A DNA stretch of 64,000 bases, taken from the NCBI GenBank assembly GCA_023663345.1, contig JAMPHR010000001.1:295364-359363 (forward strand), given 5' to 3'. Positions 1 to 64,000 of the stretch are shown here, piece by piece. A model generated the notes under the pieces. The model was not told the DNA's origin. It ran no database searches and was given only the letters and a program-made list of their open reading frames with translations. Positions within the stretch are counted from its first letter, which is position 1; each line of letters begins with the position of its first letter. Source of the DNA: Paenibacillus sp. (GTDB taxonomy: Bacteria > Bacteroidota > Bacteroidia > Bacteroidales > Muribaculaceae). Both the position numbers and the translations under genes were made by a program.

Positions 1-308
1 TGGCAAAGCGTTATCCGAGACATTCGTTCAAACTCATAATCGGAGCCGACAACTGGAAGATATTCACCCAATGGAAGGACAGCGAGGCTATAATCAATGA
101 CTTCGGTGTTGTGGTGTATCCCCGCCCCGGCTATCAGCTCGGCACGATCTATGATGACAACGTGGAAGTGGTCAACGCCCCCATGGCCGACATCTCGAGC
201 TCGTTCATACGCAAGGCGATAGCCCGCGGAAAGGACATGAGATATTTTCTCCCTCAGGGAGTATATGAATACATAAAAACCAATAACCTATATGTCGTTA
301 AGCCCTAA
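1..308 (+). CDS. nadD: Nicotinate-nucleotide adenylyltransferase, C-terminal part (cut by window edge)
   Basis: This is the last ~100 residues of NadD, which joins ATP and nicotinate mononucleotide to make deamido-NAD in cytosolic NAD synthesis. The frame is open from base 3. It shows the family segment IIGADNW followed by W at the expected spacing, then the C-terminal signature ISSSFIRKAI with the ISS(S/T)xIR motif that contacts the nucleotide, and a closing helix ending YEYIKTNNLY, as in complete NadD proteins. The N-terminal nucleotide-binding GxFNPxHxGH motif lies outside the window. Its stop overlaps the next start by 17 bases, so it is translationally coupled to the DUF5063 gene. Identity is secure; only the 5' end is missing. 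Confidence 0.93.
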   Translation, partial: AKRYPRHSFKLIIGADNWKIFTQWKDSEAIINDFGVVVYPRPGYQLGTIYDDNVEVVNAPMADISSSFIRKAIARGKDMRYFLPQGVYEYIKTNNLYVVKP

Positions 309-840
309 TTCGCTTGCCTTTGTGGCGCTGAGCAATGAGTATTGCTCCATGATGGAGGGAGCCGGAGAGGTCGCCGACCGCCGGAGTTTTGTCAATGAAA
401 TGCTCCGGTTGCTCCCCAGGCTGTACATCACAGCCGCCGACCTGAAACCAAATCCTTCGCTCGACGAAGATGAGGCTTATCTCGACAATTATCTCGACGA
501 GGACTATTACGAGTCAATCCGATCGGCAGTCGAGGATCTGCTGGGAGCCGAGGACGTGTACCTCGAAGTGTTTGAGGAGGATATGAAGTACTCCGACACC
601 CCTATCCGCGCGAGCGTGGCCGAGGGATTGTGCGACATCTTCCAGGAGCTCTACAATTTCATCTCAGTGGTGCGCGACGCTCCCGAGTCGAGAATCAACG
701 ATGCACTCATAGCCGTGCGCGACGATTTCGCATCGTTCTGGAGCCAGAAAGTGGTCAACCTCATGCGTCCGCTCAATCAGATCAAGTATTCCGACAGCGA
801 GGAGGATGATAACGACATGACGGATGAGGATCTTATCTGA
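292..840 (+). CDS. DUF5063 family protein
   Basis: A 182-residue cytosolic protein of unknown function that resembles the DUF5063 family of Bacteroidota. It starts at the ATG inside the end of nadD, which places both in one transcript. The sequence is strongly acidic, with runs of D/E near residues 62-72 and at the C-terminus (EEDDNDMTDED). It is predicted mostly helical, with no signal peptide or membrane segment. The family assignment rests on the pattern SNEYCxxxE near residue 15 and RLLPxLYxxAxxL near residue 40. No catalytic residues are evident. The linkage to nadD is a common arrangement in this order, but I cannot infer a role in NAD synthesis from it. Confidence 0.8.
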   Translation: MSLSPNSLAFVALSNEYCSMMEGAGEVADRRSFVNEMLRLLPRLYITAADLKPNPSLDEDEAYLDNYLDEDYYESIRSAVEDLLGAEDVYLEVFEEDMKYSDTPIRASVAEGLCDIFQELYNFISVVRDAPESRINDALIAVRDDFASFWSQKVVNLMRPLNQIKYSDSEEDDNDMTDEDLI

Positions 841-897
841 GAGCAAATCTAAAAACAATGAAATAACACTATTTACCTACTTATAACTATACCTACT

Positions 898-1350
898 ATG
901 TCGATAATCAAGCCGGGAGTGCCGGTTGCATTCTGCAGTGATCATGCGGGCTACGAAATGAAAATGCTTCTCGAGGGATATTTCGAGGCCCAGGAAATAG
1001 AATTTAAGGATTTCGGAACCTTCTCGGCCGACAGTTGCGACTATGCCGATTATGCCCATCCATGCGCGGTGGCCGTGGAGGAGGGACAATGCTATCCCGG
1101 CATCGCGCTATGCGGCTCGGGAAATGGCATAGGCATGACCCTCAACAAGCATCAGGGCATACGTGCGGCATTGTGCTGGACCGTTGAGCTTGCCGAGCTT
1201 GCCCGCCGTCACAACGATGCCAACGTGCTCGTGCTTCCCGCACGTTTCATCGACAATGTGACAGCTATAAATATTGTGGAGAAATTCCTCTCCACCCCGT
1301 TTGACGGTGGCCGTCACCAGAAGCGCGTCGAGAAGATCCCTGTAAAGTGA
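898..1350 (+). CDS. rpiB: Ribose-5-phosphate isomerase B
   Basis: A 150-residue cytosolic enzyme that interconverts ribose-5-phosphate and ribulose-5-phosphate in the non-oxidative pentose phosphate pathway. It belongs to the RpiB/LacA/LacB family. Supporting motifs are the N-terminal SDHAGYE (residues 14-20), the D(Y)ADYAHP segment (48-55), and the active-site loop LCGSGNGIGM (71-80), where Cys72 is the expected catalytic base. NVLVLPAR near residue 111 is also typical. Length is normal for the family. It lies 57 bases after the DUF5063 gene and is followed by a clear terminator, so it probably closes the nadD transcript. RpiB and the sugar-phosphate isomerases LacAB are related, but the loop and context favour RpiB. 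Confidence 0.93.
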   Translation: MSIIKPGVPVAFCSDHAGYEMKMLLEGYFEAQEIEFKDFGTFSADSCDYADYAHPCAVAVEEGQCYPGIALCGSGNGIGMTLNKHQGIRAALCWTVELAELARRHNDANVLVLPARFIDNVTAINIVEKFLSTPFDGGRHQKRVEKIPVK

Positions 1351-1376
1351 TCCCACTTCTGAATGGTTAACTCATA

Positions 1377-1413
1377 AAAAAGATCTGAGCCATCCGGTTC
1401 AGATCTTTTTTTA
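1377..1413 (+). terminator. Rho-independent terminator after rpiB
   Basis: AAAAAGATCTGA (1377-1388) pairs perfectly with TCAGATCTTTTT (1399-1410) around a 10-base loop and runs into a T tract. Because it is A-rich on one side and T-rich on the other, it can work in both directions and would also stop plsC, which ends at 1468 on the other strand. Confidence 0.9.
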
Positions 1414-1467
1414 TGCCAATTCATTGTATGAGCTCAATGGCTAATGGGCACACTACGGTGACTGCCA

Positions 1468-2202
1468 TCAGCGAGAAGCCGACTGCCGTTGCGGCAGAGC
1501 CGATGCGATAGCCTCACGGCTCTTTTCCATCAGTTCAGTGAGATCGTGGCCATCGGTCGTAGGCGGTATAGGCTTATGTATGGTGAGCTTGATATGTCCC
1601 GGCTTGGGTAGGAACTTGAAGCGGGGCAGCACATCGAAAGCTCCGTCGATCGTGACCGGCACCACCGGAAGATTGAATTCCACGGCCAGGCGGTAGGCAC
1701 CTTTCTTGAACCGCCGCATATTTCCGTCCCATGTACGGGCCCCCTCGGGAAACACCGTCAGCGACATACCTCCGCGCAACTGCTTCTCGGCCTCCTCCAT
1801 GGTGTGACGAGTGGCGCTCACCGATGAATTGTCCACGAAAATCTCGCCGGCGGCCTTGCAGGCCCACCCAACAAACGGGATCTTTCTCAGGCTCTCTTTC
1901 ATCATCCACCGGAAATTGTGGCCAAGATAGCCAAACAGCGAGAAGATGTCGTAAGCTCCCTGGTGGTTGGCCACAAACACATAGGATGTATCGGGATTGA
2001 TATTTTCACGTCCCGTCACAGAAACTTTCACGAAAGCCAGCCAGCAGAACACACGTCCCCAAAGCATCTCGGGATAGAATCCCCACCACCGCCCGGCACC
2101 GAGGGCCGAACCTGCTACAGTGGCGATGGCTGTGATGATGGTCCAGATCACTATGACCGGGCAGAAAATCAGTATCTGATAAATGCGGTAAAATATAAGC
2201 AT
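1468..2202 (-). CDS. plsC: 1-acyl-sn-glycerol-3-phosphate acyltransferase
   Basis: A membrane-bound acyltransferase of about 244 residues that adds the second acyl chain to lysophosphatidate in phospholipid synthesis. The LPLAT family motifs are present: NHQGAYD (the HX4D catalytic motif), and FPEGART (acyl-acceptor binding, usually FPEGTRS). A hydrophobic N-terminal stretch (LIFYRIYQILIFCPVIVIW) anchors it. An open frame continues upstream to 2241, but a promoter element TAATTTTG lies at 2246-2239 on this strand, which would put that ATG before the transcript begins. The start at 2202 (MLIFYR) also matches family N-termini. It is transcribed alone and ends opposite the rpiB terminator. Confidence 0.9.
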   Translation of the reverse strand: MLIFYRIYQILIFCPVIVIWTIITAIATVAGSALGAGRWWGFYPEMLWGRVFCWLAFVKVSVTGRENINPDTSYVFVANHQGAYDIFSLFGYLGHNFRWMMKESLRKIPFVGWACKAAGEIFVDNSSVSATRHTMEEAEKQLRGGMSLTVFPEGARTWDGNMRRFKKGAYRLAVEFNLPVVPVTIDGAFDVLPRFKFLPKPGHIKLTIHKPIPPTTDGHDLTELMEKSREAIASALPQRQSASR

Positions 2203-2238
2203 ATCCTGATGAATCGTGAATAGGGTGCTACTTGGATA

Positions 2239-2246
2239 CAAAATTA
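2239..2246 (-). promoter_or_regulatory. Candidate -7 element of plsC
   Basis: TAATTTTG on the minus strand fits the Bacteroidota -7 consensus TAnnTTTG. It lies about 37 bases before the preferred plsC start. No clear -33 TTG was found at the expected distance. Its value is mainly that it decides between two plsC start codons. Confidence 0.5.
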
Positions 2247-2307
2247 ACTAAAAATCCGGTTATAGCGTCCCTATTTTGGAATAAATAAGGAAAAATTTCT
2301 TTAAATA

Positions 2308-2338
2308 TTGTGAGTGAAATCAATTTGCACTATCTTTG
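2308..2338 (+). promoter_or_regulatory. Promoter of the sdhCAB operon
   Basis: TTG at 2308-2310, a 20-base spacer, then TATCTTTG at 2331-2338 matches the Bacteroidota housekeeping promoter. The predicted leader to sdhC is about 125 nt and GC-rich. It contains CACGGC and GCTGTG arms near 2357-2375 and a palindromic GCCAAGGCCACGGCCAAGGC near 2391-2410, so it is probably folded. Confidence 0.75.
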
Positions 2339-2470
2339 CAATAAAAATAGCGCGCGGCCACGGCTACGGGCTGTGAGTTTCTGATACCCCGCCAAGGCCA
2401 CGGCCAAGGCTGTCAACACACTCCGAATTACAACTAATCATTAAATATTTAATTTTTACTCAACACTACT

Positions 2471-3223
2471 ATGTGGTTAACATGCTCATCTATAGGACGC
2501 AAGTTTGTGATGGCACTCACCGGAGCTTGCCTTGTCCTATTTGTCACGTTTCACTGTCTGATGAATGGTGTCGCGCTCTTCTGGCCTGCGGGCTATAATG
2601 CCGTGTGCGAATTCCTGGGTGCCAACTGGTATGCTCTCGTAGCTTCAGCCGGTCTCGCACTCCTCTTCATCATTCACATCATTTATGCCACCTGGCTTAC
2701 ACTGCAGAACCGTCGCGCCCGTGGCGCTGACCGTTATGCCATAGCCGGCGCCGCTCCCGGCGTTGAATGGTCGTCAAAGAACATGCTTGTGCTCGGTATC
2801 GTGATACTTGCATTTCTCGTGGTTCACCTCATCCAGTTCTGGGCAAGAATGCAGCTCGCCGAGATTATCGGAGAGGAATATGTGTACAACGGCGTAGCTG
2901 TTCATCCCGCCAACGGTATGGCCTTCATCGACATCGCCTTCTCCTGCTGGCTCACTCCGGTGATCTACATCATCGGTTTCATCGCCCTGTGGTTCCACAT
3001 GAACCATGGCTTCTGGTCGATGATGCAGACTGTAGGTTGGAACGGTGACATCTGGATGCCCCGTCTCAAGAAGATCGCCTGCTGGTGGACCTCCATCGTA
3101 GTGGCCCTCTTCATCCTCCAGGCAGTTGTGTTCACAGTGCGCGCCAACTCCTCCTGCTCAGCATCAGGCTGTGCAGTGGAAAGCGTTGAGAGCGTGGAAG
3201 TCGTAGAGATCGTTGCTGAATAA
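2471..3223 (+). CDS. sdhC: Succinate dehydrogenase/fumarate reductase cytochrome b subunit
   Basis: The 250-residue diheme membrane anchor of the succinate:quinone oxidoreductase. It belongs to the Bacteroides/Wolinella type with five transmembrane helices and no separate SdhD. Hydrophobic helices are seen near residues 12-32, 54-75, 104-124, 151-176 and 196-222. Histidines at 28, 69, 119 and 176 (or 179) sit in helices at positions suitable for two axial pairs of heme ligands. The protein passes electrons between menaquinone and the SdhB iron-sulfur clusters. The C-terminal tail (SSCSASGC, then a V/E-rich stretch) is an unusual hydrophilic extension. It is the first gene of sdhCAB, 47 bases before sdhA. 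In an anaerobe, fumarate reduction is the likely main direction. Confidence 0.93.
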   Translation: MWLTCSSIGRKFVMALTGACLVLFVTFHCLMNGVALFWPAGYNAVCEFLGANWYALVASAGLALLFIIHIIYATWLTLQNRRARGADRYAIAGAAPGVEWSSKNMLVLGIVILAFLVVHLIQFWARMQLAEIIGEEYVYNGVAVHPANGMAFIDIAFSCWLTPVIYIIGFIALWFHMNHGFWSMMQTVGWNGDIWMPRLKKIACWWTSIVVALFILQAVVFTVRANSSCSASGCAVESVESVEVVEIVAE

Positions 3224-3270
3224 TCTCGACTGGAATTATTTTCTAAGAATTAAAAAATCACTACCATATT

Positions 3271-5298
3271 ATGGCAGACATAAAGAACCTCGAGGGGATG
3301 ATCGATTCCACCCCCATCATGAAGGATTATGCCGATATAGAGTCCTCCAAGCTTCCTGAATTCCAGATCGACTCCAAGATCCCCGAAGGACCCTTGGCTC
3401 AGAAGTGGACCAACTACAAGGCTCATCAGAAGCTCGTAAACCCCGCCAACAAGCGTAACCTCGATGTGATCGTGGTGGGTACCGGTCTTGCCGGCGCATC
3501 AGCCGCATCCACCCTCGGCGAGCTCGGATTCAATGTACTCAATTTCTGCATCCAGGATTCGCCCCGTCGCGCTCACTCTATCGCAGCCCAGGGCGGTATC
3601 AATGCTGCTAAGGATTATCAGAACGACGGCGACTCGGTTTACCGCCTGTTCTACGACACCATCAAGGGCGGTGACTTCCGTTCACGCGAGGCCAATGTGT
3701 ACCGTCTTGCCGAGGTGTCCAACAATATCATCGACCAGTGCGTAGCCCAGGGCGTTCCCTTCGCCCGCGAATACGGCGGTCTGCTCGCCAACCGTTCATT
3801 CGGTGGCGCACAGGTATCGCGTACATTCTACGCCAAGGGTCAGACCGGCCAGCAGCTCCTGCTCGGTGCCTACGCTTCACTCAACCGTCAGATCAAGAAG
3901 GGTACCGTTAAGTCGTTCAACCGTCGCGAGATGCTCGACATCGTTATCATCGACGGTCGTGCACGTGGTATCATCGTGCGCAACCTCATCACCGGCGAAC
4001 TCGAGCGTTACGCCGCCCACGCAGTGGTACTCGCCACAGGTGGCTATGGCCGTGCATTCTTCCTCTCGACCAACGCTATGGGTTGTAACGGTTCGGCCGC
4101 CATCCAGGCGTTCAAGAAGGGCGCTTACCTCGCCAACCTCGCTTTCACTCAGATCCACCCCACCTGTATCCCCGTTCATGGCGAGGATCAGTCCAAGCTC
4201 ACCCTTATGAGCGAGTCGCTCCGTAACGACGGCCGTATCTGGGTTCCCAAGAAGAAAGAGGATGCCGAGGCTATCCGCGCAGGCAAGAAGAAACCTACCG
4301 ATATCCCCGACGAGGACCGCGACTTCTATCTGGAGCGTCGTTATCCCGCATTCGGTAACCTCTGCCCCCGCGACATCGCCAGCCGCGCAGCCAAGGAGCG
4401 TTGCGACGCAGGCTATGGTGTAGGTAGCGGCAACGCCGTATATCTCGACTTCAAGTATGCCATCGACCGTCTCGGCGAGGATGTTGTACGCGACCGCTAC
4501 GGCAACCTCTTCGACATGTACCAGATGATCTCCGATGACAACCCCTACAAGACACCTATGATGATCTTCCCTGCCAGCCACTACACAATGGGCGGTATCT
4601 GGGTTGACTACGAGCTTCAGACTTCGGTGAAGGGCCTCTTCGCTCTCGGCGAGTGCAACTTCTCCGACCACGGTGCCAACCGTCTCGGTGCATCGGCTCT
4701 CATGCAGGGTCTCGCCGACGGCTACTTCGTGATCCCCTACACCATGCAGAACTACCTGAGCGACCAGATCAAGGTGCCCCACTTCAAGACCGACACCAAG
4801 GAATTTGACGAGGCTGAGAAGGCCGTGCGCGCACGTATCCAGAAGCTCATGGACATCAAAGGCACCAAGTCGCCCGACCAGATCCACAAGCGTCTTGGTC
4901 ACGTGATGTGGAATCTCGTGGGTATGGGCCGTACACTCCAGGGCCTCGTGAAAGCTATCGAGGAGGTAGAGGAAGTACGCAAGGAATTCTACACCGATCT
5001 CCGCATCGTGGGCCGTGCCGACGATCTTAACCAGGAGCTCGAGAAGGCACTCCGCCTCGAGGACTTCCTCGTGATCGCCAAGATGATGGCTATCGACGCC
5101 CTCAACCGTAACGAATCGTGCGGCGCACACTTCCGCGAGGAGTACCAGCTTGCCGACGGCGAGGCCGCCCGTAACGACAAGGATTACATGTACGTATCCT
5201 GCTGGAAGTACACCGGCGAAAACGAGAAGCCCATCCTTCTCAAGGAGCCCCTCAACTATACCGAAATCAAGGTACAGACCCGCAACTACAAGTCATAA
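3271..5298 (+). CDS. sdhA: Succinate dehydrogenase/fumarate reductase flavoprotein subunit
   Basis: The 675-residue FAD subunit that interconverts fumarate and succinate on the cytosolic face of the membrane. The dinucleotide-binding motif [14 protein letters not shown] spans residues 66-79. His102, in [15 protein letters not shown], is the expected site of covalent FAD attachment. Substrate-binding motifs IHPTC (near 292) and SHYTMGG (near 431) are present, as is the late FAD segment [10 protein letters not shown]. Length fits the Bacteroides type, which is longer than E. coli SdhA. It sits between sdhC and sdhB in a single operon. The gene is rich in CGT/CGC arginine and CTC leucine codons, as expected for strong expression. 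Direction in vivo cannot be read from sequence, but fumarate respiration is typical of this group. Confidence 0.96.
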
Positions 5299-5327
5299 AC
5301 AATCCCCCGATTTTTATCTGAAGCAAA

Positions 5328-6083
5328 ATGGAACATAATATAAATGTAAACCTCAAGATTTGGCGCCAGCGTAGCCCGAAAGAACCGGGGGCGTTCAAGA
5401 ACTACCGTGTAGAGAATGTTTCTACCGGAAGCAGCTTCCTCGAGATGCTCGACATGCTCAACCAGCAGCTCGTGGATAAGGGCGAGGAGCCTGTGGTATT
5501 TGACAGCGACTGCCGCGAGGGTATCTGCGGTATGTGCTCGCTCTATATCAACGGACACCCCCACGGTCCCGTACAGGGCATCACCACCTGCCAGCTCCAC
5601 ATGCGTAAGTTCAACAACGAGGACACCATCACCATCGAGCCCTGGCGCTCGGCCGCATTCCCCGTGGTACGCGACCTCATGGTGAACCGTAACGCATTCG
5701 ACCAGATCCAGCAGGCCGGCGGTTACGTATCGTTCAACTGCGGTGGTGCCCAGGATGCCAACGCGCTTCCCATCTCCAAGGAGGTTGCCGACATCGCCAT
5801 GGACTCAGCCACCTGTATCGGTTGTGGTGCTTGCGTAGCTGCTTGTAAGAATGGTTCAGCCATGCTCTTCGTCAGCGCCAAGGTAAGCCAGTTTGCCCTG
5901 CTTCCCCAGGGTCAGGTAGAGCGTGCACGTCGCGCCCGCGCTATGGTCAGCAAGATGGACGAGCTCGGTTTCGGCAACTGCACCAACACCGGAGCTTGTG
6001 CCGCCGAGTGCCCCAAGAACATCTCGCTGAGCAACATCGCCCGCCTCAACCGCGAGTTCATCAAGGCCAAGTGCGCTGACTGA
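5328..6083 (+). CDS. sdhB: Succinate dehydrogenase/fumarate reductase iron-sulfur subunit
   Basis: A 251-residue electron-transfer subunit. Cys62, Cys67, Cys70 and Cys88 ([10 protein letters not shown] ... TTC) bind the [2Fe-2S] cluster in the N-terminal plant-ferredoxin domain. The C-terminal domain has [11 protein letters not shown] (Cys163, 166, 169, 173) for the [4Fe-4S] cluster and [12 protein letters not shown] (Cys218, 224, 228) for the third cluster. All ligands for three clusters are present. It lies 29 bases after sdhA and ends the operon, followed by a stem-loop. It links the FAD in SdhA with the hemes in SdhC. Confidence 0.96.
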
Positions 6084-6139
6084 TCAGTCAACACCACAAT
6101 CCGAGGTTAGCACCAACCGACCTCAGGATTATTAATAAC

Positions 6140-6175
6140 AGCGGAGACTTATGCCACCGGGCAAAAGTCTCCGCT
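6140..6175 (+). terminator. Stem-loop terminator after sdhB
   Basis: AGCGGAGACTT (6140-6150) pairs perfectly with AAGTCTCCGCT (6165-6175) over an 11-bp stem with a 14-base loop. Only a weak T stretch (ATTTTA) follows, so termination may be incomplete or the stem may protect the sdh mRNA 3' end. Confidence 0.65.
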
Positions 6176-6293
6176 GACATTTTACCACCCGGTACAATCA
6201 TCTCAAGGGGAATGAAATCTATGCCGTGCGGAATTTACATGAAACGGGAACGGTGTGCGACATTATCGCACCTTTTAACCATAAGTGATGTGT

Positions 6294-6301
6294 TAACTTT
6301 G
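6294..6301 (+). promoter_or_regulatory. Candidate -7 element upstream of the gene at 6360
   Basis: TAACTTTG fits the Bacteroidota -7 consensus; a -33 TTG is not obvious. Between it and the start codon are two direct repeats, TTTTTCACC(G)AC at 6311 and TTTTTCACCCAC at 6335, offset by 24 bases. They would lie in the mRNA leader or act as an operator over the start site. Confidence 0.5.
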
Positions 6302-6359
6302 TGACAAATATTTTTCACCGACACTTCAAAACTATTTTTCACCCACACATCTCACCGCC

Positions 6360-6890
6360 ATGAAGAAACATCAACTCCCTATCTCGGCCAAGGCTTACGC
6401 ACGCTTCATCGCCCGTATCGAATCAGCCCTCTCGACATCCCCCGCCGGCATATCGGCCATGCGACATGCCTTTGATCTATACCTCTCAGGCGACACATCG
6501 GCCGCCGAGGCTCTCCCTGCCGATCTCAAGACGGCATTCCGCTTTCTCCGCCACGAAATCGACGTTGCAATCGAAAGGTCCCGCCGTGCCCGCGAGCGCG
6601 CCAGAATCCGCCGTGCCCAATCCTCCCTGCTACCGTCCGATACAACTCCACTCAATGATTCGCCATGCGACATCCATGCCGGGCGCCTCTCGCGACAAAA
6701 AAGAGCGCAATCCTCAGCATCGCCAGTCACTACACCCGAAGCCGTAACGGATGGTGCCGACACTGAATCATCCGATGAAACAATGGCCAACATCTTTAAG
6801 CCGTCACGCAGACAACGCCGTGCCGAATGTCGCAAAACCAATAGACAAACAGCCAGAAAACGCAACAAAAGGCTCTGTCCCATGCCCTAA
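6360..6890 (+). CDS. Uncharacterised basic protein, possibly DUF6291-like N-terminus
   Basis: A 176-residue protein that I do not recognise with certainty. Residues 10-85 form a helical unit whose pattern (YARFIARIE ... AFDLYLSGD ... LKTAFRFLRHEIDVAIERSRRARERA) is reminiscent of the DUF6291 domain found in some Bacteroidota phage and plasmid replication-associated proteins. That resemblance is weak and inferred. The middle is low in complexity and rich in S/T/P. The C-terminus is very basic (RRQRRAECRKTNRQTARKRNKR), which suggests nucleic-acid binding. There is no signal peptide or membrane segment. It stands alone between the sdh operon and the PUL, with its own -7 element and repeated TTTTTCACC boxes upstream. 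A role in the PUL is not shown. Other frames are also open here, so reality of the gene is likely but not certain. Confidence 0.55.
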   Translation: MKKHQLPISAKAYARFIARIESALSTSPAGISAMRHAFDLYLSGDTSAAEALPADLKTAFRFLRHEIDVAIERSRRARERARIRRAQSSLLPSDTTPLNDSPCDIHAGRLSRQKRAQSSASPVTTPEAVTDGADTESSDETMANIFKPSRRQRRAECRKTNRQTARKRNKRLCPMP

Positions 6891-7223
6891 AGCCATGGAT
6901 GAATCCACGTTCCCAATCATTCCACACACAATAAGCTATTGCCAAAACAACCCTTTTTTACCGCTCTGACAGTTATTGTACAATTAACATTTTGAAAGAT
7001 TCTGAATTGTCATTCCGCCTTTTTGGAGCATATTTTAGGGGTGAAATTTAGTCATCAGGGGTATTTTTAGGTCAATTATGACCTTGCGCAGTTTTTCACC
7101 CACGTTTGGGCTAAATTTCCGTTAACTCCGTTTTGGATATGTTTACATTTGCACCCACAGTGACTACATCACAAAAAGAGACTACAATCAAAATCTTTAC
7201 ATTTATTAATTAACCAAACAACC
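6891..7223 (+). promoter_or_regulatory. Control region of susC with AGGGGT boxes, inverted repeats and promoter
   Basis: This 333-base gap has no gene. It holds two direct AGGGGT boxes at 7037-7042 and 7057-7062 (offset 20), in the contexts TTTTAGGGGTGAAATTTAG and CATCAGGGGTATTTTTAG. There is a perfect inverted repeat AGGTCA-ATTA-TGACCT at 7069-7084. Nested arms GGGTGAAA (7039-7046)/TTTCACCC (7094-7101) and GAAATTTAG (7043-7051)/CTAAATTTC (7111-7119) surround it. A -7 element TACATTTG is at 7144-7151, 81 bases after the second AGGGGT; CACGTTTG at 7101-7108 is a weaker alternative. The arrangement suits an activator bound upstream of the susC promoter. The same AGGGGT motif recurs before PL11 and between the two GH2 genes. 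Confidence 0.6.
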
Positions 7224-10200
7224 ATGAACAACTGTCATAACAGTTCGGGATTAGCTGATATGTTTCGGCGGATCCTATTCCTTGCCCTGTTTGGCGTGCT
7301 TTCGATAGCAGCATCCGCACAAGGCAAGACAGTGTCCGGCACGGTGATTGACCAGACTGGTGAACCGATCGTCGGCGCAAGTGTGTTAGTCAAGGGTACC
7401 ACCTTAGGCGTGGCTACCGACGTTGACGGTAATTACTCTCTTACCAAAGTACCAGACAATGCTATCCTCGAGTTCCGCTACATCGGCTATGTATCTCAGG
7501 ATATCAAGGTGGACGGACGTTCGGAAATCAACGTTACTATGAAAGAGGACGTGGCCATGCTCGACGAGGTAGTGGTAGTGGGCTACGGTGTACAGAAGAA
7601 AAGCGACGTGACCGGTGCCATGACCACCCTCAGCGCCAAGGACCTCCAGACACGCCCCGTGAGCAACGCTTTCGAGGCCCTGCAGGGCAAAGCTGCCGGT
7701 GTGGACATCACCACCAACGAGCGTCCCGGTACCATCGGATCCATCAACATCCGCGGTCAGCGCTCACTCACAGCCTCAAGCTCTCCGCTATATGTAGTTG
7801 ACGGTGTGCCCTTGTTGTCGGCCTCGGCAATCGAAACCCTCAACCCCCGCGACATCGAGAGCATCGACATTCTCAAGGATGCCTCGGCAACAGCCATCTA
7901 TGGTTCACGCGGTGCCAACGGTGTCATCCTCGTCACTACCCGCAACGGTAAGTCAGGCCAGTTCTCGCTCAACTACTCAGGCTCAGTCACAACCTCCAAG
8001 ATTGTTGACCGTGCCAAATCCATGAGCGCGGCCGACTTTATCACCTTCAAGCGCTGGGCCGCCTACAACCTCGATCCCGAGAGCTACGCTCATCCCAATT
8101 CTCCCACCAAGGAGAGCGATACCCGTCTATTCGGATCTACACTCGACGGCAACACCTCTTTTGACAACGTGATGCGCGGTTGGGCCTCAGGCACATGGAA
8201 CCCCGCAGCCGTGATCGATACCGACTGGACCGATTTCGTAACTCAGACAGGCTTCACTCAGGAACACACACTCTCGGCATCAGGCGGTACCGAGCAGATG
8301 AATGCTTACGCTTCGTTCGGCTACCTCAGCAACGACGGTACTCAGAAAGGCCAGTGGTACAAGCGTTACACAGGCAAGGTCAGTGCAAATATCACTCCCG
8401 TCAAGTGGTTTGAGGTGCAGGCATCTATCAATGCCACCTGGTCAGAGCAGGATTATGGTATGTCAACCCTTGGCGCAACCAGCTCCACCGGTCGCCCCGA
8501 TGCCATCTACGACATGTCGAAATCGATCTTCAATCATGCAGTGCCCTACGATGCCGACGGCAACCGCGTGATAAATCCCGGTGGTGAAAACACTATCTTC
8601 TCAGTAATTGATGAGGAGAACCACTCCACACAGAAATCTCAGACATTCCGCGCCCTCGGATCATTCTCCGCCACACTCAAGATCGGCGAAATATGGGCAC
8701 CCCTCAAGGGTCTCAACTACAAGATCGCATTCGGTCCCGACTTCCGTCACTGGCGCGAAGGTGCATACATCGACGGCTACTCCGTCAACCGTGTGAACAA
8801 CGACGGCTCGGAAGGCACTAACTTCGCACGCCTGAAAAACCGCCGCGACTTCTCCTGGACTCTCGACAACATGATCACCTACAACAACACCTTCAATCAG
8901 AAGCACAACGTGGGTGTAACCCTCCTCCAGACCGCTTCCAAGTGGAACTATGAGGAAAGCGCCATGTCGGCCTACGGACTCGCCAAGGATTCTTACAAGT
9001 GGAATGCGTTCGGCACAGTCGACGTGACCAACAGCGACAGCAAGGCCGGTATGTCATCAGGCCTGCAGGACCGTCAGCTCGAGTCCTATATGGTACGACT
9101 CAACTATGGTTTTGACGACCGTTATCTTCTCACCGTATCCGGACGTTGGGACGGCGCATCCCAGCTGGCTAAGGGTCACAAGTGGGATTTCTTCCCCTCG
9201 GCCGCCCTTGCATGGCGTCTCAACAACGAAGCCTTCCTCCGCGACTTCGCCTGGATGAACAACCTTAAGCTCCGTCTCGGCGTAGGTACCACCGGCAACG
9301 CCGCTGTATCCCCCTACTCCACCCTCGGTGCCATCAACTCCTACTGGCTCCCCACCCCCAACGGCAACGAACAGATATGGGTGACCAATGAACCCTATTA
9401 TGTGAAGGACCTCACCGGTATGGCCAACAAGGATCTCGGCTGGGAAAAGACCACCCAGTGGAACCTCGGTATCGACTTCGGATTCCTCAACAACCGTCTG
9501 TCAGGTGGTATCGACCTCTACTGGTCCAAGACCAACGATCTGCTCATGAGCACTACCATCCCCTCACTTACCGGCTATAACACCACTCTCGCCAACGTAG
9601 GTAAGACCTCCAACCATGGTGTTGAAGTCACCATCAACGCTATCCCCGTGGACACCCGCGACTTCACCTGGAACACCAACTTCAACATGGCTTGGCAGAA
9701 GGACAAGATCGACGAGCTGGCATACGGCAAGAACGACATGAAGGACAATGCATGGTTCATCGGCGAGCAACTCGCTGTATACTACGGTTACAAGAACGAC
9801 GGTATATGGCAGAACACCCCCGAGGATCTCGCAGAGATGGCCAAGTGGAATGAGAACGGCTATACATTCACTCCCGGTAACGTTCGCCCCCACGATGTGG
9901 ACGGCGATTACAAGATGACCGATGAGGACCGCGTGGTTATCGGCAACCAGAACCCCAACTGGACCCTCGGCTGGAGCAACAGCTTCAACTACAAGGGCAT
10001 CGAGCTCGGCTTCCAGGTATTCGGACGTTTCGGTTACACATTCGACACCAAGGGTCAGCCCCTTACCGCTACCGCCAACCAGTATGATTTCGACTACTGG
10101 ACTCCCGATAATCCCGGTGCCACCTATCAGAAACCTATCCTTGCACAGGCCACAGCCGGATCCGGCGATCCCTACGCATCACTGTTAGGTTTCCAGAAGG

Positions 10201-10406
10201 CATCGTTCCTGAAGATGCGCAACATCTCTCTGGGCTACAACTTCCCCGAGCGTCTGCTCCAGAAAGCTACCATCAAGCATCTGAAGATATATGCCCAGGC
10301 CATCAACCCGTTCAGCATCTATCAGTCGATCGACGGTTTCGATCTTGACACCGGCAAGACCTACTATAACCGCAGCTTCTCGTTCGGCCTTGAAATCGGA
10401 TTCTAA
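7224..10406 (+). CDS. SusC/RagA family TonB-dependent outer-membrane transporter
   Basis: A 1060-residue outer-membrane beta-barrel that imports oligosaccharides using TonB energy. Order of parts: signal peptide ending near ASAQ (residue 33), a CarboxypepD_reg-like domain (VSGTVIDQTGEPIVGASV to about residue 110), the TonB box region DEVVVVGYG, a plug domain (GKAAGVDI ... IRGQRSLTASSSPLYVVDGV ... LKDASATAIYGSRGANGVILVTT), and a long barrel ending FSFGLEIGF with a terminal aromatic. There is no N-terminal STN domain, so it should not pair with an anti-sigma factor. It is followed 42 bases later by its SusD partner. The genes around it predict rhamnogalacturonan-I fragments as cargo. A second in-frame ATG at 7260 would also give a good signal peptide. 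Confidence 0.95.
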   Translation: MNNCHNSSGLADMFRRILFLALFGVLSIAASAQGKTVSGTVIDQTGEPIVGASVLVKGTTLGVATDVDGNYSLTKVPDNAILEFRYIGYVSQDIKVDGRSEINVTMKEDVAMLDEVVVVGYGVQKKSDVTGAMTTLSAKDLQTRPVSNAFEALQGKAAGVDITTNERPGTIGSINIRGQRSLTASSSPLYVVDGVPLLSASAIETLNPRDIESIDILKDASATAIYGSRGANGVILVTTRNGKSGQFSLNYSGSVTTSKIVDRAKSMSAADFITFKRWAAYNLDPESYAHPNSPTKESDTRLFGSTLDGNTSFDNVMRGWASGTWNPAAVIDTDWTDFVTQTGFTQEHTLSASGGTEQMNAYASFGYLSNDGTQKGQWYKRYTGKVSANITPVKWFEVQASINATWSEQDYGMSTLGATSSTGRPDAIYDMSKSIFNHAVPYDADGNRVINPGGENTIFSVIDEENHSTQKSQTFRALGSFSATLKIGEIWAPLKGLNYKIAFGPDFRHWREGAYIDGYSVNRVNNDGSEGTNFARLKNRRDFSWTLDNMITYNNTFNQKHNVGVTLLQTASKWNYEESAMSAYGLAKDSYKWNAFGTVDVTNSDSKAGMSSGLQDRQLESYMVRLNYGFDDRYLLTVSGRWDGASQLAKGHKWDFFPSAALAWRLNNEAFLRDFAWMNNLKLRLGVGTTGNAAVSPYSTLGAINSYWLPTPNGNEQIWVTNEPYYVKDLTGMANKDLGWEKTTQWNLGIDFGFLNNRLSGGIDLYWSKTNDLLMSTTIPSLTGYNTTLANVGKTSNHGVEVTINAIPVDTRDFTWNTNFNMAWQKDKIDELAYGKNDMKDNAWFIGEQLAVYYGYKNDGIWQNTPEDLAEMAKWNENGYTFTPGNVRPHDVDGDYKMTDEDRVVIGNQNPNWTLGWSNSFNYKGIELGFQVFGRFGYTFDTKGQPLTATANQYDFDYWTPDNPGATYQKPILAQATAGSGDPYASLLGFQKASFLKMRNISLGYNFPERLLQKATIKHLKIYAQAINPFSIYQSIDGFDLDTGKTYYNRSFSFGLEIGF

Positions 10407-10448
10407 GAGTCTGTCTAAAATATCAAAAAATTATCACGACATTAAGTT

Positions 10449-12590
10449 ATGAAACTACATAAATATATCGGTGGTGTTCTCGCTATCGGTCTCGCCCTCG
10501 GATCAGCATCCTGCAGCGAAGACTTCCTTGACGAGAATCTCGAGACCTCCTACAACACTCAGTACTTTGATACCCCCGAGGGTCTCGAAGCACTCACCCT
10601 GTCGCTCTACGGCAATATCCGCTGGCACTTCGGCTACGAATGGGCATTCGGCGTGACCCTCTACGGTGCCGACGAGTTCGATGTGGCCAACGACTACACC
10701 AACGAGACATGGAACACCTACGACAACCGCTTCAGCCCGCTCCATGCCACCACAGCCCTCGGTGCCGCCAATGGCAACTGTACCGCTCCCGGAGCTCTTT
10801 GGGATCAGCTCTATTTCGGTATCGCTTCCTGCAACACTATCCTGGAGAAAGCCGACGCCGTGTTCACCGATCCCGAGCATTGCCGTCGCGCCAAGGCCCA
10901 CGCTTATTTCCTGCGTGGCTACAACGAATACCGCCTTGCCGCCCAATACGGCACTTACGTAATTGTCACCGAACCTGTCAGCGGTGTTGTGCGCAACTTT
11001 GTACGCGCGTCTCAGGAAGAGGCATGGAACCAGTGTATCAACGACCTCCGCAGTGCCTACGAGAATTTCTCCGGAGAGAATTTCACCTATGGCAAAGGCA
11101 TGACATGGACCAAGGCCACTGCCGCCCACTTCCTTGCCAAAGCCCTGCTCTTCCGTGCTTCCGAGCGTAACAGCGCATGGAACGCATCGTATATCAACAA
11201 CGACCTCGAGGAGGCCATCAAAATGTGTGACTACGTTATCGGCGCCCGTTCTCTCGAGAGCAACTACTCGGATCTCTATGCCAACTGGACCGACATCGAC
11301 TGCGCTATCGAGACCTCCGACGAGATCCTCATGGCTGCCACCCACAACGGCGACACCTCCACTGCCGGCCGTTTCGGAAACCGTACCTACAACTACTTCA
11401 ACCCTCAGTTCTCGAACTTCTCAGGTGGTTGGGTAAAACGCGGTGTATGGATCGGCGGTATGGACTTCCAGCGTTGCCGTCCCACTGAATACACCTATGC
11501 CGTATTCGACCACAAGAACGATGCCCGCATGTGGAAGACATTCCGCACCGTATATGGCGCCAACAATGTTGCTGATGCTAATGCAGGTGTAGCAAAGGGT
11601 GACCCCGGTATCATATTCATCCTCAACACAAAGGATGACCACACCTATGACAACCAGACATTCGGTGCCGCTTCATCAAACGCACGTTCCCACAGCTCGT
11701 TCCGCGACGTGGACGGACGCCTCCCCGAGTGGGCGGTCGACAAGCGTCAGACTCCTACATCCGGCTCACTCGCCGGCAAGAAGGGTGCCGATGGCCAGTA
11801 TGTGCCCAACGCATGGATATGCTATCAGAACGGTAATTATGTAGGAAACAGCCTCGGCGTACCGGGCGGAACCACCTACAACACCACCGGTAATAACAAC
11901 AACATGTTCTGCGGTATCAACAAGACCGACGACGGCTCACGTCTTGCCGAGAAGGGTGATGCACACCGCGATATCACAATGGCCCGCGTAGGCGAGACCT
12001 ATCTTGTACGCGCCGAGTGCTATGCACGCCAGAAGAACTATTCCAAGGCTATGGAGGACATCAACGTGATACGTCGTCGCGCTCAGTGGAAGAACGGTGA
12101 AAACCGCTCCTACTACGTGGATGGATCTCAGGCATTCGAGAAGAACTCTCTTTATGACAAGAACAAAGAGATGTACGTCAACTCCAACCTCAACATGAAC
12201 ACCTACTACCTCTCCAACCCCGACATGGATGTGACCACAGCGGCTTCTGACCTCCAGCTCAAGTCATTCCCCAACAATCTTCCTGCCGAGGACGAGGCTG
12301 TAATGCAGAAACTCGGTGTGAGTGATGAGTATGACCGCGCTATCAACTTCATCCTCAACGAGCGCACCCGTGAGCTCCTCGGAGAATGGCAGCGTTGGGA
12401 GACTCTCTCCCGTACAGGCTGGCTCGTTAAACGCGCCAAGGCATTCAACGCCCAGGCGGCTCTCTACATCAAGGAGGGCAAACACGAGCTCCGTCCTATC
12501 CCGCAGGCTTTCATCGACGGACTTCTCCAGGAGAATGGTGACAACCTGACTACCGAGCAGAAGGCCTCATGGCAGAATCCAGGTTATTGA
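10449..12590 (+). CDS. SusD/RagB family surface glycan-binding lipoprotein
   Basis: A 713-residue lipoprotein that forms the lid on the adjacent SusC and binds glycan at the cell surface. The signal peptide ends in the lipobox SASC, with the lipid on Cys22, followed by SEDFLDE as is common in SusD proteins. The N-terminal TPR-like helical part (EGLEALTLSLYGNIR..., RRAKAHAYFLRGYNEYRLAAQYG near residues 150-170) and the C-terminal segment ERTRELLGEWQRWETLSRTG...LRPIPQAFID are hallmarks of the family. It is longer than typical SusD (500-650 aa), with extra loops between about residues 330 and 530 that may shape the ligand site. It is the second gene of a susCD operon and ends before a stem-loop shared with the convergent GH43 gene. 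Confidence 0.94.
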   Translation: MKLHKYIGGVLAIGLALGSASCSEDFLDENLETSYNTQYFDTPEGLEALTLSLYGNIRWHFGYEWAFGVTLYGADEFDVANDYTNETWNTYDNRFSPLHATTALGAANGNCTAPGALWDQLYFGIASCNTILEKADAVFTDPEHCRRAKAHAYFLRGYNEYRLAAQYGTYVIVTEPVSGVVRNFVRASQEEAWNQCINDLRSAYENFSGENFTYGKGMTWTKATAAHFLAKALLFRASERNSAWNASYINNDLEEAIKMCDYVIGARSLESNYSDLYANWTDIDCAIETSDEILMAATHNGDTSTAGRFGNRTYNYFNPQFSNFSGGWVKRGVWIGGMDFQRCRPTEYTYAVFDHKNDARMWKTFRTVYGANNVADANAGVAKGDPGIIFILNTKDDHTYDNQTFGAASSNARSHSSFRDVDGRLPEWAVDKRQTPTSGSLAGKKGADGQYVPNAWICYQNGNYVGNSLGVPGGTTYNTTGNNNNMFCGINKTDDGSRLAEKGDAHRDITMARVGETYLVRAECYARQKNYSKAMEDINVIRRRAQWKNGENRSYYVDGSQAFEKNSLYDKNKEMYVNSNLNMNTYYLSNPDMDVTTAASDLQLKSFPNNLPAEDEAVMQKLGVSDEYDRAINFILNERTRELLGEWQRWETLSRTGWLVKRAKAFNAQAALYIKEGKHELRPIPQAFIDGLLQENGDNLTTEQKASWQNPGY

Positions 12591-12673
12591 TGAATATAAA
12601 ATGTATGGTAAAAGCTTGCTAAGAGTCCAATAAGGTCTTTCATGCACTGCTAAGGTAAATTATTGGTTGCAAC

Positions 12674-12703
12674 GAGGGCCCCGGAAGTTTTTCCGGAGCC
12701 CTC
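12674..12703 (+). terminator. Bidirectional stem-loop between susD and GH43
   Basis: GAGGGC-C-CCGGAA pairs with TTCCGG-A-GCCCTC, 12 pairs with one mismatch and a 4-base loop. It lies between two convergent genes. T-rich DNA follows on the plus side. Confidence 0.75.
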
Positions 12704-12736
12704 ACTATTTATTGATATGCAACTCTTTTTCCTCGG

Positions 12737-13798
12737 TTACTTATCCTGACGAGATTTGTTCATGGATTCTATACGGTCATATTCCTCCTTGGTGATACGC
12801 ATGAAGGATCCGTGCTGTGGAGCATCCACTCCCTTTATGTCGACCGGAGAATGGAAATTGCGCAGGTACTCGTCGGTCTGGCATATACGGTAGCGCTTGG
12901 GTTTGGAAGAGTATTCGATATATCCCACTCTCCAGCCATTTTCTCCGGGTATACGGAATGCCGATACCCCCTCACACTTCTTGTTGCCCTCGAAATCCAC
13001 ATAATCATCATCGACCGGCAGACTCCAGGGGCCGTGAAGCGCAGGAGCTGTCGAGGTGAACAATCCTGGCTTTCCACCCTCCTTCTTGATCATCATGTGA
13101 TAGAGACCGTCGCTCTCCAGATAATTGATATCCGCATCAATGGTGGCGTATCCCCAGTCGAAAAGCAACCGGGGCTTGGTGAGCGTTGTAAAGGACTCGT
13201 CGGCATAGGAATAATACATGCGGTCATACTCCTCTCCTGCCTCAGGATTCCACAGTGAGTAATATATCATATATCCTCCCTTACGGCCATCGGGCCACTC
13301 GTAATCGGGGTCCCAGAATATCTGCGGGGCCCACACCCTCACTATCGAGCTGTAATCAGTGTAAGGATCATGGCCCTCGGGGTCGGAAAATATGCCGGGT
13401 CCCTTGCGGAAATCAAATGTCACAGACTTCCAGTTCACGAGATCATCGCTCGTGAGCAGATTTATGCCGTAATTGTGCCATTTCTTGCTCCGCGCCACGC
13501 ACATATCGGTAGTGACCATCAGGTAGCCCGACCCGTCATACTTGCGGGTGATGTAGGCATCACGTGTGCCCCCCTCGATGAGGGCCTTATCCACCGGACT
13601 GAATATAGAGTCTCCCCCTATTATGTCATGATAGTTGAGTCCGTCACGGCTGAGAGCGTAAGCCGTCCACTCCCCTCGCCCGCTCATGTGGCAATAGAGG
13701 AAACCATATTCACCTTTCTCGTAGTTCTGGGCCATAGCCGACAAGCCTCCCGAGAGGGAAAGCATCGTGGCCAAAGCCATACGCATGTGTTTTTTCAT
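12737..13798 (-). CDS. Glycoside hydrolase family 43-like enzyme
   Basis: A 353-residue secreted five-bladed beta-propeller hydrolase. A signal peptide ends near AMAQ (residue 24). Family 43 active-site residues can be proposed: the general base Asp in GGTRDAYITRK (near residue 80), the pKa-setting Asp in ATIDADINYLE (near 219), and the general acid Glu in KKCEGVSAFRI (near 275). WAPQIFWDPDYEWPDG is also a GH43 hallmark (WAPxI). Family members act on arabinose, xylose or galactose side chains. In this PUL an arabinan or galactan side chain of rhamnogalacturonan I is most likely, but subfamily cannot be fixed by eye. It is last in the minus-strand PUL run, 165 bases after GH28, with its own possible -7 element TAATTTTG at 13834-13827. 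Confidence 0.85.
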   Translation of the reverse strand: MKKHMRMALATMLSLSGGLSAMAQNYEKGEYGFLYCHMSGRGEWTAYALSRDGLNYHDIIGGDSIFSPVDKALIEGGTRDAYITRKYDGSGYLMVTTDMCVARSKKWHNYGINLLTSDDLVNWKSVTFDFRKGPGIFSDPEGHDPYTDYSSIVRVWAPQIFWDPDYEWPDGRKGGYMIYYSLWNPEAGEEYDRMYYSYADESFTTLTKPRLLFDWGYATIDADINYLESDGLYHMMIKKEGGKPGLFTSTAPALHGPWSLPVDDDYVDFEGNKKCEGVSAFRIPGENGWRVGYIEYSSKPKRYRICQTDEYLRNFHSPVDIKGVDAPQHGSFMRITKEEYDRIESMNKSRQDK

Positions 13799-13826
13799 AA
13801 CTGGTGTAATAAAATTTGGTATATCA

Positions 13827-13834
13827 CAAAATTA
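13827..13834 (-). promoter_or_regulatory. Candidate -7 element before GH43
   Basis: TAATTTTG on the minus strand, about 30 bases before the GH43 start and downstream of the large hairpin at 13868-13911. It could restart transcription of GH43 if the hairpin stops or slows the upstream transcript. No convincing -33 was seen. Confidence 0.4.
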
Positions 13835-13867
13835 ATAAATTATCACGATATTACATTGAACGAAAGC

Positions 13868-13911
13868 CTCCGGCCAAAATCATTTTTCTGATGAAATGAT
13901 TTTGGCCGGAG
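13868..13911 (-). repeat. 18-bp perfect intergenic hairpin between GH28 and GH43
   Basis: CTCCGGCCAAAATCATTT (13868-13885) is the exact reverse complement of 13894-13911; the loop is 8 bases. It lies inside a run of co-directional PUL genes. On the minus strand no T run follows, so it looks more like an mRNA-processing or stabilising stem, or a partial terminator, than a standard one. Confidence 0.85.
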
Positions 13912-13963
13912 CGCCTGTAGTGTCACCTGAGTGCTTGTGAGGTCAATTGGCCCGACTATATGA

Positions 13964-15442
13964 TCACCGCATGGTGATATTCTCGCAATTGAATTGCACT
14001 ATCTGGTCAACACCCGGCTCGGTGGGAGCATCGATATTGCGGAGCGATGAATCCCTCACGTCGTCAAGCACCACAGCCGGGCGATATTCGGGATCGGCAT
14101 AAGTGAATGTGAGATCATCGGCATGTAATCCCACCACGTGGCGAGCATACAGACCGTATGCCGGAGTGTGGCCGGCAAACTTAGGCTCGGGATAATGGGT
14201 GGATTGCTCACGGTAATCCTTGTTGACAAGTTCACGGGCACCGCCTCCGCGGAAATGCAGGCGGATGTTGCTGAGCCATACGTTACGCACCGGCTCATCG
14301 GGTAGACCGGTGACTATGATCGAGCACAGCGAATCGCAATCATCTGCCACGACATTGGAGATCTGTATATCGCGGGCGCTCGACATGCGTGTCACCTCCT
14401 TAGGGCCACGGTTGCGGCAACCGGTAGTTATATATATGGGATAATGGTGGACGTGGCTCATGGTGATATTGGATACCACTATATTTTCCATCACGCCCTG
14501 ATCCACCTCCTCAAAGGCAAGACCGCTCGAGTACATGAACGTACAGTTGGACAGCGAGATGTTGCGGTACCCGCCGTTGGACTCGGTGCCGAGCTTGAAC
14601 CGTCCGCACACCCACCCTACCTTGGCAGGGACGTATGTGCCGTCGAGCAAGGTACCGCACTCATATCCGGTGACATTGCAGTTGGTCACGGCTATATGCT
14701 CGCACAGCACCGGTTTCTTAAGCGCATAGGAGCTCTTGAGAACGATGGCATCATCGCTCGGGGTATTGACCCGGCAATTTGATACCGACATGTATTTGCA
14801 GCAATCGATGTCGATGCCGTCGCGGTTGGTATCGATGGTGAGATTATCAATGGTCGACAGGTCGCATCCGGTCATTATCACGGCAAAATGTCCTCCACGA
14901 TACACGGTGAAATCCCTAAGGGTTACACGCCGGCACTGCTTGAGGGCTATGGACTTGTCACCGGTGCCGATGGATCCGCCCTGAACTATACCGGCATTCT
15001 CGGTGTCATGCTTGGTGAGTCCCTCGCCGTCGATCATGCCATGACCGGTGATGCTGACATTACTCTCCCCCACAGCCCATATCAGCGAGTTGTGGAAATA
15101 GGTGTGGCCTCCGTCCTGATACTCGGGAAAACCGCCGAACGACTCACTCTCGTCGTAAGCCTTCATCGAAGCCGGGGCCGCCTTGATGACACATCCGGGC
15201 GAGAGATGCAGGTCGATGTTGGATTTCAGGCGTATGCTTCCGCTCAGATAGGTACCCGAGGGGAGATAGACCTGCCCTCCGCCCTTGGCAACAGCCTCCT
15301 CTATAGCGGCGTTGATGGCCGGCGAATCGAGGGTCTCGCCGTCCCCTTTGGCCCCGAAATCCTTCACGTTGAACACATTAGTAGCCTGGACAGCAAAGCC
15401 CATCGACACGCAGGCGAGTACGCTTACAAGAGTCTTTATCAT
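13964..15442 (-). CDS. GH28 polygalacturonase-like / rhamnogalacturonan galacturonohydrolase
   Basis: A 492-residue secreted right-handed beta-helix enzyme with a signal peptide ending near VQATN. The pectin-lyase-fold start VFNVKDFGAKGDGETLDSPAINAAIEEA is typical. Catalytic carboxylates lie in NRDGIDIDCCKYMSV (first Asp pair, near residues 206-212) and PSDDAIVLKSS (Asp-Asp, near 226-230), the positions used by GH28 inverting hydrolases. The usual NTDG appears as NRDG, and the expected conserved histidine loop (GHG) is not obvious, which fits exo-acting or rhamnogalacturonan-specific members more than endo-polygalacturonase. It should remove galacturonate from backbone fragments made by PL11. 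It is 44 bases downstream of rhaM in the same run. Confidence 0.88.
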   Translation of the reverse strand: MIKTLVSVLACVSMGFAVQATNVFNVKDFGAKGDGETLDSPAINAAIEEAVAKGGGQVYLPSGTYLSGSIRLKSNIDLHLSPGCVIKAAPASMKAYDESESFGGFPEYQDGGHTYFHNSLIWAVGESNVSITGHGMIDGEGLTKHDTENAGIVQGGSIGTGDKSIALKQCRRVTLRDFTVYRGGHFAVIMTGCDLSTIDNLTIDTNRDGIDIDCCKYMSVSNCRVNTPSDDAIVLKSSYALKKPVLCEHIAVTNCNVTGYECGTLLDGTYVPAKVGWVCGRFKLGTESNGGYRNISLSNCTFMYSSGLAFEEVDQGVMENIVVSNITMSHVHHYPIYITTGCRNRGPKEVTRMSSARDIQISNVVADDCDSLCSIIVTGLPDEPVRNVWLSNIRLHFRGGGARELVNKDYREQSTHYPEPKFAGHTPAYGLYARHVVGLHADDLTFTYADPEYRPAVVLDDVRDSSLRNIDAPTEPGVDQIVQFNCENITMR

Positions 15443-15486
15443 CTGATATGATTATATGGTGATAGTGAGATTGTCGGACTGACTGA

Positions 15487-15804
15487 TCAGTCAAGATGCA
15501 TCACCTCCTTAATAGGCACAGTGACTGGAGAATTGTCGGGATTTACCTCCATAATGTCGGCCATATAGTCCCACCATCGATGGGTGATCTCATCGGCAGC
15601 CTCGGCATCCTGGGAGTTAGCGTCACCTGTCACCTCCTGATAGCCAAACAGGATATTGGTATCCCGATCCCAATATATGGAATAGTTACGCACACCCGAG
15701 TCGGCTATGCGCCGGCGGAGTTCGGGCCACAGAGCGGCATGTCGTTTTTCATATTCAGCCTCGCATCCGGGCTTGAGATACATTTTGAACGCAAATCTTT
15801 TCAT
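15487..15804 (-). CDS. rhaM: L-rhamnose mutarotase
   Basis: A 105-residue cytosolic enzyme that interconverts alpha and beta anomers of L-rhamnose, supplying the form used by rhamnose isomerase. It is normal length for the family. Key features are LKPGCEAEYEKRHAALWPELRRRI with the active-site His in RRH/KRH (residue 22), NYSIYWDRDTNILFGYQEV with the catalytic Tyr, and RWWDYMADIMEVNPDNSPV, the family C-terminal signature. Its place between CE12 and GH28 shows that the PUL releases L-rhamnose. The rest of the rhamnose pathway (isomerase, kinase, aldolase) is not in this window. Confidence 0.94.
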   Translation of the reverse strand: MKRFAFKMYLKPGCEAEYEKRHAALWPELRRRIADSGVRNYSIYWDRDTNILFGYQEVTGDANSQDAEAADEITHRWWDYMADIMEVNPDNSPVTVPIKEVMHLD

Positions 15805-15835
15805 AGAGAGATTATTGGTTTGATTATTATTAATT

Positions 15836-18652
15836 TTAGTTGCCGTAAGGCTTGTCTATCTGATAGAACGGGGCAAGCGGCCACACGAAGGCATCGAGAT
15901 CATCGGGCGAGCCTGGATCGAACGTCTGTTGCAGCACTATGTGTCCGGCCAGTTCGGGAACAGCTTTGCGCAACCCCTCGACCACACACTTGGCTACTTG
16001 GGTAGCTCCATAAGGATTGAAGTGGGTATTGTCGGCCAGCTCCTTGTCCTGTCCGGGATAAGTATTGGCAGGATAATGCACAAGAGCCATCTTGCTCCCC
16101 TCCACGCCAAGAGTCTCATAGAGCGTCGTGGTCATGGCTGTGAGATCTATCACAGGTACACCTTCGCGCTCGGCCACCTGACGCACGGCATCATCATACT
16201 CGCCGTGGGTGTCGATGATCTTACCGTCAGGACCGAAATGCCGGCGGGCGGTGGGTGTGAGCAATACAGGGTTAAGCCCTCGTGAGCGGGCCTCGTCGAT
16301 AAACCGTTTCAGATTGGCTGAGAAATTATAATAGGCACCCGACCCGGGCATACGGTCCTTTTCATCATTATGACCAAACTCCACGAGGATATAGTCTCCT
16401 TTACGGGCCATACTGAGCACCTTGGCAAGACGGCGCGAGGCTATGAACGAAGTAGTGCGCTGTCCGCTCTCGGCGTGATTGGCTACAACTATGTTGGAAT
16501 CAAAGAATGAGGGGATTATCTGTCCCCAGCTTGCCCACGGCTCATAGGTCTGATCCACCACGGTGCTGTTACCGCACAGGTAGACGGTGGTCACGCTGTC
16601 GGCATCGGTCACCGGCTCGATAATCACCGACCGTACAGCCGGAGCATCGCCTGTGAACTCAAGGGTAAGTCGGTCGTCCCATGTTGGGGTGCCGACCTCG
16701 CGGGGATTGATTCTCACTGTGTCAGTAAGGTTTATCGCCGGATTACGTTTATGCACGATGAAAGTTTTCTCCACGGTCTCCCCCTTGCGTGTGGCGATGC
16801 GGTCGAGCATCAGCCTACGGCTCTCAGCCCTGACGGTGGTATTCCCTTTGCGCTTTCTGTCGCCAAGGGTCAATGTGACTTTATAATTACCGTCGGGCAC
16901 CCTCACCGAAAAATAGAATGGTGAGGAGCCATCCTTGGACGGAGATGTGGAGAAGTCGTATCCATATCCGTCGAAGTCATTGTAGGCTCCCATATTGTCG
17001 TCGAGCACGAACTCGTATTTCACAGGCTTGAGATAATCCTTGAGCGGACATCCGTTTTCCATCAGCCCCTCGGCCACACCACGGGCATTGAGTCTGGCAC
17101 CGGCAAGAGAGGCGTGAGTATGATCCTTTTTGAAATAGGTGTAGGTGTTTCCCTCTCCCAACGCCTGAAGTTTTCGGCCCGAAATGGTGTTGAGATCTAT
17201 GAAATAGGCTCCGGACTGGCGTGCCGCCTCACGTGCCCAACGTCCATAACTGCTGCGGTTGCTCTCGATCTTGCCGTCGGTCCATTTGTTACGTGGGGTA
17301 TGGCTTATTATCACGGGGATAGCACCTTTCTCACGTGCATCCATCACGAATTTCCGTAGATACCAACCGTAGGTATACACCACCTGATTCTTTCCGGTAG
17401 CCTCCATCTTGAACACCTTGCTCTCGGGGCCCGATCCGTGAAGTTCGCCACGGGCCTTGCCGGTATTTATGTCGCCACCATCGTTGTGGCCAAACTGTAT
17501 CAGCACAAAGTCTCCGGGTCGGAGGGCGTCATACACCTTGTTCCAACGCCCTTCGTCGAGAAAGGTGCGCGCGCTACGTCCGGCCTTGGCATGATTCTCC
17601 ACCGAGACGCGGGTAGTGTCAAATAGCTCTGCAATAACACTGCCCCAACCCCACATGGAATCATCATCCTTATCCTCGTTCTTGACAGTACTGTCGCCGA
17701 TGGTAAATACAACCGGGCAGCCGGGCTTGCGCGACGCACCTGTGATCTTGTCCTCGGGCACAGGAATCATCCAGCTCCCGAGAGGTATATCCTTAAGTTC
17801 CTTGAGACCCTCGACCGCAGACTCAGCATTGACCTTCGCGCCGAACTCGGAAGTGTGGATGCGGTCGAGATAGAACATTGTCTTGACTTTTTCTTTGCCG
17901 AAACGCTCAAACTTACGGGCTGTAATTTCATTGAGATCCACAAACGGCACTCCCTCAGCCTCGGCCACCTGCCTGGCCCACAGGCCAAATGTACGATTCA
18001 CCCTCGTTATCACAGTGCTGTCCTTGTCGTCCCAGGCACAACGCGGAGTCAGGGAAAACAGTATGGGATTGCCACCTTTCTTCCTGACATCGTTGATGTA
18101 CCGGCGCATGTATTCGCCATAGGTGTAGACTGTCTCCTTCTCTCCGGTCTCCTTGATAGTCACATCGAGGCTGTCGTTGCCTATTCCAGGGATGGACGCA
18201 CGGGCTCTGCCACTATCGTATGGGCCGTTGTCATTATGTCCGAGTTCGATTATCACCCAGTCGCCCGGGCGTATCCCTTCCACCACATCATTCCACAATC
18301 TGTTATAGAAAGTGCGGCTGCTCATGCCACCCAGAGCATGGTTCTCGACAGTGATCTTATCACTGTCGAAATATTCAGGCATGAAGTATCCCCATCCCCA
18401 CTGGCCGTTCTGCCCGTTTCCGAGCGTGCCGGTGCGCATGGTGGAATTGCCGACAAGGAACAGGACTGGATTGGAACCTACTCTCGTGGATCCTGCCACA
18501 GGACGCACTGTACGGGCCTTGTTGAGACTATCGAGAGTATTGTCGATCACTTTGTTGACATCTTCCATCGGAGCGGCGATCTTGCTCTGTCCCCAGCACC
18601 ATGAGGCACTGAACAAAACGGATGCGGAAAACAGGACTCCTGCAAGTTTCAT
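15836..18652 (-). CDS. Triple-domain SGNH rhamnogalacturonan acetylesterase (CE12-type)
   Basis: A 938-residue secreted esterase with three complete SGNH hydrolase domains. Signal peptide residues 1-21. Domain 1 (about 60-290): nucleophile Ser70 in LVGNSTM, GHND block, and Asp263/His266. Domain 2 (about 312-540): Ser321 in IGDSTV, GHND, and Asp510/His513. A beta-sandwich of about 545-680 (YDFSTSPSKDGSSPFYFSVRVPDGNY...) resembles the carbohydrate-binding unit of YesT-like esterases. Domain 3 (about 688-905): Ser696 in LCGNSTV, GHND, and Asp874/His877. No catalytic residue appears lost. Typical family members have one such domain. The role is removal of O-acetyl groups from galacturonate in rhamnogalacturonan I so PL11 and GH28 can act. 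Domain 3 is the most divergent and may have a different acetyl position or substrate. Confidence 0.9.
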   Translation of the reverse strand: MKLAGVLFSASVLFSASWCWGQSKIAAPMEDVNKVIDNTLDSLNKARTVRPVAGSTRVGSNPVLFLVGNSTMRTGTLGNGQNGQWGWGYFMPEYFDSDKITVENHALGGMSSRTFYNRLWNDVVEGIRPGDWVIIELGHNDNGPYDSGRARASIPGIGNDSLDVTIKETGEKETVYTYGEYMRRYINDVRKKGGNPILFSLTPRCAWDDKDSTVITRVNRTFGLWARQVAEAEGVPFVDLNEITARKFERFGKEKVKTMFYLDRIHTSEFGAKVNAESAVEGLKELKDIPLGSWMIPVPEDKITGASRKPGCPVVFTIGDSTVKNEDKDDDSMWGWGSVIAELFDTTRVSVENHAKAGRSARTFLDEGRWNKVYDALRPGDFVLIQFGHNDGGDINTGKARGELHGSGPESKVFKMEATGKNQVVYTYGWYLRKFVMDAREKGAIPVIISHTPRNKWTDGKIESNRSSYGRWAREAARQSGAYFIDLNTISGRKLQALGEGNTYTYFKKDHTHASLAGARLNARGVAEGLMENGCPLKDYLKPVKYEFVLDDNMGAYNDFDGYGYDFSTSPSKDGSSPFYFSVRVPDGNYKVTLTLGDRKRKGNTTVRAESRRLMLDRIATRKGETVEKTFIVHKRNPAINLTDTVRINPREVGTPTWDDRLTLEFTGDAPAVRSVIIEPVTDADSVTTVYLCGNSTVVDQTYEPWASWGQIIPSFFDSNIVVANHAESGQRTTSFIASRRLAKVLSMARKGDYILVEFGHNDEKDRMPGSGAYYNFSANLKRFIDEARSRGLNPVLLTPTARRHFGPDGKIIDTHGEYDDAVRQVAEREGVPVIDLTAMTTTLYETLGVEGSKMALVHYPANTYPGQDKELADNTHFNPYGATQVAKCVVEGLRKAVPELAGHIVLQQTFDPGSPDDLDAFVWPLAPFYQIDKPYGN

Positions 18653-18690
18653 AATGAACTGATGTATTAAGAGTTGTAAGAATATAAATA

Positions 18691-20562
18691 TTAATCAACG
18701 TATGTGCCACGGAATTTCCGCCCCTTCAGATCAGGGCCGAAATAGAATCCCGGCTGGGTGGGCTGATTATAGCCCACATTCTGATTGGCTATGCTGTGAC
18801 GGTAGACCGGATCCTCCAGGAATGTGTGGAACCGGTACCGGGTGGGGATAGTCGAAACGTACAGACGCAGAGAGGAATTGTCAGATGTGCGCATCAGCAC
18901 CTCCTCGCGCCAATCGCCTATGATGTCGCCCTGAAGGCAAGGAGTGGCCTTGGTCCAGTTATTCCACGTGCACCCCTCGAATTTCATAAGCGGTTCGCAC
19001 CGGCCTGTAGCCGGATTGTATTTGCTCACCACATTCTTATCCAGAAGCTCACGCAACAGGTCGCCGTCCCACCACACGGCCATATTGACCGGAATCTGGG
19101 AGCGTGCCGGGCCTACAAAACCCATGGGCGGAGAGATCAACGTGCCGTCAAAGGCTCTCACTCCACCGGTATTGGGCGACCACACCTCCACTCCCGGATG
19201 TTCGGGATCGATATCAGCCGCCATGCACCGGCCTATGTCAAGATTGCTCGGGAACTGAAATATCACCTTACCCGTGGCTGCATCGCGCAGAGAAGTGCCA
19301 TCACGACGATTCTCGTGGCAACCCCATATATAGAAATTACGGTTGTCGGGGTCGGACAAAATGTGCATGGCATCACCATGATGCATACGGGTAGTGTACA
19401 GCCCAGAACCGTCATGGTCGACAGCCATCTGGCCATATATTATCTCATCACATCCGTCACCGTCCACATCAGCCACGCGCAAGTTGTGGTTGCCTTGTCC
19501 ACTGTAATCCTCAAGTCCGGGCTTGGCGGAATCAAAGACCCACCGCACCTCGAGATCCTTGCCATTCCAATCGTAGGCGGCCAGCACCGAACGGGTATAG
19601 TATCCACGGCAAAAGACAGCCGAAGGATGCACGCCATCGAGATAGGCTGTGGCAGCGAGATAACGTTCCGAGCGGTTGGCATAGGAGTCACCCCAATCCT
19701 TAAGCTCGCCCCGTGCAGGTATATATGGCACTGTAGCCATAGCCTCACCGGTAAGTCCCTTGAATACAGTAAGATACTCCGGCCCTGCGATAATGCGCCC
19801 ACGAATATTGCGGAAATCGGCGCGATAGTCGCCTATCATGCGCCGTGTACCATCGACAGTACCGTCGGCCGTCTTGCATATCAGCTCGGCACACCCGTCA
19901 CCGTCAAAATCAGCTACAAGAAACTGAGTATAGTGAGCGCCGGACCGGATGTTGCGACCAAGATCAATACGCCACAGACGGGTGCCGTCAAGACGGTAGC
20001 AATCAATGAGAGTAGGGCCTGTAAATCCGTCGTGGGCATTGTCATGGGCATTGGAAGGTTCCCATTTCAGAAAGATCTCATATTGTCCGTCACCGTCCAC
20101 ATCACCGATCGAAGCATCGTTAGGCTCATAGCTATATTCCTTTCCGAAAATATCAACATCCCCCCGGGGCACATCAAGGTCAATATTTAGATACCCAACA
20201 GGAGCATCGGCCGAAAGGTTAAAAACACCGGAATCTTTCTCCCCTTTCAGCGCCCTGACCTCGTAGACAGCCTCAACACCATCCTTGTGGCCATCCATGA
20301 AAAAAGTAGTACGGTCCAGCGGCTTTTTATTGATCCTTTTACCGTTACGATATACGTCAAACGTCTGATTACCTGGATCGGATGAAAGATAGCGCCATGA
20401 CAGCACCACTGAATCGGACGATGCTCGCACAGCTATCAACCCGCGGTCAAGCTTCTCCATTTTTATTCTGGAGTAATCGTATCTTGACTGAGCGAGCCCT
20501 GTCAATCCTGACAAGAATACTATTAAAAACGGCAATGCAATTCTAATGATTGTATGTTTCAT
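18691..20562 (-). CDS. Rhamnogalacturonan lyase, PL11 family
   Basis: A 623-residue secreted lyase that cuts the Rha-GalA bond of the rhamnogalacturonan-I backbone by beta-elimination. It resembles B. subtilis YesW/YesX. A signal peptide ends near GLAQS (25). An Fn3-like N-terminal module (VVLSWRYLSSDPGNQTFDVYRNG) is followed by an eight-bladed propeller with repeated calcium-binding DxDGDG blades: IGDVDGDGQYEIFLKW, VADFDGDGCAELICKTADG, RVADVDGDGCDEIIYG. Length and order fit complete PL11 enzymes. It is first in the run PL11-CE12-rhaM-GH28, with gaps of 31-44 bases, and is preceded by the palindromic AGGGGT operator at 20642-20669. It is the clearest indicator of PUL substrate. Confidence 0.95.
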   Translation of the reverse strand: MKHTIIRIALPFLIVFLSGLTGLAQSRYDYSRIKMEKLDRGLIAVRASSDSVVLSWRYLSSDPGNQTFDVYRNGKRINKKPLDRTTFFMDGHKDGVEAVYEVRALKGEKDSGVFNLSADAPVGYLNIDLDVPRGDVDIFGKEYSYEPNDASIGDVDGDGQYEIFLKWEPSNAHDNAHDGFTGPTLIDCYRLDGTRLWRIDLGRNIRSGAHYTQFLVADFDGDGCAELICKTADGTVDGTRRMIGDYRADFRNIRGRIIAGPEYLTVFKGLTGEAMATVPYIPARGELKDWGDSYANRSERYLAATAYLDGVHPSAVFCRGYYTRSVLAAYDWNGKDLEVRWVFDSAKPGLEDYSGQGNHNLRVADVDGDGCDEIIYGQMAVDHDGSGLYTTRMHHGDAMHILSDPDNRNFYIWGCHENRRDGTSLRDAATGKVIFQFPSNLDIGRCMAADIDPEHPGVEVWSPNTGGVRAFDGTLISPPMGFVGPARSQIPVNMAVWWDGDLLRELLDKNVVSKYNPATGRCEPLMKFEGCTWNNWTKATPCLQGDIIGDWREEVLMRTSDNSSLRLYVSTIPTRYRFHTFLEDPVYRHSIANQNVGYNQPTQPGFYFGPDLKGRKFRGTYVD

Positions 20563-20641
20563 AATTCATGGTTCAGATAGGAACATGCTGCAAAACAAAA
20601 TTGCAATAAAAGAATCAGATAACCGTGATTTTTCGTATTAA

Positions 20642-20669
20642 TTAGGGGTAATTATTGAATTACCCCTAA
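20642..20669 (-). promoter_or_regulatory. Palindromic AGGGGT operator upstream of PL11
   Basis: TTAGGGGTAATT (20642-20653) and AATTACCCCTAA (20658-20669) form a perfect 12-bp inverted repeat with a 4-base centre. It lies 80 bases before the PL11 start, after the regulator gene stop. No T run follows on the minus strand, so it is not a typical terminator, though it could fold as RNA. The half-site is shared with the susC and GH2 control regions, which favours a binding site. A weak -7 element CAATTTTG lies at 20603-20596. Confidence 0.6.
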
Positions 20670-20698
20670 ATATGATTAAAAAACACACCTTTGCGAGT

Positions 20699-23548
20699 TC
20701 ATTTTTCATCCGCTCCGGTTTCAGCCCTCATCCCGTTCTGATAATCGCGGGGACTTATTCCGATCTCTTTCTTGAAACTCGTGGTGAAATAACGGCGGTC
20801 ACCGTAGCCCACCATGTCAGCCACCTGGCTTATGGAATAATTCTTGCTTTCAAGCAACTTGCAGGCATGCTGCATCTTGATCTCAAGAATAAAGTCGAGA
20901 GGAGTCTTGCCGGTGATGCTCTTGATCTTGCGCGAGAACGTGGAGCGTGACATGTTTACTCCTCGTGCAAGGGCATTCACGTCAAAATCTGAATCATTGA
21001 GATTATCCTCCACCACTTTGGTAGCCTTTTCGAGAAGAATCCTGTCGAGTTTCTGGAATTCCTCCTCGGGCAAAGTAACGGGACTTGAGAGATATGAACG
21101 CATCTTGATCATCTCCTCGCTGTCGGCCCACAGTTCCTCGTTCTGCTTCTTGAGACGACGACGGTAAAGCACAAGGACATAGCCAACAGTCCCGAGCAGC
21201 AACAGGAAATATATTGTGAACGCCCACCAGGTCTCGTAGAAATGCGGCAACCAGCGTATCTCGAGCGTTGTAAGCTCATCACTCAGACGGTTGTACTCGT
21301 CGCATGTCCTTACCTCAAGTGTATAATTGCCACGGTTGAAGCCATTATACACGGCTATATTCTCGCCAAGTGCCGTGTAGCGCCATTCATTATCGAAACC
21401 CTTTATACGGTAGGCATACCTCAATTTTGAGGGATAACGATATCCGAGCGTCGAGAAATGAAACTCAATATTCCTGTCATCGGGAGCAAGAGTAAGCCGT
21501 CCGGCATCGTACATGCCGTCCTCGTCGCCGAAAACCCTCGACTCGCCCGAGACGGTAATGTCAGTTATCACAGTCCTGACAGAAGCCACATCCTCATCGA
21601 GAGCAGGATTGGGCGTGAATACGGCAATACCGCCCACGCCACCGACACCAAGGAATCCCTGACCGGCACGGCACGGAGTACGAGACAGCAGACGACCAAG
21701 ATTCATATCCCGCCCGGCATCATATACAAACCTCAGATTGTTGCGTGGATTGAATTCCACAATTTTGGAATCCGTAACTGCCCACACATGCCCATCATCG
21801 CTGACATGAATCTGCTTCACGCCCGACTGCCCCATTCCGGAACAACGGTCAGTGTGATCGGTAAACATGCGGTCGGCCGGATTATAGTCATAGACACGAC
21901 CATCATCGGTGCCTACCCATATCCTGCCATCGGGAGCGGCCGCCATTGCCGAATTCTTATTATGGAACAATACATCTTTAGATAACATATTGCATTTAAG
22001 CGATGATACATCAAACAGCCCCTGCTCCTTGGACAGACCATAGATACGACGATCAGCAGTCTCCACTATATCGGTGATGATACCGGCATAAGGATATGTG
22101 CCAACGAAGTCACGAAGATTAAGATCATAACAATACAATCCCTCAGTAGATCCAATCCACAGCCTCTCGCTGCTATCCTCGTACAGTTTGGTGATTTTGA
22201 CAGTCGGGGTTACGAAGGAAGAGATGGATACCGAATCGACCACCGACATGACCATATTGTTGTGAGAGATGGCAAACACCATGTTACTGCGTTCCTGCGA
22301 CACCCATACACCATTGCGCGACGGGGAGGAGCCCATCTCCTCAGCCATGCGGAGCCTCAGGATATCCATGGCAATATTATCATCGTGATAGGAAATGCGG
22401 TCGGTAGCGAGATCGTAGAGCAACAATCCGCTTCGGAACTGGAGCATCCACAGGAGATTGCGCCTATCGGCGGGCAACACCGAAGTGATCACCGGAGAGT
22501 TCTCGTATCTGCGTCGCACAGCCGGCAGACCGTAGTCCACCACATTATTGTCGAGATATATTACCGAGCTCGCCCTGTCCAGACAGCCGATCCATATAGC
22601 ACCCGGCGTAGAGATCACCGACATCATAGAAGCTCCGTTGAAGCGGTCGGCCATGGGGTGACATATAGAGGTGAGCTTCCCGTCGGGCTCGGGACGGAAT
22701 ATGAGAAGATGATTTCGACTTATACCCCACAGATAACCGTCATGATCATCCTGAGTGAAATCAAGCAGATTCTCGGTGCGATGGCTGTCCCAGTAATGTA
22801 TGGGACTCGCAACAAATACCGTGTCGGCATCAGGATCAAACCGATAGATCGAGGCCCTGAAATCAGTGACCCAGAAATGATCGTTTCTCCGGTCCTGAAC
22901 TATTTGGCCAAGGGGCACATCGGCCTCTATGGGTCTGTACATATCGAATTCATCCTTATCTCTCTCATACCGGTATATGCCACGGCTGTAGGAGGTCATA
23001 TAGATATCCCCGGTTCGGGACTGGCAAAAGCCACTGACATAGGTAGCCTTGCCCTTACGGTCGGTGATATTGTAATCCTTAATCCAATTTCCTATACGGT
23101 CGTAACGGCGGAGCTTGCCATACTGATTGATCCACACATCGCCGTCGGTGGTGACATGCAGAGAATTGACAGGACGTGAACCGATACGGATCTCATCAAA
23201 AGGCGAGATGCGGTAGTTACGCTTGTCAAGCGCCCATACCCCCTTGTCGGTAGCCACGAGTATACGGCCAATGCTGTCCTCGGCGATGCCGTTGATATTA
23301 TTGGCATTACCCGGATGAAAGATAGCCACATGATACCCGTCGTCGCGACACAGACCATTGGTGGTACCATACCACATGTATCCCTCGCTGTCACGGAATA
23401 TTCTCCTCAACCCTCGCTCGGGAAGCTGACTCATGGTGGGAATGACCGATACCGATGCATTGCTCGCGCCATCGGCCGGAGCCGACGCAAGCATACATAC
23501 AATAATCAGCAGGAATATGACTGCGGGAATTTTCACGCACATCTTCAT
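20699..23548 (-). CDS. Membrane sensor with propeller, Y_Y_Y and AraC DNA-binding domains (no kinase)
   Basis: A 949-residue transcription regulator that probably controls this PUL. Order of parts: signal peptide or first membrane helix (1-28), two stretches of Reg_prop propeller repeats from about 45 to 690 (for example DSEGYMWYGTTNGL, SSERLWIGSTEGLY, PDGRIWVGTDDGRV), a Y_Y_Y domain (LRYAYRIKGFDNEWRYT..., about 690-768), a transmembrane helix (about 775-794), a coiled linker, and an AraC-type double helix-turn-helix (about 840-937: DVNALARGVNMSRSTFSRKIKSITG, ISQVADMVGYGDRRYFTTSFKKEIGISP). Hybrid two-component systems have HisKA, HATPase and receiver domains between helix and AraC; here only about 45 residues separate them. 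The sensor should bind oligosaccharide in the periplasm while DNA is bound at the membrane. Confidence 0.92.
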   Translation of the reverse strand: MKMCVKIPAVIFLLIIVCMLASAPADGASNASVSVIPTMSQLPERGLRRIFRDSEGYMWYGTTNGLCRDDGYHVAIFHPGNANNINGIAEDSIGRILVATDKGVWALDKRNYRISPFDEIRIGSRPVNSLHVTTDGDVWINQYGKLRRYDRIGNWIKDYNITDRKGKATYVSGFCQSRTGDIYMTSYSRGIYRYERDKDEFDMYRPIEADVPLGQIVQDRRNDHFWVTDFRASIYRFDPDADTVFVASPIHYWDSHRTENLLDFTQDDHDGYLWGISRNHLLIFRPEPDGKLTSICHPMADRFNGASMMSVISTPGAIWIGCLDRASSVIYLDNNVVDYGLPAVRRRYENSPVITSVLPADRRNLLWMLQFRSGLLLYDLATDRISYHDDNIAMDILRLRMAEEMGSSPSRNGVWVSQERSNMVFAISHNNMVMSVVDSVSISSFVTPTVKITKLYEDSSERLWIGSTEGLYCYDLNLRDFVGTYPYAGIITDIVETADRRIYGLSKEQGLFDVSSLKCNMLSKDVLFHNKNSAMAAAPDGRIWVGTDDGRVYDYNPADRMFTDHTDRCSGMGQSGVKQIHVSDDGHVWAVTDSKIVEFNPRNNLRFVYDAGRDMNLGRLLSRTPCRAGQGFLGVGGVGGIAVFTPNPALDEDVASVRTVITDITVSGESRVFGDEDGMYDAGRLTLAPDDRNIEFHFSTLGYRYPSKLRYAYRIKGFDNEWRYTALGENIAVYNGFNRGNYTLEVRTCDEYNRLSDELTTLEIRWLPHFYETWWAFTIYFLLLLGTVGYVLVLYRRRLKKQNEELWADSEEMIKMRSYLSSPVTLPEEEFQKLDRILLEKATKVVEDNLNDSDFDVNALARGVNMSRSTFSRKIKSITGKTPLDFILEIKMQHACKLLESKNYSISQVADMVGYGDRRYFTTSFKKEIGISPRDYQNGMRAETGADEK

Positions 23549-23560
23549 CTCGTAATGTCC

Positions 23561-23616
23561 TAAGTAGTCTTAAAAAGAAACTCTACATGCAAGTCCTGAT
23601 GAGCTTGCACAATAGA
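23561..23616. repeat. Partial copy of a dispersed repeat (see 43319-43505)
   Basis: About 56 bases between the regulator and GH2 genes align with 43319-43377, roughly three quarters identical by eye. Shared words include TAAGTA, GTCTTAAAAA, AAGTCCT, GAGCTTGC and CAATA. Only one end of the larger palindromic element is present here. Confidence 0.6.
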
Positions 23617-23620
23617 ATTT

Positions 23621-26044
23621 TCAGATAGTGGTCATTTTCAGTTTAATCTCCTTGCCGCCCTCGGGAATGACTGTGAGTGTCACCGGACCGCTCTCGCGGG
23701 TGGAGCGGAGTATAACGGATGCCTGGCCATTGAACAGGCGACGGCTATCGCCGATGGTGAGTTCATCGCTGGTAATGTTACCGTTAATAACTCCTACAAT
23801 TTCGGCGGGACCGTCGACCTTGAACACCAGCGGAGTCTCGGAGCCGGGCACTATACGTGACTTGCTGTCGACAGCCTCAATGCTCACATGCTGCAGATCC
23901 ATGCCATCGGCTTTCCAAGAGGAATTGTCGGGAGTGGCCCTGAGACGCGACACTTTTCCGGTGGTCTCGATGCGATGGCGTGCTACCGGAGCTTTCTCCC
24001 CGTCACGATAGGCCACTGCCTCAAGCGCTCCGGCCTTGTAAGGGATACTTTCCCAATATATCCTGTTGCGCTTCTTAGGATCGGACACCTCATTGCGCTT
24101 GCGGGCTATGGTCTTACCGTTGAGACGTAGCTCCACCTCATCGGCGTTGGTATAGGTATAGAGATCCACCGAGCTACCGGGGAGGCGGTTCCAATGGTCG
24201 GACATGCGCTTGGTGCCCACCTTCACATCGTTCCACACGGTGTTGACATCGCTGTCGATGATACCGATATGAACCACCGGCTCCTCGGGCTTGAATATGC
24301 TTCGCAGGAACCATGCTATGGGCTTGGGACGTAAAGATATGTCAAATATGCCTTCGTTCCAACCCTTTGCGGGCCATCCGTGAGACTCCCCGAGGTAATC
24401 GATCATGCCCCAGTAGGCAAGACCTATCACCTTGTCAAGATTCATTTCAAAGAAATTAGGTCCCATACCGGAGGTGTTGGCCTCGCTCTGATAGAACATC
24501 ATCCACGGGAAACGACGGCTATCGCCGGGGAAGTACATGTAACGGTAGTTGTAAGCGGCGATATCGGTCTCCATAACCAGCGGTGCGGGGAGGGAATCGG
24601 TGGTCTGATGACGGCCACGGGGGTGCATGGCTACTGTGACAGGACGCGTGGTATCGAAACGGTCGAGCAGGGCTTTCTGCATCTTATAGGGAGTGACGCC
24701 CCAATCGGCATAAGGAAGCTCCCACAGGAGCTGCAGTTCGTTACCGAGGCTCCACATTATCACCGAGGGGTGGTTGCGATCACGTTTCACCCATTCGGGC
24801 ACATCCTTGGGCCATTGCTCCATCCAGTCCTTGCGGCCACCTGCATACTGAGTGAGCCACTTGTCATACAACTCATCGACCACGAGGATTCCGTAGCGGT
24901 CGCACAGTTGCATAAACTCCTTACTGTAGGGATTATGAGAAGTGCGGATGTGGTTGAAACCGAAATCCTTGAGCATCTTGATACGCTTCTCGATCGCCGC
25001 CGGGTAGGCTGCGGCACCGAGCGCTCCGAGTGTATGGTGATTGGCTATGCCCTTCAACAGAGTCTTACGGCCATTGAGCTTGAATCCAAACTCGGGCGAA
25101 TACTCTATGGAACGTATTCCGAACTGATCCTCCACGCGGTCGATCACCTCACCGTCGGACGACAGCAGGGACATTTCCACCGTGTAGAGATGAGGATTGT
25201 CGCAATCCCACAGACGCGGAGACTTGATCTCGAGGCTGTCGACGGTGTACTCCCTGATTTTCTGCTTGCGGTTGAAAGGGAGATCGAGGGTGCGGTCATA
25301 CACCTCGTTGCCATCGGCATCAGTGATGCGGGCCCGTACCTTTATAGTCTTGGCCTTATGCTTGAGGGCCGCTATCTCGGCCTGGAGTTTCACTGTGGCC
25401 ACATCGTCAGAGACATAGGGCGTGGTAATATACAACGGATGACGGGGGAAATAGGTGTCATGATCAGTAACCACTACATCGACATTGCGGTAAAGTCCAC
25501 CACCGGTGTACCATCGCGAATTTTCAGGTTTACCCGTATCTGCCCTCACGGCCAGAATATTGGGGCCGTCGTAATTCAGCATATCGGTAACATCAATCTC
25601 AAAACCGAGATAACCGTAATCGGTGCCTCCGATAGCGTGCCCGTTAAGAAATACATCGCCATTGAGCATTATTCCACCAAAATCAAGCAGGACACGCCGC
25701 CCTTTCCATGAGGGATCGGCAGTGAGTTGACGGCGATACCAGCCGGCACCCATCTCCTTGAATCCACGCGAACTGAGGCGAGACTTCACATTGGCCACGG
25801 GGTTATCGCTATCGGCAGTCTCGCCAGCCTCGGGGGCGACCCAAGGTTGTGAGATCTGAAAGTCGTGAGGTAGATTGACCTGTAGCCATGCGGAATCATC
25901 GTAAGCCGGATCCCAGGCCTCGTCGTTATCTCCGTAAGAGAATCGCCAACCGAAATTTAAATTCTCCACATCCCGATCGGCCGCACTGACAATTATGGGC
26001 AACGCTAATGTCAGGATCAATGTTGCAAGAAATTTCTTGATCAT
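23621..26044 (-). CDS. Glycoside hydrolase family 2 (beta-galactosidase-like)
   Basis: An 807-residue secreted exo-hydrolase; signal peptide ends near VSAAD (22). Order: GH2 sugar-binding domain (NFGWRFSYGD ... WYRRQLTADPSWKGRRVLLDFGGIMLNGDVFLNG), immunoglobulin-like domain, TIM barrel with HIRTSHNPYSKEFMQLCDRYGILVVDELYDKW, then C-terminal sandwich domains of the DUF4982 and GH2-C type. The acid/base Glu is in MWSLGNELQ (near 436) and the nucleophile Glu is probably in YQSEANTSG (near 525). Family and motif pattern fit beta-galactosidase, consistent with galactan side chains of rhamnogalacturonan I; beta-glucuronidase is possible. It begins from the divergent control region at 26045-26437 and is followed 72 bases later by the regulator gene. 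Confidence 0.9.
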   Translation of the reverse strand: MIKKFLATLILTLALPIIVSAADRDVENLNFGWRFSYGDNDEAWDPAYDDSAWLQVNLPHDFQISQPWVAPEAGETADSDNPVANVKSRLSSRGFKEMGAGWYRRQLTADPSWKGRRVLLDFGGIMLNGDVFLNGHAIGGTDYGYLGFEIDVTDMLNYDGPNILAVRADTGKPENSRWYTGGGLYRNVDVVVTDHDTYFPRHPLYITTPYVSDDVATVKLQAEIAALKHKAKTIKVRARITDADGNEVYDRTLDLPFNRKQKIREYTVDSLEIKSPRLWDCDNPHLYTVEMSLLSSDGEVIDRVEDQFGIRSIEYSPEFGFKLNGRKTLLKGIANHHTLGALGAAAYPAAIEKRIKMLKDFGFNHIRTSHNPYSKEFMQLCDRYGILVVDELYDKWLTQYAGGRKDWMEQWPKDVPEWVKRDRNHPSVIMWSLGNELQLLWELPYADWGVTPYKMQKALLDRFDTTRPVTVAMHPRGRHQTTDSLPAPLVMETDIAAYNYRYMYFPGDSRRFPWMMFYQSEANTSGMGPNFFEMNLDKVIGLAYWGMIDYLGESHGWPAKGWNEGIFDISLRPKPIAWFLRSIFKPEEPVVHIGIIDSDVNTVWNDVKVGTKRMSDHWNRLPGSSVDLYTYTNADEVELRLNGKTIARKRNEVSDPKKRNRIYWESIPYKAGALEAVAYRDGEKAPVARHRIETTGKVSRLRATPDNSSWKADGMDLQHVSIEAVDSKSRIVPGSETPLVFKVDGPAEIVGVINGNITSDELTIGDSRRLFNGQASVILRSTRESGPVTLTVIPEGGKEIKLKMTTI

Positions 26045-26437
26045 GGTAAGAAATAAAAAAGGTATAACAAAGTTACTAAAATAGGAATGAATACCAAATA
26101 AAATCGGACAAACATGACCATTTTAACGTATGTCATCGCTATTTTCGACTATATTGCAAAATTACGACAATGCTCAACGGCATCGGTGCAATATCACTCC
26201 AAACATGGGGCAATATCGCGCAAAATCATACCTTTGACTCAATTTTACCCCTATATGAGATAAATTTTTCTCCATCAAACAGAGGTATTAGCCAACTTTG
26301 CATAAAACATGAGAACGGGATTTTTTCTCAATCATCCCTTAATAACGTTGATTAAAATCTGATCAAGACCACATCACGATGAAACCCCGACAGACTCTCG
26401 GGGTGACTCAAAAAAAATATAAAAAACTGATCACAAA
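26045..26437. promoter_or_regulatory. Divergent control region between two GH2 genes
   Basis: This 393-base gap has no gene I can support. It holds an ACCCCT box at 26247-26252 (TATAGGGGTAAAATTG on the minus strand), matching the PUL motif. Two GCAATATC direct repeats at 26188-26195 and 26210-26217 are 22 bases apart, the spacing expected for an AraC-type dimer. For the minus-strand GH2, a -7 TAATTTTG is at 26164-26157, 82 bases after the AGGGGT box. For the plus-strand GH2, TACCTTTG at 26229-26236 and CAACTTTG at 26293-26300 are candidates. A short stem ACCCCGA/TCGGGGT (26384-26404) lies in the plus-strand leader. Confidence 0.55.
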
Positions 26438-29413
26438 ATGTCAATACGGAAAAAAACAATTGCTACGATATTGTGTGGAATCATGTCGGCAATGACGGTC
26501 CATGCCCGCGACACCTATAATTTCAATCCCGGATGGCTACTTATCACAGGCGACATGACCGGGGCGGAGAAGAGAGCGTATGACGACTCGGACTGGAAAA
26601 GGATAACGCTCCCCCACGCCTTTAACGAGGATGAGGCCTACAAGGTGGGCATCGCGGAGATGACCGATACCGTAGCCTGGTATAGAAAGCATTTCAAAGT
26701 GCCGTCGTCGGCCAAAGGGAAAAAGGTGTTCCTGGAGTTTGAAGGCGTGAGGCAAGGGGCTGATTTCTATTTGAACGGACACCATATAGGCTTGCATGAG
26801 AACGGAGTGATGGCTGTGGGGTTTGATGTGACACCCTACATACGTTTCGGAAAGGATAATGTGGTGGCCGTGCGCACCGACAATGACTGGAGATACAAGG
26901 AACGCGCAACAGGAAGCGGGTATCAATGGAACGACCGAAACTTCAACGCAAACTATGGCGGAATACCCAAAAACACGTGGATACATATTACCGACAAGGT
27001 GTATCAGACACTGCCGCTATACAGCAACCTCGGCACCACCGGCACATACGTATATGCAACTGACATTAGAGTGAAAAGCCGCCGGGCCGACATCCACGCC
27101 GAATCGGAAGTAAAAAACGACGGGGCAAAACCTGTGACAGCCATGTACAGGATGAAGATATATGACCTTGACGGCAAGGAGGTGGCTTCGGCCGATGGAT
27201 CAACGGTAACGATAGCTCCAGGTGAAAGCTCCGTGCTCAAGGCATCGACACCGCTGGACAACATACACTTCTGGAGCTGGGGATACGGTTATCTCTACAA
27301 GGTAAAGACCTGCCTTGTGATTGACGGAAAGGAACTTGACGAGGTAACAACCACCACGGGATTCCGCAAGACACGTTTCGGGGAAGGAAAGATATGGATA
27401 AACGACCGTGTGATACAGATGAAAGGATATGCCCAGAGGTCGAGCAACGAATGGCCCGGCGTGGGGATGTCGGTGGCTCCATGGATGAGCGATTACTCCA
27501 ATTCGCTCATGGTGGAGAGCAACGGCAACTTTGTGAGATGGATGCACATATCGCCGTGGAGACAGGATGTGGAGTCGTGTGACCGTGTCGGCCTGATGCA
27601 GATGCTTCCGGCAGGCGATGCCGAAAAGGATGTGAATGACCGCCGGTGGGAACACAGAAAAGACCTGATGCGCGACGCAATGATATATTACCGCAACAGC
27701 CCGAGCGTAATATTCTGGGAATGTGGCAACGAGTCGATAAGCCGTGAGCACATGCTTGAGATGAGAGCTATACGTGATATGTATGACCCTCATGGCGGAC
27801 GAGCCATAGGGTCGCGCGAGATGCTTGACATACGCGAGGCCGAATATGGCGGCGAGATGCTGTATGTCAACAAAAGCGAGCATAGCCCGATGGTTCAGAC
27901 CGAATATTGCCGTGATGAAGGTCTGCGAAAGTATTGGGACGACTGGAGCTACCCATATCACAAGCAGGGCGACGGTCCGCTACACAAGGGAAAGGACGCA
28001 TCGGCCTACAACCAGAACCAGGATATGCTCACAGTGGAATTTGTGAGAAGATGGTATGACTTCTGGCGCGAACGCCCCGGAACTGGCAGACGCGTAAATT
28101 CGGGAGGCGCGAAAATCATATTCTCGGACACCCAGACCCACGGACGCAGTGCCGAGAATTACCGCTTGAGCGGAGTAGTGGATGCCATGAGGATCCCCAA
28201 GGACGGATTCTTTGCCCACAAGGTGATGTGGGATGCCTGGGTGGATCCCGAGAAATATGCTACACATATTGTGGGGCACTGGAATTATCACGAAGGTACT
28301 GTCAAGCCAGTGTATGTGGTATCGACATGTGATTCAGTGGAAATAAAGGTCAACGGCAGGAGCTATGGTCCGGGACGGCAGGAATACCGCTTTCTGTTCA
28401 CATTTGACTCCATCCCCTATCAGGCAGGAAAGATCGAGGCAATAGGATATGACCGCAACGGTACCCGACGCACCGAAAGCGCCATTGAGACAGCCGGGAA
28501 ACCCGAGGCGCTACGGCTCACTTTGATCAACGGCCCTGACGGAGTACATGCCGACGGAGCCGACCTGGCTCTTGTGCAGGTGGAAGTGGTGGACAGCAAG
28601 GGGCGTCGCTGTCCGCTCGCCAACGACACTATCCATTTCAGTCTCTCAGGCCCGATGGAATGGCGTGGAGGTGTGGCCCAGGGGAAAGATAATTTCGCGG
28701 GGGCGACATCGTTGCCGGTGGAGTGCGGAATAAACCGCGTGATGCTGAGATCCACTCCCGAAGCGGGACATGTGAAGCTCTCCGCTTCAGCCCGAGGATT
28801 AGAAGGCGGGGAAATCTCATTTGAGACACTTCCCGTAGAAGTGACCGACGGCCTCACAAAATTCATACCAGCATCGGCCCTCCCCTCCCGACTCGACCGT
28901 GGCGAGACTCCTGAGGGACCATCATACACCGACTCGAAAATAGATGTGAGAATAGCGGAAGCTAAGGCCGGATGCAACCAGGAGACGGCTTCGGCAAGCT
29001 ACGATGACAATGAACTGAGCGAGTGGAAGAATGACGGACGGTTAGCCACCGGATGGATCTCCTACCGGCTCGAACGTCGCGCAGCAATCGATGATATATG
29101 CGTGAAACTCACGGGGTGGCGACAGCGTTCGTATCCGATCGAAGTGTATGCCGGCGATACCCTCGTATGGAGCGGCAACACCGACCGGAGCCTCGGGTAT
29201 GTTCACCTGAATATCGACAAACCGGTGATGGCCGATACCTACACCATACGTCTGAAGGGCAGTGCAACCGACAGCGATGCCTTCGGCCAAATCATCGAAG
29301 TGGCCGAGCCGGCCGCCGGAGAGCTTGACCTGTTCAAGGCCAAAGGGGGCGACAAGGTTAACAATGAATTGAGAATCGTGGAGATAGAATTTCTCGAGTC
29401 GCTCAATCAATAG
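26438..29413 (+). CDS. Glycoside hydrolase family 2 with C-terminal carbohydrate-binding domain
   Basis: A 991-residue secreted enzyme; signal peptide ends near VHARD (24). The GH2 sandwich (FNPGWLLITGD ... VFLEFEGVRQGADFYLNGHHIG), Ig-like domain and TIM barrel are present. The acid/base Glu lies in FWECGNESISREH (near 430) and the nucleophile Glu is probably in MVQTEYCRDE (near 488). After the barrel come two sandwich domains, and at about 840-960 an F5/8-type-C-like binding domain (ASYDDNELSEWKNDGRLATGWISYRLERRAAIDDICVKL...). This layout is longer than the GH2 on the other strand and suggests a different linkage or polymer. It is the first gene of a GH2-GH115 pair (gap 49 bases). Codon choice differs from the sdh and sus genes, with more AGA/AGG arginine and ATA isoleucine. 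Confidence 0.88.
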   Translation: MSIRKKTIATILCGIMSAMTVHARDTYNFNPGWLLITGDMTGAEKRAYDDSDWKRITLPHAFNEDEAYKVGIAEMTDTVAWYRKHFKVPSSAKGKKVFLEFEGVRQGADFYLNGHHIGLHENGVMAVGFDVTPYIRFGKDNVVAVRTDNDWRYKERATGSGYQWNDRNFNANYGGIPKNTWIHITDKVYQTLPLYSNLGTTGTYVYATDIRVKSRRADIHAESEVKNDGAKPVTAMYRMKIYDLDGKEVASADGSTVTIAPGESSVLKASTPLDNIHFWSWGYGYLYKVKTCLVIDGKELDEVTTTTGFRKTRFGEGKIWINDRVIQMKGYAQRSSNEWPGVGMSVAPWMSDYSNSLMVESNGNFVRWMHISPWRQDVESCDRVGLMQMLPAGDAEKDVNDRRWEHRKDLMRDAMIYYRNSPSVIFWECGNESISREHMLEMRAIRDMYDPHGGRAIGSREMLDIREAEYGGEMLYVNKSEHSPMVQTEYCRDEGLRKYWDDWSYPYHKQGDGPLHKGKDASAYNQNQDMLTVEFVRRWYDFWRERPGTGRRVNSGGAKIIFSDTQTHGRSAENYRLSGVVDAMRIPKDGFFAHKVMWDAWVDPEKYATHIVGHWNYHEGTVKPVYVVSTCDSVEIKVNGRSYGPGRQEYRFLFTFDSIPYQAGKIEAIGYDRNGTRRTESAIETAGKPEALRLTLINGPDGVHADGADLALVQVEVVDSKGRRCPLANDTIHFSLSGPMEWRGGVAQGKDNFAGATSLPVECGINRVMLRSTPEAGHVKLSASARGLEGGEISFETLPVEVTDGLTKFIPASALPSRLDRGETPEGPSYTDSKIDVRIAEAKAGCNQETASASYDDNELSEWKNDGRLATGWISYRLERRAAIDDICVKLTGWRQRSYPIEVYAGDTLVWSGNTDRSLGYVHLNIDKPVMADTYTIRLKGSATDSDAFGQIIEVAEPAAGELDLFKAKGGDKVNNELRIVEIEFLESLNQ

Positions 29414-29462
29414 GAGATCCCCGGTGTATCAAGTGCAATAAATCAGTTAACGTGAACCCACC

Positions 29463-31835
29463 ATGAAAATCGGTAAAAGAATATTTGTCATCTTCATGAT
29501 ATTGGTTTCGGCTGTGGCGGTACAGGCTGAAAAGAAGCCGTTCAAGCTCGACAGGAATGAGAGGTTGAGGATAGAGTGTGCCGAAACGGCGGCTCCGGTG
29601 CTTAAAACAGCATTGGAGATATTCGGGAAAGATATTGGCAATGTGTTGGACATCAGCCCGGAAATATCCGCCCGGAAAGGGAAAATCATAGTCGGGACGG
29701 CTCAGGACCTGCGCAACCGCGTGAAAGGGGCCGATGCCGAACTTGACTCGATAGATGGACGGCGCGAGGCTTTCGCACTCAAAGTGCTCCCCGACGGGCG
29801 ACTGATGATCGCCGGCAGCGACTATCATGGCATGGCTTACGGGGTGATGGAACTGAGCCGGAAACTCGGTGTATCGCCATGGGAATGGTGGGCCGACGCC
29901 ACTCCCGCCAACAGGGAAGAATTCACACTGCCTGCGGGATACTCCGAGATCCAATCGCCATCGGTAGAATACCGTGGCATATTCATCAACGATGAGGACT
30001 GGGGTCTGATGCCATGGAGTGGCAATACCTATGAACCAGGTGGAGAACCCGGCAGAATAGGACCGAAAACAAATGAACGCATATTTCAACTCCTGCTGAG
30101 ATTACGTGCCAATACCTATTGGCCGGCCATGCACGAATGTTCGATACCGTTTTTCCTGATCGACGGCAACAGGGAGATGGCCGAAAAGTACGGTATATAT
30201 ATCGGAGGCTCTCATTGCGAACCGATGGCTTGCAACGCGGCCGGAGAATGGAAAAGGAGAGGAACAGGAGAATATAATTATGTCAGCAACAGTGATGGAG
30301 TAGGCCGATTCTGGGAGGACCGCGTTAAAGCAGTGGCCGACCAGGAGATACTTTATACATTGGGCATGAGAGGCGTACACGACAGCGCGATGAAAGGGGC
30401 AAAAACTGTCGAGGAGGGGAAACAGGTCCTCGACCGTGTGTTTACCGATCAGAGAAATCTGTTGCGCAAATACGTAAACCCCGATGTCACCAAGGTGCCT
30501 CAGATATTCATCCCCTACAAGGAAGTGCTCGACATATACAATGCCGGACTTGAGGTGCCCGATGATGTTGCCCTCATGTGGTGCGACGACAATTACGGTT
30601 ACATAAGGCATTTCCCAACGGAAGCCGAGCGCAAGCGCAAGGGAGGCAACGGGGTGTACTATCATGTGTCGTATTGGGGACGTCCTCACGACTATCTATG
30701 GCTCGGCACGTTCAGTCCCTATCTGCTGTATCAGCAGATGTCGCTCGCCTACGACCGTGGTATCCAGAAGATATGGATACTCAATGTGGGCGACATAAAG
30801 CCGGCAGAATATCAGATAGAACTGTTCCTCGATATGGCATGGGACATTGACAAAGTGAAATGCCAGGGTCCGGAGAATCACTTGAAAGGATTTTTGAGCC
30901 GAGAATTTGGGAATGGATATGCCCAATCACTCACCGACGTAATGAACGAGCACTACAGACTCGCATATATCCGCAAACCTGAACACATGGGCAACACACG
31001 CACTGAGGAAGCCCGCAAGGCTTATTTCAGTACCATACGTGACCTTGACTGGGGTCAGGATTCGCTATTGAACCGACGTAACGGATATATGAGACTGTCG
31101 GACGAGGTCGAGAATATCGGCAGAGATATCCCATCGGACCGACAGGATACTTATTTCCAACTGATAAAATATCCAGTGCAATGTGCCGCCCTGATGAACA
31201 AGAAATTCATCGACGCGCAAATGGCCCGTCACGGACTTGCTGACTGGAAGCACAGCGATGAGGCCTACGACAGCATAGCTACACTCACCCGCATATACAA
31301 TGAAGGTATCAATAATAACGGTAAATGGAGAGGCATCATGGATATGGCTCCAAGAAAACTTCCGGTATTCGCCCGCGTGCCCCACTCCACCGATTCGGTA
31401 AATATAGCTGAACCGGGGCGGCCGGCAATAATTTTTAACGGCAAAAATGGCATTGGGCGTTTCACGCCATGTGAGAATCTCGGATACGGAGGCGGTGCGG
31501 TAGCCGTAGCCAAGGGGGATGAGATAGCATTTGATATCCCATCCGTGAGCAATTGTGATTCCATCACAGTGGACATCAGATTACTGCCATCTCACCCGGT
31601 CGAGGGATCAACCATCTCGTTCAATCTGCTTATGGACGGTGAACCCATTGAGGAAAATATCAATTTCGCCACCCAAGGCCGAAGCGAGGAATGGAAACTC
31701 AATGTGATGGGCAATCAGGCCATAAGGAAATTCAGAATACGCAACGATGGAAACAGCCATAAAATAAGTATAATCCCTGTGACTCATGGAGTGGTGCTCG
31801 ACCAGATGCTTATATGGCAGGACTACAGCATATAG
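29463..31835 (+). CDS. GH115 alpha-glucuronidase
   Basis: A 790-residue secreted enzyme that removes (4-O-methyl-)glucuronic acid from polysaccharide side chains. Signal peptide ends near VQAEK (22). Hallmark segments of GH115 are present: GSDYHGMAYGVMELSRKLGVSPWEWWADATP (about 118-150), VEYRGIFINDEDWGL (about 172-187), NTYWPAMHE (about 218-226), and a barrel with MWCDDNYGYIRHFPTEAERKRKGGNGVYYHVSYWGRPHDYLW (about 380-420). It is somewhat short for the family, which may mean a reduced C-terminal domain. Known members act on glucuronoxylan or on glucuronate-capped arabinogalactan. With GH2 and PL11 neighbours, arabinogalactan on rhamnogalacturonan I is the more likely target here. It ends the plus-strand PUL operon before a strong terminator. 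Confidence 0.9.
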   Translation: MKIGKRIFVIFMILVSAVAVQAEKKPFKLDRNERLRIECAETAAPVLKTALEIFGKDIGNVLDISPEISARKGKIIVGTAQDLRNRVKGADAELDSIDGRREAFALKVLPDGRLMIAGSDYHGMAYGVMELSRKLGVSPWEWWADATPANREEFTLPAGYSEIQSPSVEYRGIFINDEDWGLMPWSGNTYEPGGEPGRIGPKTNERIFQLLLRLRANTYWPAMHECSIPFFLIDGNREMAEKYGIYIGGSHCEPMACNAAGEWKRRGTGEYNYVSNSDGVGRFWEDRVKAVADQEILYTLGMRGVHDSAMKGAKTVEEGKQVLDRVFTDQRNLLRKYVNPDVTKVPQIFIPYKEVLDIYNAGLEVPDDVALMWCDDNYGYIRHFPTEAERKRKGGNGVYYHVSYWGRPHDYLWLGTFSPYLLYQQMSLAYDRGIQKIWILNVGDIKPAEYQIELFLDMAWDIDKVKCQGPENHLKGFLSREFGNGYAQSLTDVMNEHYRLAYIRKPEHMGNTRTEEARKAYFSTIRDLDWGQDSLLNRRNGYMRLSDEVENIGRDIPSDRQDTYFQLIKYPVQCAALMNKKFIDAQMARHGLADWKHSDEAYDSIATLTRIYNEGINNNGKWRGIMDMAPRKLPVFARVPHSTDSVNIAEPGRPAIIFNGKNGIGRFTPCENLGYGGGAVAVAKGDEIAFDIPSVSNCDSITVDIRLLPSHPVEGSTISFNLLMDGEPIEENINFATQGRSEEWKLNVMGNQAIRKFRIRNDGNSHKISIIPVTHGVVLDQMLIWQDYSI

Positions 31836-31890
31836 TCAGCGATAATTCTATAATACAGTAAACACACACTGCTTCTCCTCTCTTCCAATG

Positions 31891-31927
31891 AAAAAGGATT
31901 GCACGGATCGCCTGCAATCCTTTTTTT
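31891..31927 (+). terminator. Terminator after GH115
   Basis: AAAAAGGATTGCA pairs with TGCAATCCTTTTTTT around a 9-base loop (GGATTGCA 31896-31903, TGCAATCC 31913-31920), followed by seven T. It marks the right edge of the PUL. Confidence 0.92.
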
Positions 31928-31936
31928 ATGCCCCGC

Positions 31937-31967
31937 TTGCATAAAGCGGTAGAAAAATATAATTTTG
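31937..31967 (+). promoter_or_regulatory. Promoter of pepC
   Basis: TTG at 31937-31939, 20-base spacer, TAATTTTG at 31960-31967. The start codon follows 44 bases later. Confidence 0.8.
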
Positions 31968-32011
31968 CACTACATGCGAATATCAACCATAATACCATAA
32001 AATAACCAATC

Positions 32012-33421
32012 ATGAATCATCGACATCTATTTGCCGTGGCAATGAGTCTGGCTGTCCTTGCCCCGGCCAAAGCATCCTCACCGGTCGACAGCAACGGAGG
32101 CCTGTCACTCCAAGCCATCGAACAGATCAAAAAATCATACGAGGCAACTCCGGCCAACAAGGCTCTCCACAACGCCATTGCCGGAACCGCGCTTGCCGAT
32201 CTTGCCCTCAACGCCGACAACAAGAATAATTTCGACGACCATTTCTCCCATCGTGTGCCGAGCAAAGGGATCACCAACCAAAAGTCATCGGGCCGTTGCT
32301 GGCTCTTTACCGGACTGAATGTGCTGAGAGCCCAGATGATGTCGGAGCATGACCTCCCGATGCTCGAACTGTCTCAGACATATAATTTCTTTTGGGATCA
32401 GCTTGAGAAATCCAATCTTTTCCTTCAAGGCATAATTGATACGGCTGACCGTCCTGACGATGACCGCACAGTAGACTGGCTTTTTGCCAATCCACTGTCG
32501 GACGGCGGACAATACACCGGCGTGGCTGACATTATCATGAAATACGGAGTGGTGCCCATAGAAGTAATGGGTGAGACAGCAAGCAGCCAGAGCACTTCCA
32601 AGATGCGTCAGCTACTCAGCCTCCGCCTCAGGGAAGATGGCCTGACCCTGCGCCGGATGGCGGCCGAGCGTGCCGACAAGAAAACACTTGTAAACAAAAA
32701 ACTCGAGATGCTCGGTGATGTGTACCGTATTCTGGCCCTGAATCTCGGCGAACCTCCTACTGAATTCACATGGACCCGCCGTGACAAGGACGGAAAGGCC
32801 GTAAATACCAAGACCTATACACCGCAATCGTTCTACAAGGAGTATGCCGGGAATGATCTTAAAAACAATTATGTGATGCTCATGAACGATCCTACACGCG
32901 AGTATTACAAGAACTATGAGATCGAGTTTGACCGCCATGCCTACGACGGCAAGAACTGGACATACGTAAATCTTCCCATTGAGGATATCAAGGAGATGGC
33001 CATCGAATCGATAAAGGATAACGCCGCGATGTACATTTCATGTGACGTAAACAAGTTCCTCGACCGTAAGCGCGGAGTGATGGACCTCAACAATTATGAC
33101 TACGATTCACTGCTCGGCACAAAATTCGGAATGGACAAGGCCGAGCGCATCCGCACCCATTCGAGCGCCTCGACCCATGCAATGACCCTTGTGGCCGTCG
33201 ACCTCGACGAGAATGGCACTCCCAAGAAATGGATGGTGGAGAACAGCTGGGGCGAAGGAGCCAACAAAGGTCATCTCATAATGACCGACAAATGGTTTGA
33301 CGAGTACATGTTCCGAGTGGTAGTGGGCAAAAAGTATATCACTCCCAAGGTGGAAAAGATACTCAAGCAACAGCCTACACTGCTTCCGCCGTGGGATCCT
33401 ATGTTCTCACCCGAGGAATAA
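32012..33421 (+). CDS. pepC: Aminopeptidase C / bleomycin hydrolase-like C1 peptidase with signal peptide
   Basis: A 469-residue papain-fold cysteine peptidase of the C1B group. The active site can be read: Gln and Cys in TNQKSSGRCWLFTGLN (Cys near residue 94), His in SSASTHAMTLVAVD (near 390), and Asn in WMVENSWGEG (near 413). Cytosolic PepC normally has no signal sequence. This one begins MNHRHLFAVAMSLAVLAPAKASSP, a clear export signal, so it likely acts in the periplasm or outside the cell on peptides. This is a known habit of Bacteroidota homologues. It is transcribed alone from its own promoter and ends at the convergent stem-loops shared with htrA. Confidence 0.9.
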   Translation: MNHRHLFAVAMSLAVLAPAKASSPVDSNGGLSLQAIEQIKKSYEATPANKALHNAIAGTALADLALNADNKNNFDDHFSHRVPSKGITNQKSSGRCWLFTGLNVLRAQMMSEHDLPMLELSQTYNFFWDQLEKSNLFLQGIIDTADRPDDDRTVDWLFANPLSDGGQYTGVADIIMKYGVVPIEVMGETASSQSTSKMRQLLSLRLREDGLTLRRMAAERADKKTLVNKKLEMLGDVYRILALNLGEPPTEFTWTRRDKDGKAVNTKTYTPQSFYKEYAGNDLKNNYVMLMNDPTREYYKNYEIEFDRHAYDGKNWTYVNLPIEDIKEMAIESIKDNAAMYISCDVNKFLDRKRGVMDLNNYDYDSLLGTKFGMDKAERIRTHSSASTHAMTLVAVDLDENGTPKKWMVENSWGEGANKGHLIMTDKWFDEYMFRVVVGKKYITPKVEKILKQQPTLLPPWDPMFSPEE

Positions 33422-33442
33422 GACTTACATTTCCATATAGCT

Positions 33443-33468
33443 AAGAGGTTGTTTAGAAACAACCTCTT
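33443..33468 (+). terminator. Stem-loop after pepC
   Basis: AAGAGGTTGTTT (33443-33454) pairs perfectly with AAACAACCTCTT (33457-33468) around a tight loop. It lacks a T run on the plus side, so it may act together with the neighbouring hairpin. Confidence 0.6.
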
Positions 33469-33476
33469 AAAAAATT

Positions 33477-33509
33477 GTGCCGGGCGGATCATCGCGATCA
33501 GCCCGGCAC
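33477..33509 (-). terminator. Terminator of the htrA gene
   Basis: GTGCCGGGC (33477-33485) pairs with GCCCGGCAC (33501-33509). Read on the minus strand, the stem is followed directly by AATTTTTTAAG, a good T tract, which suits termination of the protease gene ending at 33596. Confidence 0.8.
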
Positions 33510-33595
33510 TTCTGTAATCTATTATTTAACCTTTACTTTAATTTATCACATTATCAATCAATCATTTATTAAAGCACAGATTTGTAGTTTCGTTA

Positions 33596-35143
33596 TTATT
33601 GATCGCCTGACAGGTCGAGCCAGTAACCACGGACCTTGCCATCGGGATAGCATCCGCGTATCACCATCTCACGCTCTACGTTCTCAGACTTCATTATCAT
33701 GCGATAGATATTCTCAACATCGGCCGGAGTTGCGACACGACGCTTGTTAATCGAGGTGATGATGAAGCCGTTCTTAACGCCTGCATCACGCATGATACCA
33801 TTGCCGAGCTCCACTACCTGCACACCGCCCTGGAGACCAAGCTGGCGGAGCGTATTGGCGCTTGCTTTCTTAAATTCACAACCGAGATCGGTGAACTCGA
33901 CAGCTTTGGTGAGATTGGTAGTGCCCTTGGGGTTAAGGAGCTGTACCTCGGTGCTCTTGCGCACGTTGTCGCGTATGAAGTCGACCTTCACCTTGTCACC
34001 GGGACGGTGCTTGGCTATCTGCTCATGGAGCTGGGTCATCTTGTCGGTGGGCTTTCCATTCACGGCCACGATGACGTCTCCTGACTGTAGACCTGCCTCC
34101 TTGGCCGAACGGGATGAAACCTCGCTGACATAAACACCCTGGGTCACAGCTGTAATACCCTTCTCCTTGGCTAACTCGGAATTCAAATCACCGCCGGCGA
34201 TGCCGAGGATAGCTCTCTGGACAGTTCCGTACTGGCGGATATCGCTCACCACTTTCTTCACAATTGAGGTAGGAACGGCAAATGAATATCCGGCATAGTT
34301 ACCTGTCTGGCTATATATAGCGGTATTTATACCTATCAGCTGGCCCTCGAGATTCACGAGCGCACCTCCCGAGTTTCCGGGATTCACGGCTGCATCAGTC
34401 TGGATATATGACTCGATGCTCATGGGGCGACCGTTACGGGAATTGCCGCCTATGCTACGGGCCTTGGCCGAGACGATACCGGTGGTAACAGTGGAGGTGA
34501 ATCCAAAGGGATTGCCCACAGCAAGCACCCACTCGCCTACCTTGAGAGCCTCACTGTCACCCATAGGGATTATGGGCAGGTCGGTAGCATCGATCTTGAT
34601 GAGGGCGAGGTCGCTTGAAGGGTCAGTACCAATGACCGTTGCATCAAATGTGCGATTGTCATTGAGTGTCACCTCCAGGCGCTCGGCCTTGTCAATGACG
34701 TGATTGTTGGTGACGATATATCCGTCGGGGGTGAGTATCACACCTGAACCGAGACCAAGCTGCTGTTCAGATTCCTGCGGTTCCTCCTGATACTGGGGCT
34801 GCTGACGCTGGCCACCGCCGGGAAAACCGAAAAAGTATTCGAAAATGTCGCCTCCGAAGAAACCTCCGTTATTGGCCGACTCGCGCTTGGTGACGAAACT
34901 CTTGATAGAGACCACACCGTTGATTGAACTCTCGGCTGCAGAAGTAAAATCGGTTGCGGTGTTGGGGGTGAGCCCGACTGTATAGAATCCTCCCCCATTG
35001 CCGGTCATATCGCCGGCACCGGTGGAAATGGAAGAGAAATCATCACCAGATGTAAATACCTCCCTGATCACGCCGGCGGTAAGTGCCGAGCTTAACACTG
35101 CAACGCCTGCAGCCAGGAGGATGATCTTGCCTGAAAATTTCAT
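33596..35143 (-). CDS. HtrA/DegP-type periplasmic serine protease
   Basis: A 515-residue envelope quality-control protease and chaperone. From the chosen start: N-terminal membrane signal (residues 1-25), trypsin-like domain with catalytic His148 (TNNHVID), Asp178 (SSDLALIKID) and Ser258 (NPGNSGGALV), then PDZ1 (about 300-390, SRSAKEAGLQSGDVIVAVNGKP) and a second PDZ-like unit (about 410-505, GIMRDAGVKNGFIITSINKRRV). An open frame runs 41 codons further upstream, but the promoter -7 element at 35220-35213 lies inside it, so the ATG at 35143 is the true start. An insert rich in G/Q/E (about 88-130) precedes the His loop, like the flexible LA loop of DegP. Stand-alone gene. Confidence 0.94.
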   Translation of the reverse strand: MKFSGKIILLAAGVAVLSSALTAGVIREVFTSGDDFSSISTGAGDMTGNGGGFYTVGLTPNTATDFTSAAESSINGVVSIKSFVTKRESANNGGFFGGDIFEYFFGFPGGGQRQQPQYQEEPQESEQQLGLGSGVILTPDGYIVTNNHVIDKAERLEVTLNDNRTFDATVIGTDPSSDLALIKIDATDLPIIPMGDSEALKVGEWVLAVGNPFGFTSTVTTGIVSAKARSIGGNSRNGRPMSIESYIQTDAAVNPGNSGGALVNLEGQLIGINTAIYSQTGNYAGYSFAVPTSIVKKVVSDIRQYGTVQRAILGIAGGDLNSELAKEKGITAVTQGVYVSEVSSRSAKEAGLQSGDVIVAVNGKPTDKMTQLHEQIAKHRPGDKVKVDFIRDNVRKSTEVQLLNPKGTTNLTKAVEFTDLGCEFKKASANTLRQLGLQGGVQVVELGNGIMRDAGVKNGFIITSINKRRVATPADVENIYRMIMKSENVEREMVIRGCYPDGKVRGYWLDLSGDQ

Positions 35144-35212
35144 ATTAATATTATGATAGTGGTTGGTAAATAAATTCGGTTGGTTTACATTCTTATGACG
35201 GCAAAACGTGTG

Positions 35213-35245
35213 CAAAGTTACATGGCCAATCACAAGATTAAACAA
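35213..35245 (-). promoter_or_regulatory. Promoter of the HtrA gene
   Basis: On the minus strand TTG (35245-35243), 22-base spacer, TAACTTTG (35220-35213). Predicted leader is about 65 nt to the start at 35143. Confidence 0.65.
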
Positions 35246-35326
35246 TTTTAATAGCTTCCGCTCCATTTTAAGGAATATTTACGGCAACGTAATATTCATT
35301 GGCGTAACAATCTAAAAATAAATGTA

Positions 35327-35334
35327 TAACTTTG
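35327..35334 (+). promoter_or_regulatory. -7 element directly before the NlpC lipoprotein gene
   Basis: TAACTTTG ends only 7 bases before the ATG at 35342, so the transcript would begin within a few bases of the start codon. A TTG at 35299-35301 is 25 bases upstream, longer than the usual spacer. Confidence 0.55.
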
Positions 35335-35341
35335 CATTATT

Positions 35342-36235
35342 ATGTTAAAGAGGATCGCCTTACATATAATTTCAATGTCAGTCCTTGCCATTTTGGCAGG
35401 TTGCGGACCGAGCAGAACAGCCCAGTCACCATCGGCCGGATACACCCCGGGGCACGGTAGCACACCAGGCAATAGCGCATCAGTATCGGCACCACAGTCG
35501 GCTGCGCTCGTATCGGCCGCACGGGCTTGGCTCGGCACCCCCTACCGCTACGGAGGTGAAGACCGCAAGGGTGTGGATTGCTCAGGACTGGTATTAAAGG
35601 TATATAAGGACGCCCTCGGCATATCGTTGCCCAGAAACTCGGGGGAACAGAGAGAATATTGCACACCGGCATCGTTGGGGAACCTGATCCCGGGCGACCT
35701 GATATTCTTCGCCACCGGCAAGAATAAATCCAAGGTGTCGCACGTGGGAATATTCGTAGGTGAAAACCAGATGATACATGCCTCAGCGTCGAAAGGAGTG
35801 ATATTGAGCAGTATAACCGAGCCATATTACACCCGCACATATGTGGGTTCGGGCTTTGTGGAGAAGTATCATGCCATGCTCAAGGAGATTCCGGCCCAGC
35901 AGGAGGCAAAGCCATCGGAGGAAGGATTCACACTGACACCGGTAGCGAGTCTGCCTGTCGCGGTCAATAAACCCGAAAGCAAAAACCAGCCTGAAAGCGA
36001 AAACAGAACCGAAACAGCATCGGTAGCAAAAAAAGAAGCTCCCAAGGTCAACAAAAAAGAACCTGCGACTGTAAAAGTCGTGAAATCTTCGCCCGAGACC
36101 AAACCTCATACCGCCAAACCTGTTACAACGATACAGGCGGCAAGCGTGTCGACTTCATCGACCGGCAATGCTGAGCCTACTCCCGAGGAGGCCCGAGCAT
36201 CAGTACTCAGCTCCTTGAAAGAGAAGGACCTGTAG
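35342..36235 (+). CDS. NlpC/P60 family lipoprotein peptidase
   Basis: A 297-residue lipoprotein with a cell-wall peptidase domain that cuts peptide stems of murein. Signal peptide with lipobox LAGC and lipid-carrying Cys21. The NlpC/P60 domain covers about 52-165, with catalytic Cys80 in GVDCSGLV, His134 in VSHVGIFVG, and polar His146 in MIHAS. The C-terminal 110 residues are a low-complexity K/E/P/T-rich tail (PESKNQPESENRTETASVAKKEAPKVNKKE), probably a flexible linker across the periplasm or wall. The start at 35342 is preferred because the next ATG would lose the positively charged part of the signal. It lies 52 bases before the M16-like gene and may be cotranscribed with it. Confidence 0.92.
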   Translation: MLKRIALHIISMSVLAILAGCGPSRTAQSPSAGYTPGHGSTPGNSASVSAPQSAALVSAARAWLGTPYRYGGEDRKGVDCSGLVLKVYKDALGISLPRNSGEQREYCTPASLGNLIPGDLIFFATGKNKSKVSHVGIFVGENQMIHASASKGVILSSITEPYYTRTYVGSGFVEKYHAMLKEIPAQQEAKPSEEGFTLTPVASLPVAVNKPESKNQPESENRTETASVAKKEAPKVNKKEPATVKVVKSSPETKPHTAKPVTTIQAASVSTSSTGNAEPTPEEARASVLSSLKEKDL

Positions 36236-36287
36236 AACCATTCACGGGATTTTAAGCACACGAATATCCCAAAACAATCATCAATTC

Positions 36288-37586
36288 ATGAACCCTGACC
36301 TGAACGAAACAATAGACCGCACAAAGTCGCCCGACATACAGAACATGGGCCCACTGTCGTTGCCCGAAGCCGACACCTCGGTACTGCCTAACGGACTCAC
36401 CCTCCATACACTCAGTGGAGGCGATGCCGAGGTTAGCCGAATAAAAATACTCATCCCGGGTGGCATAGCCGAATCTCCACGACCCCAATTATATCAGGTG
36501 GCCAATTCCCTGTTGCTTGAAGGATCGGACAACCATCCCGGCAGAGAGCTGGCCGACATCATAGAATATAATGGAGCCTGGACAGGACTTGAGACCACTA
36601 CCCATCACTCGGGTCTGAGTCTGTATTGCCTCAACAGCGCTTATCCGTCGTTGCTTCCGTTGGTGAAGGATATAGTGATGTATCCTGAATTTGCACCGGA
36701 AACCACCGCACATACGCTGCAATCCGAGGCAGCACGGATAGAGGTGGAACAACGCAAGGTGCTGTACCGGGCAGGCTGTGCGATCAAAAACATGGTGTAC
36801 GGGCCCGAACATCCATTATCGTCGGTAACTGACCCGCAGAAATTGCTCGACATCACCCCTGAAGAGATAAGCGCGGCTCATCACGCCCGCCTCGATCCCA
36901 GCGGAATGCATGTATATATCAGCGGTCTGCTGTCACAACGCATGACCGATATGGCCAAGGACCTGTTCTCGTCCATACCTTCGGCTCCCGTATTCCCGCT
37001 TCCCCAATTGAGATTCCCAGAACACAGCGAAGGGAAACGCACCCACGTGGATATGCCCGACTCGATGCAGAGCGGAGTGAGAATGATGATACCCGCCATC
37101 GGCCGCAAACACCCCGATTATGTGCCCCTGAGAATGGCCGTGATAGCGTTGGGCGGATATTTCGGTAGCCGACTGATGCTGAACATAAGGGAGGAAAAAG
37201 GTTTGACCTACGGCATCACTGCCTCATTGATGGGTTTCCGCCACAGCGGTTTCATCTCGATTGCATCGCAGACCGACGCCTCGACAGTTGACCTGCTAAT
37301 CGATGAGACAATATCGGAACTCGAGCGCATGAAGAATCCCGCCTCATATTCCTACGATGAAATCGATCGTATAAGCCGTTTTGTGCTGTCAGAACTGGCC
37401 GGGGTACTCGACAGCCCGTTCTCTCGTGCCGACTTCCTGCAGACCCAGGTATCCGCAAACACACCGGCAGGCTATTTCGCCATGCAGGACAGCGCAGCCC
37501 GAGCCATGTCGGCTGAAATGCTCGCCACTATGGCTGAAAAATATTTCGACACGTCCAAATTATTTATCGCTACCGCCGGAAAGTGA
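36288..37586 (+). CDS. M16 (insulinase-like) family protein lacking the zinc motif
   Basis: A 432-residue protein with the two-lobe M16 peptidase fold. The N-terminal lobe begins LPNGLTLHTLSGG, as in active family members. Where active enzymes have HxxEH, this one has YQVANSLLLEGSDNHPG, with no zinc-binding histidines; the following LADIIEYNGAWTGLETTTHHSGLSLYCL is the usual continuation. The C-terminal lobe (about 220-425) includes GGYFGSRLMLNIREEKGLTYGI, the typical substrate-chamber segment. No signal peptide is visible. Such proteins often pair with an active M16 subunit, but none lies next to it here. Loss of peptidase activity is a prediction from the missing residues. It follows the NlpC gene by 52 bases. 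Confidence 0.88.
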   Translation: MNPDLNETIDRTKSPDIQNMGPLSLPEADTSVLPNGLTLHTLSGGDAEVSRIKILIPGGIAESPRPQLYQVANSLLLEGSDNHPGRELADIIEYNGAWTGLETTTHHSGLSLYCLNSAYPSLLPLVKDIVMYPEFAPETTAHTLQSEAARIEVEQRKVLYRAGCAIKNMVYGPEHPLSSVTDPQKLLDITPEEISAAHHARLDPSGMHVYISGLLSQRMTDMAKDLFSSIPSAPVFPLPQLRFPEHSEGKRTHVDMPDSMQSGVRMMIPAIGRKHPDYVPLRMAVIALGGYFGSRLMLNIREEKGLTYGITASLMGFRHSGFISIASQTDASTVDLLIDETISELERMKNPASYSYDEIDRISRFVLSELAGVLDSPFSRADFLQTQVSANTPAGYFAMQDSAARAMSAEMLATMAEKYFDTSKLFIATAGK

Positions 37587-37634
37587 CAACCCTTCGGCAA
37601 GTCAATACGTTATAATACTGTGTGAGGTCAACTT

Positions 37635-37949
37635 TCAAGGATTGTACAGGTCAGGATTGAAGAACGATTCCACATCACGAGCCTGCTCAAGAGCCATCGT
37701 AGCCGGCCCCTCGGGGTCGAGCTCTGAAGCCTGGGCATAATCGGTGGTAGCCCTGCTTCGCTCTCCAAGCCGCCAGTACAATTTACCCCTCCTGAAATAC
37801 AGGTCGGCCACGTTTCTCCGTGTCAGTTCATCTCCTGCCATGAACTCCTCTCCATTCATGGCACCGGCGATGGTTTCGCCCAGAAGCTTTACCGCCTCGG
37901 CAAGATGACCCGAGGCTATGAGTTGATCGATATTTCGGCTATCGCACAT
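37635..37949 (-). CDS. Small TPR-repeat protein
   Basis: A 104-residue cytosolic protein with one clear tetratricopeptide repeat pair (VADLYFRRGKLYWRLGERSRATTDYAQASELDPEG, residues 47-81) after a helical hairpin (IDQLIASGHLAEAVKLLGETI). The closing FFNPDLYNP resembles the end of other small Bacteroidales TPR proteins. It should be a protein-interaction module; the partner is unknown. It is transcribed from a good promoter that overlaps the start of the divergent phosphatase gene. Confidence 0.8.
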   Translation of the reverse strand: MCDSRNIDQLIASGHLAEAVKLLGETIAGAMNGEEFMAGDELTRRNVADLYFRRGKLYWRLGERSRATTDYAQASELDPEGPATMALEQARDVESFFNPDLYNP

Positions 37950-37969
37950 TAATCAAAGGTTTTGGACCG

Positions 37970-38000
37970 CAAAACTAATCAAAAAAGACGTAAATGACAA
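37970..38000 (-). promoter_or_regulatory. Promoter of the TPR gene, overlapping the phosphatase start
   Basis: On the minus strand TTG (38000-37998), 20-base spacer, TAGTTTTG (37977-37970). The -33 element falls inside the first codons of the divergent gene at 37994, so the two transcription units share or compete for this DNA. Confidence 0.7.
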
Positions 38001-39262
38001 TGGTACGACAGGTTTTCACTCTCATCATCGCGATATTCTGCCTCTCGGCTGTAGCTTCAGCACAAAGCACAACCCGATACTCCTACACCGAGTGTGAAGG
38101 GTCATCAATGCCCTATCCCGAAATAGACATGTCGCTCAGGGCTATCCCCGACTCGCTTGTGCCGGTCTATGTGAACCATGTGGGACGGCATGGAGCACGA
38201 TTCATGACCTCGGTCAAAAACATTGATGAACTGCTGAAGAAACTTCACAAAGCCGACTCTCTCGGCACGATAACACCCGAGGGAAGAGAACTCGCCCAGC
38301 TGTGCAAACTGGTACTGAAACGTACTGGGGGCCGATGGGGCGCTCTCGATTCATTAGGAATGGCCGAGCAGGAGGAGATAGCCACACGGTTGCATACAAT
38401 AGCCCCCAGGCTGTTCAACGGAACAAAGGTAAACGCCATATCATCCTACGTGCCACGTTGCGTAGCCTCCATGGATGCGTTCACCCATCAGCTGGCACGC
38501 CTTGATACCAAAGTAGAGATCTACACCTCGTCGGGACGGCAGAACTCACCATTGATGCGCCCGTGGACAGGCGATGCCGAATATCAGTCATTCATGAACG
38601 GTGATGAATGGTCAAATGTCTATCACAGGTATCTTGACAAGGTAGTACCTGACGCCGTGGCCGAAAGGTTGCTTGGCTCCGGATACCCATTCTCCGGAAA
38701 TGAAAAGAGAGATATAGCCCTGAGCGCTTATAAGGTTGTAGCCGGATGCGAGGCCATATCCATCAATCCGGAAGCCCAACGTTTTTTCACTCCTGAGGAA
38801 TACAACGCCCTGTGGAGCGTGGCCAACATGCACCACTATCTCACCCACTCGGCCTCGACGCTATCAAACGCACCGATGGATCTCGCCACCGCACTGCTCG
38901 ACAACCTCATAACCACGATGGATTCAGCGGTAAAAGGAAATAATGAATACACCGTGACGCTGAGATTCGGACATGCCGAGACCATGATGCCCTTACTGGC
39001 CCTCATGCGGTTGCCGGGATGCTACTACATGACCAATGATTTCAATACCGTCGGCCTCCACTGGCGTGATTTCGATGTTGTGCCTATGGGAGCCAACCTG
39101 CAGATGATACTTCTCAAGTCCACATCCACAGGGAAAATGTATGTAAGGATTGATGTCAATGAAAAGCCGGTGATATTACCCGGTCAGAAAAGTGTTTACA
39201 CACCTTGGGAAAACGCCAGGAAGTATCTGATCAGTTGCCTTCCCAGCGATCCTCAGCCTTAG
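37994..39262 (+). CDS. Histidine acid phosphatase, MINPP/phytase-like
   Basis: A 422-residue secreted phosphatase of the histidine (branch 2) superfamily. Signal peptide ends near ASAQS (24). The phosphate-accepting motif is VGRHGARF (residues 63-70, with nucleophile His66), and the proton-donor motif is HAE (327-329) in LRFGHAETMM. The HAE form, instead of HD, is characteristic of multiple inositol polyphosphate phosphatases, which gut Bacteroides use on dietary phytate. Length is close to that of those enzymes. Substrate is inferred. Alternative start: ATG two codons downstream (38000). Confidence 0.88.
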   Translation: MTMVRQVFTLIIAIFCLSAVASAQSTTRYSYTECEGSSMPYPEIDMSLRAIPDSLVPVYVNHVGRHGARFMTSVKNIDELLKKLHKADSLGTITPEGRELAQLCKLVLKRTGGRWGALDSLGMAEQEEIATRLHTIAPRLFNGTKVNAISSYVPRCVASMDAFTHQLARLDTKVEIYTSSGRQNSPLMRPWTGDAEYQSFMNGDEWSNVYHRYLDKVVPDAVAERLLGSGYPFSGNEKRDIALSAYKVVAGCEAISINPEAQRFFTPEEYNALWSVANMHHYLTHSASTLSNAPMDLATALLDNLITTMDSAVKGNNEYTVTLRFGHAETMMPLLALMRLPGCYYMTNDFNTVGLHWRDFDVVPMGANLQMILLKSTSTGKMYVRIDVNEKPVILPGQKSVYTPWENARKYLISCLPSDPQP

Positions 39263-39288
39263 AGAGTGCGTCAATGAGTCTGTGATGT

Positions 39289-39810
39289 TCACCATAGGTG
39301 GGCATCATCGCACATCCACTCTCCTCGCGACGATAGGATCTGGGAAATGAGGTCACGTGCCACGCCTGCTCCTCCATTGCACGGGGATATATAGCGGGCC
39401 TCGCACTTTGCCTCGACCGACGCATCGCGAGGCACACAAGGCAAGCCTACAAGACGCATGGCCGGAATATCAGGGATATCATCGCCGACGTAGGCTACCG
39501 ATTCCGGGGCAAGTCCACGGTCACTCATCCAGCGGGTGATGCACTCCCCCTTGTCGGCCACATGAAAAAACACATCCTCGATACCGAGCGACCTATAGGC
39601 CGGGAGCATCGACAGATCCCTTGCCCCCGAAATTACAGCTATGCGCATACCACGGCGCAGGGCATACTGAATCGCATACCCGTCCTTTACATTGGAATGA
39701 CGCTGGAGGGTACCATCCTCACGCACCGAGACTGTGGATGCCGAGAGCACTCCATCCATGTCAAACGCTATGGCCTGTATGCGGGTAAGATCGTAATCGA
39801 TTCTGCTCAT
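39289..39810 (-). CDS. kdsC: KdsC-type HAD phosphatase (KDO-8-phosphate phosphatase)
   Basis: A 173-residue cytosolic HAD phosphatase of the C0 type (no cap domain). It makes KDO from KDO-8-phosphate for lipopolysaccharide. Motif I is AFDMDGVLSAS with Asp17/Asp19, motif II IAVISG (Ser61), and motif IV YVGDDIPD (Asp110/Asp111). KdsC usually has DVDGV in motif I; DMDG is a conservative change. Length and the GxKDG-like segment SNVKDGYAIQYALRRGM fit KdsC rather than sugar phosphatases. It lies 10 bases after the DUF2520 gene in a three- or four-gene minus-strand operon and converges with the phosphatase at 39262. Confidence 0.88.
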   Translation of the reverse strand: MSRIDYDLTRIQAIAFDMDGVLSASTVSVREDGTLQRHSNVKDGYAIQYALRRGMRIAVISGARDLSMLPAYRSLGIEDVFFHVADKGECITRWMSDRGLAPESVAYVGDDIPDIPAMRLVGLPCVPRDASVEAKCEARYISPCNGGAGVARDLISQILSSRGEWMCDDAHLW

Positions 39811-39820
39811 AATTTCAGTC

Positions 39821-40612
39821 CTATGATTTATGATGCCGGTTGTAGATCGACGCGGATATCATCCTGTAGATTTCGGCAAGTTGCGGATCAAGCATTGACT
39901 CATGCGCCTCCATCACCTCGCGGTCGCCACGCACGGCAGGGCCAGTCTGCCCCTGGGCTGGAGAACCGTTGAGCGCCTTGCGCACAGTCTCTTTCAACAG
40001 AGGATGGAGTACCTCGAGCGAAAGGCCGTCACGCCTCAGCAGGTCATCGGCGACTGTGAACATATAATTGGTAAAATTACATGCAAAGACGGCAGCTATG
40101 TGCATACGCTTACGCAGATCCCCGTCGGCATAATGCACCTTTGGTGTTACCTTCTCAGCCATAAGCCTGATACGACCGGTGACTTCGGGGGTATTACCTT
40201 CGATAAACAACGGAACTTCCGACATATCGACCTCCACCCCCTTGGAAAATGTCTGCAACGGGTAGAACACACCTATATTATCTGACATCCCATCGAGTAC
40301 ACTCATCGGAAGCGAACCTGAGGTGTGAAGCCACAAGGCATTGTTTAGTGGAAACCGGGAGAGCACATCAGCCACAGCATGGTCAACAAGGCTTACGATA
40401 TATATATCAGCATCAGGGATTATGTCGGCCACCTCATCGGTCGCCGAGGCATCTTTCAACTTGGATGCCAAAGCCCGGGCCGAACTGAGACTTCTCGAAT
40501 ACACCTGCACGACTTTACCCGCGCCTGAACGTTCAAGTGCGGGTGCCAGATGTGAGGCCACATTTCCGGCCCCTATAAAGACTATTGAATCACCAACGGC
40601 CGATGTGGACAT
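39821..40612 (-). CDS. DUF2520 Rossmann-fold protein
   Basis: A 263-residue cytosolic protein. The N-terminal NAD(P)-binding domain begins IVFIGAGNVASHLAPALERSG, a GxGxxxxHL variant typical of the family, followed by VYSRSLSSARALASKL. The C-terminal part (from about 140) is the DUF2520 helical domain (AEKVTPKVHYADGDLRKRMHIAAVFACNFTNYMFTVADDLL). It resembles pyrroline-5-carboxylate or ketopantoate reductase-like enzymes, but the substrate is unknown. Its start overlaps the nitroreductase stop by 23 bases and it precedes kdsC by 10 bases, so all three are coupled. Confidence 0.88.
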   Translation of the reverse strand: MSTSAVGDSIVFIGAGNVASHLAPALERSGAGKVVQVYSRSLSSARALASKLKDASATDEVADIIPDADIYIVSLVDHAVADVLSRFPLNNALWLHTSGSLPMSVLDGMSDNIGVFYPLQTFSKGVEVDMSEVPLFIEGNTPEVTGRIRLMAEKVTPKVHYADGDLRKRMHIAAVFACNFTNYMFTVADDLLRRDGLSLEVLHPLLKETVRKALNGSPAQGQTGPAVRGDREVMEAHESMLDPQLAEIYRMISASIYNRHHKS

Positions 40613-41114
40613 TTTCCCACTTCAGTTTTTCGGTATCCTGAGGTTTGCGGATCTCATCGGGATGGCCCACAGTGATGATGCACAGCACCGGACATGTCTC
40701 GGGAATACCGAGCACCTCCTGCACATACTGATCAGCCGGAGTGCCATCGGCAGTGAAACGGCCGTACACCTGAACCCAACATGAACCGAGACCGAGAGCT
40801 GTGGCCTGGAGCTGCATATAGGATGCTGCAACCGATGCGTCCTCGATCCATGCCTCCGACTTGGTGGAATCAACGGTTACGGCTATGGCGAGCGGGCAAC
40901 GGCCTACTGAAATGGCTCCGGCGGGCTTACATTCGGCAAGACGCTGCAGGGTGTCCTTATCCTCCACAGCCACAAGCTGCCACGCACGGGCACTCTTGGA
41001 TGTAGGAGACAGCAATGCAGCCTCAAGCAGAAGTTTTACATCTTCGGGGGAAATTGGTTCCTCGGTGTATTTACGGATGGAACGCCTATTGATAATCAGT
41101 TCATGAAAATCCAT
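40590..41114 (-). CDS. Nitroreductase-family flavoprotein
   Basis: A 174-residue FMN-dependent oxidoreductase, usually a dimer. The FMN-binding start NRRSIRKYTEEPIS (residues 9-22), LLEAALLSPTSKSARAWQLVAVED, and the later LQATALGLGSCWVQVYGR are family hallmarks. The short length places it with the small nitroreductase/DrgA-like group. Physiological substrate is unknown. It heads the kdsC operon and overlaps the DUF2520 start by 23 bases. Confidence 0.9.
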   Translation of the reverse strand: MDFHELIINRRSIRKYTEEPISPEDVKLLLEAALLSPTSKSARAWQLVAVEDKDTLQRLAECKPAGAISVGRCPLAIAVTVDSTKSEAWIEDASVAASYMQLQATALGLGSCWVQVYGRFTADGTPADQYVQEVLGIPETCPVLCIITVGHPDEIRKPQDTEKLKWENVHIGRW

Positions 41115-41205
41115 AACGGAAATTTGAGGGGGGTAACAAATAAATGTGGCAAGGCCTTATAAATAGGCAGGTGACCATGGAACTGACCTTTCAGGTCTCC
41201 GGCTA

Positions 41206-42144
41206 TCAACGACGGCACACCCACACGGTAGGATAGTCGGCCCGCAGCGAGTCGGCCTTGTGCGAGGCTTCTTTCATGGTGGGAGCCGATGAGGCATATA
41301 CTCGGAACTTATCATCCATCTCCATTACGGCAAGAGAGGGATCTCCGTTGATATGCTTCAAGGCCGATTTCATGGTGGGGAATGAGCCTACAACAAGAAG
41401 ATACCTGCCTGGCTGAGGCGCGGCGCTCACAGCCACCGATGTCTCGGCCACTGCTACAGGCATAGATATATTGAGCTCTATTTCGCGTGACAGGGAAATC
41501 GCATCATCGGATGAGAATTGTGTAACCGAAGCGACATTATCTCTCAATCCGGAATCAAGCGATGCGAAATTGGACTGACGGTCGTCCATGAGCTTGCCTG
41601 TGGAAACAAAGATACCACATGCCACAATTGCTATAATGAACGAAGCGGCAAGCTTGAGTGCCACAGGGATTTTGACCACGCGGGATTCAGCCTCAGTCCC
41701 TATAGTCTCGTGAGTGTCAGATTCCACAGCTATCGGAGAGAGAGCCAAGGGGACAAATCCACGGTAACGCATGTTGACCGAGGATGAGGCAAAAGGTTCG
41801 AACAGCAAAGTGCCGTCAACATAAGTCATGTCGCCAAGATTGCCCATAGGCATGGTCCCGTTCATCTCCAGTTGATGGCGGAATGATGCGACGGCCGCCT
41901 CTACCTCCTGACGGGCCATGTCGAGAGTCATCCTCTCCTTTCTGGCCACACTTTCTGACAACAGACCATCATTGAGTGTCACGACCTGATTGAAGCCTAA
42001 AGAGCGGGACGGGGGCATGAAGCGACAGGTCTCACCATCATAATATGCCGGCGTCTCGTGTACAAGAAATGCACCAAGACCGGGAGCCACAACACAGTCG
42101 TGACTCATAAGCAAATACTCTATATGTGAGGCCAAATCAATCAT
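41206..42144 (-). CDS. HU-CCDC81 and SPOR domain membrane protein
   Basis: A 312-residue protein. The N-terminal HU-like (CCDC81-type) domain spans about 1-130 (HIEYLLMSHDCVVAPGLGAFLVHETPAYY ... NQVVTLNDGLLSESVARKE). One transmembrane helix covers about 162-181 (VALKLAASFIIAIVACGIFV). The SPOR domain spans about 246-312 (GRYLLVVGSFPTMKSALKHINGDP...FRVYASSAPTMKEA), which in other proteins binds denuded glycan strands at the division site. The HU part would be cytosolic and the SPOR part periplasmic, so it may link cytosolic components with septal murein. The promoter lies so close that the mRNA should begin at the ATG itself. Confidence 0.88.
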   Translation of the reverse strand: MIDLASHIEYLLMSHDCVVAPGLGAFLVHETPAYYDGETCRFMPPSRSLGFNQVVTLNDGLLSESVARKERMTLDMARQEVEAAVASFRHQLEMNGTMPMGNLGDMTYVDGTLLFEPFASSSVNMRYRGFVPLALSPIAVESDTHETIGTEAESRVVKIPVALKLAASFIIAIVACGIFVSTGKLMDDRQSNFASLDSGLRDNVASVTQFSSDDAISLSREIELNISMPVAVAETSVAVSAAPQPGRYLLVVGSFPTMKSALKHINGDPSLAVMEMDDKFRVYASSAPTMKEASHKADSLRADYPTVWVCRR

Positions 42145-42148
42145 GGTG

Positions 42149-42180
42149 CAAAGTTACGGACTTTTTTCTTTCTGTACAAA
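42149..42180 (-). promoter_or_regulatory. Promoter placing transcription start on the HU-SPOR start codon
   Basis: On the minus strand TTTG (42180-42177), exact 20-base spacer, TAACTTTG (42156-42149), then only CACC before ATG at 42144. Both elements and spacing are ideal, so a leader of zero to two bases is predicted. Confidence 0.8.
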
Positions 42181-42303
42181 CTTATTTTTATTTCAGCCGG
42201 GAGGCCGAATGCGCAAAACCCTCACGCTCAATATATAAATATTTTTATATAAAGCGATGGTTCAACTATGTCGCCGGCAACTGATTTAAAGCTTGTTAAA
42301 GCG

Positions 42304-43299
42304 TCACTTGAAAGTCTTGTCAAGGAAAGCCACCGTGTATTGTATGGTAGGCTCGGCCCATTGACGAAAAAACCAGAACGGGTGGATAGGAGCTCCCACA
42401 TGATGAATCTCGGAATATATACCCAATGAGTCGTAAGCAGCCACCATGTCATCGCGACCGTCATGATAACGCGGAAGCTCACTGTTGATGAAACATACCG
42501 GAGCAGAAGCCGGGGTGATCCATTTTACTGCAGATGCCTCATTCCAATTATCAGAAGCATCTTTGTACAAGCCCCCGAGCCACATCGATCCAATCTGCAA
42601 CTTGCCTCTCTCGCGGAAATACTCATCGCACCCGGCAATATTTCCCGGAGACACGAATGTGGCTACGCCGTCCATGCTCACTATAGCCTGGACATCGCTT
42701 GACACATCACCCCACATCCCTTTCCCCTCATGACGCTGAGAGCCGTTGGTAACACCGGTAAGCGTGGCGAGCTGCGCACCGGCCGAACATCCCGAAACGG
42801 CAATGCGGTCAGGATCGATGCCATACTTCGACGCATTGGCCCTCGCCCATCTCACGGCTGTCTTTATATCATGTAGCCCGGCCGGGTACAGGGCCTCGGG
42901 AATGAGGCGGTATTCTACCGGAATCGTCACATATCCGGCCTTGGCTATCTGCTGGGCCATCGGCACCTGCAGGGATCTGTCGCCCGAATTCCAGCCACCG
43001 CCATGAATCATGATCAGTGCGGGATAGATACTGTCGTTGTCGGGACGGAAAATATCAACATGCAGATCACGCGGACCAAAAGGGGTGTTGTCGAAATGAG
43101 TGTATGTGACATTCTCGATAGCCTTCACTCCGGTCGGCAGGTCGGGACGCACCAACTCGACCTCGGGATGATGCTTACGCACCTTTACATAAGTCGACCA
43201 CGCAGTGAACGATGTGTCGCGAGGCACTGAGGGAGTCTCGGCGTAGGCGGTTGTCGACAATAGCACTGAGGCCAATATTACAGTCAGGCAAGTTTTCAT
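42304..43299 (-). CDS. Secreted alpha/beta-hydrolase esterase
   Basis: A 331-residue carboxylesterase of the BD-FAE/hormone-sensitive-lipase-like group. Signal peptide ends near AYAET (20). The oxyanion motif HGGGWNSGD (near 100-108) and nucleophile elbow SGCSAGAQLA (Ser near 170) are clear. The catalytic His is probably in GAPIHPFWFF near residue 308, with an Asp between. Related enzymes remove acetyl or feruloyl groups from plant glycans, but it is not linked to the PUL. It is transcribed alone and lies next to the palindromic element at 43319-43505. Confidence 0.85.
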   Translation of the reverse strand: MKTCLTVILASVLLSTTAYAETPSVPRDTSFTAWSTYVKVRKHHPEVELVRPDLPTGVKAIENVTYTHFDNTPFGPRDLHVDIFRPDNDSIYPALIMIHGGGWNSGDRSLQVPMAQQIAKAGYVTIPVEYRLIPEALYPAGLHDIKTAVRWARANASKYGIDPDRIAVSGCSAGAQLATLTGVTNGSQRHEGKGMWGDVSSDVQAIVSMDGVATFVSPGNIAGCDEYFRERGKLQIGSMWLGGLYKDASDNWNEASAVKWITPASAPVCFINSELPRYHDGRDDMVAAYDSLGIYSEIHHVGAPIHPFWFFRQWAEPTIQYTVAFLDKTFK

Positions 43300-43318
43300 G
43301 ATATATTTTCTCTGATTA

Positions 43319-43505
43319 TAAGTAAGTCTTAAAAATTAACCGCTATATGTAAGTCCTAGAGAGCTTGCCCAATAAATCTTGTTCTTTTTGGCTATTTTAG
43401 CTTTGTCTCTCAGTCGCATAGCTCGCTATGCTCCTTCATTCCGCAGTCAAAATATCTCAAAAATAACTGCGATTTATATGTGCATTAATTTTTACGACTT
43501 ACTTA
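43319..43505. mobile_element. MITE-like palindromic element (187 bp)
   Basis: This fills the 312-base gap between the esterase and typA. The end arms, 43319-43339 and 43485-43505, are inverted repeats matching at 20 of 21 bases (TAAGTAAGTC...). Inward, further arms pair imperfectly (TTTTTGGCTATTTTAGC against TTTTTGAGATATTTTGAC read on the other strand), meeting in a 7-bp hairpin GCATAGC-TC-GCTATGC at 43416-43431. It encodes no convincing protein. The element ends in TA on both sides, as expected for an IS630/mariner-type target, but the duplication cannot be proved from one copy. A partial copy lies at 23561-23616. Confidence 0.65.
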
Positions 43506-43611
43506 GGGTTTATACGGCAAATATAATGAATCGGTTGAAGATTTACAAAAACAATCTCCGCGAATATCCATGATACACGCGGAGATCTGTGATGCTGTAT
43601 GTGCCTGATGA

Positions 43612-45408
43612 TTACTTATTGGCACGCTTGCGCTCGAGCTCATCAAGGATGATCTTGCGCAGACGCAGATGGTGAGGTGTCACCTCCACATACTCATCCT
43701 CCTTGATATATTCGAGAGCTTCCTCGAGGGAGAATACAACGGGTGGGATGATGCGGGCCTTGTCATCGGCACCGCTTGCACGCATGTTGGTGAGCTTCTT
43801 GGACTTGGTCACATTGACCACAATATCATTGTCCTTGGCATTCTCGCCCACTACCTGACCGGCATACACCTCCTCCTGGGGGAAGATGAAGAATCGGCCA
43901 CGGTCCTGGAGTTTGTCGATAGCGTAGGCATAGGCTGTACCGGCCTCCATGGCTATGAGCGAGCCATTGGTACGGCGCTCTATATCACCCTTCCAGGGCT
44001 GGTACTCGTGGAACCGGTGGGCCATGATAGCCTCGCCGGCCGATGCGGTGAGCACATTGTTGCGCAATCCTATGATACCGCGCGAGGGGATGAGAAATTC
44101 GAGATGGATACGGTCGTTCTGAGTGGTCATGGTGATCATCTCGCCCTTGCGACGTGTCACCATATCGATGATCTTGGACGAATATTCCTCGGGGACGTTG
44201 ATGGTGAGCATCTCGACAGGCTCGCACTTCTTGCCGTCGATCTCCTTAATGATTACCTGGGGCTGGCCCACCTGTAGCTCGAATCCCTCGCGACGCATTG
44301 TCTCGATAAGTACCGAAAGGTGAAGTACACCACGACCAAACACTGTCCATGAGTCCTCATGGTCGGCCTTTGTGACACGGAGGGCAAGGTTGCGGTCGAG
44401 CTCCTTGGTGAGACGGTCGGCGATGTGGCGCGAGGTCACATACTTACCGTCCTTGCCGAAGAAAGGCGAGTCGTTGATGGTGAATGTCATTGACATTGTA
44501 GGCTCGTCAATGGCGATACGGGGCAGAGGCTCGGGATTGTTAATGTCGGCCACAGTGTCACCAATCTCGAATCCTTCGATACCTACCAGCGCGCAGATGT
44601 CTCCGCTCTTCACGCTCTGCACCTTCTTGCGGCCCATACCCTCGAAAGTATGGAGTTCCTTGATGCGCTGCTTCACCACCGAGCCATCCTTCTTGCAGAG
44701 AGCTATGTCCATGCCTTCGCGAAGTTCGCCACGATGCACACGGCCTATGGCGATACGGCCTACATAGTTGCTGAAGTCGAGCGATGTTATGAGCATCTGG
44801 GCATCACCCTCAAGCGTTTTGGGCTCGGGTATATACTCGATGATGGCATCAAGCGCCGGTGTGATATTATCGGTAGGGGTATTGTAGTCGGTGCTCATCC
44901 AGCCCTGCTTGGCTGATCCGTAGATGGTGGGGAAATCGAGCTGATCCTCGGTGGCGTCGAGGTTGCACATCAGGTCAAACACCATCTCCTGCACCTCATC
45001 GGGGCGACAGTTGGGCTTGTCCACCTTATTGATGACCACTACAGGCTTGAGGCCCATCTGAATGGCCTTCTGGAGCACGAAACGGGTCTGGGGCATAGGG
45101 CCCTCGAAAGCGTCCACAAGCAGCAGACAGCCGTCGGCCATATTGAGCACACGCTCCACCTCGCCGCCAAAGTCGGCGTGTCCCGGAGTGTCAATGATAT
45201 TGATCTTGTAATCCTTGTAGTTGATCGATACGTTCTTGGACAGAATCGTTATACCACGCTCGCGTTCGAGGTCATTATTGTCGAGTATCAGTTCGCCGGT
45301 GGTCTGGTTGTCGCGGAATAGCTTGCCGGCAAGGAGCATCTTGTCAACGAGTGTGGTCTTGCCATGGTCAACGTGAGCGATGATGGCAATGTTACGAATC
45401 TTTTGCAT
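43612..45408 (-). CDS. typA: Translational GTPase TypA/BipA
   Basis: A 598-residue ribosome-binding GTPase of the EF-G family, important for large-subunit assembly and stress adaptation. GTPase motifs: G1 [14 protein letters not shown] (10-23), G2 region [10 protein letters not shown]3 DTPGHADF, G4 NKVDKP, and G5 GSAKQGW. The TypA-specific insert and C-terminal domain ([27 protein letters not shown]...) follow. Full length. Transcribed alone from the promoter at 45461-45431. Confidence 0.97.
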
Positions 45409-45430
45409 CTTTCTCTAAAAATTTTGGGTG

Positions 45431-45461
45431 CAAAGTTACGATTTTTATTCAACTTACGCAA
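45431..45461 (-). promoter_or_regulatory. Promoter of typA
   Basis: On the minus strand TTG (45461-45459), 20-base spacer, TAACTTTG (45438-45431). Predicted leader about 20 nt. Confidence 0.8.
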
Positions 45462-45516
45462 CCCCAAATCGCAATACGTGTTGATATACACTGATGAGAG
45501 TGCATCTGAGTCATAT

Positions 45517-47478
45517 TTAATACATCTCGTAGTCGACGGACAGCACCTGAAACTCGGTGCGACGGTTGATCTGATCGGCTATCTCCTGATCATCTTCCTG
45601 AAGGGTGAGGATATATGCCTCGTCGAGCACCTGGCCTACCGGGAACTGGGGATATTCACGGGCTATGCGCTTTGTCACCGTCTTGGGGCGAGACTCGCCA
45701 TATCCACGCGCCTGTAGCCGGTCAGGGGCTATGCCGGCCGAAATCAGATAATCCACCACGCTTTTAGCCCGTCGCTGTGACAGCGCTATATTGTATTGGT
45801 CCGAGCCCTTACGGTCGGTGTGCGAGGCCATCTCGATGGTTATGTTGGGATTGTCGCGGAGCATGGACACGAGTCCGTCGAGAGCCTCGCGTGATTCGGG
45901 CCTCAGAGTAGCTTTATCGAAATCGTAGAAGATATTGTCAAGTATGTTGGGCTTTGTGATTGATGCGAGCATGAAATCTATGCCATATTCGGCATCCTCC
46001 TCGGCTGTATCGGAGGTAAATTCCTGCCTGGCGTTGAGGTACCCTTTCGCCCCGGCCATCATCACATAGCTCACACCACGTTCCAGCGGGAATGAGAACG
46101 ACCCGTCGGGCTTGGCATAAGCCTTCTGATTGGATCCGTCATCGCCCACAATGCGTATCACCGCTCCGGGCACAGGCTCCTCATCCTTATCAAGTACCCA
46201 TCCCGATATGAAGATACGCAGGTCGGGAAGCTCGAAGGAATATATATGGTCATATCCACGCGCATCGCCACGATTGGAGCTGAAAAAACCGGCTTCACGC
46301 CCCGGAGTAGCATACGTGATACCGAAATCATCGCCCGCTGAGTTAAGAGGAGCTCCCATATTCTCAACCATCCATCCCCCCGATGGCGTGAGTGTGGCAC
46401 GGAACAGGTCGAGGCCACCCAATCCCGGATGACCGTCGGATGCAAAGATCAGCACAGAATCAGTGAGCACATAAGGGAACATTTCATCACCCGAGGTATT
46501 TATCGCATCGCCGAGATTCTCGAGACTTCCGGCCCTATCGGTGAGGCTTATGCGCCACAGATCCTTTCCGCCATGACCTGGCATATCGGAGGTGAAATAC
46601 AGCCATTCGCCCGAGGGGGAGACCGCCGGATGTCCGTAGGACGACAGCGTGTCGGCCGTGATCTCCAGCTTGACAGGCGCACTCCACTGCGCGTCACTGC
46701 GGCGCGAGGTCCAGATCTCGGTCCCCGTGTCGGCACAAGGCTTTCTCACAGCACGGGTAAGATACATAGTGGCCCCGTCGGGCGAAAATGAGCATATACC
46801 CTCATCCCACTCCGTGTTCAGCTCGCCCTCCACAGGTTCGGGCCGTTGCCATGCTCCATGCTCGTTTCTGCGAGCCATCCATATATCGCAACGCTTCATG
46901 CCCGTGATCTCGCTACGCGATTCACCGCCCTTCACTTTCTCATTAGTGGTAGTATAGTAAAGAACATCACCATTATACATGGGTGAGAAATCACTGCGTC
47001 GGGTATTGAACTGTTTTGCCTCGCGCACCACATAGCGCGAGCGTGATTTCTTCATATCTATAGCCTTGCGGGCTCCGGCAAGCTGTCGGGCCACAGCCTG
47101 GTCGGCGGGGTTCATTGACAGATAACGTTCGTAGGCCTCGACAGCCTTGGCATACTCACCCGATGAGTGCCTGGAACGCGCAAGGCCGAGAAGCACCGAT
47201 GCACTATCGGGGTATCCATACCTCAAGGCATTACTGTAAGCCGTGGCGGCACGTGCATCCTGACCGAGCATACTGTAGCAACCGGCCATCTTAAACGCCA
47301 CGTCCCCCCTCTCAGCTCTTTGTGTGCGGGGATTCAGCTTGTTATAGATCTTGCGATAGGTACGCGACGCATCATGATACTCTCCACGGGCAAGCTGACC
47401 GTCGGCAATCTCCATCCTGGAGGCAGAACATGCCGACAACACTGCCGATACGACTATAAGGATTATGAGGCGCGACAT
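45517..47478 (-). CDS. OmpA-family lipoprotein with TPR, PD40 propeller and regulatory-like domain
   Basis: A 653-residue outer-membrane lipoprotein. Lipobox LSAC with lipid Cys near residue 17. Order: TPR region (about 20-140, QLARGEYHDASRTYRKIYNK ... YAKAVEAYERYLSMNP), WD40-like PD40 propeller (about 165-420, EGICSFSPDGATMYLTRA, HPAVSPSGEWLYFTSDMPG, FPYVLTDSVLIFASDGHPG), a carboxypeptidase-regulatory-like domain (about 430-500, ISGWVLDKDEEPVPGAVIRI), and a C-terminal OmpA peptidoglycan-binding domain (about 525-650, NIFYDFDKATLRPES ... ASHTDRKGSDQYNIALSQRRAKSVVDYL). This is the architecture of PorE-type proteins. The open frame runs further upstream, but the ATG at 47478 gives the proper lipoprotein signal. 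It follows rnz by 22 bases and is likely cotranscribed. Confidence 0.9.
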   Translation of the reverse strand: MSRLIILIVVSAVLSACSASRMEIADGQLARGEYHDASRTYRKIYNKLNPRTQRAERGDVAFKMAGCYSMLGQDARAATAYSNALRYGYPDSASVLLGLARSRHSSGEYAKAVEAYERYLSMNPADQAVARQLAGARKAIDMKKSRSRYVVREAKQFNTRRSDFSPMYNGDVLYYTTTNEKVKGGESRSEITGMKRCDIWMARRNEHGAWQRPEPVEGELNTEWDEGICSFSPDGATMYLTRAVRKPCADTGTEIWTSRRSDAQWSAPVKLEITADTLSSYGHPAVSPSGEWLYFTSDMPGHGGKDLWRISLTDRAGSLENLGDAINTSGDEMFPYVLTDSVLIFASDGHPGLGGLDLFRATLTPSGGWMVENMGAPLNSAGDDFGITYATPGREAGFFSSNRGDARGYDHIYSFELPDLRIFISGWVLDKDEEPVPGAVIRIVGDDGSNQKAYAKPDGSFSFPLERGVSYVMMAGAKGYLNARQEFTSDTAEEDAEYGIDFMLASITKPNILDNIFYDFDKATLRPESREALDGLVSMLRDNPNITIEMASHTDRKGSDQYNIALSQRRAKSVVDYLISAGIAPDRLQARGYGESRPKTVTKRIAREYPQFPVGQVLDEAYILTLQEDDQEIADQINRRTEFQVLSVDYEMY

Positions 47479-47500
47479 TTCCACAGAATATCTACATTTC

Positions 47501-48421
47501 TTATTCAAGGTCGATGCGCAATCCCTCGTTTGCCAACACAGTGGAAGGGAACACGGCCACAGCCTCCTCCAAGAGAGGTTGCTCCCCCTGCACATACCGC
47601 TTCGAGAAATGCCCTATGATCAGACGCGACGCACCCGCATCACGCGCCGTGACGGCCGCCTGAAGCGATGTCGAATGTCCACGCTCACGGGCAGTGGCCT
47701 CAAGCGATGAGTGATACGTGGCCTCGTGGTATATCGTGTCTACCCCCGCGACATCACGTGCTATTCGCTTGTCATACATGGTGTCGCTGCAATATGCGTA
47801 GCTCACGCTGGGATCGGGAGGCGTGGTGAGCCTGTCGTTAGGCACTATCGTACCATCGGGCTTCACATAATCGGCTCCGTTCTTTATGCCTTGCAATTGT
47901 GAGACAGGGATACCGAGAAATTTCACCATATCTCCCCGCAGGTGACGGGCCTTAGGCTTCTCACGGAATATGAATCCCGTGCAAGGGATGCGGTGATACA
48001 GAGGAAATGTCTCTACCGTAAGCCCCGAGTCCTCGTATATCACGCGCCGTTCGCCCGGCTCGATTATGTCATATATGATCTCAAAAGAGCTCTGTCGGTT
48101 GAAGAAATCCATCCATGATTTAAGCAGCTCGGCACCCTCCTTGAATATGTGTATGGTGACGGTGCCCTGCACATCATGGAGCGACATGGTGGAAAGCAAT
48201 CCCGGAAGCCCGAACACATGGTCGCCATGAAGATGAGAGATGAATATATGGCCGAGACGCGAGAATTTCAGGCCCATGCGACGGAACCACGACTGGGCAC
48301 CCTCTCCACAATCTATCATGAAGAGCTTGTCGCGGAAATCCACCACCTGGCACGATGGCTGATGGCGGGCCGAGGGCGTGGCGGATCCACAGCCCAATAT
48401 ATTGATCTGAAATTTTGCCAT
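47501..48421 (-). CDS. rnz: Ribonuclease Z
   Basis: A 306-residue metallo-beta-lactamase-fold endonuclease that trims tRNA 3' ends. From MAKFQINILGCGSATPS: zinc motif HLHGDH at 63-68, CSDTMYD (AxDT-type motif), HEATYHSS, and IGHFSKRY, the late His ligand. An open frame extends 27 codons upstream, but homologues start at MAKF/MKF and a promoter element TACCTTTG lies at 48436-48429, just ahead of this ATG. That spacing leaves a leader of only a few bases. It is followed closely by the OmpA-family gene. Confidence 0.94.
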   Translation of the reverse strand: MAKFQINILGCGSATPSARHQPSCQVVDFRDKLFMIDCGEGAQSWFRRMGLKFSRLGHIFISHLHGDHVFGLPGLLSTMSLHDVQGTVTIHIFKEGAELLKSWMDFFNRQSSFEIIYDIIEPGERRVIYEDSGLTVETFPLYHRIPCTGFIFREKPKARHLRGDMVKFLGIPVSQLQGIKNGADYVKPDGTIVPNDRLTTPPDPSVSYAYCSDTMYDKRIARDVAGVDTIYHEATYHSSLEATARERGHSTSLQAAVTARDAGASRLIIGHFSKRYVQGEQPLLEEAVAVFPSTVLANEGLRIDLE

Positions 48422-48428
48422 ATCTTTG

Positions 48429-48436
48429 CAAAGGTA
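48429..48436 (-). promoter_or_regulatory. -7 element directly before rnz
   Basis: TACCTTTG on the minus strand, 7 bases before the ATG. A TTG at 48456-48454 gives a 17-base spacer, shorter than ideal. The DNA TATCTTTGCAAAGGTA (48421-48436) is an imperfect dyad that also offers TATCTTTG on the plus strand. Confidence 0.5.
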
Positions 48437-48542
48437 CTCAAAATCCTCCGAAACAAGGACTTCAAGGGCATGAAATTTCACATTTACAATACATTTGCGC
48501 ATAAATTAAGGTATACCCCGAGGTTATCCGAGGATTTTTCGC

Positions 48543-48550
48543 TACTTTTG
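48543..48550 (+). promoter_or_regulatory. -7 element of the acyl-CoA ligase gene
   Basis: TACTTTTG on the plus strand, about 54 bases before the ATG at 48605. A -33 TTG at the right spacing is not obvious. Confidence 0.5.
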
Positions 48551-48604
48551 CAGACATCAATTCAAGAACAATACACCACACCTCACTATACTTTACAATA
48601 ATTT

Positions 48605-50260
48605 ATGGAAGCCCGCGAAAGCATCAATGAATATTTCAGAGACGCGATAATTAACAATTGGGACCGCCCCGCGCTGACTGACCTCGGCGCCTCCACAATG
48701 TCATATAAAGATGTGGCGCGCAAAATAGCTAAACTGCATATCCTGTACCGGGAAACAGGCATTAAGCCAGGCGACAAGATAGCGTTATGCGGTAGAAACT
48801 CCTCCCACTGGTGTGTGGCATTCATCGCCACCCTCACCTACGGTGCCGTAATAGTACCGATCCTGGCTGATTTCAAGCCCGACAACATACAGCACCTGAT
48901 CAACCACTCAGATGCAAAGCTCGCCATAGTAGATGAGCATGTATGGGAAGCCCTCAACCCCGATGGCATGACCCAGATCATGGGCGCACTCAGCACACGA
49001 GACTTCTCGTTGCTACACTCCAACGATGAAACCCTCACCCACACCCGTGCCCACCTCAACGAACTGTTCGGCCACAAATACCCCGACCGTTTCACACCCG
49101 ACGATATCGAGTATTATCATGAGAACCGTGAGGAGCTGTGCCTCATATCCTACACCTCAGGATCCACAGGTTTCTCCAAGGGTGTGATGCTCCCCTACCG
49201 CTCACTGTGGTCAAATGTCGAGTTCTGCTTCCGCCTCATCAAAGCCAATCCCGGCGACGGCGTGGTGTGTATGCTCCCGCTCGCCCACATGTATGGACTC
49301 ACCATTGACATGCTCCGTCCGTTTATCGCCGGCTGTCATATCAACATTCTCACCCGCACCCCGTCGCCACGAGTGCTCATGGAGGCTTTCGCCCAGGTGA
49401 AACCCCGCTACATAGTGATGGTGCCTCTGATTCTCGAGAAGATCATCCGCACCCGTGTGTTCCCCATGCTCGAGAAACCGCTGATGAAGCTTATGCTCAT
49501 GGTGCCGTTTGTCGACGACCGACTGCTGTCGCGCATACTCGAAAGGCTCAAAGAAACTTTCGGAGGCAACCTCGAGGAGATAATAATTGGAGGAGCCGCA
49601 CTCAACAAGGATGTGGAACGTTTCCTGCGCCGTTGCGGATTCCCCTACACCGTGGGCTACGGCATGACCGAGACCGGCCCGCTGATCTCGTATGCTCCCA
49701 ACTATGACAACCGCATGGCCTCATGTGGACGCATAGTGGACCGTGTGGAGGCCAAGGTGGCATCCCCCAATCCCGCTTCAGTTCCGGGAATCCTCTTTGT
49801 ACGTGGCGACAACAACATGCTCGGCTACTACAAGAATCCCGAGGCGACAGCCGAAGCTGTCGATGAGGACGGATGGCTGTGTACAGGCGATATATGTAAC
49901 CTCGATGACGAGGGCTTCCTCTATATCCGTGGACGCGACAAGAACATGATACTTGGCCCGTCGGGACAAAACATCTACCCCGAGGAGATCGAGGACAAGC
50001 TCAACAACCTCCCCTACGTGTCGGAATCGCTCATTATCGACTCGGGAGCCGGACGCCTTGTGGCGCTGATATATCCCGACCTCGAAAGCGCCCAGACCCA
50101 AGGATTCTCCCACACCGACATCGAGCGTGTGATGGATGAGAATATCCGCACCCTCAATGCTTCGCTCCCGGGCTATTCCCAGGTACAATCATTCCGCATC
50201 CAGCAGGAGGAATTCGAGAAGACCCCCAAGCGCTCCATCAAGCGCTACTTATATAAGTAA
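48605..50260 (+). CDS. AMP-dependent long-chain acyl-CoA synthetase
   Basis: A 551-residue adenylate-forming enzyme that activates fatty acids to acyl-CoA. Motifs: ATP-binding YTSGSTGFSKG (183-193), GYGMTETGPLISY (near 357), DGWLCTGDICNLDDEGFLYIRGRDKNMI (near 420-448), and the C-terminal GQNIYPEEIEDKL with the ligase hinge; the catalytic Lys is near the end in KTPKRSIKRYLYK. Compact length, close to the FadD/FACS type of Bacteroidota. It may recycle membrane or environmental fatty acids. Stand-alone gene, ending at a 14-bp stem shared with glsA. Confidence 0.92.
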   Translation: MEARESINEYFRDAIINNWDRPALTDLGASTMSYKDVARKIAKLHILYRETGIKPGDKIALCGRNSSHWCVAFIATLTYGAVIVPILADFKPDNIQHLINHSDAKLAIVDEHVWEALNPDGMTQIMGALSTRDFSLLHSNDETLTHTRAHLNELFGHKYPDRFTPDDIEYYHENREELCLISYTSGSTGFSKGVMLPYRSLWSNVEFCFRLIKANPGDGVVCMLPLAHMYGLTIDMLRPFIAGCHINILTRTPSPRVLMEAFAQVKPRYIVMVPLILEKIIRTRVFPMLEKPLMKLMLMVPFVDDRLLSRILERLKETFGGNLEEIIIGGAALNKDVERFLRRCGFPYTVGYGMTETGPLISYAPNYDNRMASCGRIVDRVEAKVASPNPASVPGILFVRGDNNMLGYYKNPEATAEAVDEDGWLCTGDICNLDDEGFLYIRGRDKNMILGPSGQNIYPEEIEDKLNNLPYVSESLIIDSGAGRLVALIYPDLESAQTQGFSHTDIERVMDENIRTLNASLPGYSQVQSFRIQQEEFEKTPKRSIKRYLYK

Positions 50261-50280
50261 AAGTACATGTAATCTATACT

Positions 50281-50325
50281 ACATGGCCGTTGCGTTCCTG
50301 TCATGGAAAAGCGCAACGGCCATGT
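50281..50325 (+). terminator. Bidirectional stem-loop between acyl-CoA ligase and glsA
   Basis: ACATGGCCGTTGCG (50281-50294) is the exact reverse complement of 50312-50325, and an inner TTCC/GGAA pair extends the stem. It separates two convergent genes. There is no strong T run. Confidence 0.75.
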
Positions 50326-50371
50326 GGCATATATGAGGTTGTGAAAGAATCGAGACTGAGACCGGGGACGA

Positions 50372-51286
50372 TCAGAATATCGATTCGTGAGTATAAGTGG
50401 TGAGCAGTTCGAGAGCCTTCATTCCCATAACGGAATTGCCCTTGTTGTTGAGGCGCGGACTCCATGTAGCCACGGCATAACGGCCCGGATATACGGCTCC
50501 TATACCGCCACCTACACCGCTCTTGCCGGGAAGCCCCACAAGATAGGAATACTCGCCGGCATCGTTATAGAATCCGCATGTCTGCATTATTGCGTTGATA
50601 CGCTTTACCTGGGAATAAGTAAGGCTCACGCCACCGAATGTAAATGCCTTGTCGCGGTCGGCAAACGGAAGGAATGCCCTCGACAGCTGTCGGCAGTTCA
50701 TCTCCACCGAGCACTGGAGGAAATAGAATCTCAGCACCTCCTCAATGTCATTGTTGAGATTACCGTAATACTTAAGCATATTGGCGATCGCGGCGTTCAC
50801 ATATCCTTTCTCACGCTCGGAATAGGCCACACGACGGTCATAATCCACAGTGGGATCATCGGCTATCCGCCTGATAAATTCAAGATACTGTTCCTGAGGG
50901 CGGTCGAGACGCGACAGCAACACATCGGCCACCACTATCGCTCCGGCATTGATAAACGGATTGCGCGGTATGCCGTGGTCCAGTTCAAGCTGTACCAGAG
51001 AGTTGAAAGCCGATCCTGACGGCTCCTTACCCACTCGCTCCCACAGCTCCTCGCCCATGATGGAAAGAGCCATTGAAAGTGAAAACACCTTGGTGATACT
51101 CTGTATGGAGAATCTCTCCTCCACATCACCCCACTCGATCTGATCTCCCTTGGTTGAAGTGATGCACATGCCGAAACGGTCGGGGTTGACCTCGGCCAGT
51201 GCCGGTATGTAATCGGCCTGCTGTCCCTCGTTGCGCAGGGGCTCTATCTCGGCCGCTATTTCCGATAATATACGGTTATAGTCCAT
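50372..51286 (-). CDS. glsA: Glutaminase A
   Basis: A 304-residue serine-dependent glutaminase with the beta-lactamase fold; it releases ammonia from glutamine. The catalytic pair is Ser63 and Lys66 in IQSITKVFSL. NPFINAGAIVV (near 117) and the lid/tail segment GLPGKSGVGGGIGAVYPGRYAVATWSP are family hallmarks. Full length. The gene is transcribed away from serB, and the two -7 elements lie back to back between them. Possible roles are nitrogen scavenging or acid tolerance. Confidence 0.95.
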   Translation of the reverse strand: MDYNRILSEIAAEIEPLRNEGQQADYIPALAEVNPDRFGMCITSTKGDQIEWGDVEERFSIQSITKVFSLSMALSIMGEELWERVGKEPSGSAFNSLVQLELDHGIPRNPFINAGAIVVADVLLSRLDRPQEQYLEFIRRIADDPTVDYDRRVAYSEREKGYVNAAIANMLKYYGNLNNDIEEVLRFYFLQCSVEMNCRQLSRAFLPFADRDKAFTFGGVSLTYSQVKRINAIMQTCGFYNDAGEYSYLVGLPGKSGVGGGIGAVYPGRYAVATWSPRLNNKGNSVMGMKALELLTTYTHESIF

Positions 51287-51328
51287 GGTAATTTATCCTG
51301 ATATTGGATTTGGTATAGATTTGGGGTG

Positions 51329-51366
51329 CAAATGTACAAAAAAGAGCGTGATTTTGCGTATCTTTG
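51329..51366. promoter_or_regulatory. Back-to-back -7 elements of glsA and serB
   Basis: TACATTTG on the minus strand at 51336-51329 for glsA (leader about 40 nt), and TATCTTTG on the plus strand at 51359-51366 for serB (leader about 60 nt). -33 elements are weak for both, and the two promoters overlap, so initiation in one direction may hinder the other. Confidence 0.55.
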
Positions 51367-51432
51367 CGCATTAATATGCACATGCCATAGACATGTCATG
51401 ATATACACAATGCTTATCCACGAGTTTCTGAT

Positions 51433-52656
51433 ATGGGAAAATCACAGCTTGAACTTATTCTTATAAATATATCAGGCCAGGATCATCCGGGAGTCACATC
51501 GGCACTGTCGGAAATCCTCGCTAAGTACGATGCCGGAATCCTCGACATAGGCCAGGCCGACATTCACCACACTCTATCGCTCGGAATACTCATACGCACT
51601 ACTGCCGACGTATCGGGCAATATCATGAAGGAACTGCTGTTCAAGGCATCCGAACTGAACGTGAACATACGATTCACCCCTGTGAGCATACATGAGTATG
51701 AGGAATGGGTCGGGCGCCAGGGGAAAAACCGCTGGATCATCACCCTACTTGGCCGACGGCTCACAGCACGACAGATAGCCAACGTGACCACCGTGCTTGC
51801 CGAGCAGGGAATGAACATCGACGCCATACAGCGTCTCACCGGACGTATGCCTCTCGGCGACGAGGAACAACCCAAGTCGAAATCATGCGTGGAAATGTCG
51901 GTGCGCGGTACACCCAAGGATGTACATGCCATGCAGGAGAAATTCATGCAACTGTCGCAGGAAGATGAATTTGACATCTCGATGCAGGAGGATACTCTGT
52001 ATCGCCGTTGCCGACGATTGATATGCTTCGACATGGACTCCACTCTAATCGAGACCGAGGTTATCGACGAGCTCGCCATGCGGGCCGGGGTCGGCGACAA
52101 GGTAAAGGCCATCACCGAACGCGCCATGCGTGGAGAGATAGACTTCTGCGAGAGTTTCCGCGAGCGTGTGGCTCTGCTCGAGGGCCTGGATGAAAGCGTG
52201 ATGCGCGACATTGCCGAGAACCTGCCTGTGACCGAGGGGGTGGAACGAATGATGCAGGTGCTGAAACGTGCCGGCTACAAGACAGCGATCCTCTCAGGCG
52301 GATTCACCTATTTCGGCAATTACCTCAAGCAGAAATATGGCTTCGACTATGTGTATGCCAACGAGCTTGAGATTGTGGACGGGAAACTCACCGGACGCCA
52401 TCTCGGCGAGATTGTGGACGGACGGCGCAAAGCCGAGCTTCTGAAGCTGATAGCCCAGGTGGAGAATGTCAACATAGCCCAGACCATAGCAGTGGGCGAC
52501 GGTGCCAATGACCTGCCCATGCTCTCGACAGCCGGTCTTGGAATCGCGTTCCATGCCAAGCCAAAAGTGAAAGCCAATGCCGAGCAGTCCATCTCGACTA
52601 TAGGACTCGACGGCGTGCTATATTTCCTCGGATTCAAGGACTCCTTTATCAACTGA
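51433..52656 (+). CDS. serB: Phosphoserine phosphatase with two N-terminal ACT domains
   Basis: A 407-residue enzyme for the last step of serine synthesis. Residues 1-90 and 98-185 are ACT-type domains (LELILINISGQDHPGVTSAL; RWIITLLGRRLTARQIANVTTVL), which probably bind serine for feedback control. The HAD domain begins at 198: motif I CFDMDSTLIETEVIDELA with Asp200 and Asp202, motif II AILSGGFTYF, and motif IV GDGANDLPML. Only four bases separate it from the next gene, which suggests coupled translation with the REC-ATP-grasp protein. Confidence 0.95.
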   Translation: MGKSQLELILINISGQDHPGVTSALSEILAKYDAGILDIGQADIHHTLSLGILIRTTADVSGNIMKELLFKASELNVNIRFTPVSIHEYEEWVGRQGKNRWIITLLGRRLTARQIANVTTVLAEQGMNIDAIQRLTGRMPLGDEEQPKSKSCVEMSVRGTPKDVHAMQEKFMQLSQEDEFDISMQEDTLYRRCRRLICFDMDSTLIETEVIDELAMRAGVGDKVKAITERAMRGEIDFCESFRERVALLEGLDESVMRDIAENLPVTEGVERMMQVLKRAGYKTAILSGGFTYFGNYLKQKYGFDYVYANELEIVDGKLTGRHLGEIVDGRRKAELLKLIAQVENVNIAQTIAVGDGANDLPMLSTAGLGIAFHAKPKVKANAEQSISTIGLDGVLYFLGFKDSFIN

Positions 52657-52660
52657 CACT

Positions 52661-55600
52661 ATGAATGAAAACGCTTTAAGCCAGCTCTACCTCAAGGACA
52701 CGGCTTTTCAGGACCTGATGCAGAAACGCATTTTCAACGTCCTGCTCATCGCCTCGACCTACGATGCCTTCATGATGGAGGAGGACGGACGAGTGGAGGA
52801 ACAGCTGTATTTCGAATATATCTCCCTCAACCTCTCGTCACCGCCACGTGTGACCCGCGTGTCCAACTCGGCCGAGGCTATCGAACTGCTCGCCACCAAG
52901 AGTTTCGACCTGGTGATAATGATGCCTGGCAATGATGTCACCGAGACATTCTCGGGTGCAAGATCCATCAAGGAGCTTCATCCCGAGCAACCGATCATAG
53001 TGCTCACCCCCTTCTCCAAGGAGGTGTCGCGCCGTCTGGCCAACGAGGATTTCTCGGGCATCGACTATGTGTTCTCATGGCTCGGCAACGTGGATCTGCT
53101 CCTCGCTATCATCAAGCTGCTCGAGGACAAGCTCAATGCCGAGAATGATATAAATAATGTGGGCGTGCAGATGATTCTCATTGTCGAGGACTCGGTGAGA
53201 TTCTACAGTTCGGTACTCCCGATCGTGTACAAATTCATCCTCACCCAGTCGCGCCTGTTCTCAACCGAGGCACTCAACGAGCACGAGCGCATGTTGCGTA
53301 TGCGCGGACGTCCCAAAGTGATGCTTGCCCGTGACTATGAGGAGGCTCTGAAAATATATGACAAATACTCCGACCACATACTCGGAGTAATCAGCGATGT
53401 GTCGTTCATGCGCGATGGCGTGAAGGATCCTAAGGCCGGTATCCGTCTGGCCCGAGAATTGCGCTCACGCGACCCCTATCTGCCACTCATCATCGAGAGT
53501 TCCGAGCCTGAGAACGCCCATGATGTACGCGAAATGGGTTGCACGTTTATCGACAAGAATTCCAAGAAGTTTCCTGTCGATCTCGGAAAGGCCATCATAA
53601 ACAATTTCGGATTCGGAGACTTCGTGGTGAGAAATCCCGAGACCGGCGAGGAGATACGCCGCATCCACAACCTGAAGGAACTGCAGAAATACATCTTCGA
53701 CATCCCGGCCGAAGCGCTGTACTGGCACGCGTCATTCAACGACATATCGCGCTGGCTCTACTCCCGCGCCATGTTCCCTATCGCCGAGGTGATCAAGCAA
53801 CACCGCTTCAGCGACATCAGCGATGCGCCCAAGGTAAGGCAACTGTTCTTTGATCTCATTGTCAAGTACCGCAAGATGAAGAACCGCGGCGTGGTGGCCA
53901 TATTCCGTCAGGACCGTTTCGACCATTACTCCAACTTTGCCCGTATCGGGCAGGGGTCGCTCGGAGGCAAGGGACGAGGCCTGGCATTCATCGACTCGAT
54001 CATAAAAAAGAACACAGTGTGTGACAACTTCGACGGCATCACCATCTCGATTCCGCGTACAGTCGTACTGTGTACCGATATCTTCGACGAGTTCATGGAC
54101 ACCAACCAGCTCTACCCCATCGCTCTGAGCGATATACCTGATGAGGAGATACTGGCCCAGTTCCTCAAGGCCCAGTTGCCGCTACGCATACGCGAGGACT
54201 TGAAAGCCTTGTTGCAGGTGGTGGACACACCTATCGCGGTGAGATCATCGAGCTTGCTGGAGGATTCGCACTATCAACCGTTTGCAGGAATATACTCCAC
54301 ATACATGGTGCCAAAGTTCAAGGATTCCGAGCGTATGCTCGAAATGCTCACCAATGCCATAAAGGGAGTGTATGCCTCGGTGTTCTACGCCGATTCCAAG
54401 GCCTACATGACAGCCACCTCCAATGTGATCGACCAGGAAAAAATGGCCGTGATACTGCAGGAGGTAGTGGGCAAGGATCTGGACGGTTATTACTTCCCCT
54501 CGTTCTCAGGCGTGGGACGGTCGCTCAACTACTATCCACTCGGTGACGAGCGTCCTGAGGACGGCGTGGCCGAGGTAGCAGTAGGATTGGGTAAATACAT
54601 TGTGGACGGTGGCGTGGGACTCCGATTCTCTCCGCGACATCCCGAAAACGTATTGCAGACCTCGGAACTGCAGCTTGCCCTACGCGACACACAGACCCGC
54701 ATGTATGCTCTCGACATGATGGGCGATGAACGCAAGACTACCCTCGACGGACGTCCGGCCACTCCTCCAAAAGAATCTCTTGAGAAAATCAAGGTAGAGG
54801 ATGGATATAACGTGGCTAAAATACGCGTTCAGGATGCGGCTGACCGTGGAGCCCTAACCTACATGGTGTCAACCTATGATTTCCGCGACAATGTGTTGCG
54901 TGACAATGACAAAGGGGACGGGCGAAAAGTGGTCACATTCAATAATGTGCTCAAACACAATGTGTATCCATTGGCCGAAGCCGTTGATTTCATGCTTCGA
55001 AAAGGCCAGCAGGAGATGCAACGCCCGGTGGAGATTGAATTTGCAGGCATGATAGAGCCCGGCAAGGATTCCAAGGGCCGATTGTACTGGCTGCAGATAC
55101 GTCCTATCGTCGACCGTAAGGAGAATGTGGACGAGGCAGTGATGTCGACCCCCGACGACAGACTGTTGCTAAAATCATCTACCGCGCTTGGTCACGGCAC
55201 CATCGAAGGCGTGAAGACAGTTGTGTATGTGAGACCCGATAAATTCTCATCATCCAACAACTCGCTCATAGCACGCGAGATGGAGAAAATCAACCGTGGG
55301 TTCCTCGAAAACGACGAGCGCTACCTGTTGATAGGTCCGGGCCGATGGGGATCGTCCGACTCTGCTTTAGGCATACCCGTGAAATGGCCCGCTATATCGG
55401 CAGCCCGTCTCATTGTGGAATCAGCGTTGCCCAACTACCGCATCGAGCCGAGCCAGGGCACTCATTTCTTCCAGAACCTCACTTCGTTTGGCGTGGCCTA
55501 TTTCACTATCGATGCCACTACGCGCCGTAATTCATCGCAGGAAGTGACCGATCTCTATGACGTGGCTTTCCTGGATGCGCAACCTGCCGTGTATGAAAGC

Positions 55601-55696
55601 GAGTTCATACGCATCGTCACGTTCAATGAACCGCTCGTCATAGGCGTGAACGGCCTGAAGGGTACCGGAGTAGTTGTGAAACCCGATAATGCCTGA
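52661..55696 (+). CDS. REC-REC-ATP-grasp protein (PEP synthase N-domain homologue)
   Basis: A 1011-residue cytosolic protein of unknown function. Residues about 25-155 form a degenerate receiver-like domain (NVLLIAST ... FDLVIMMPGND, with Met where the phosphoacceptor Asp should be). Residues about 170-310 form a second receiver with acidic pair Glu176/Asp177 (LIVEDSV), Asp246 (VISDVSF) and Lys299 (FIDKN), so it may still be phosphorylated. From about 430 to 815 lies a pyruvate phosphate dikinase/PEP synthase ATP-grasp domain (GQGSLGGKGRGLAFI, VDTPIAVRSSSLLEDS, GRLYWLQIRPIVD). The swivelling phosphohistidine domain and PEP-binding barrel are absent. A unique C-terminal domain (GPGRWGSSDSALGIPV, EPSQGTHFFQNL) completes it. 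It may be an ATP-dependent kinase or phosphotransferase controlled by the receivers. Confidence 0.85.
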   Translation: MNENALSQLYLKDTAFQDLMQKRIFNVLLIASTYDAFMMEEDGRVEEQLYFEYISLNLSSPPRVTRVSNSAEAIELLATKSFDLVIMMPGNDVTETFSGARSIKELHPEQPIIVLTPFSKEVSRRLANEDFSGIDYVFSWLGNVDLLLAIIKLLEDKLNAENDINNVGVQMILIVEDSVRFYSSVLPIVYKFILTQSRLFSTEALNEHERMLRMRGRPKVMLARDYEEALKIYDKYSDHILGVISDVSFMRDGVKDPKAGIRLARELRSRDPYLPLIIESSEPENAHDVREMGCTFIDKNSKKFPVDLGKAIINNFGFGDFVVRNPETGEEIRRIHNLKELQKYIFDIPAEALYWHASFNDISRWLYSRAMFPIAEVIKQHRFSDISDAPKVRQLFFDLIVKYRKMKNRGVVAIFRQDRFDHYSNFARIGQGSLGGKGRGLAFIDSIIKKNTVCDNFDGITISIPRTVVLCTDIFDEFMDTNQLYPIALSDIPDEEILAQFLKAQLPLRIREDLKALLQVVDTPIAVRSSSLLEDSHYQPFAGIYSTYMVPKFKDSERMLEMLTNAIKGVYASVFYADSKAYMTATSNVIDQEKMAVILQEVVGKDLDGYYFPSFSGVGRSLNYYPLGDERPEDGVAEVAVGLGKYIVDGGVGLRFSPRHPENVLQTSELQLALRDTQTRMYALDMMGDERKTTLDGRPATPPKESLEKIKVEDGYNVAKIRVQDAADRGALTYMVSTYDFRDNVLRDNDKGDGRKVVTFNNVLKHNVYPLAEAVDFMLRKGQQEMQRPVEIEFAGMIEPGKDSKGRLYWLQIRPIVDRKENVDEAVMSTPDDRLLLKSSTALGHGTIEGVKTVVYVRPDKFSSSNNSLIAREMEKINRGFLENDERYLLIGPGRWGSSDSALGIPVKWPAISAARLIVESALPNYRIEPSQGTHFFQNLTSFGVAYFTIDATTRRNSSQEVTDLYDVAFLDAQPAVYESEFIRIVTFNEPLVIGVNGLKGTGVVVKPDNA

Positions 55697-55738
55697 CCGC
55701 CCCCTAACAGTATTAAACCAACATAATATCAGAATAAT

Positions 55739-56173
55739 ATGAACTACTTCATAACTTACAACGGCCAGACTGTAGGCCCGATGAGCAAGGATCAGATCTT
55801 TGCATATCCTGTCACACCCCAGACTCCGGTGTGTACCGAGGAAAACCAGCAGTGGGCCCCGCTGTACACATTCCCCGACCTCATGGAAATGCTCAAGATC
55901 GAGTCGTCACGTCCGAATCCTGCCGAGGTCAACACCACCGGCAAGGACAAGATCGTGTGTGGCGTACTCGCCATACTTCTCGGCTTCTTCGGCGCACAGT
56001 ATTTCTATGTAGGCAAGGTGGCCGGAGGCTTCATCTGTCTGCTCCTGTCGGTGATCACCTGCGGAATATGGAACATTGTAACCCTCATCCAGGGAATCCT
56101 CATGCTCACCATGAGCCAGGCCGACTTCGAGAAGAAATACGTGCTCAACAATTCCACATTCCCGTTGTTCTAA
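55739..56173 (+). CDS. GYF_2 and TM2 domain membrane protein
   Basis: A 144-residue inner-membrane protein. The N-terminal 55 residues (MNYFITYNGQTVGPMSKDQI ... WAPLYTFPDL) match the GYF_2 domain, a peptide-binding fold. Residues about 68-125 are a TM2 domain with two helices joined by a short loop (CGVLAILLGFFGAQYFYVGKVAGGFICLLLSVITCGIWNIVTLIQGI). The function of bacterial TM2 proteins is unknown. It sits 42 bases after the REC-ATP-grasp gene and 27 before vsr, so may share their transcript. Confidence 0.9.
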   Translation: MNYFITYNGQTVGPMSKDQIFAYPVTPQTPVCTEENQQWAPLYTFPDLMEMLKIESSRPNPAEVNTTGKDKIVCGVLAILLGFFGAQYFYVGKVAGGFICLLLSVITCGIWNIVTLIQGILMLTMSQADFEKKYVLNNSTFPLF

Positions 56174-56200
56174 CATCATAGAATCTCCCTCACAAAAGCC

Positions 56201-56710
56201 ATGGCTGACCGAATGACGCCCCGGCAACGGAGCCGGTGTATGGCTTCGATAAAGGGCAAGGACACACGACCGGAACTCGCGGTAAGAAAATTCCTGTATT
56301 CACAGGGATTGAGATTCCGTGTCAATAACCATCGGTTGCCGGGTTCGCCCGACGTTGTGCTACCGCGCTATAGGACAGTCATCTTTGTAGATGGCTGTTT
56401 TTGGCATGGGCATGAGGGATGCCACCGGTCGCGCCTGCCGTTGTCCAACGTAGAGTATTGGCGACACAAGATCACATTGAACAAGGCGCGTGACTATCGC
56501 GTGGATGTTGAGCTAAAGCGCATGGGTTGGAGGGTGATTCATATATGGGAGTGTGAGATCAGCGAGGAGAGCCTACAGCTCCTGTACCAACGCATAATAG
56601 GCACACCCGGCATAAGCAATATAGCAGGTCCATACATGGCTATTCACGATGGAGACACGCCCAATGACATAGCCGCTGAACCGACGGAAAGTTACGGACT
56701 GCCGTATTGA
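56201..56710 (+). CDS. vsr: Very short patch repair endonuclease
   Basis: A 169-residue nuclease that nicks next to T:G mismatches formed when 5-methylcytosine is deaminated. Family motifs are clear: MASIKGKDTRPELAVRKFLYSQGLRFR (14-40), catalytic Asp51 in GSPDVVLPRY, and GCFWHGHEGC with His69 and His71, which lie where E. coli Vsr has catalytic histidines. RHKITLNKARDYRV and WRVIHIWECE complete the fold. It normally accompanies a cytosine-C5 methyltransferase, but none is encoded nearby. The C-terminal 30 residues appear to be an unstructured addition. Confidence 0.93.
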   Translation: MADRMTPRQRSRCMASIKGKDTRPELAVRKFLYSQGLRFRVNNHRLPGSPDVVLPRYRTVIFVDGCFWHGHEGCHRSRLPLSNVEYWRHKITLNKARDYRVDVELKRMGWRVIHIWECEISEESLQLLYQRIIGTPGISNIAGPYMAIHDGDTPNDIAAEPTESYGLPY

Positions 56711-56723
56711 CCGGCTTGCATGA

Positions 56724-56755
56724 TTTGGCATTCTCGGTATAATTCCGTATTTTTG
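56724..56755 (+). promoter_or_regulatory. Promoter of surE
   Basis: TTTG at 56724-56727, 20-base spacer, TATTTTTG at 56748-56755. Leader about 40 nt to the ATG at 56797. Confidence 0.8.
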
Positions 56756-56796
56756 TTTTACCAATCAACCCAAAATAACAATTCCAGAACAAGTAT

Positions 56797-57558
56797 ATGA
56801 CACGTCCCCTCATATTGATCACCAACGATGACGGCATCCATGCCTCAGGTATCGAACATCTCATACGCATAGCCGCCACTCTCGGCAATGTAGTGGTAGC
56901 CGCTCCGGCCACCGCCCAGTCAGGAAAATCATCGGCGCTCACTGTCAATGCCCCGCTTGAGATCGCCGAGCATCCCTCGATAGACGGAGCCAAGGTCTAC
57001 AGCATAACAGGCACTCCGGTCGATTGTGTAAAACTGGCAATACATGCCCTGCTTGACCGCAAACCCGATCTGTTGCTCTCGGGTATCAACCACGGCTCCA
57101 ATGCGGCGGTCAACAACATCTATTCAGGCACCATGGGAGCTGCAATGGAAGGGTGCATAATAGGTATCCCATCGATAGGATACTCACTGCTCAACCATTC
57201 TCCCAATGCGGATTTCACGCCTCTTACCCCCTTCATCACCGAGATAACAAAAAGCGTTCTCGCCAACGGACTCCCTGAGGGGGTGTGCCTCAACGTAAAT
57301 TTCCCCAAAGGATGTGTGCCTGAGGGTGTAAAGGTAGTACGTGCCGCCCGAGGCCGATGGACCGAGGAGTATGCCGACTATGCAAGCCCCCACGGCAAGC
57401 CCTTCTACTGGCTCACCGGAAAGTTCCATAACGAAGAACCCGACAATCCCGAGACTGACGAGTACTGGCTGGCCCGCAACTACGGCACCATAGTGCCCAT
57501 ACGCCCCGACCAGACTGCGGCCGATCAGATCGATTCAATAAAAAGCATACTCGGCTGA
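56797..57558 (+). CDS. surE: 5'/3'-nucleotidase SurE
   Basis: A 253-residue metal-dependent phosphatase acting on nucleoside monophosphates. The N-terminal LITNDDGIHASGI carries the metal ligands Asp11 and Asp12. AQSGKSSALTVN (Ser ligand region), SITGTPVDCVKLA, and LLSGINHGSNAAVNNIYSGTMGAAMEG (Asn ligand) are all present. Full length. Its stop and the next start share one base (TGATG), so translation of dacB is coupled to it. Confidence 0.96.
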   Translation: MTRPLILITNDDGIHASGIEHLIRIAATLGNVVVAAPATAQSGKSSALTVNAPLEIAEHPSIDGAKVYSITGTPVDCVKLAIHALLDRKPDLLLSGINHGSNAAVNNIYSGTMGAAMEGCIIGIPSIGYSLLNHSPNADFTPLTPFITEITKSVLANGLPEGVCLNVNFPKGCVPEGVKVVRAARGRWTEEYADYASPHGKPFYWLTGKFHNEEPDNPETDEYWLARNYGTIVPIRPDQTAADQIDSIKSILG

Positions 57559-58910
57559 TGAGATTTACACGAACCATCCTCAGCCTCGTAATACTGCTCC
57601 AAGCCTCGATAGCATACGCGTTCCCGCTGAAAGTAGCCGGGATCGATACCCTGCGCACAGCCGTGTGGATACATGACCTGCGCTGGGGCTACGATCTGGT
57701 CAGCGCCAACATCGACAAGAGCCTCATACCCGCATCGGTGATGAAAAGCGTCACATGCGCCTCATTGCTCAATCTTGCCGGCAGTGATGAACGGTTTGCC
57801 ACGGAGATAGCTGTGACCGGCAATATCACCGACAGTATTCTCGACGGCAATCTGGTGGTACATGCCATAGGCGATCCCACCATCGAGTCACAATACTTCG
57901 ATGACAACCGCGGATTCACCGACAGTATAGTGGCAGCAATGAAACGCATGGGCATATCACGCATCACGGGTGATGTCATAATTGATGAAAGTGCGTTCCC
58001 CGACGCGACCACTCCTCCGGGATGGATGGCCGAGGATATACCGTGGTACTACGGCGCGCGACTGCAGGGTGCCAATATACACGACAACAAGTTTTCGCTA
58101 TCACTCCCGTCGAAAAAGACAGTGCCCGCTGTGCCTGACCTGAAATTCCAGTTCCTGTCGCCCAAGAAACGCCGGGTGAAGATCGACCGAAAGGACGGCT
58201 CCGAGACAATCGTCGTCACAGGAAACACCCGGCGCGGTGTCAGCGAGACTCTTGCGATGCCCTATCCACGCAAGGCTATGCGTGCCGAAATACTTGCCGG
58301 GCTTGATAAAGCCGGAATTACGGTAGACAATGGCTCGCCCATAGAGTCGTTAAGAGAAACGGTGATATATACCCATCACTCCCCCTCGTTTGGCGAGATA
58401 ATGCAGAGCCTCATGCACCGGTCGGACAACCTGATGGCCGAAGGTATGCTCCGGGCGATAGCCCCCGGTGGTACCCGAGCCCAGGCTATCACCGAGGAGA
58501 ACAATGTGTGGGCCATGCAGGGGATAAGCGCCCATGGGGTGAAGATCGTGGACGGTAGTGGACTGTCGCGCGACAACCGTCTCACAGCGCGTTTTCTCGG
58601 GAATATCAACCGCCAGATGCTGGCCGAGGAGTTCGGCAACGAATTTGTGACCCTTTTCCCCCTCGCAGGGATAGACGGCACCATGAAATACTTCCTCAGA
58701 GACACTCCGCTCGAAGGACGTGTGGCCATGAAGACCGGCTCGATGAAAGGGGTACAGTCATATAGCGGATACCTCCTTGATGAAGAGGGGAAACCCACCC
58801 ATCTGCTGGTTTTCATAGCAAACGGCTTCCGTTGCAGCCGCACAGCCTTAAAAAATGACATCCAGCGTTTGTTATTAGAATTATTTGATGTAAGTTTGCA
58901 AGAAAATTAA
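57558..58910 (+). CDS. dacB: D-alanyl-D-alanine carboxypeptidase/endopeptidase (PBP4 type)
   Basis: A 450-residue periplasmic penicillin-binding protein of the S13 family that trims or cleaves murein cross-links. Signal peptide ends near AYAFP (22). Active-site motifs: SxxK at 60-63 (PASVMKSVTC), SDN at 289-291 (HRSDNLMAEG), and KTG at 392-394 (MKTGSM). The family insert between motif 1 and 2 (about 80-265) is present. Translationally coupled to surE; 19 bases before the next gene. Confidence 0.94.
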   Translation: MRFTRTILSLVILLQASIAYAFPLKVAGIDTLRTAVWIHDLRWGYDLVSANIDKSLIPASVMKSVTCASLLNLAGSDERFATEIAVTGNITDSILDGNLVVHAIGDPTIESQYFDDNRGFTDSIVAAMKRMGISRITGDVIIDESAFPDATTPPGWMAEDIPWYYGARLQGANIHDNKFSLSLPSKKTVPAVPDLKFQFLSPKKRRVKIDRKDGSETIVVTGNTRRGVSETLAMPYPRKAMRAEILAGLDKAGITVDNGSPIESLRETVIYTHHSPSFGEIMQSLMHRSDNLMAEGMLRAIAPGGTRAQAITEENNVWAMQGISAHGVKIVDGSGLSRDNRLTARFLGNINRQMLAEEFGNEFVTLFPLAGIDGTMKYFLRDTPLEGRVAMKTGSMKGVQSYSGYLLDEEGKPTHLLVFIANGFRCSRTALKNDIQRLLLELFDVSLQEN

Positions 58911-58929
58911 CCATACTATCCTATAATAT

Positions 58930-59553
58930 ATGTCACGCGACTATAACAAGCTGCTCACGCTCGCTTACGAAATAGAAGGGTTGCTAACCTTACAGGCCCA
59001 GAGAGGCGACAACGCGGTAGTGGCCGTGGACGAGCTTCTGGCCGGAAAGATAGCCGAGCTCGGATCATACTTCAACCCTACGGCTGAAGCCGAAAGCCCA
59101 GTTGCCACCATGGATGAGGAGATAGCCGCATCAACCCTGCGTGAAGAGAAGATGATGGCGGAACAGCCCGTGCCTTCACAACCGGTATCCGAGCCGGTGG
59201 TGGAGAAGCCTGAGGAGAAACCGGTGAAGACTCCTGCCGTGACCGTGGAGATCAAGGAGACAGTAAAGCCGGCCGAATGTACTGAAATGACCGAACCGGC
59301 CCTTACTCTGGAAGAGAAACTCGCCCGCCAGCGTGCCAAGGATCTGTCACGTGCATTCACCCTCAACGACAAGTTCCGTTTCCGTCGCGAACTGTTCCGT
59401 GACTCTCAGGAAGAACTTGACGATGCCATAAACGTGATATCCCAGATGACCACAGTGGCCGAAGCCGAGGAGTACATTTACGATGACCTGTGTCTCGATC
59501 CCGAGAATGAGGATGTAAAGGCGTTCATGGATATCATTGTAAAGCACTTTTAA
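58930..59553 (+). CDS. Conserved Bacteroidales protein of unknown function
   Basis: A 207-residue cytosolic protein. The ends are ordered: an N-terminal helix MSRDYNKLLTLAYEIEGLLTL, and a C-terminal domain of about 125-207 (LARQRAKDLSRAFTLNDKFRFRRELFRDSQEELDDAINVISQMTTVAEAEEYIYDDL). The middle (about 50-120) is a P/E/V/K-rich linker. The same arrangement is familiar from Bacteroidales genes next to rsmI, but no function is assigned. No signal peptide or catalytic motif. It lies between dacB (19 bases) and rsmI (34 bases), in the same direction. Confidence 0.8.
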   Translation: MSRDYNKLLTLAYEIEGLLTLQAQRGDNAVVAVDELLAGKIAELGSYFNPTAEAESPVATMDEEIAASTLREEKMMAEQPVPSQPVSEPVVEKPEEKPVKTPAVTVEIKETVKPAECTEMTEPALTLEEKLARQRAKDLSRAFTLNDKFRFRRELFRDSQEELDDAINVISQMTTVAEAEEYIYDDLCLDPENEDVKAFMDIIVKHF

Positions 59554-59587
59554 TATCTTATAACGGCTTGTCCAACAGCGATCACTT

Positions 59588-60301
59588 ATGTCAGGAAAAC
59601 TCTATATAGTCCCCACCCCGGTAGGCAACATGTCGGACATGACACCCCGAGCCGTGGAAGTGCTCAAGGGATGCTCACGCATATTTGCCGAGGACACGCG
59701 CACCTCGGGGGTGCTGTTGAAACACTTCGGTATAGACACTCCATGCTCGTCGCACCACAAGTTCAATGAACACGCCACCGTAAGCCCCATCATCGAGATG
59801 CTTGCCGCAGGCGAGACCATTGCCCTTATCTCGGACGCAGGCACACCCGGCATAAGCGATCCCGGATTTCTGCTCACGCGCGAATGTCGCCGTGAGGAGA
59901 TCGAAGTGGAGACACTGCCCGGCCCTACAGCTTTTGTTCCGGCCTTGGTCAACTCTGGACTACCCACCGACCGATTCATATTCGAGGGATTCCTGCCTCC
60001 GAAGAAAGGACGTCGCACCCGTCTCGAAAACATCGCCTCAAACACCTGCACAAGCATCATATACGAGTCACCGCTGAGACTGGTCAAGACTCTCGGCGAA
60101 CTGATAAGCGTATGCGGGCCCGACCGTCCGGCAAGTGTATCGCGCGAGATCTCCAAGCTTCACGACACCACCCACCGCGGCACCCTGAAGGAACTTGAAG
60201 AATACTTCAAGGAAAACATTCCACGCGGAGAGATTGTTATAGTGTTAGGTGCCGAAGAGGACAATTCGCCCAAAGTACATAAGAACAAATATAAAGAATA
60301 G
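59588..60301 (+). CDS. rsmI: 16S rRNA (cytidine1402-2'-O)-methyltransferase
   Basis: A 237-residue SAM-dependent methyltransferase of the tetrapyrrole-methylase fold; it modifies C1402 of 16S rRNA near the P site. Hallmarks: LYIVPTPVGNMSDMTPRAVEVL (3-24), FAEDTRTSGVLL, ALISDAGTPGISDPGF (near 78-93), LPGPTAFVPALVNSGLPTDRF, and EGFLPPKKGRR. Full length for the Bacteroidota form. Confidence 0.95.
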   Translation: MSGKLYIVPTPVGNMSDMTPRAVEVLKGCSRIFAEDTRTSGVLLKHFGIDTPCSSHHKFNEHATVSPIIEMLAAGETIALISDAGTPGISDPGFLLTRECRREEIEVETLPGPTAFVPALVNSGLPTDRFIFEGFLPPKKGRRTRLENIASNTCTSIIYESPLRLVKTLGELISVCGPDRPASVSREISKLHDTTHRGTLKELEEYFKENIPRGEIVIVLGAEEDNSPKVHKNKYKE

Positions 60302-60327
60302 ATCACTTTTCAACCATATTGATTAAC

Positions 60328-61209
60328 ATGAAAAAGATTGCATCAATCGCAATTGTTGCGGCCGCTATCCTTACAGGCTGTAACGGCGACAAGCTCCGTG
60401 AAGCAGAAGCTCAGAATCAGCAGCTCAAGGGGGACCTCAGCGAGACTCTCGCCACACAGGATAGCCTTCTGGTGCTCGTCAATGACATATCCGACGGCAT
60501 GGCCCAGATTAAAGACCTTGAAAAGATCGTTAGTACTCCCGGCGGACTCGGATCAGAGTCATCATCGCGCAAGGAGCAGATACGCAACGACATGATAGCC
60601 ATACAGCAGGCTCTCCAGGAGCGCCGTCAGCGCCTGGCCGAACTTGAGGCCAAGCTCGCCAAGACCGGCGGAGAGTCTACAACCCTCAAGCGCACCATCT
60701 CCAACCTCAAGGCTCAGATCGCTGATCAGACAACCGAAATTGCCACACTGACCAACCAGCTCGCTTCGGCCAACATCAAAATCGAGGAACTCAGCAGCAC
60801 CGTCACCACCCTCAACACCCAGGTTGACTCACTCAGCACAAATGTGGAGGCCGAGCGTCAGCTCAAGGATGAGGCTCTCGCCGAGGCTCAGAAGGCCACC
60901 GAGGAGCTGAACACATGCTACTATGCGATAGGTAATAACGGTGAGCTCAAGGACCGTGGCATCCTGTCGTCGGGATTCCTGCGCAAGACCAAGGTAATGA
61001 AGGGCGATTTCGACCTGAATTATTTCCAGACTGCCGACAAGCGCACTCTTACCGAGATTCCTACCCACAGCAAGAAGGCCGAGATCATGACCAACCAGCC
61101 CAAGGACTCTTATCAGATCGTGGATCTGAACGGACAGAAGGTGATCAAGATCACCAACCCCGAAAAATTCTGGCAGATGTCCAACTTCCTTGTCATAAAG
61201 GTTGATTGA
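60328..61209 (+). CDS. Coiled-coil lipoprotein of unknown function
   Basis: A 293-residue lipoprotein. Signal peptide MKKIASIAIVAAAILTGC, lipid on the Cys of LTGC. Residues about 25-190 form a long coiled coil (KLREAEAQNQQLKGDL ... LKRTISNLKAQIADQTTEIATLTNQLASANIKIEELSSTVTTL). The last 100 residues are a compact domain (CYYAIGNNGELKDRGILSSGFLRKTKVMKGDFDLNYFQTADKRTLTEIPTHSKKAEIMT...). The coil would hold the C-terminal domain away from the membrane. The frame can also start at a TTG three codons upstream, but the ATG gives a standard signal. 26 bases after rsmI; ends at a stem-loop. Confidence 0.85.
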   Translation: MKKIASIAIVAAAILTGCNGDKLREAEAQNQQLKGDLSETLATQDSLLVLVNDISDGMAQIKDLEKIVSTPGGLGSESSSRKEQIRNDMIAIQQALQERRQRLAELEAKLAKTGGESTTLKRTISNLKAQIADQTTEIATLTNQLASANIKIEELSSTVTTLNTQVDSLSTNVEAERQLKDEALAEAQKATEELNTCYYAIGNNGELKDRGILSSGFLRKTKVMKGDFDLNYFQTADKRTLTEIPTHSKKAEIMTNQPKDSYQIVDLNGQKVIKITNPEKFWQMSNFLVIKVD

Positions 61210-61253
61210 TGCCGGGAAAAGAAGATATAATATAATATAGAGGTCTCGGACGG

Positions 61254-61287
61254 GACAAGAGCCATCCGGCGGATGCCGGCTCTTGTC
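61254..61287 (+). terminator. Stem-loop after the coiled-coil lipoprotein gene
   Basis: GACAAGAGCC (61254-61263) pairs perfectly with GGCTCTTGTC (61278-61287). No good T tract follows. The next 80 bases (to about 61371) are a strongly pyrimidine-rich stretch leading to pulA. Confidence 0.65.
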
Positions 61288-61407
61288 TCTTCCGGGACTT
61301 TTGTTCTTTCTCCCGCGCTCCACAGCTCTCTCCCCCACTCCTCCTGCTCTCTCCCGCACACTCCTCCAGATTCCAATATATCATACTAATTTTTCTTCCA
61401 CCACATC

Positions 61408-63399
61408 ATGAAAATTCTAACTGCTATCACAGGCATAGCCCTGTGCTGTTCCATGGAAACATTTGCCGACAACCCTGATGCCAAGTATGCCGAGTATCCG
61501 ACCTACGCAGGATCGGACCTTGAACTCACGGTAGATAACTCGGGGACTCACTGGCGTCTATGGTCGCCCGAGGCCGAGGCGGTGAAAGTGAACATATATC
61601 CCTCGGGACTGAACACTCCGGCTATCACAACGATCGACATGACCCGCTCGACCGACGGCACATGGACTGCTTCAAAGCCCGAAAAACTCTACGGGAAATA
61701 TTATACTTTCTCGGTGAAGCAAGGGGGCAAATGGCTTGACGAGACTCCCGGCGTATGGGCCAAGGCTGTGGGAACCAACGGCCACCGTGCCGCCATCATC
61801 GACCTCTCCACCACCGATCCTGAGGGTTGGGCCAATGACAAAGGCCCCGAAATAAAGAATATCAACGATGCCGTGATATACGAGATGCACCACAGGGACT
61901 TCTCCCAGCATCCGTCGTCGGGTATTGTGAACAAGGGTAAGTTCCTGGCTCTGACCGAGCCGTCGACCACCAATGCCACCGGAGAAGCCACAGGCATTGA
62001 CCACCTTAAGGAACTCGGCGTGACCCACGTGCATATCCTACCTTCCTACGACTACAACAGTGTGGATGAGGCCAATCTACAGACACCTCAGTACAACTGG
62101 GGTTACGATCCTTACAACTACAATGCGCCGGAAGGCTCATATTCCACTAATCCCGCCGATCCCGCCGTGCGCATCACTGAGATGAAGGAGATGGTGAAAT
62201 CGCTCCACGACAATGGCATAGGCGTGATCATGGATGTTGTGTACAACCATACAGCCGATAACGACGCCTCCAATTTCTCACTCACGGCTCCCGGATACTA
62301 TTACCGCCACCGTCCTGACGGATCGTACAGCGATGCCTCGGGTTGCGGCAACGAGACAGCATCGGAACGCCAGCAGATGCGCGATTACATCATCAATTCA
62401 GTAAAGTACTGGGCTAATGAATATCATATCGACGGATTCCGCTTCGACCTTATGGCTATCCACGATATAGAGACAATGAATCAAGTGATAGCAGCACTGA
62501 AGGAGATAAACCCCAATATATTTGTGTACGGAGAAGGTTGGACAGCAGGAGATTCGCCCCTGCCCGTGGATCAGAGAGCCCTAAAGGAGAATGTAGCCAA
62601 GATGCCTCAGATTGCAGTGTTCAGCGACGACATACGTGACGCTATAAAGGGACATTACACCGATGCCGCCGACCGCGGATTCGCCACCGGAAAACCCGGA
62701 CTGGAGGAGACCGTGAAAATAGGTATTGTGGCTGCCACCGATCACCCTCAGGTAGATTACAGCAAGGGCAACAATTCGAAATTTGCATACGCTTCGGCTC
62801 CAACTCAGATCATCAACTATGTGTCATGCCACGATGACCTGATGCTCACCGATAAGCTGAGGAAGTCGATGCCAAATGCGACGGATGCCGAGCGCCAGCG
62901 CGCCGCCCGTCTGGCTCAGACCATAGTATTCACATCACAGGGTACTCCGTTCATGTTTGCCGGCGAGGAGGTGTTCCGCGACAAGAAGGGGGTCCACAAC
63001 TCCTACAAGTCACCCGACTCCATCAACGCTATTGACTGGTCGCTCAAACATGCCAATGCTGACCAGCTGGCTTACTATAAGGAGTTGATAAAACTTCGCA
63101 AGGAGCATCCCGCTTTCCGCATGACCACAGCCGAGCAAGTAGCCCGCCATCTGAAATTTGACAAGACCGAGCCCGGACTGATCTCATATTCGCTCATCGA
63201 CCATGCCAACGGCGATGCGTGGAAAGAAATCAAGCTGGTGTTCAACGGTTCGGAATCGGCCCGTGAGGTAAAGATACCCCGTGGCAACTGGACCGTAATA
63301 GCCGAAGACGGAAAGATCAATGCCTCGGGTATGGGTACCTCAAAGGGAGGCAAAGTAACTGTCGCTCCCACCTCGGCCCTCATTCTCGCCAGGGATTGA
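61408..63399 (+). CDS. pulA: Type I pullulanase (GH13 with CBM48-like domain)
   Basis: A 663-residue alpha-1,6-debranching enzyme for starch, glycogen or pullulan. An N-terminal signal (to about Ala20) suggests export. The CBM48-like sandwich (about 45-130, THWRLWSPEAEAVKVNIY) is followed by the GH13 barrel with the pullulanase signature YNWGYDPYNYN (229-239), DVVYNHT (276-282), nucleophile Asp347 in GFRFDLMA, acid/base Glu376 in YGEGW, and HDD at 475-477. A C-terminal sandwich closes it. All catalytic residues are intact. It is monocistronic. No clear promoter was seen in the pyrimidine-rich upstream DNA. Confidence 0.95.
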   Translation: MKILTAITGIALCCSMETFADNPDAKYAEYPTYAGSDLELTVDNSGTHWRLWSPEAEAVKVNIYPSGLNTPAITTIDMTRSTDGTWTASKPEKLYGKYYTFSVKQGGKWLDETPGVWAKAVGTNGHRAAIIDLSTTDPEGWANDKGPEIKNINDAVIYEMHHRDFSQHPSSGIVNKGKFLALTEPSTTNATGEATGIDHLKELGVTHVHILPSYDYNSVDEANLQTPQYNWGYDPYNYNAPEGSYSTNPADPAVRITEMKEMVKSLHDNGIGVIMDVVYNHTADNDASNFSLTAPGYYYRHRPDGSYSDASGCGNETASERQQMRDYIINSVKYWANEYHIDGFRFDLMAIHDIETMNQVIAALKEINPNIFVYGEGWTAGDSPLPVDQRALKENVAKMPQIAVFSDDIRDAIKGHYTDAADRGFATGKPGLEETVKIGIVAATDHPQVDYSKGNNSKFAYASAPTQIINYVSCHDDLMLTDKLRKSMPNATDAERQRAARLAQTIVFTSQGTPFMFAGEEVFRDKKGVHNSYKSPDSINAIDWSLKHANADQLAYYKELIKLRKEHPAFRMTTAEQVARHLKFDKTEPGLISYSLIDHANGDAWKEIKLVFNGSESAREVKIPRGNWTVIAEDGKINASGMGTSKGGKVTVAPTSALILARD

Positions 63400-63433
63400 T
63401 GAGCGGAGGATGTCATTTTTTTCAATCCGACTA

Positions 63434-63464
63434 TTGCGTGATTAAACGAAAATGACTAAATTTG
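63434..63464 (+). promoter_or_regulatory. Strong promoter of the non-coding RNA
   Basis: TTG at 63434-63436 (TATTG context), exact 20-base spacer, TAAATTTG at 63457-63464. No open frame follows. It matches the best promoters in the window. Confidence 0.85.
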
Positions 63465-63470
63465 CGTTAT

Positions 63471-63664
63471 AAAAATACACCACATCAGAGACGATTGGGA
63501 AACTCTTCAATTTTATCTGAAATACCGAGACAAGCTTAGCCGCCCAATGGCGGGCCTCATCCCCCTCAGGGGAGACTCCAATGTCCGGAGGATTACAACG
63601 GACGGCTCAGCACTCAAATCCTGTCATTCGGAGTTTCATCATCTTGCTCTGGTGTGGCTTTTTT
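63471..63664 (+). ncRNA. Structured small RNA, probably 6S-like
   Basis: About 190 nt without an open frame, between an ideal promoter and a six-T tract (63659-63664). CCACATCAGAG (63480-63490) pairs with CTCTGGTGTGG (63647-63657), 11 pairs with one wobble. After a bubble, GAAACTC (63499-63505) pairs with GAGTTTC (63631-63637). Further in, GCTTAGCCG (63534-63542) pairs with CGGCTCAGC (63603-63611) with one mismatch, flanked by GAG/CTC. The apex holds small hairpins (CCGCC-CAAT-GGCGG; CCCC-TCA-GGGG). A long rod with a central bubble and about 190 nt is how 6S RNA looks; it binds RNA polymerase in stationary phase. Comparison with Rfam 6S, 6S-Flavo and Bacteroidales-1 models would settle the name. 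Confidence 0.7.
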
Positions 63665-63674
63665 GTACCCATTC

Positions 63675-63788
63675 TTTAGACCAGAGATCTATAGGTTAAG
63701 TATAGAGGGGAAAGTATAGAGTATAGACAATTGATTTTTAGACTATAGATCCAGAGAGATTTGGGGTTTAGACCAGAGATCTAAAGGT
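63675..63788. repeat. Repeated 22-mer in non-coding DNA
   Basis: TTTAGACCAGAGATCTATAGGT at 63675-63696 recurs at 63767-63788 with one difference in 22 bases. A looser third copy (TTTTTAGACTATAGATCCAGAG) lies between them near 63735. Each has an AGATCT or AGATC core. Function unknown. Confidence 0.75.
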
Positions 63789-63802
63789 ATTTTATAGATA
63801 AT

Positions 63803-63828
63803 GGCTCCTGCCCTCACGGGTGGGAGTC
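63803..63828 (+). terminator. Hairpin with T-rich tail in the 3' non-coding region
   Basis: GGCTCC near 63803 pairs with GGAGTC near 63828 (one wobble), with inner CCC/GGG pairs, followed by ATTGTTTTG. It looks like a terminator, but no gene upstream on this strand clearly needs it apart from the RNA at 63471, which already has a T tract. Confidence 0.4.
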
Positions 63829-63881
63829 ATTGTTTTGTAGTAATTGTAGCAGTATGTCAAGGGGCTCTTGCCGATCCTTAT

Positions 63882-63901
63882 TTCAGCCCTTGCGGGCTGA
63901 A
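63882..63901. repeat. REP-like hairpin
   Basis: TTCAGCCC-TTGC-GGGCTGAA is a perfect 8-bp stem-loop. Hairpins of this CAGCCC/GGGCTG form are familiar as intergenic repeats in Bacteroidales. The following 70 bases (63901-63970) are G/T-rich with repeated GGTTAT and TTAGGAG words and hold no gene. Confidence 0.6.
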
Positions 63902-64000
63902 GGGTTATAAGGTTATGGGGTTAGGAGGTTATTGGTTGTTTAGGAGTTTATGGGGTTATAAGTTTAAGGGCATGTTCTTTTTTACCATGAACACAATCCG

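Follow-up and report, generated by a model that had tools for sequence, protein, structure and literature searches.

A candidate operator with fixed promoter spacing in a predicted rhamnogalacturonan-type pectin locus that encodes an apparently kinase-less HTCS relative

The window (the whole 64,000-nucleotide stretch of DNA analysed) harbored a SusC/SusD pair, GH28, a GDSL esterase, PL11 (rhamnogalacturonan lyase), a regulator, two GH2 enzymes (GH2a and GH2b), GH115, and a weak GH43 match (Pfam), and this gene content is that of a predicted rhamnogalacturonan-type pectin degradation locus. The genes were arranged as follows:

7224..12590, plus strand: susC and susD genes (Pfam)
12737..20562, minus strand: PL11, GDSL esterase, GH28, and GH43-like genes, all on the same strand with PL11 first (Pfam; the GH43 match scores below Pfam's cut-off)
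20699..23548, minus strand: regulator gene (Pfam domains)
23621..26044, minus strand: GH2a, 72 bp upstream of the regulator gene (Pfam)
26438..31835, plus strand: GH2b and GH115 genes (Pfam)

Gene order points to one operon for the PL11, GDSL esterase, GH28, and GH43-like set, and GH2a and the regulator gene probably form another, because they lie 72 bp apart on the same strand.

The regulator displayed a Reg_prop propeller, a Y_Y_Y sensor, and a C-terminal AraC-type HTH_18 domain (Pfam), and by eye it had a signal-like N terminus and, between Y_Y_Y and the HTH, one hydrophobic stretch followed by RRR. HisKA, HATPase_c, and Response_reg gave no matches in it at E ≤ 0.001 (Pfam), and they were likewise absent at E ≤ 0.1 from all seven scanned relatives of 950–1012 residues (in genomes G002, G139, G241, G150, G605, G576, and G473), while the 1320-aa relative in G059 contained all three and was a true HTCS. 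The G059 protein shared 32% identity with the window regulator over the sensor half (residues 15–819) and 55% over the HTH part (residues 824–938), and its kinase and receiver sat between these two aligned parts; since both halves thus aligned on either side of the kinase and receiver, the window regulator is apparently an HTCS relative without these two modules. Relatives in G002, G139, G241, G150, and G185 were 54, 53, 46, 33, and 32% identical to it, respectively. A search of the contig collection for further close relatives returned 11 loci, the best with a 24% identical Tannerellaceae protein, and strict-threshold searches gave hits in 2 of 27 genomes of the genus to which the window belongs, 1 of 8 of the genus of G139, and 1 of 49 of the genus of G241, with zero new loci in each case.

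The control regions of the locus contained AGGGGT boxes exactly where the first-pass annotation had placed them, namely at 7037 (plus) and 7057 (plus), in the palindrome at 20642–20669, and at 26252 (minus), but the 13-letter consensus TWAGGGGTRAWTT drawn from them had no exact match on either strand of the window. Comparison of the sites yielded instead a predicted box unit of about 18 bp, asymmetric, with the form AGGGGTRAAWTTnnnTCA; the TCA part had previously been overlooked, as had the weaker partners of these boxes and the plus-strand GH2 promoter. Boxes fell into two direct positions (D2 and D1) and one inverted position (I), with distances measured from the first base of the box (A1) to the start of the -7 element, whose consensus TAnnTTTG was taken from the available excerpt of PMC7366714. 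The features upstream of susC were as follows, with D1 beginning 20 bp after D2 and with I having, on its own, a per-position p of about 3e-3:

7037..7054, plus strand: box D2, AGGGGTGAAATTTAGTCA, exact match to the 18-mer, A1 to -7 = 107
7057..7074, plus strand: box D1, AGGGGTATTTTTAGGTCA, two mismatches to the 18-mer, A1 to -7 = 87
7085..7102, minus strand: weak inverted box I, TGGGTGAAAAACTGCGCA, A1 to -7 = 42
7144..7151, plus strand: -7 element of susC, TACATTTG, by sequence

The 18-mer had 22 matches in the 2.64-Mb genome of the window (G000; G002, G139, and similar handles denote other genomes) when up to two mismatches were allowed: (i) two exact matches, which were the susC D2 and GH2a D1 sites; (ii) a single one-mismatch match, set aside as chance because it lay within an ORF; and (iii) 19 two-mismatch matches, of which one was susC D1, one lay within an ORF, and the other 17 comprised 14 inside ORFs of ≥190 aa and 3 noncoding sites. 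One of these 3 noncoding sites, intergenic and with a -7 at 108, was rejected as chance, the next ORFs resembling ybeY and mnmG/gidA by eye, and the G000 18-mer matches examined included no convincing distant target. In G002, the sole exact and the sole one-mismatch matches were the two boxes before GH2a; an exact match in G185 was put down to chance because it was inside a peptidase-like ORF. The shorter WAGGGGTRA had four matches in the window, all within the locus, and showed no enrichment genome-wide (52 hits vs. 99 for the reversed control); this 9-mer was dropped as a genome-wide signal, since 39 of the 47 classified hits among the 48 outside the locus were inside ORFs of ≥130 aa. With a position weight matrix built from two other species only, four of the top five noncoding hits in the window lay in control regions of the locus, and the noncoding site 37790 (minus), outside the locus, ranked second.

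Boxes occupied fixed positions before the -7 element: D1 at 87–89 and D2 at 107–111 in gene direction, and inverted I at 41–43. Counted from the box end, the distances to the -7 were 80 and 81 in the window, 80, 82, and 82 in G002, 83 in G139, and 91 in G185, so that the earlier spacings of 81 and 82 were reproduced within one base (80 and 81 from the 7-mer end). Half-site orientation had been described as differing between sites, and this was mostly wrong: boxes at 80–83 read in gene direction in all six promoters with that spacing, and opposite-strand boxes made up a separate class, fixed at a distance of its own.

The positions were derived from a matrix of nine direct boxes from six promoters, with the tested promoter left out and with zero inverted boxes in the training set, applied to 10 promoters anchored on the -7; the -7 elements of three of the 10 promoters in this first scan, and of four of 12 in a second, were one letter off consensus and chosen with the boxes known. 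On the gene strand, the best peak lay at 87–89 (D1) and a second one at 108–110 (D2) scored 25.5, against null maxima with a 99% level of 23.0 and a highest value of 30.4; on the opposite strand, the same direct-box matrix peaked at 41–43 (I). The best peak of either strand was reached by 0 of 2000 random anchor shifts, and both persisted for the seven promoters with exact TAnnTTTG (0 of 1000 shifts each). For five promoters kept out of training (window GH2b, G002 GH51, window PL11, G241, and G059; own or shared boxes excluded, and four of the five -7 elements one letter off), the I peak was reached by 0 and the direct peak by 7 of 1000 shifts. Boxes shared in divergent regions leave the promoters non-independent.

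A model-free count found GGG 85–88 bases before the -7 in 13 of 15 promoters (0.92 per counting interval on average) and CCC at 43–46 in 11 of 15 (mean 0.66), neither of which was reached in any of 5000 shifts; this count is supportive and not independent, because the boxes of G605 susC, G002 GH30, and G185 PL11 were already known when these promoters joined the 15, boxes are common to both members of two divergent pairs, and the GGG through which G185 GH2a was counted is not that of its strong box. When 1,698 [TC]AnnTTTG sites in 1.34 Mb (overlapping loci included) were ranked by D1 plus I, the top 13 rows all fell in regulator-family loci and represented 10 distinct promoters, six of which had given training boxes; G605 susC first emerged from this ranking, and none of the 22 rows listed came from any of the 27 loci where GH2a has no linked regulator. 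When the geometry was sought irrespective of sequence in 830 -7 contexts, there was no excess. An earlier reading, with a second box at variable spacing after GH2a and GH43, was given up once the -7-anchored scan yielded fixed positions.

The PL11 control region contained a perfect 12+4+12 palindrome at 20642–20669, with AGGGGT at 20644 (plus) and 20667 (minus), and its features were as follows:

20596..20603, minus strand: putative -7 of PL11, CAATTTTG, one letter off TAnnTTTG
20644..20661, plus strand: inverted box I of PL11, one palindrome half, A1 to -7 = 41
20650..20667, minus strand: second palindrome half, in direct orientation, A1 to -7 = 64
20673..20690, minus strand: box D1 of PL11, diverged, AGGTGTGTTTTTTAATCA, A1 to -7 = 87

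If the -7 is CAATTTTG, the palindrome would provide the I box of PL11 at 41.

The divergent region between GH2a and GH2b harbored six features, and its plus-strand GH2b pair was also found independently as a direct repeat with 22-bp spacing (26185/26207):

26157..26164, minus strand: -7 element of GH2a, TAATTTTG, by sequence
26184..26201, plus strand: box D2 of GH2b, diverged, first copy of the 22-bp-spaced direct repeat, weak in the matrix scan
26206..26223, plus strand: box D1 of GH2b (diverged), also box I of GH2a, by matrix scan and repeat search
26235..26252, minus strand: box D1 of GH2a, AGGGGTAAAATTGAGTCA, also box I of GH2b, exact 18-mer match
26257..26274, minus strand: box D2 of GH2a, diverged, TGGAGAAAAATTTATCTC, A1 to -7 = 110
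26293..26300, plus strand: putative -7 of GH2b, CAACTTTG, one letter off consensus

GH2a and GH2b thus appear to share one symmetric four-box operator, with two boxes facing two.

The comparison was extended to orthologous loci, and the layout was seen, whole or in part, in six further genomes. WWGGGGTRA gave 25 hits in 10 loci; five were outside ORFs of ≥100 aa, and all five were promoters in linked-regulator loci (G002 GH43/GH51, G002 GH2a twice, G139 GH2a, and G185 GH2a), while a sixth hit preceded G002 susC and overlapped the 3′ end of the regulator frame. Outside the training set, window PL11, window GH2b, and G059 fitted in part or whole; G002 GH51 fitted at I and D2, and G241 susC at D2 and I, each with weak D1; and G002 GH30 fitted weakly. 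G605 susC had D2 (with TCA at positions 16–18) at 109 and D1 at 88; an inverted box scored at 42, and the inverted partner most like D1 lay at 53, one turn away. G185 PL11 had D1/D2 at 87/109 from TTACTTTG, with no I and a different inverted repeat. Just after the gene for the true HTCS of G059, the direct repeat CAGGGTCTCTTTTTGTTCA / TAGGGGTCACGTTTTGTTCA stood 109 and 88 from the -7-like TTACTTTG, the contig ending before the gene downstream of the repeat. In G002, one box served as both D1 of GH43 and I of GH51.

Departures from the layout were also recorded. It did not fit the three G150 promoters checked (regulator 33% identical) or the G185 gene divergent from GH2a, and the G185 regulator promoter could not be anchored on a -7; the strong box of G185 GH2a was at 98, about one helical turn off. 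A good I box was not found at G139 GH2a and G002 GH43, nor D2 at G002 GH2a and G002 GH43. PL11 in G002 and G139 had no detectable boxes of its own, and target genes therefore differ between species.

GH2a was matched in 51 of 257 genomes, and the best 30 of these 51 loci were examined. The three GH2a genes with a linked regulator (G000, G002, and G139) all had a box that read in gene direction and lay no more than 500 bp upstream, vs. none of 27 on either strand without one, the 27 including G209, which has a shorter upstream stretch, and G241 and G062, which have a regulator relative elsewhere in the genome; the bare AGGGGT did occur upstream of 5 of these 27. With G185 (box) and G150 (none) added separately, the comparison became 4 of 5 with vs. 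0 of 27 without a linked regulator, among genomes that are related and hence not independent samples.

It is likely, judging from these sequence comparisons, that the regulator at 20699–23548 activates the locus through these boxes as its operator. The first-pass annotation had argued for one activator and nominated the AraC-type protein of the locus: that protein is retained as the candidate, not as a plain AraC but as a kinase-less HTCS relative, and the single-regulator reading gains because the layout is conserved in orthologous loci, the box co-occurs with the regulator at GH2a, and the same layout lies beside an HTCS with a similar HTH. The reading also survived both checks that were run among those proposed with it, i.e., whether the motif was equally common upstream of unrelated genes and whether it failed to be conserved in orthologous PULs, where the layout in fact recurred.

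Four other explanations were weighed. It is unlikely, but deserves a hearing, that the regulator's site is the D2–D1 repeat only and that the inverted box belongs to a second factor or is a remnant: in the consulted part of PMC3878776, the motifs predicted for HTCS take the form of direct repeats, and several promoters have a weak I, the box being poor in G139 GH2a and G002 GH43; however, I resembles D1 and D2, given that its position was picked out by a matrix built from direct boxes alone, the same 18-mer fits both boxes of G002 GH2a (0 mismatches in one, 1 in the other), and a single box fills both roles in divergent regions. There is a slimmer chance that the locus is controlled through the boxes by a factor encoded elsewhere in the genome, perhaps an HTCS with a kinase, and that the local protein has some other target; box–promoter geometry alone names no binder, and 15 proteins of the window genome match the regulator at E ≤ 0.001, but the GH2a box tracks the linked regulator, the exact 18-mer is confined to the locus within the genome, and box and geometry recur in G059 beside a true HTCS sharing the HTH domain. 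It is very improbable that the PL11 palindrome works not as an operator but as RNA, in the form of a 3′-terminal hairpin of the regulator transcript: the predicted RNA fold is strong (z = -4.0), yet no terminator-like site was found, one half of the palindrome occupies the PL11 I position with the D1 box 46 bp away, and G185 PL11 keeps D1/D2 at 87/109 with a different inverted repeat. Chance likeness of G-rich boxes in AT-rich DNA is scarcely credible given the position peaks, the cross-species recurrence, and the model-free count, even with an unenriched 9-mer, the high-scoring site 37790, and the bare AGGGGT upstream of some unlinked GH2a genes.

HTCS and their relatives decide the glycan diet of gut Bacteroidales. 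Under activation by the locus regulator, the sensor would respond to a rhamnogalacturonan-type fragment and relay this signal across the membrane to the HTH domain, with no phosphotransfer involved. The D2–D1 direct repeat, as proposed for HTCS, and the facing I box would be bound by HTH domains, which may stimulate RNA polymerase from about -60 and -90. Since two direct-repeat pairs face each other between GH2a and GH2b, a single bound complex could act on both promoters, and the circuit would be one of positive feedback, given the probable cotranscription of GH2a and the regulator gene. A wider reading is offered tentatively, as a possibility short of even: an HTCS lineage that lost its kinase and receiver may have become a one-component, membrane-tethered activator acting on facing direct-repeat pairs, with a higher-order complex at one position co-driving divergent promoters and with a layout that predates kinase loss. 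The layout could be older than that loss because one true HTCS has it, and some HTCS operators may therefore contain an inverted box that has so far escaped notice. The operator of this wider reading has up to four boxes over about 90–110 bp, with the first bases of D1 and I 45–47 bp apart. A candidate operator is now defined by box, spacing, and promoter anchor and tied to kinase-less members of the HTCS family; signalling is predicted to proceed without phosphotransfer, and the fixed spacing could aid regulon prediction in related uncultured genomes.

Classical AraC-type activators carry HTH_18 with two HTH motifs and use direct-repeat sites near promoters. The window system resembles them in HTH_18 and in direct repeats near promoters, but they have a small cytoplasmic sugar-binding domain, whereas in the window regulator the sensor is a large propeller, accompanied by a putative membrane helix. 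SusR-like proteins, as presented in the consulted part of PMC3878776, are membrane regulators with a periplasmic sensor, a cytoplasmic DNA-binding domain, and no kinase, a build predicted for the window regulator as well; however, predicted SusR repeats are 67 or 77 bp apart there, vs. 20–24 bp for the window boxes, and the SusR DNA-binding domain is described as unlike others, whereas that of the window regulator is an HTH_18 match, a difference of description. Within partial literature coverage, titles and abstract beginnings gave no description of a kinase-less HTCS, no paper was found on an inverted-repeat operator for HTCS in Bacteroides PULs, and the portions seen of PMC10766802 and PMC12125979 held nothing on this operator. 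HTCS of Bacteroides PULs (e.g., HTCS_Rgu-1, BT4111/BT4124) share with the window regulator the propeller, Y_Y_Y, and C-terminal HTH_18, and HTCS_Rgu-1 additionally a pectin-type locus, but HTCS carry kinase and receiver in the same chain and the window regulator has neither; conversely, the window system has the extra inverted box and the strict -7 distance, neither of which is mentioned in the part of PMC3878776 consulted. According to that part, motifs were predicted for 16 of 36 HTCS, many being without a known operator, and they are direct repeats with a mean of 21 bp between sites, a spacing suggesting dimers on one DNA face; the offset of about two helical turns is shared with the window system, where D2–D1 offsets were 20–24 bp at susC, GH2a, GH2b, and several orthologs. 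In HTCS, the HTH domain is kept in check as long as the receiver is unphosphorylated (PMC11253607, in the excerpt available), and this inhibition cannot apply here because the window regulator has no receiver. BT4236, an HTCS without the phosphorylated histidine, is probably phosphorylation-independent according to the same excerpt of PMC11253607 and provides a partial precedent for the proposed phosphorylation independence of the window regulator.

The GH30 gene that adjoins GH2a in genome G002 (L033 5701, minus strand) had D1 (the gene-direction box nearer the -7 element) at 88-89 and the inverted box I at 42, both weak, and this gene may be a further regulon member. The second-ranked match in the matrix scan, with the matrix built from other species, was GGAGGGGTAAATTGTACTGG at window position 37790 (minus strand), noncoding and outside the pectin gene cluster; this site was absent among the 22 promoter layouts listed in the -7-anchored D1 plus I ranking.

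Two PL11 upstream regions displayed inverted repeats: (i) the window palindrome at 20642-20669, which folded as RNA into a strong hairpin (z -4.0), with no T run of terminator type found there, and (ii) a longer repeat AATGCTCCAAATTTA ... TAAATTTGGAGCATT in genome G185 (L157 5000-5330), which overlapped the D2 box (the distal gene-direction box) of that PL11.

The locus of genome G139 was followed by ORFs resembling, by eye, rhamnose isomerase and rhamnulokinase (L071 10390-13081); these putative genes would fit a rhamnogalacturonan substrate.

Proteins of 949-1012 residues with propeller, Y_Y_Y, and HTH_18 matches, and without kinase or receiver matches, were spread over at least two families of the order:

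20699-23548, minus strand, window regulator, a relative of hybrid two-component systems
L003, L055, L056, L057, L061, L062, and L066, DNA stretches from genomes, encoding further members of the set
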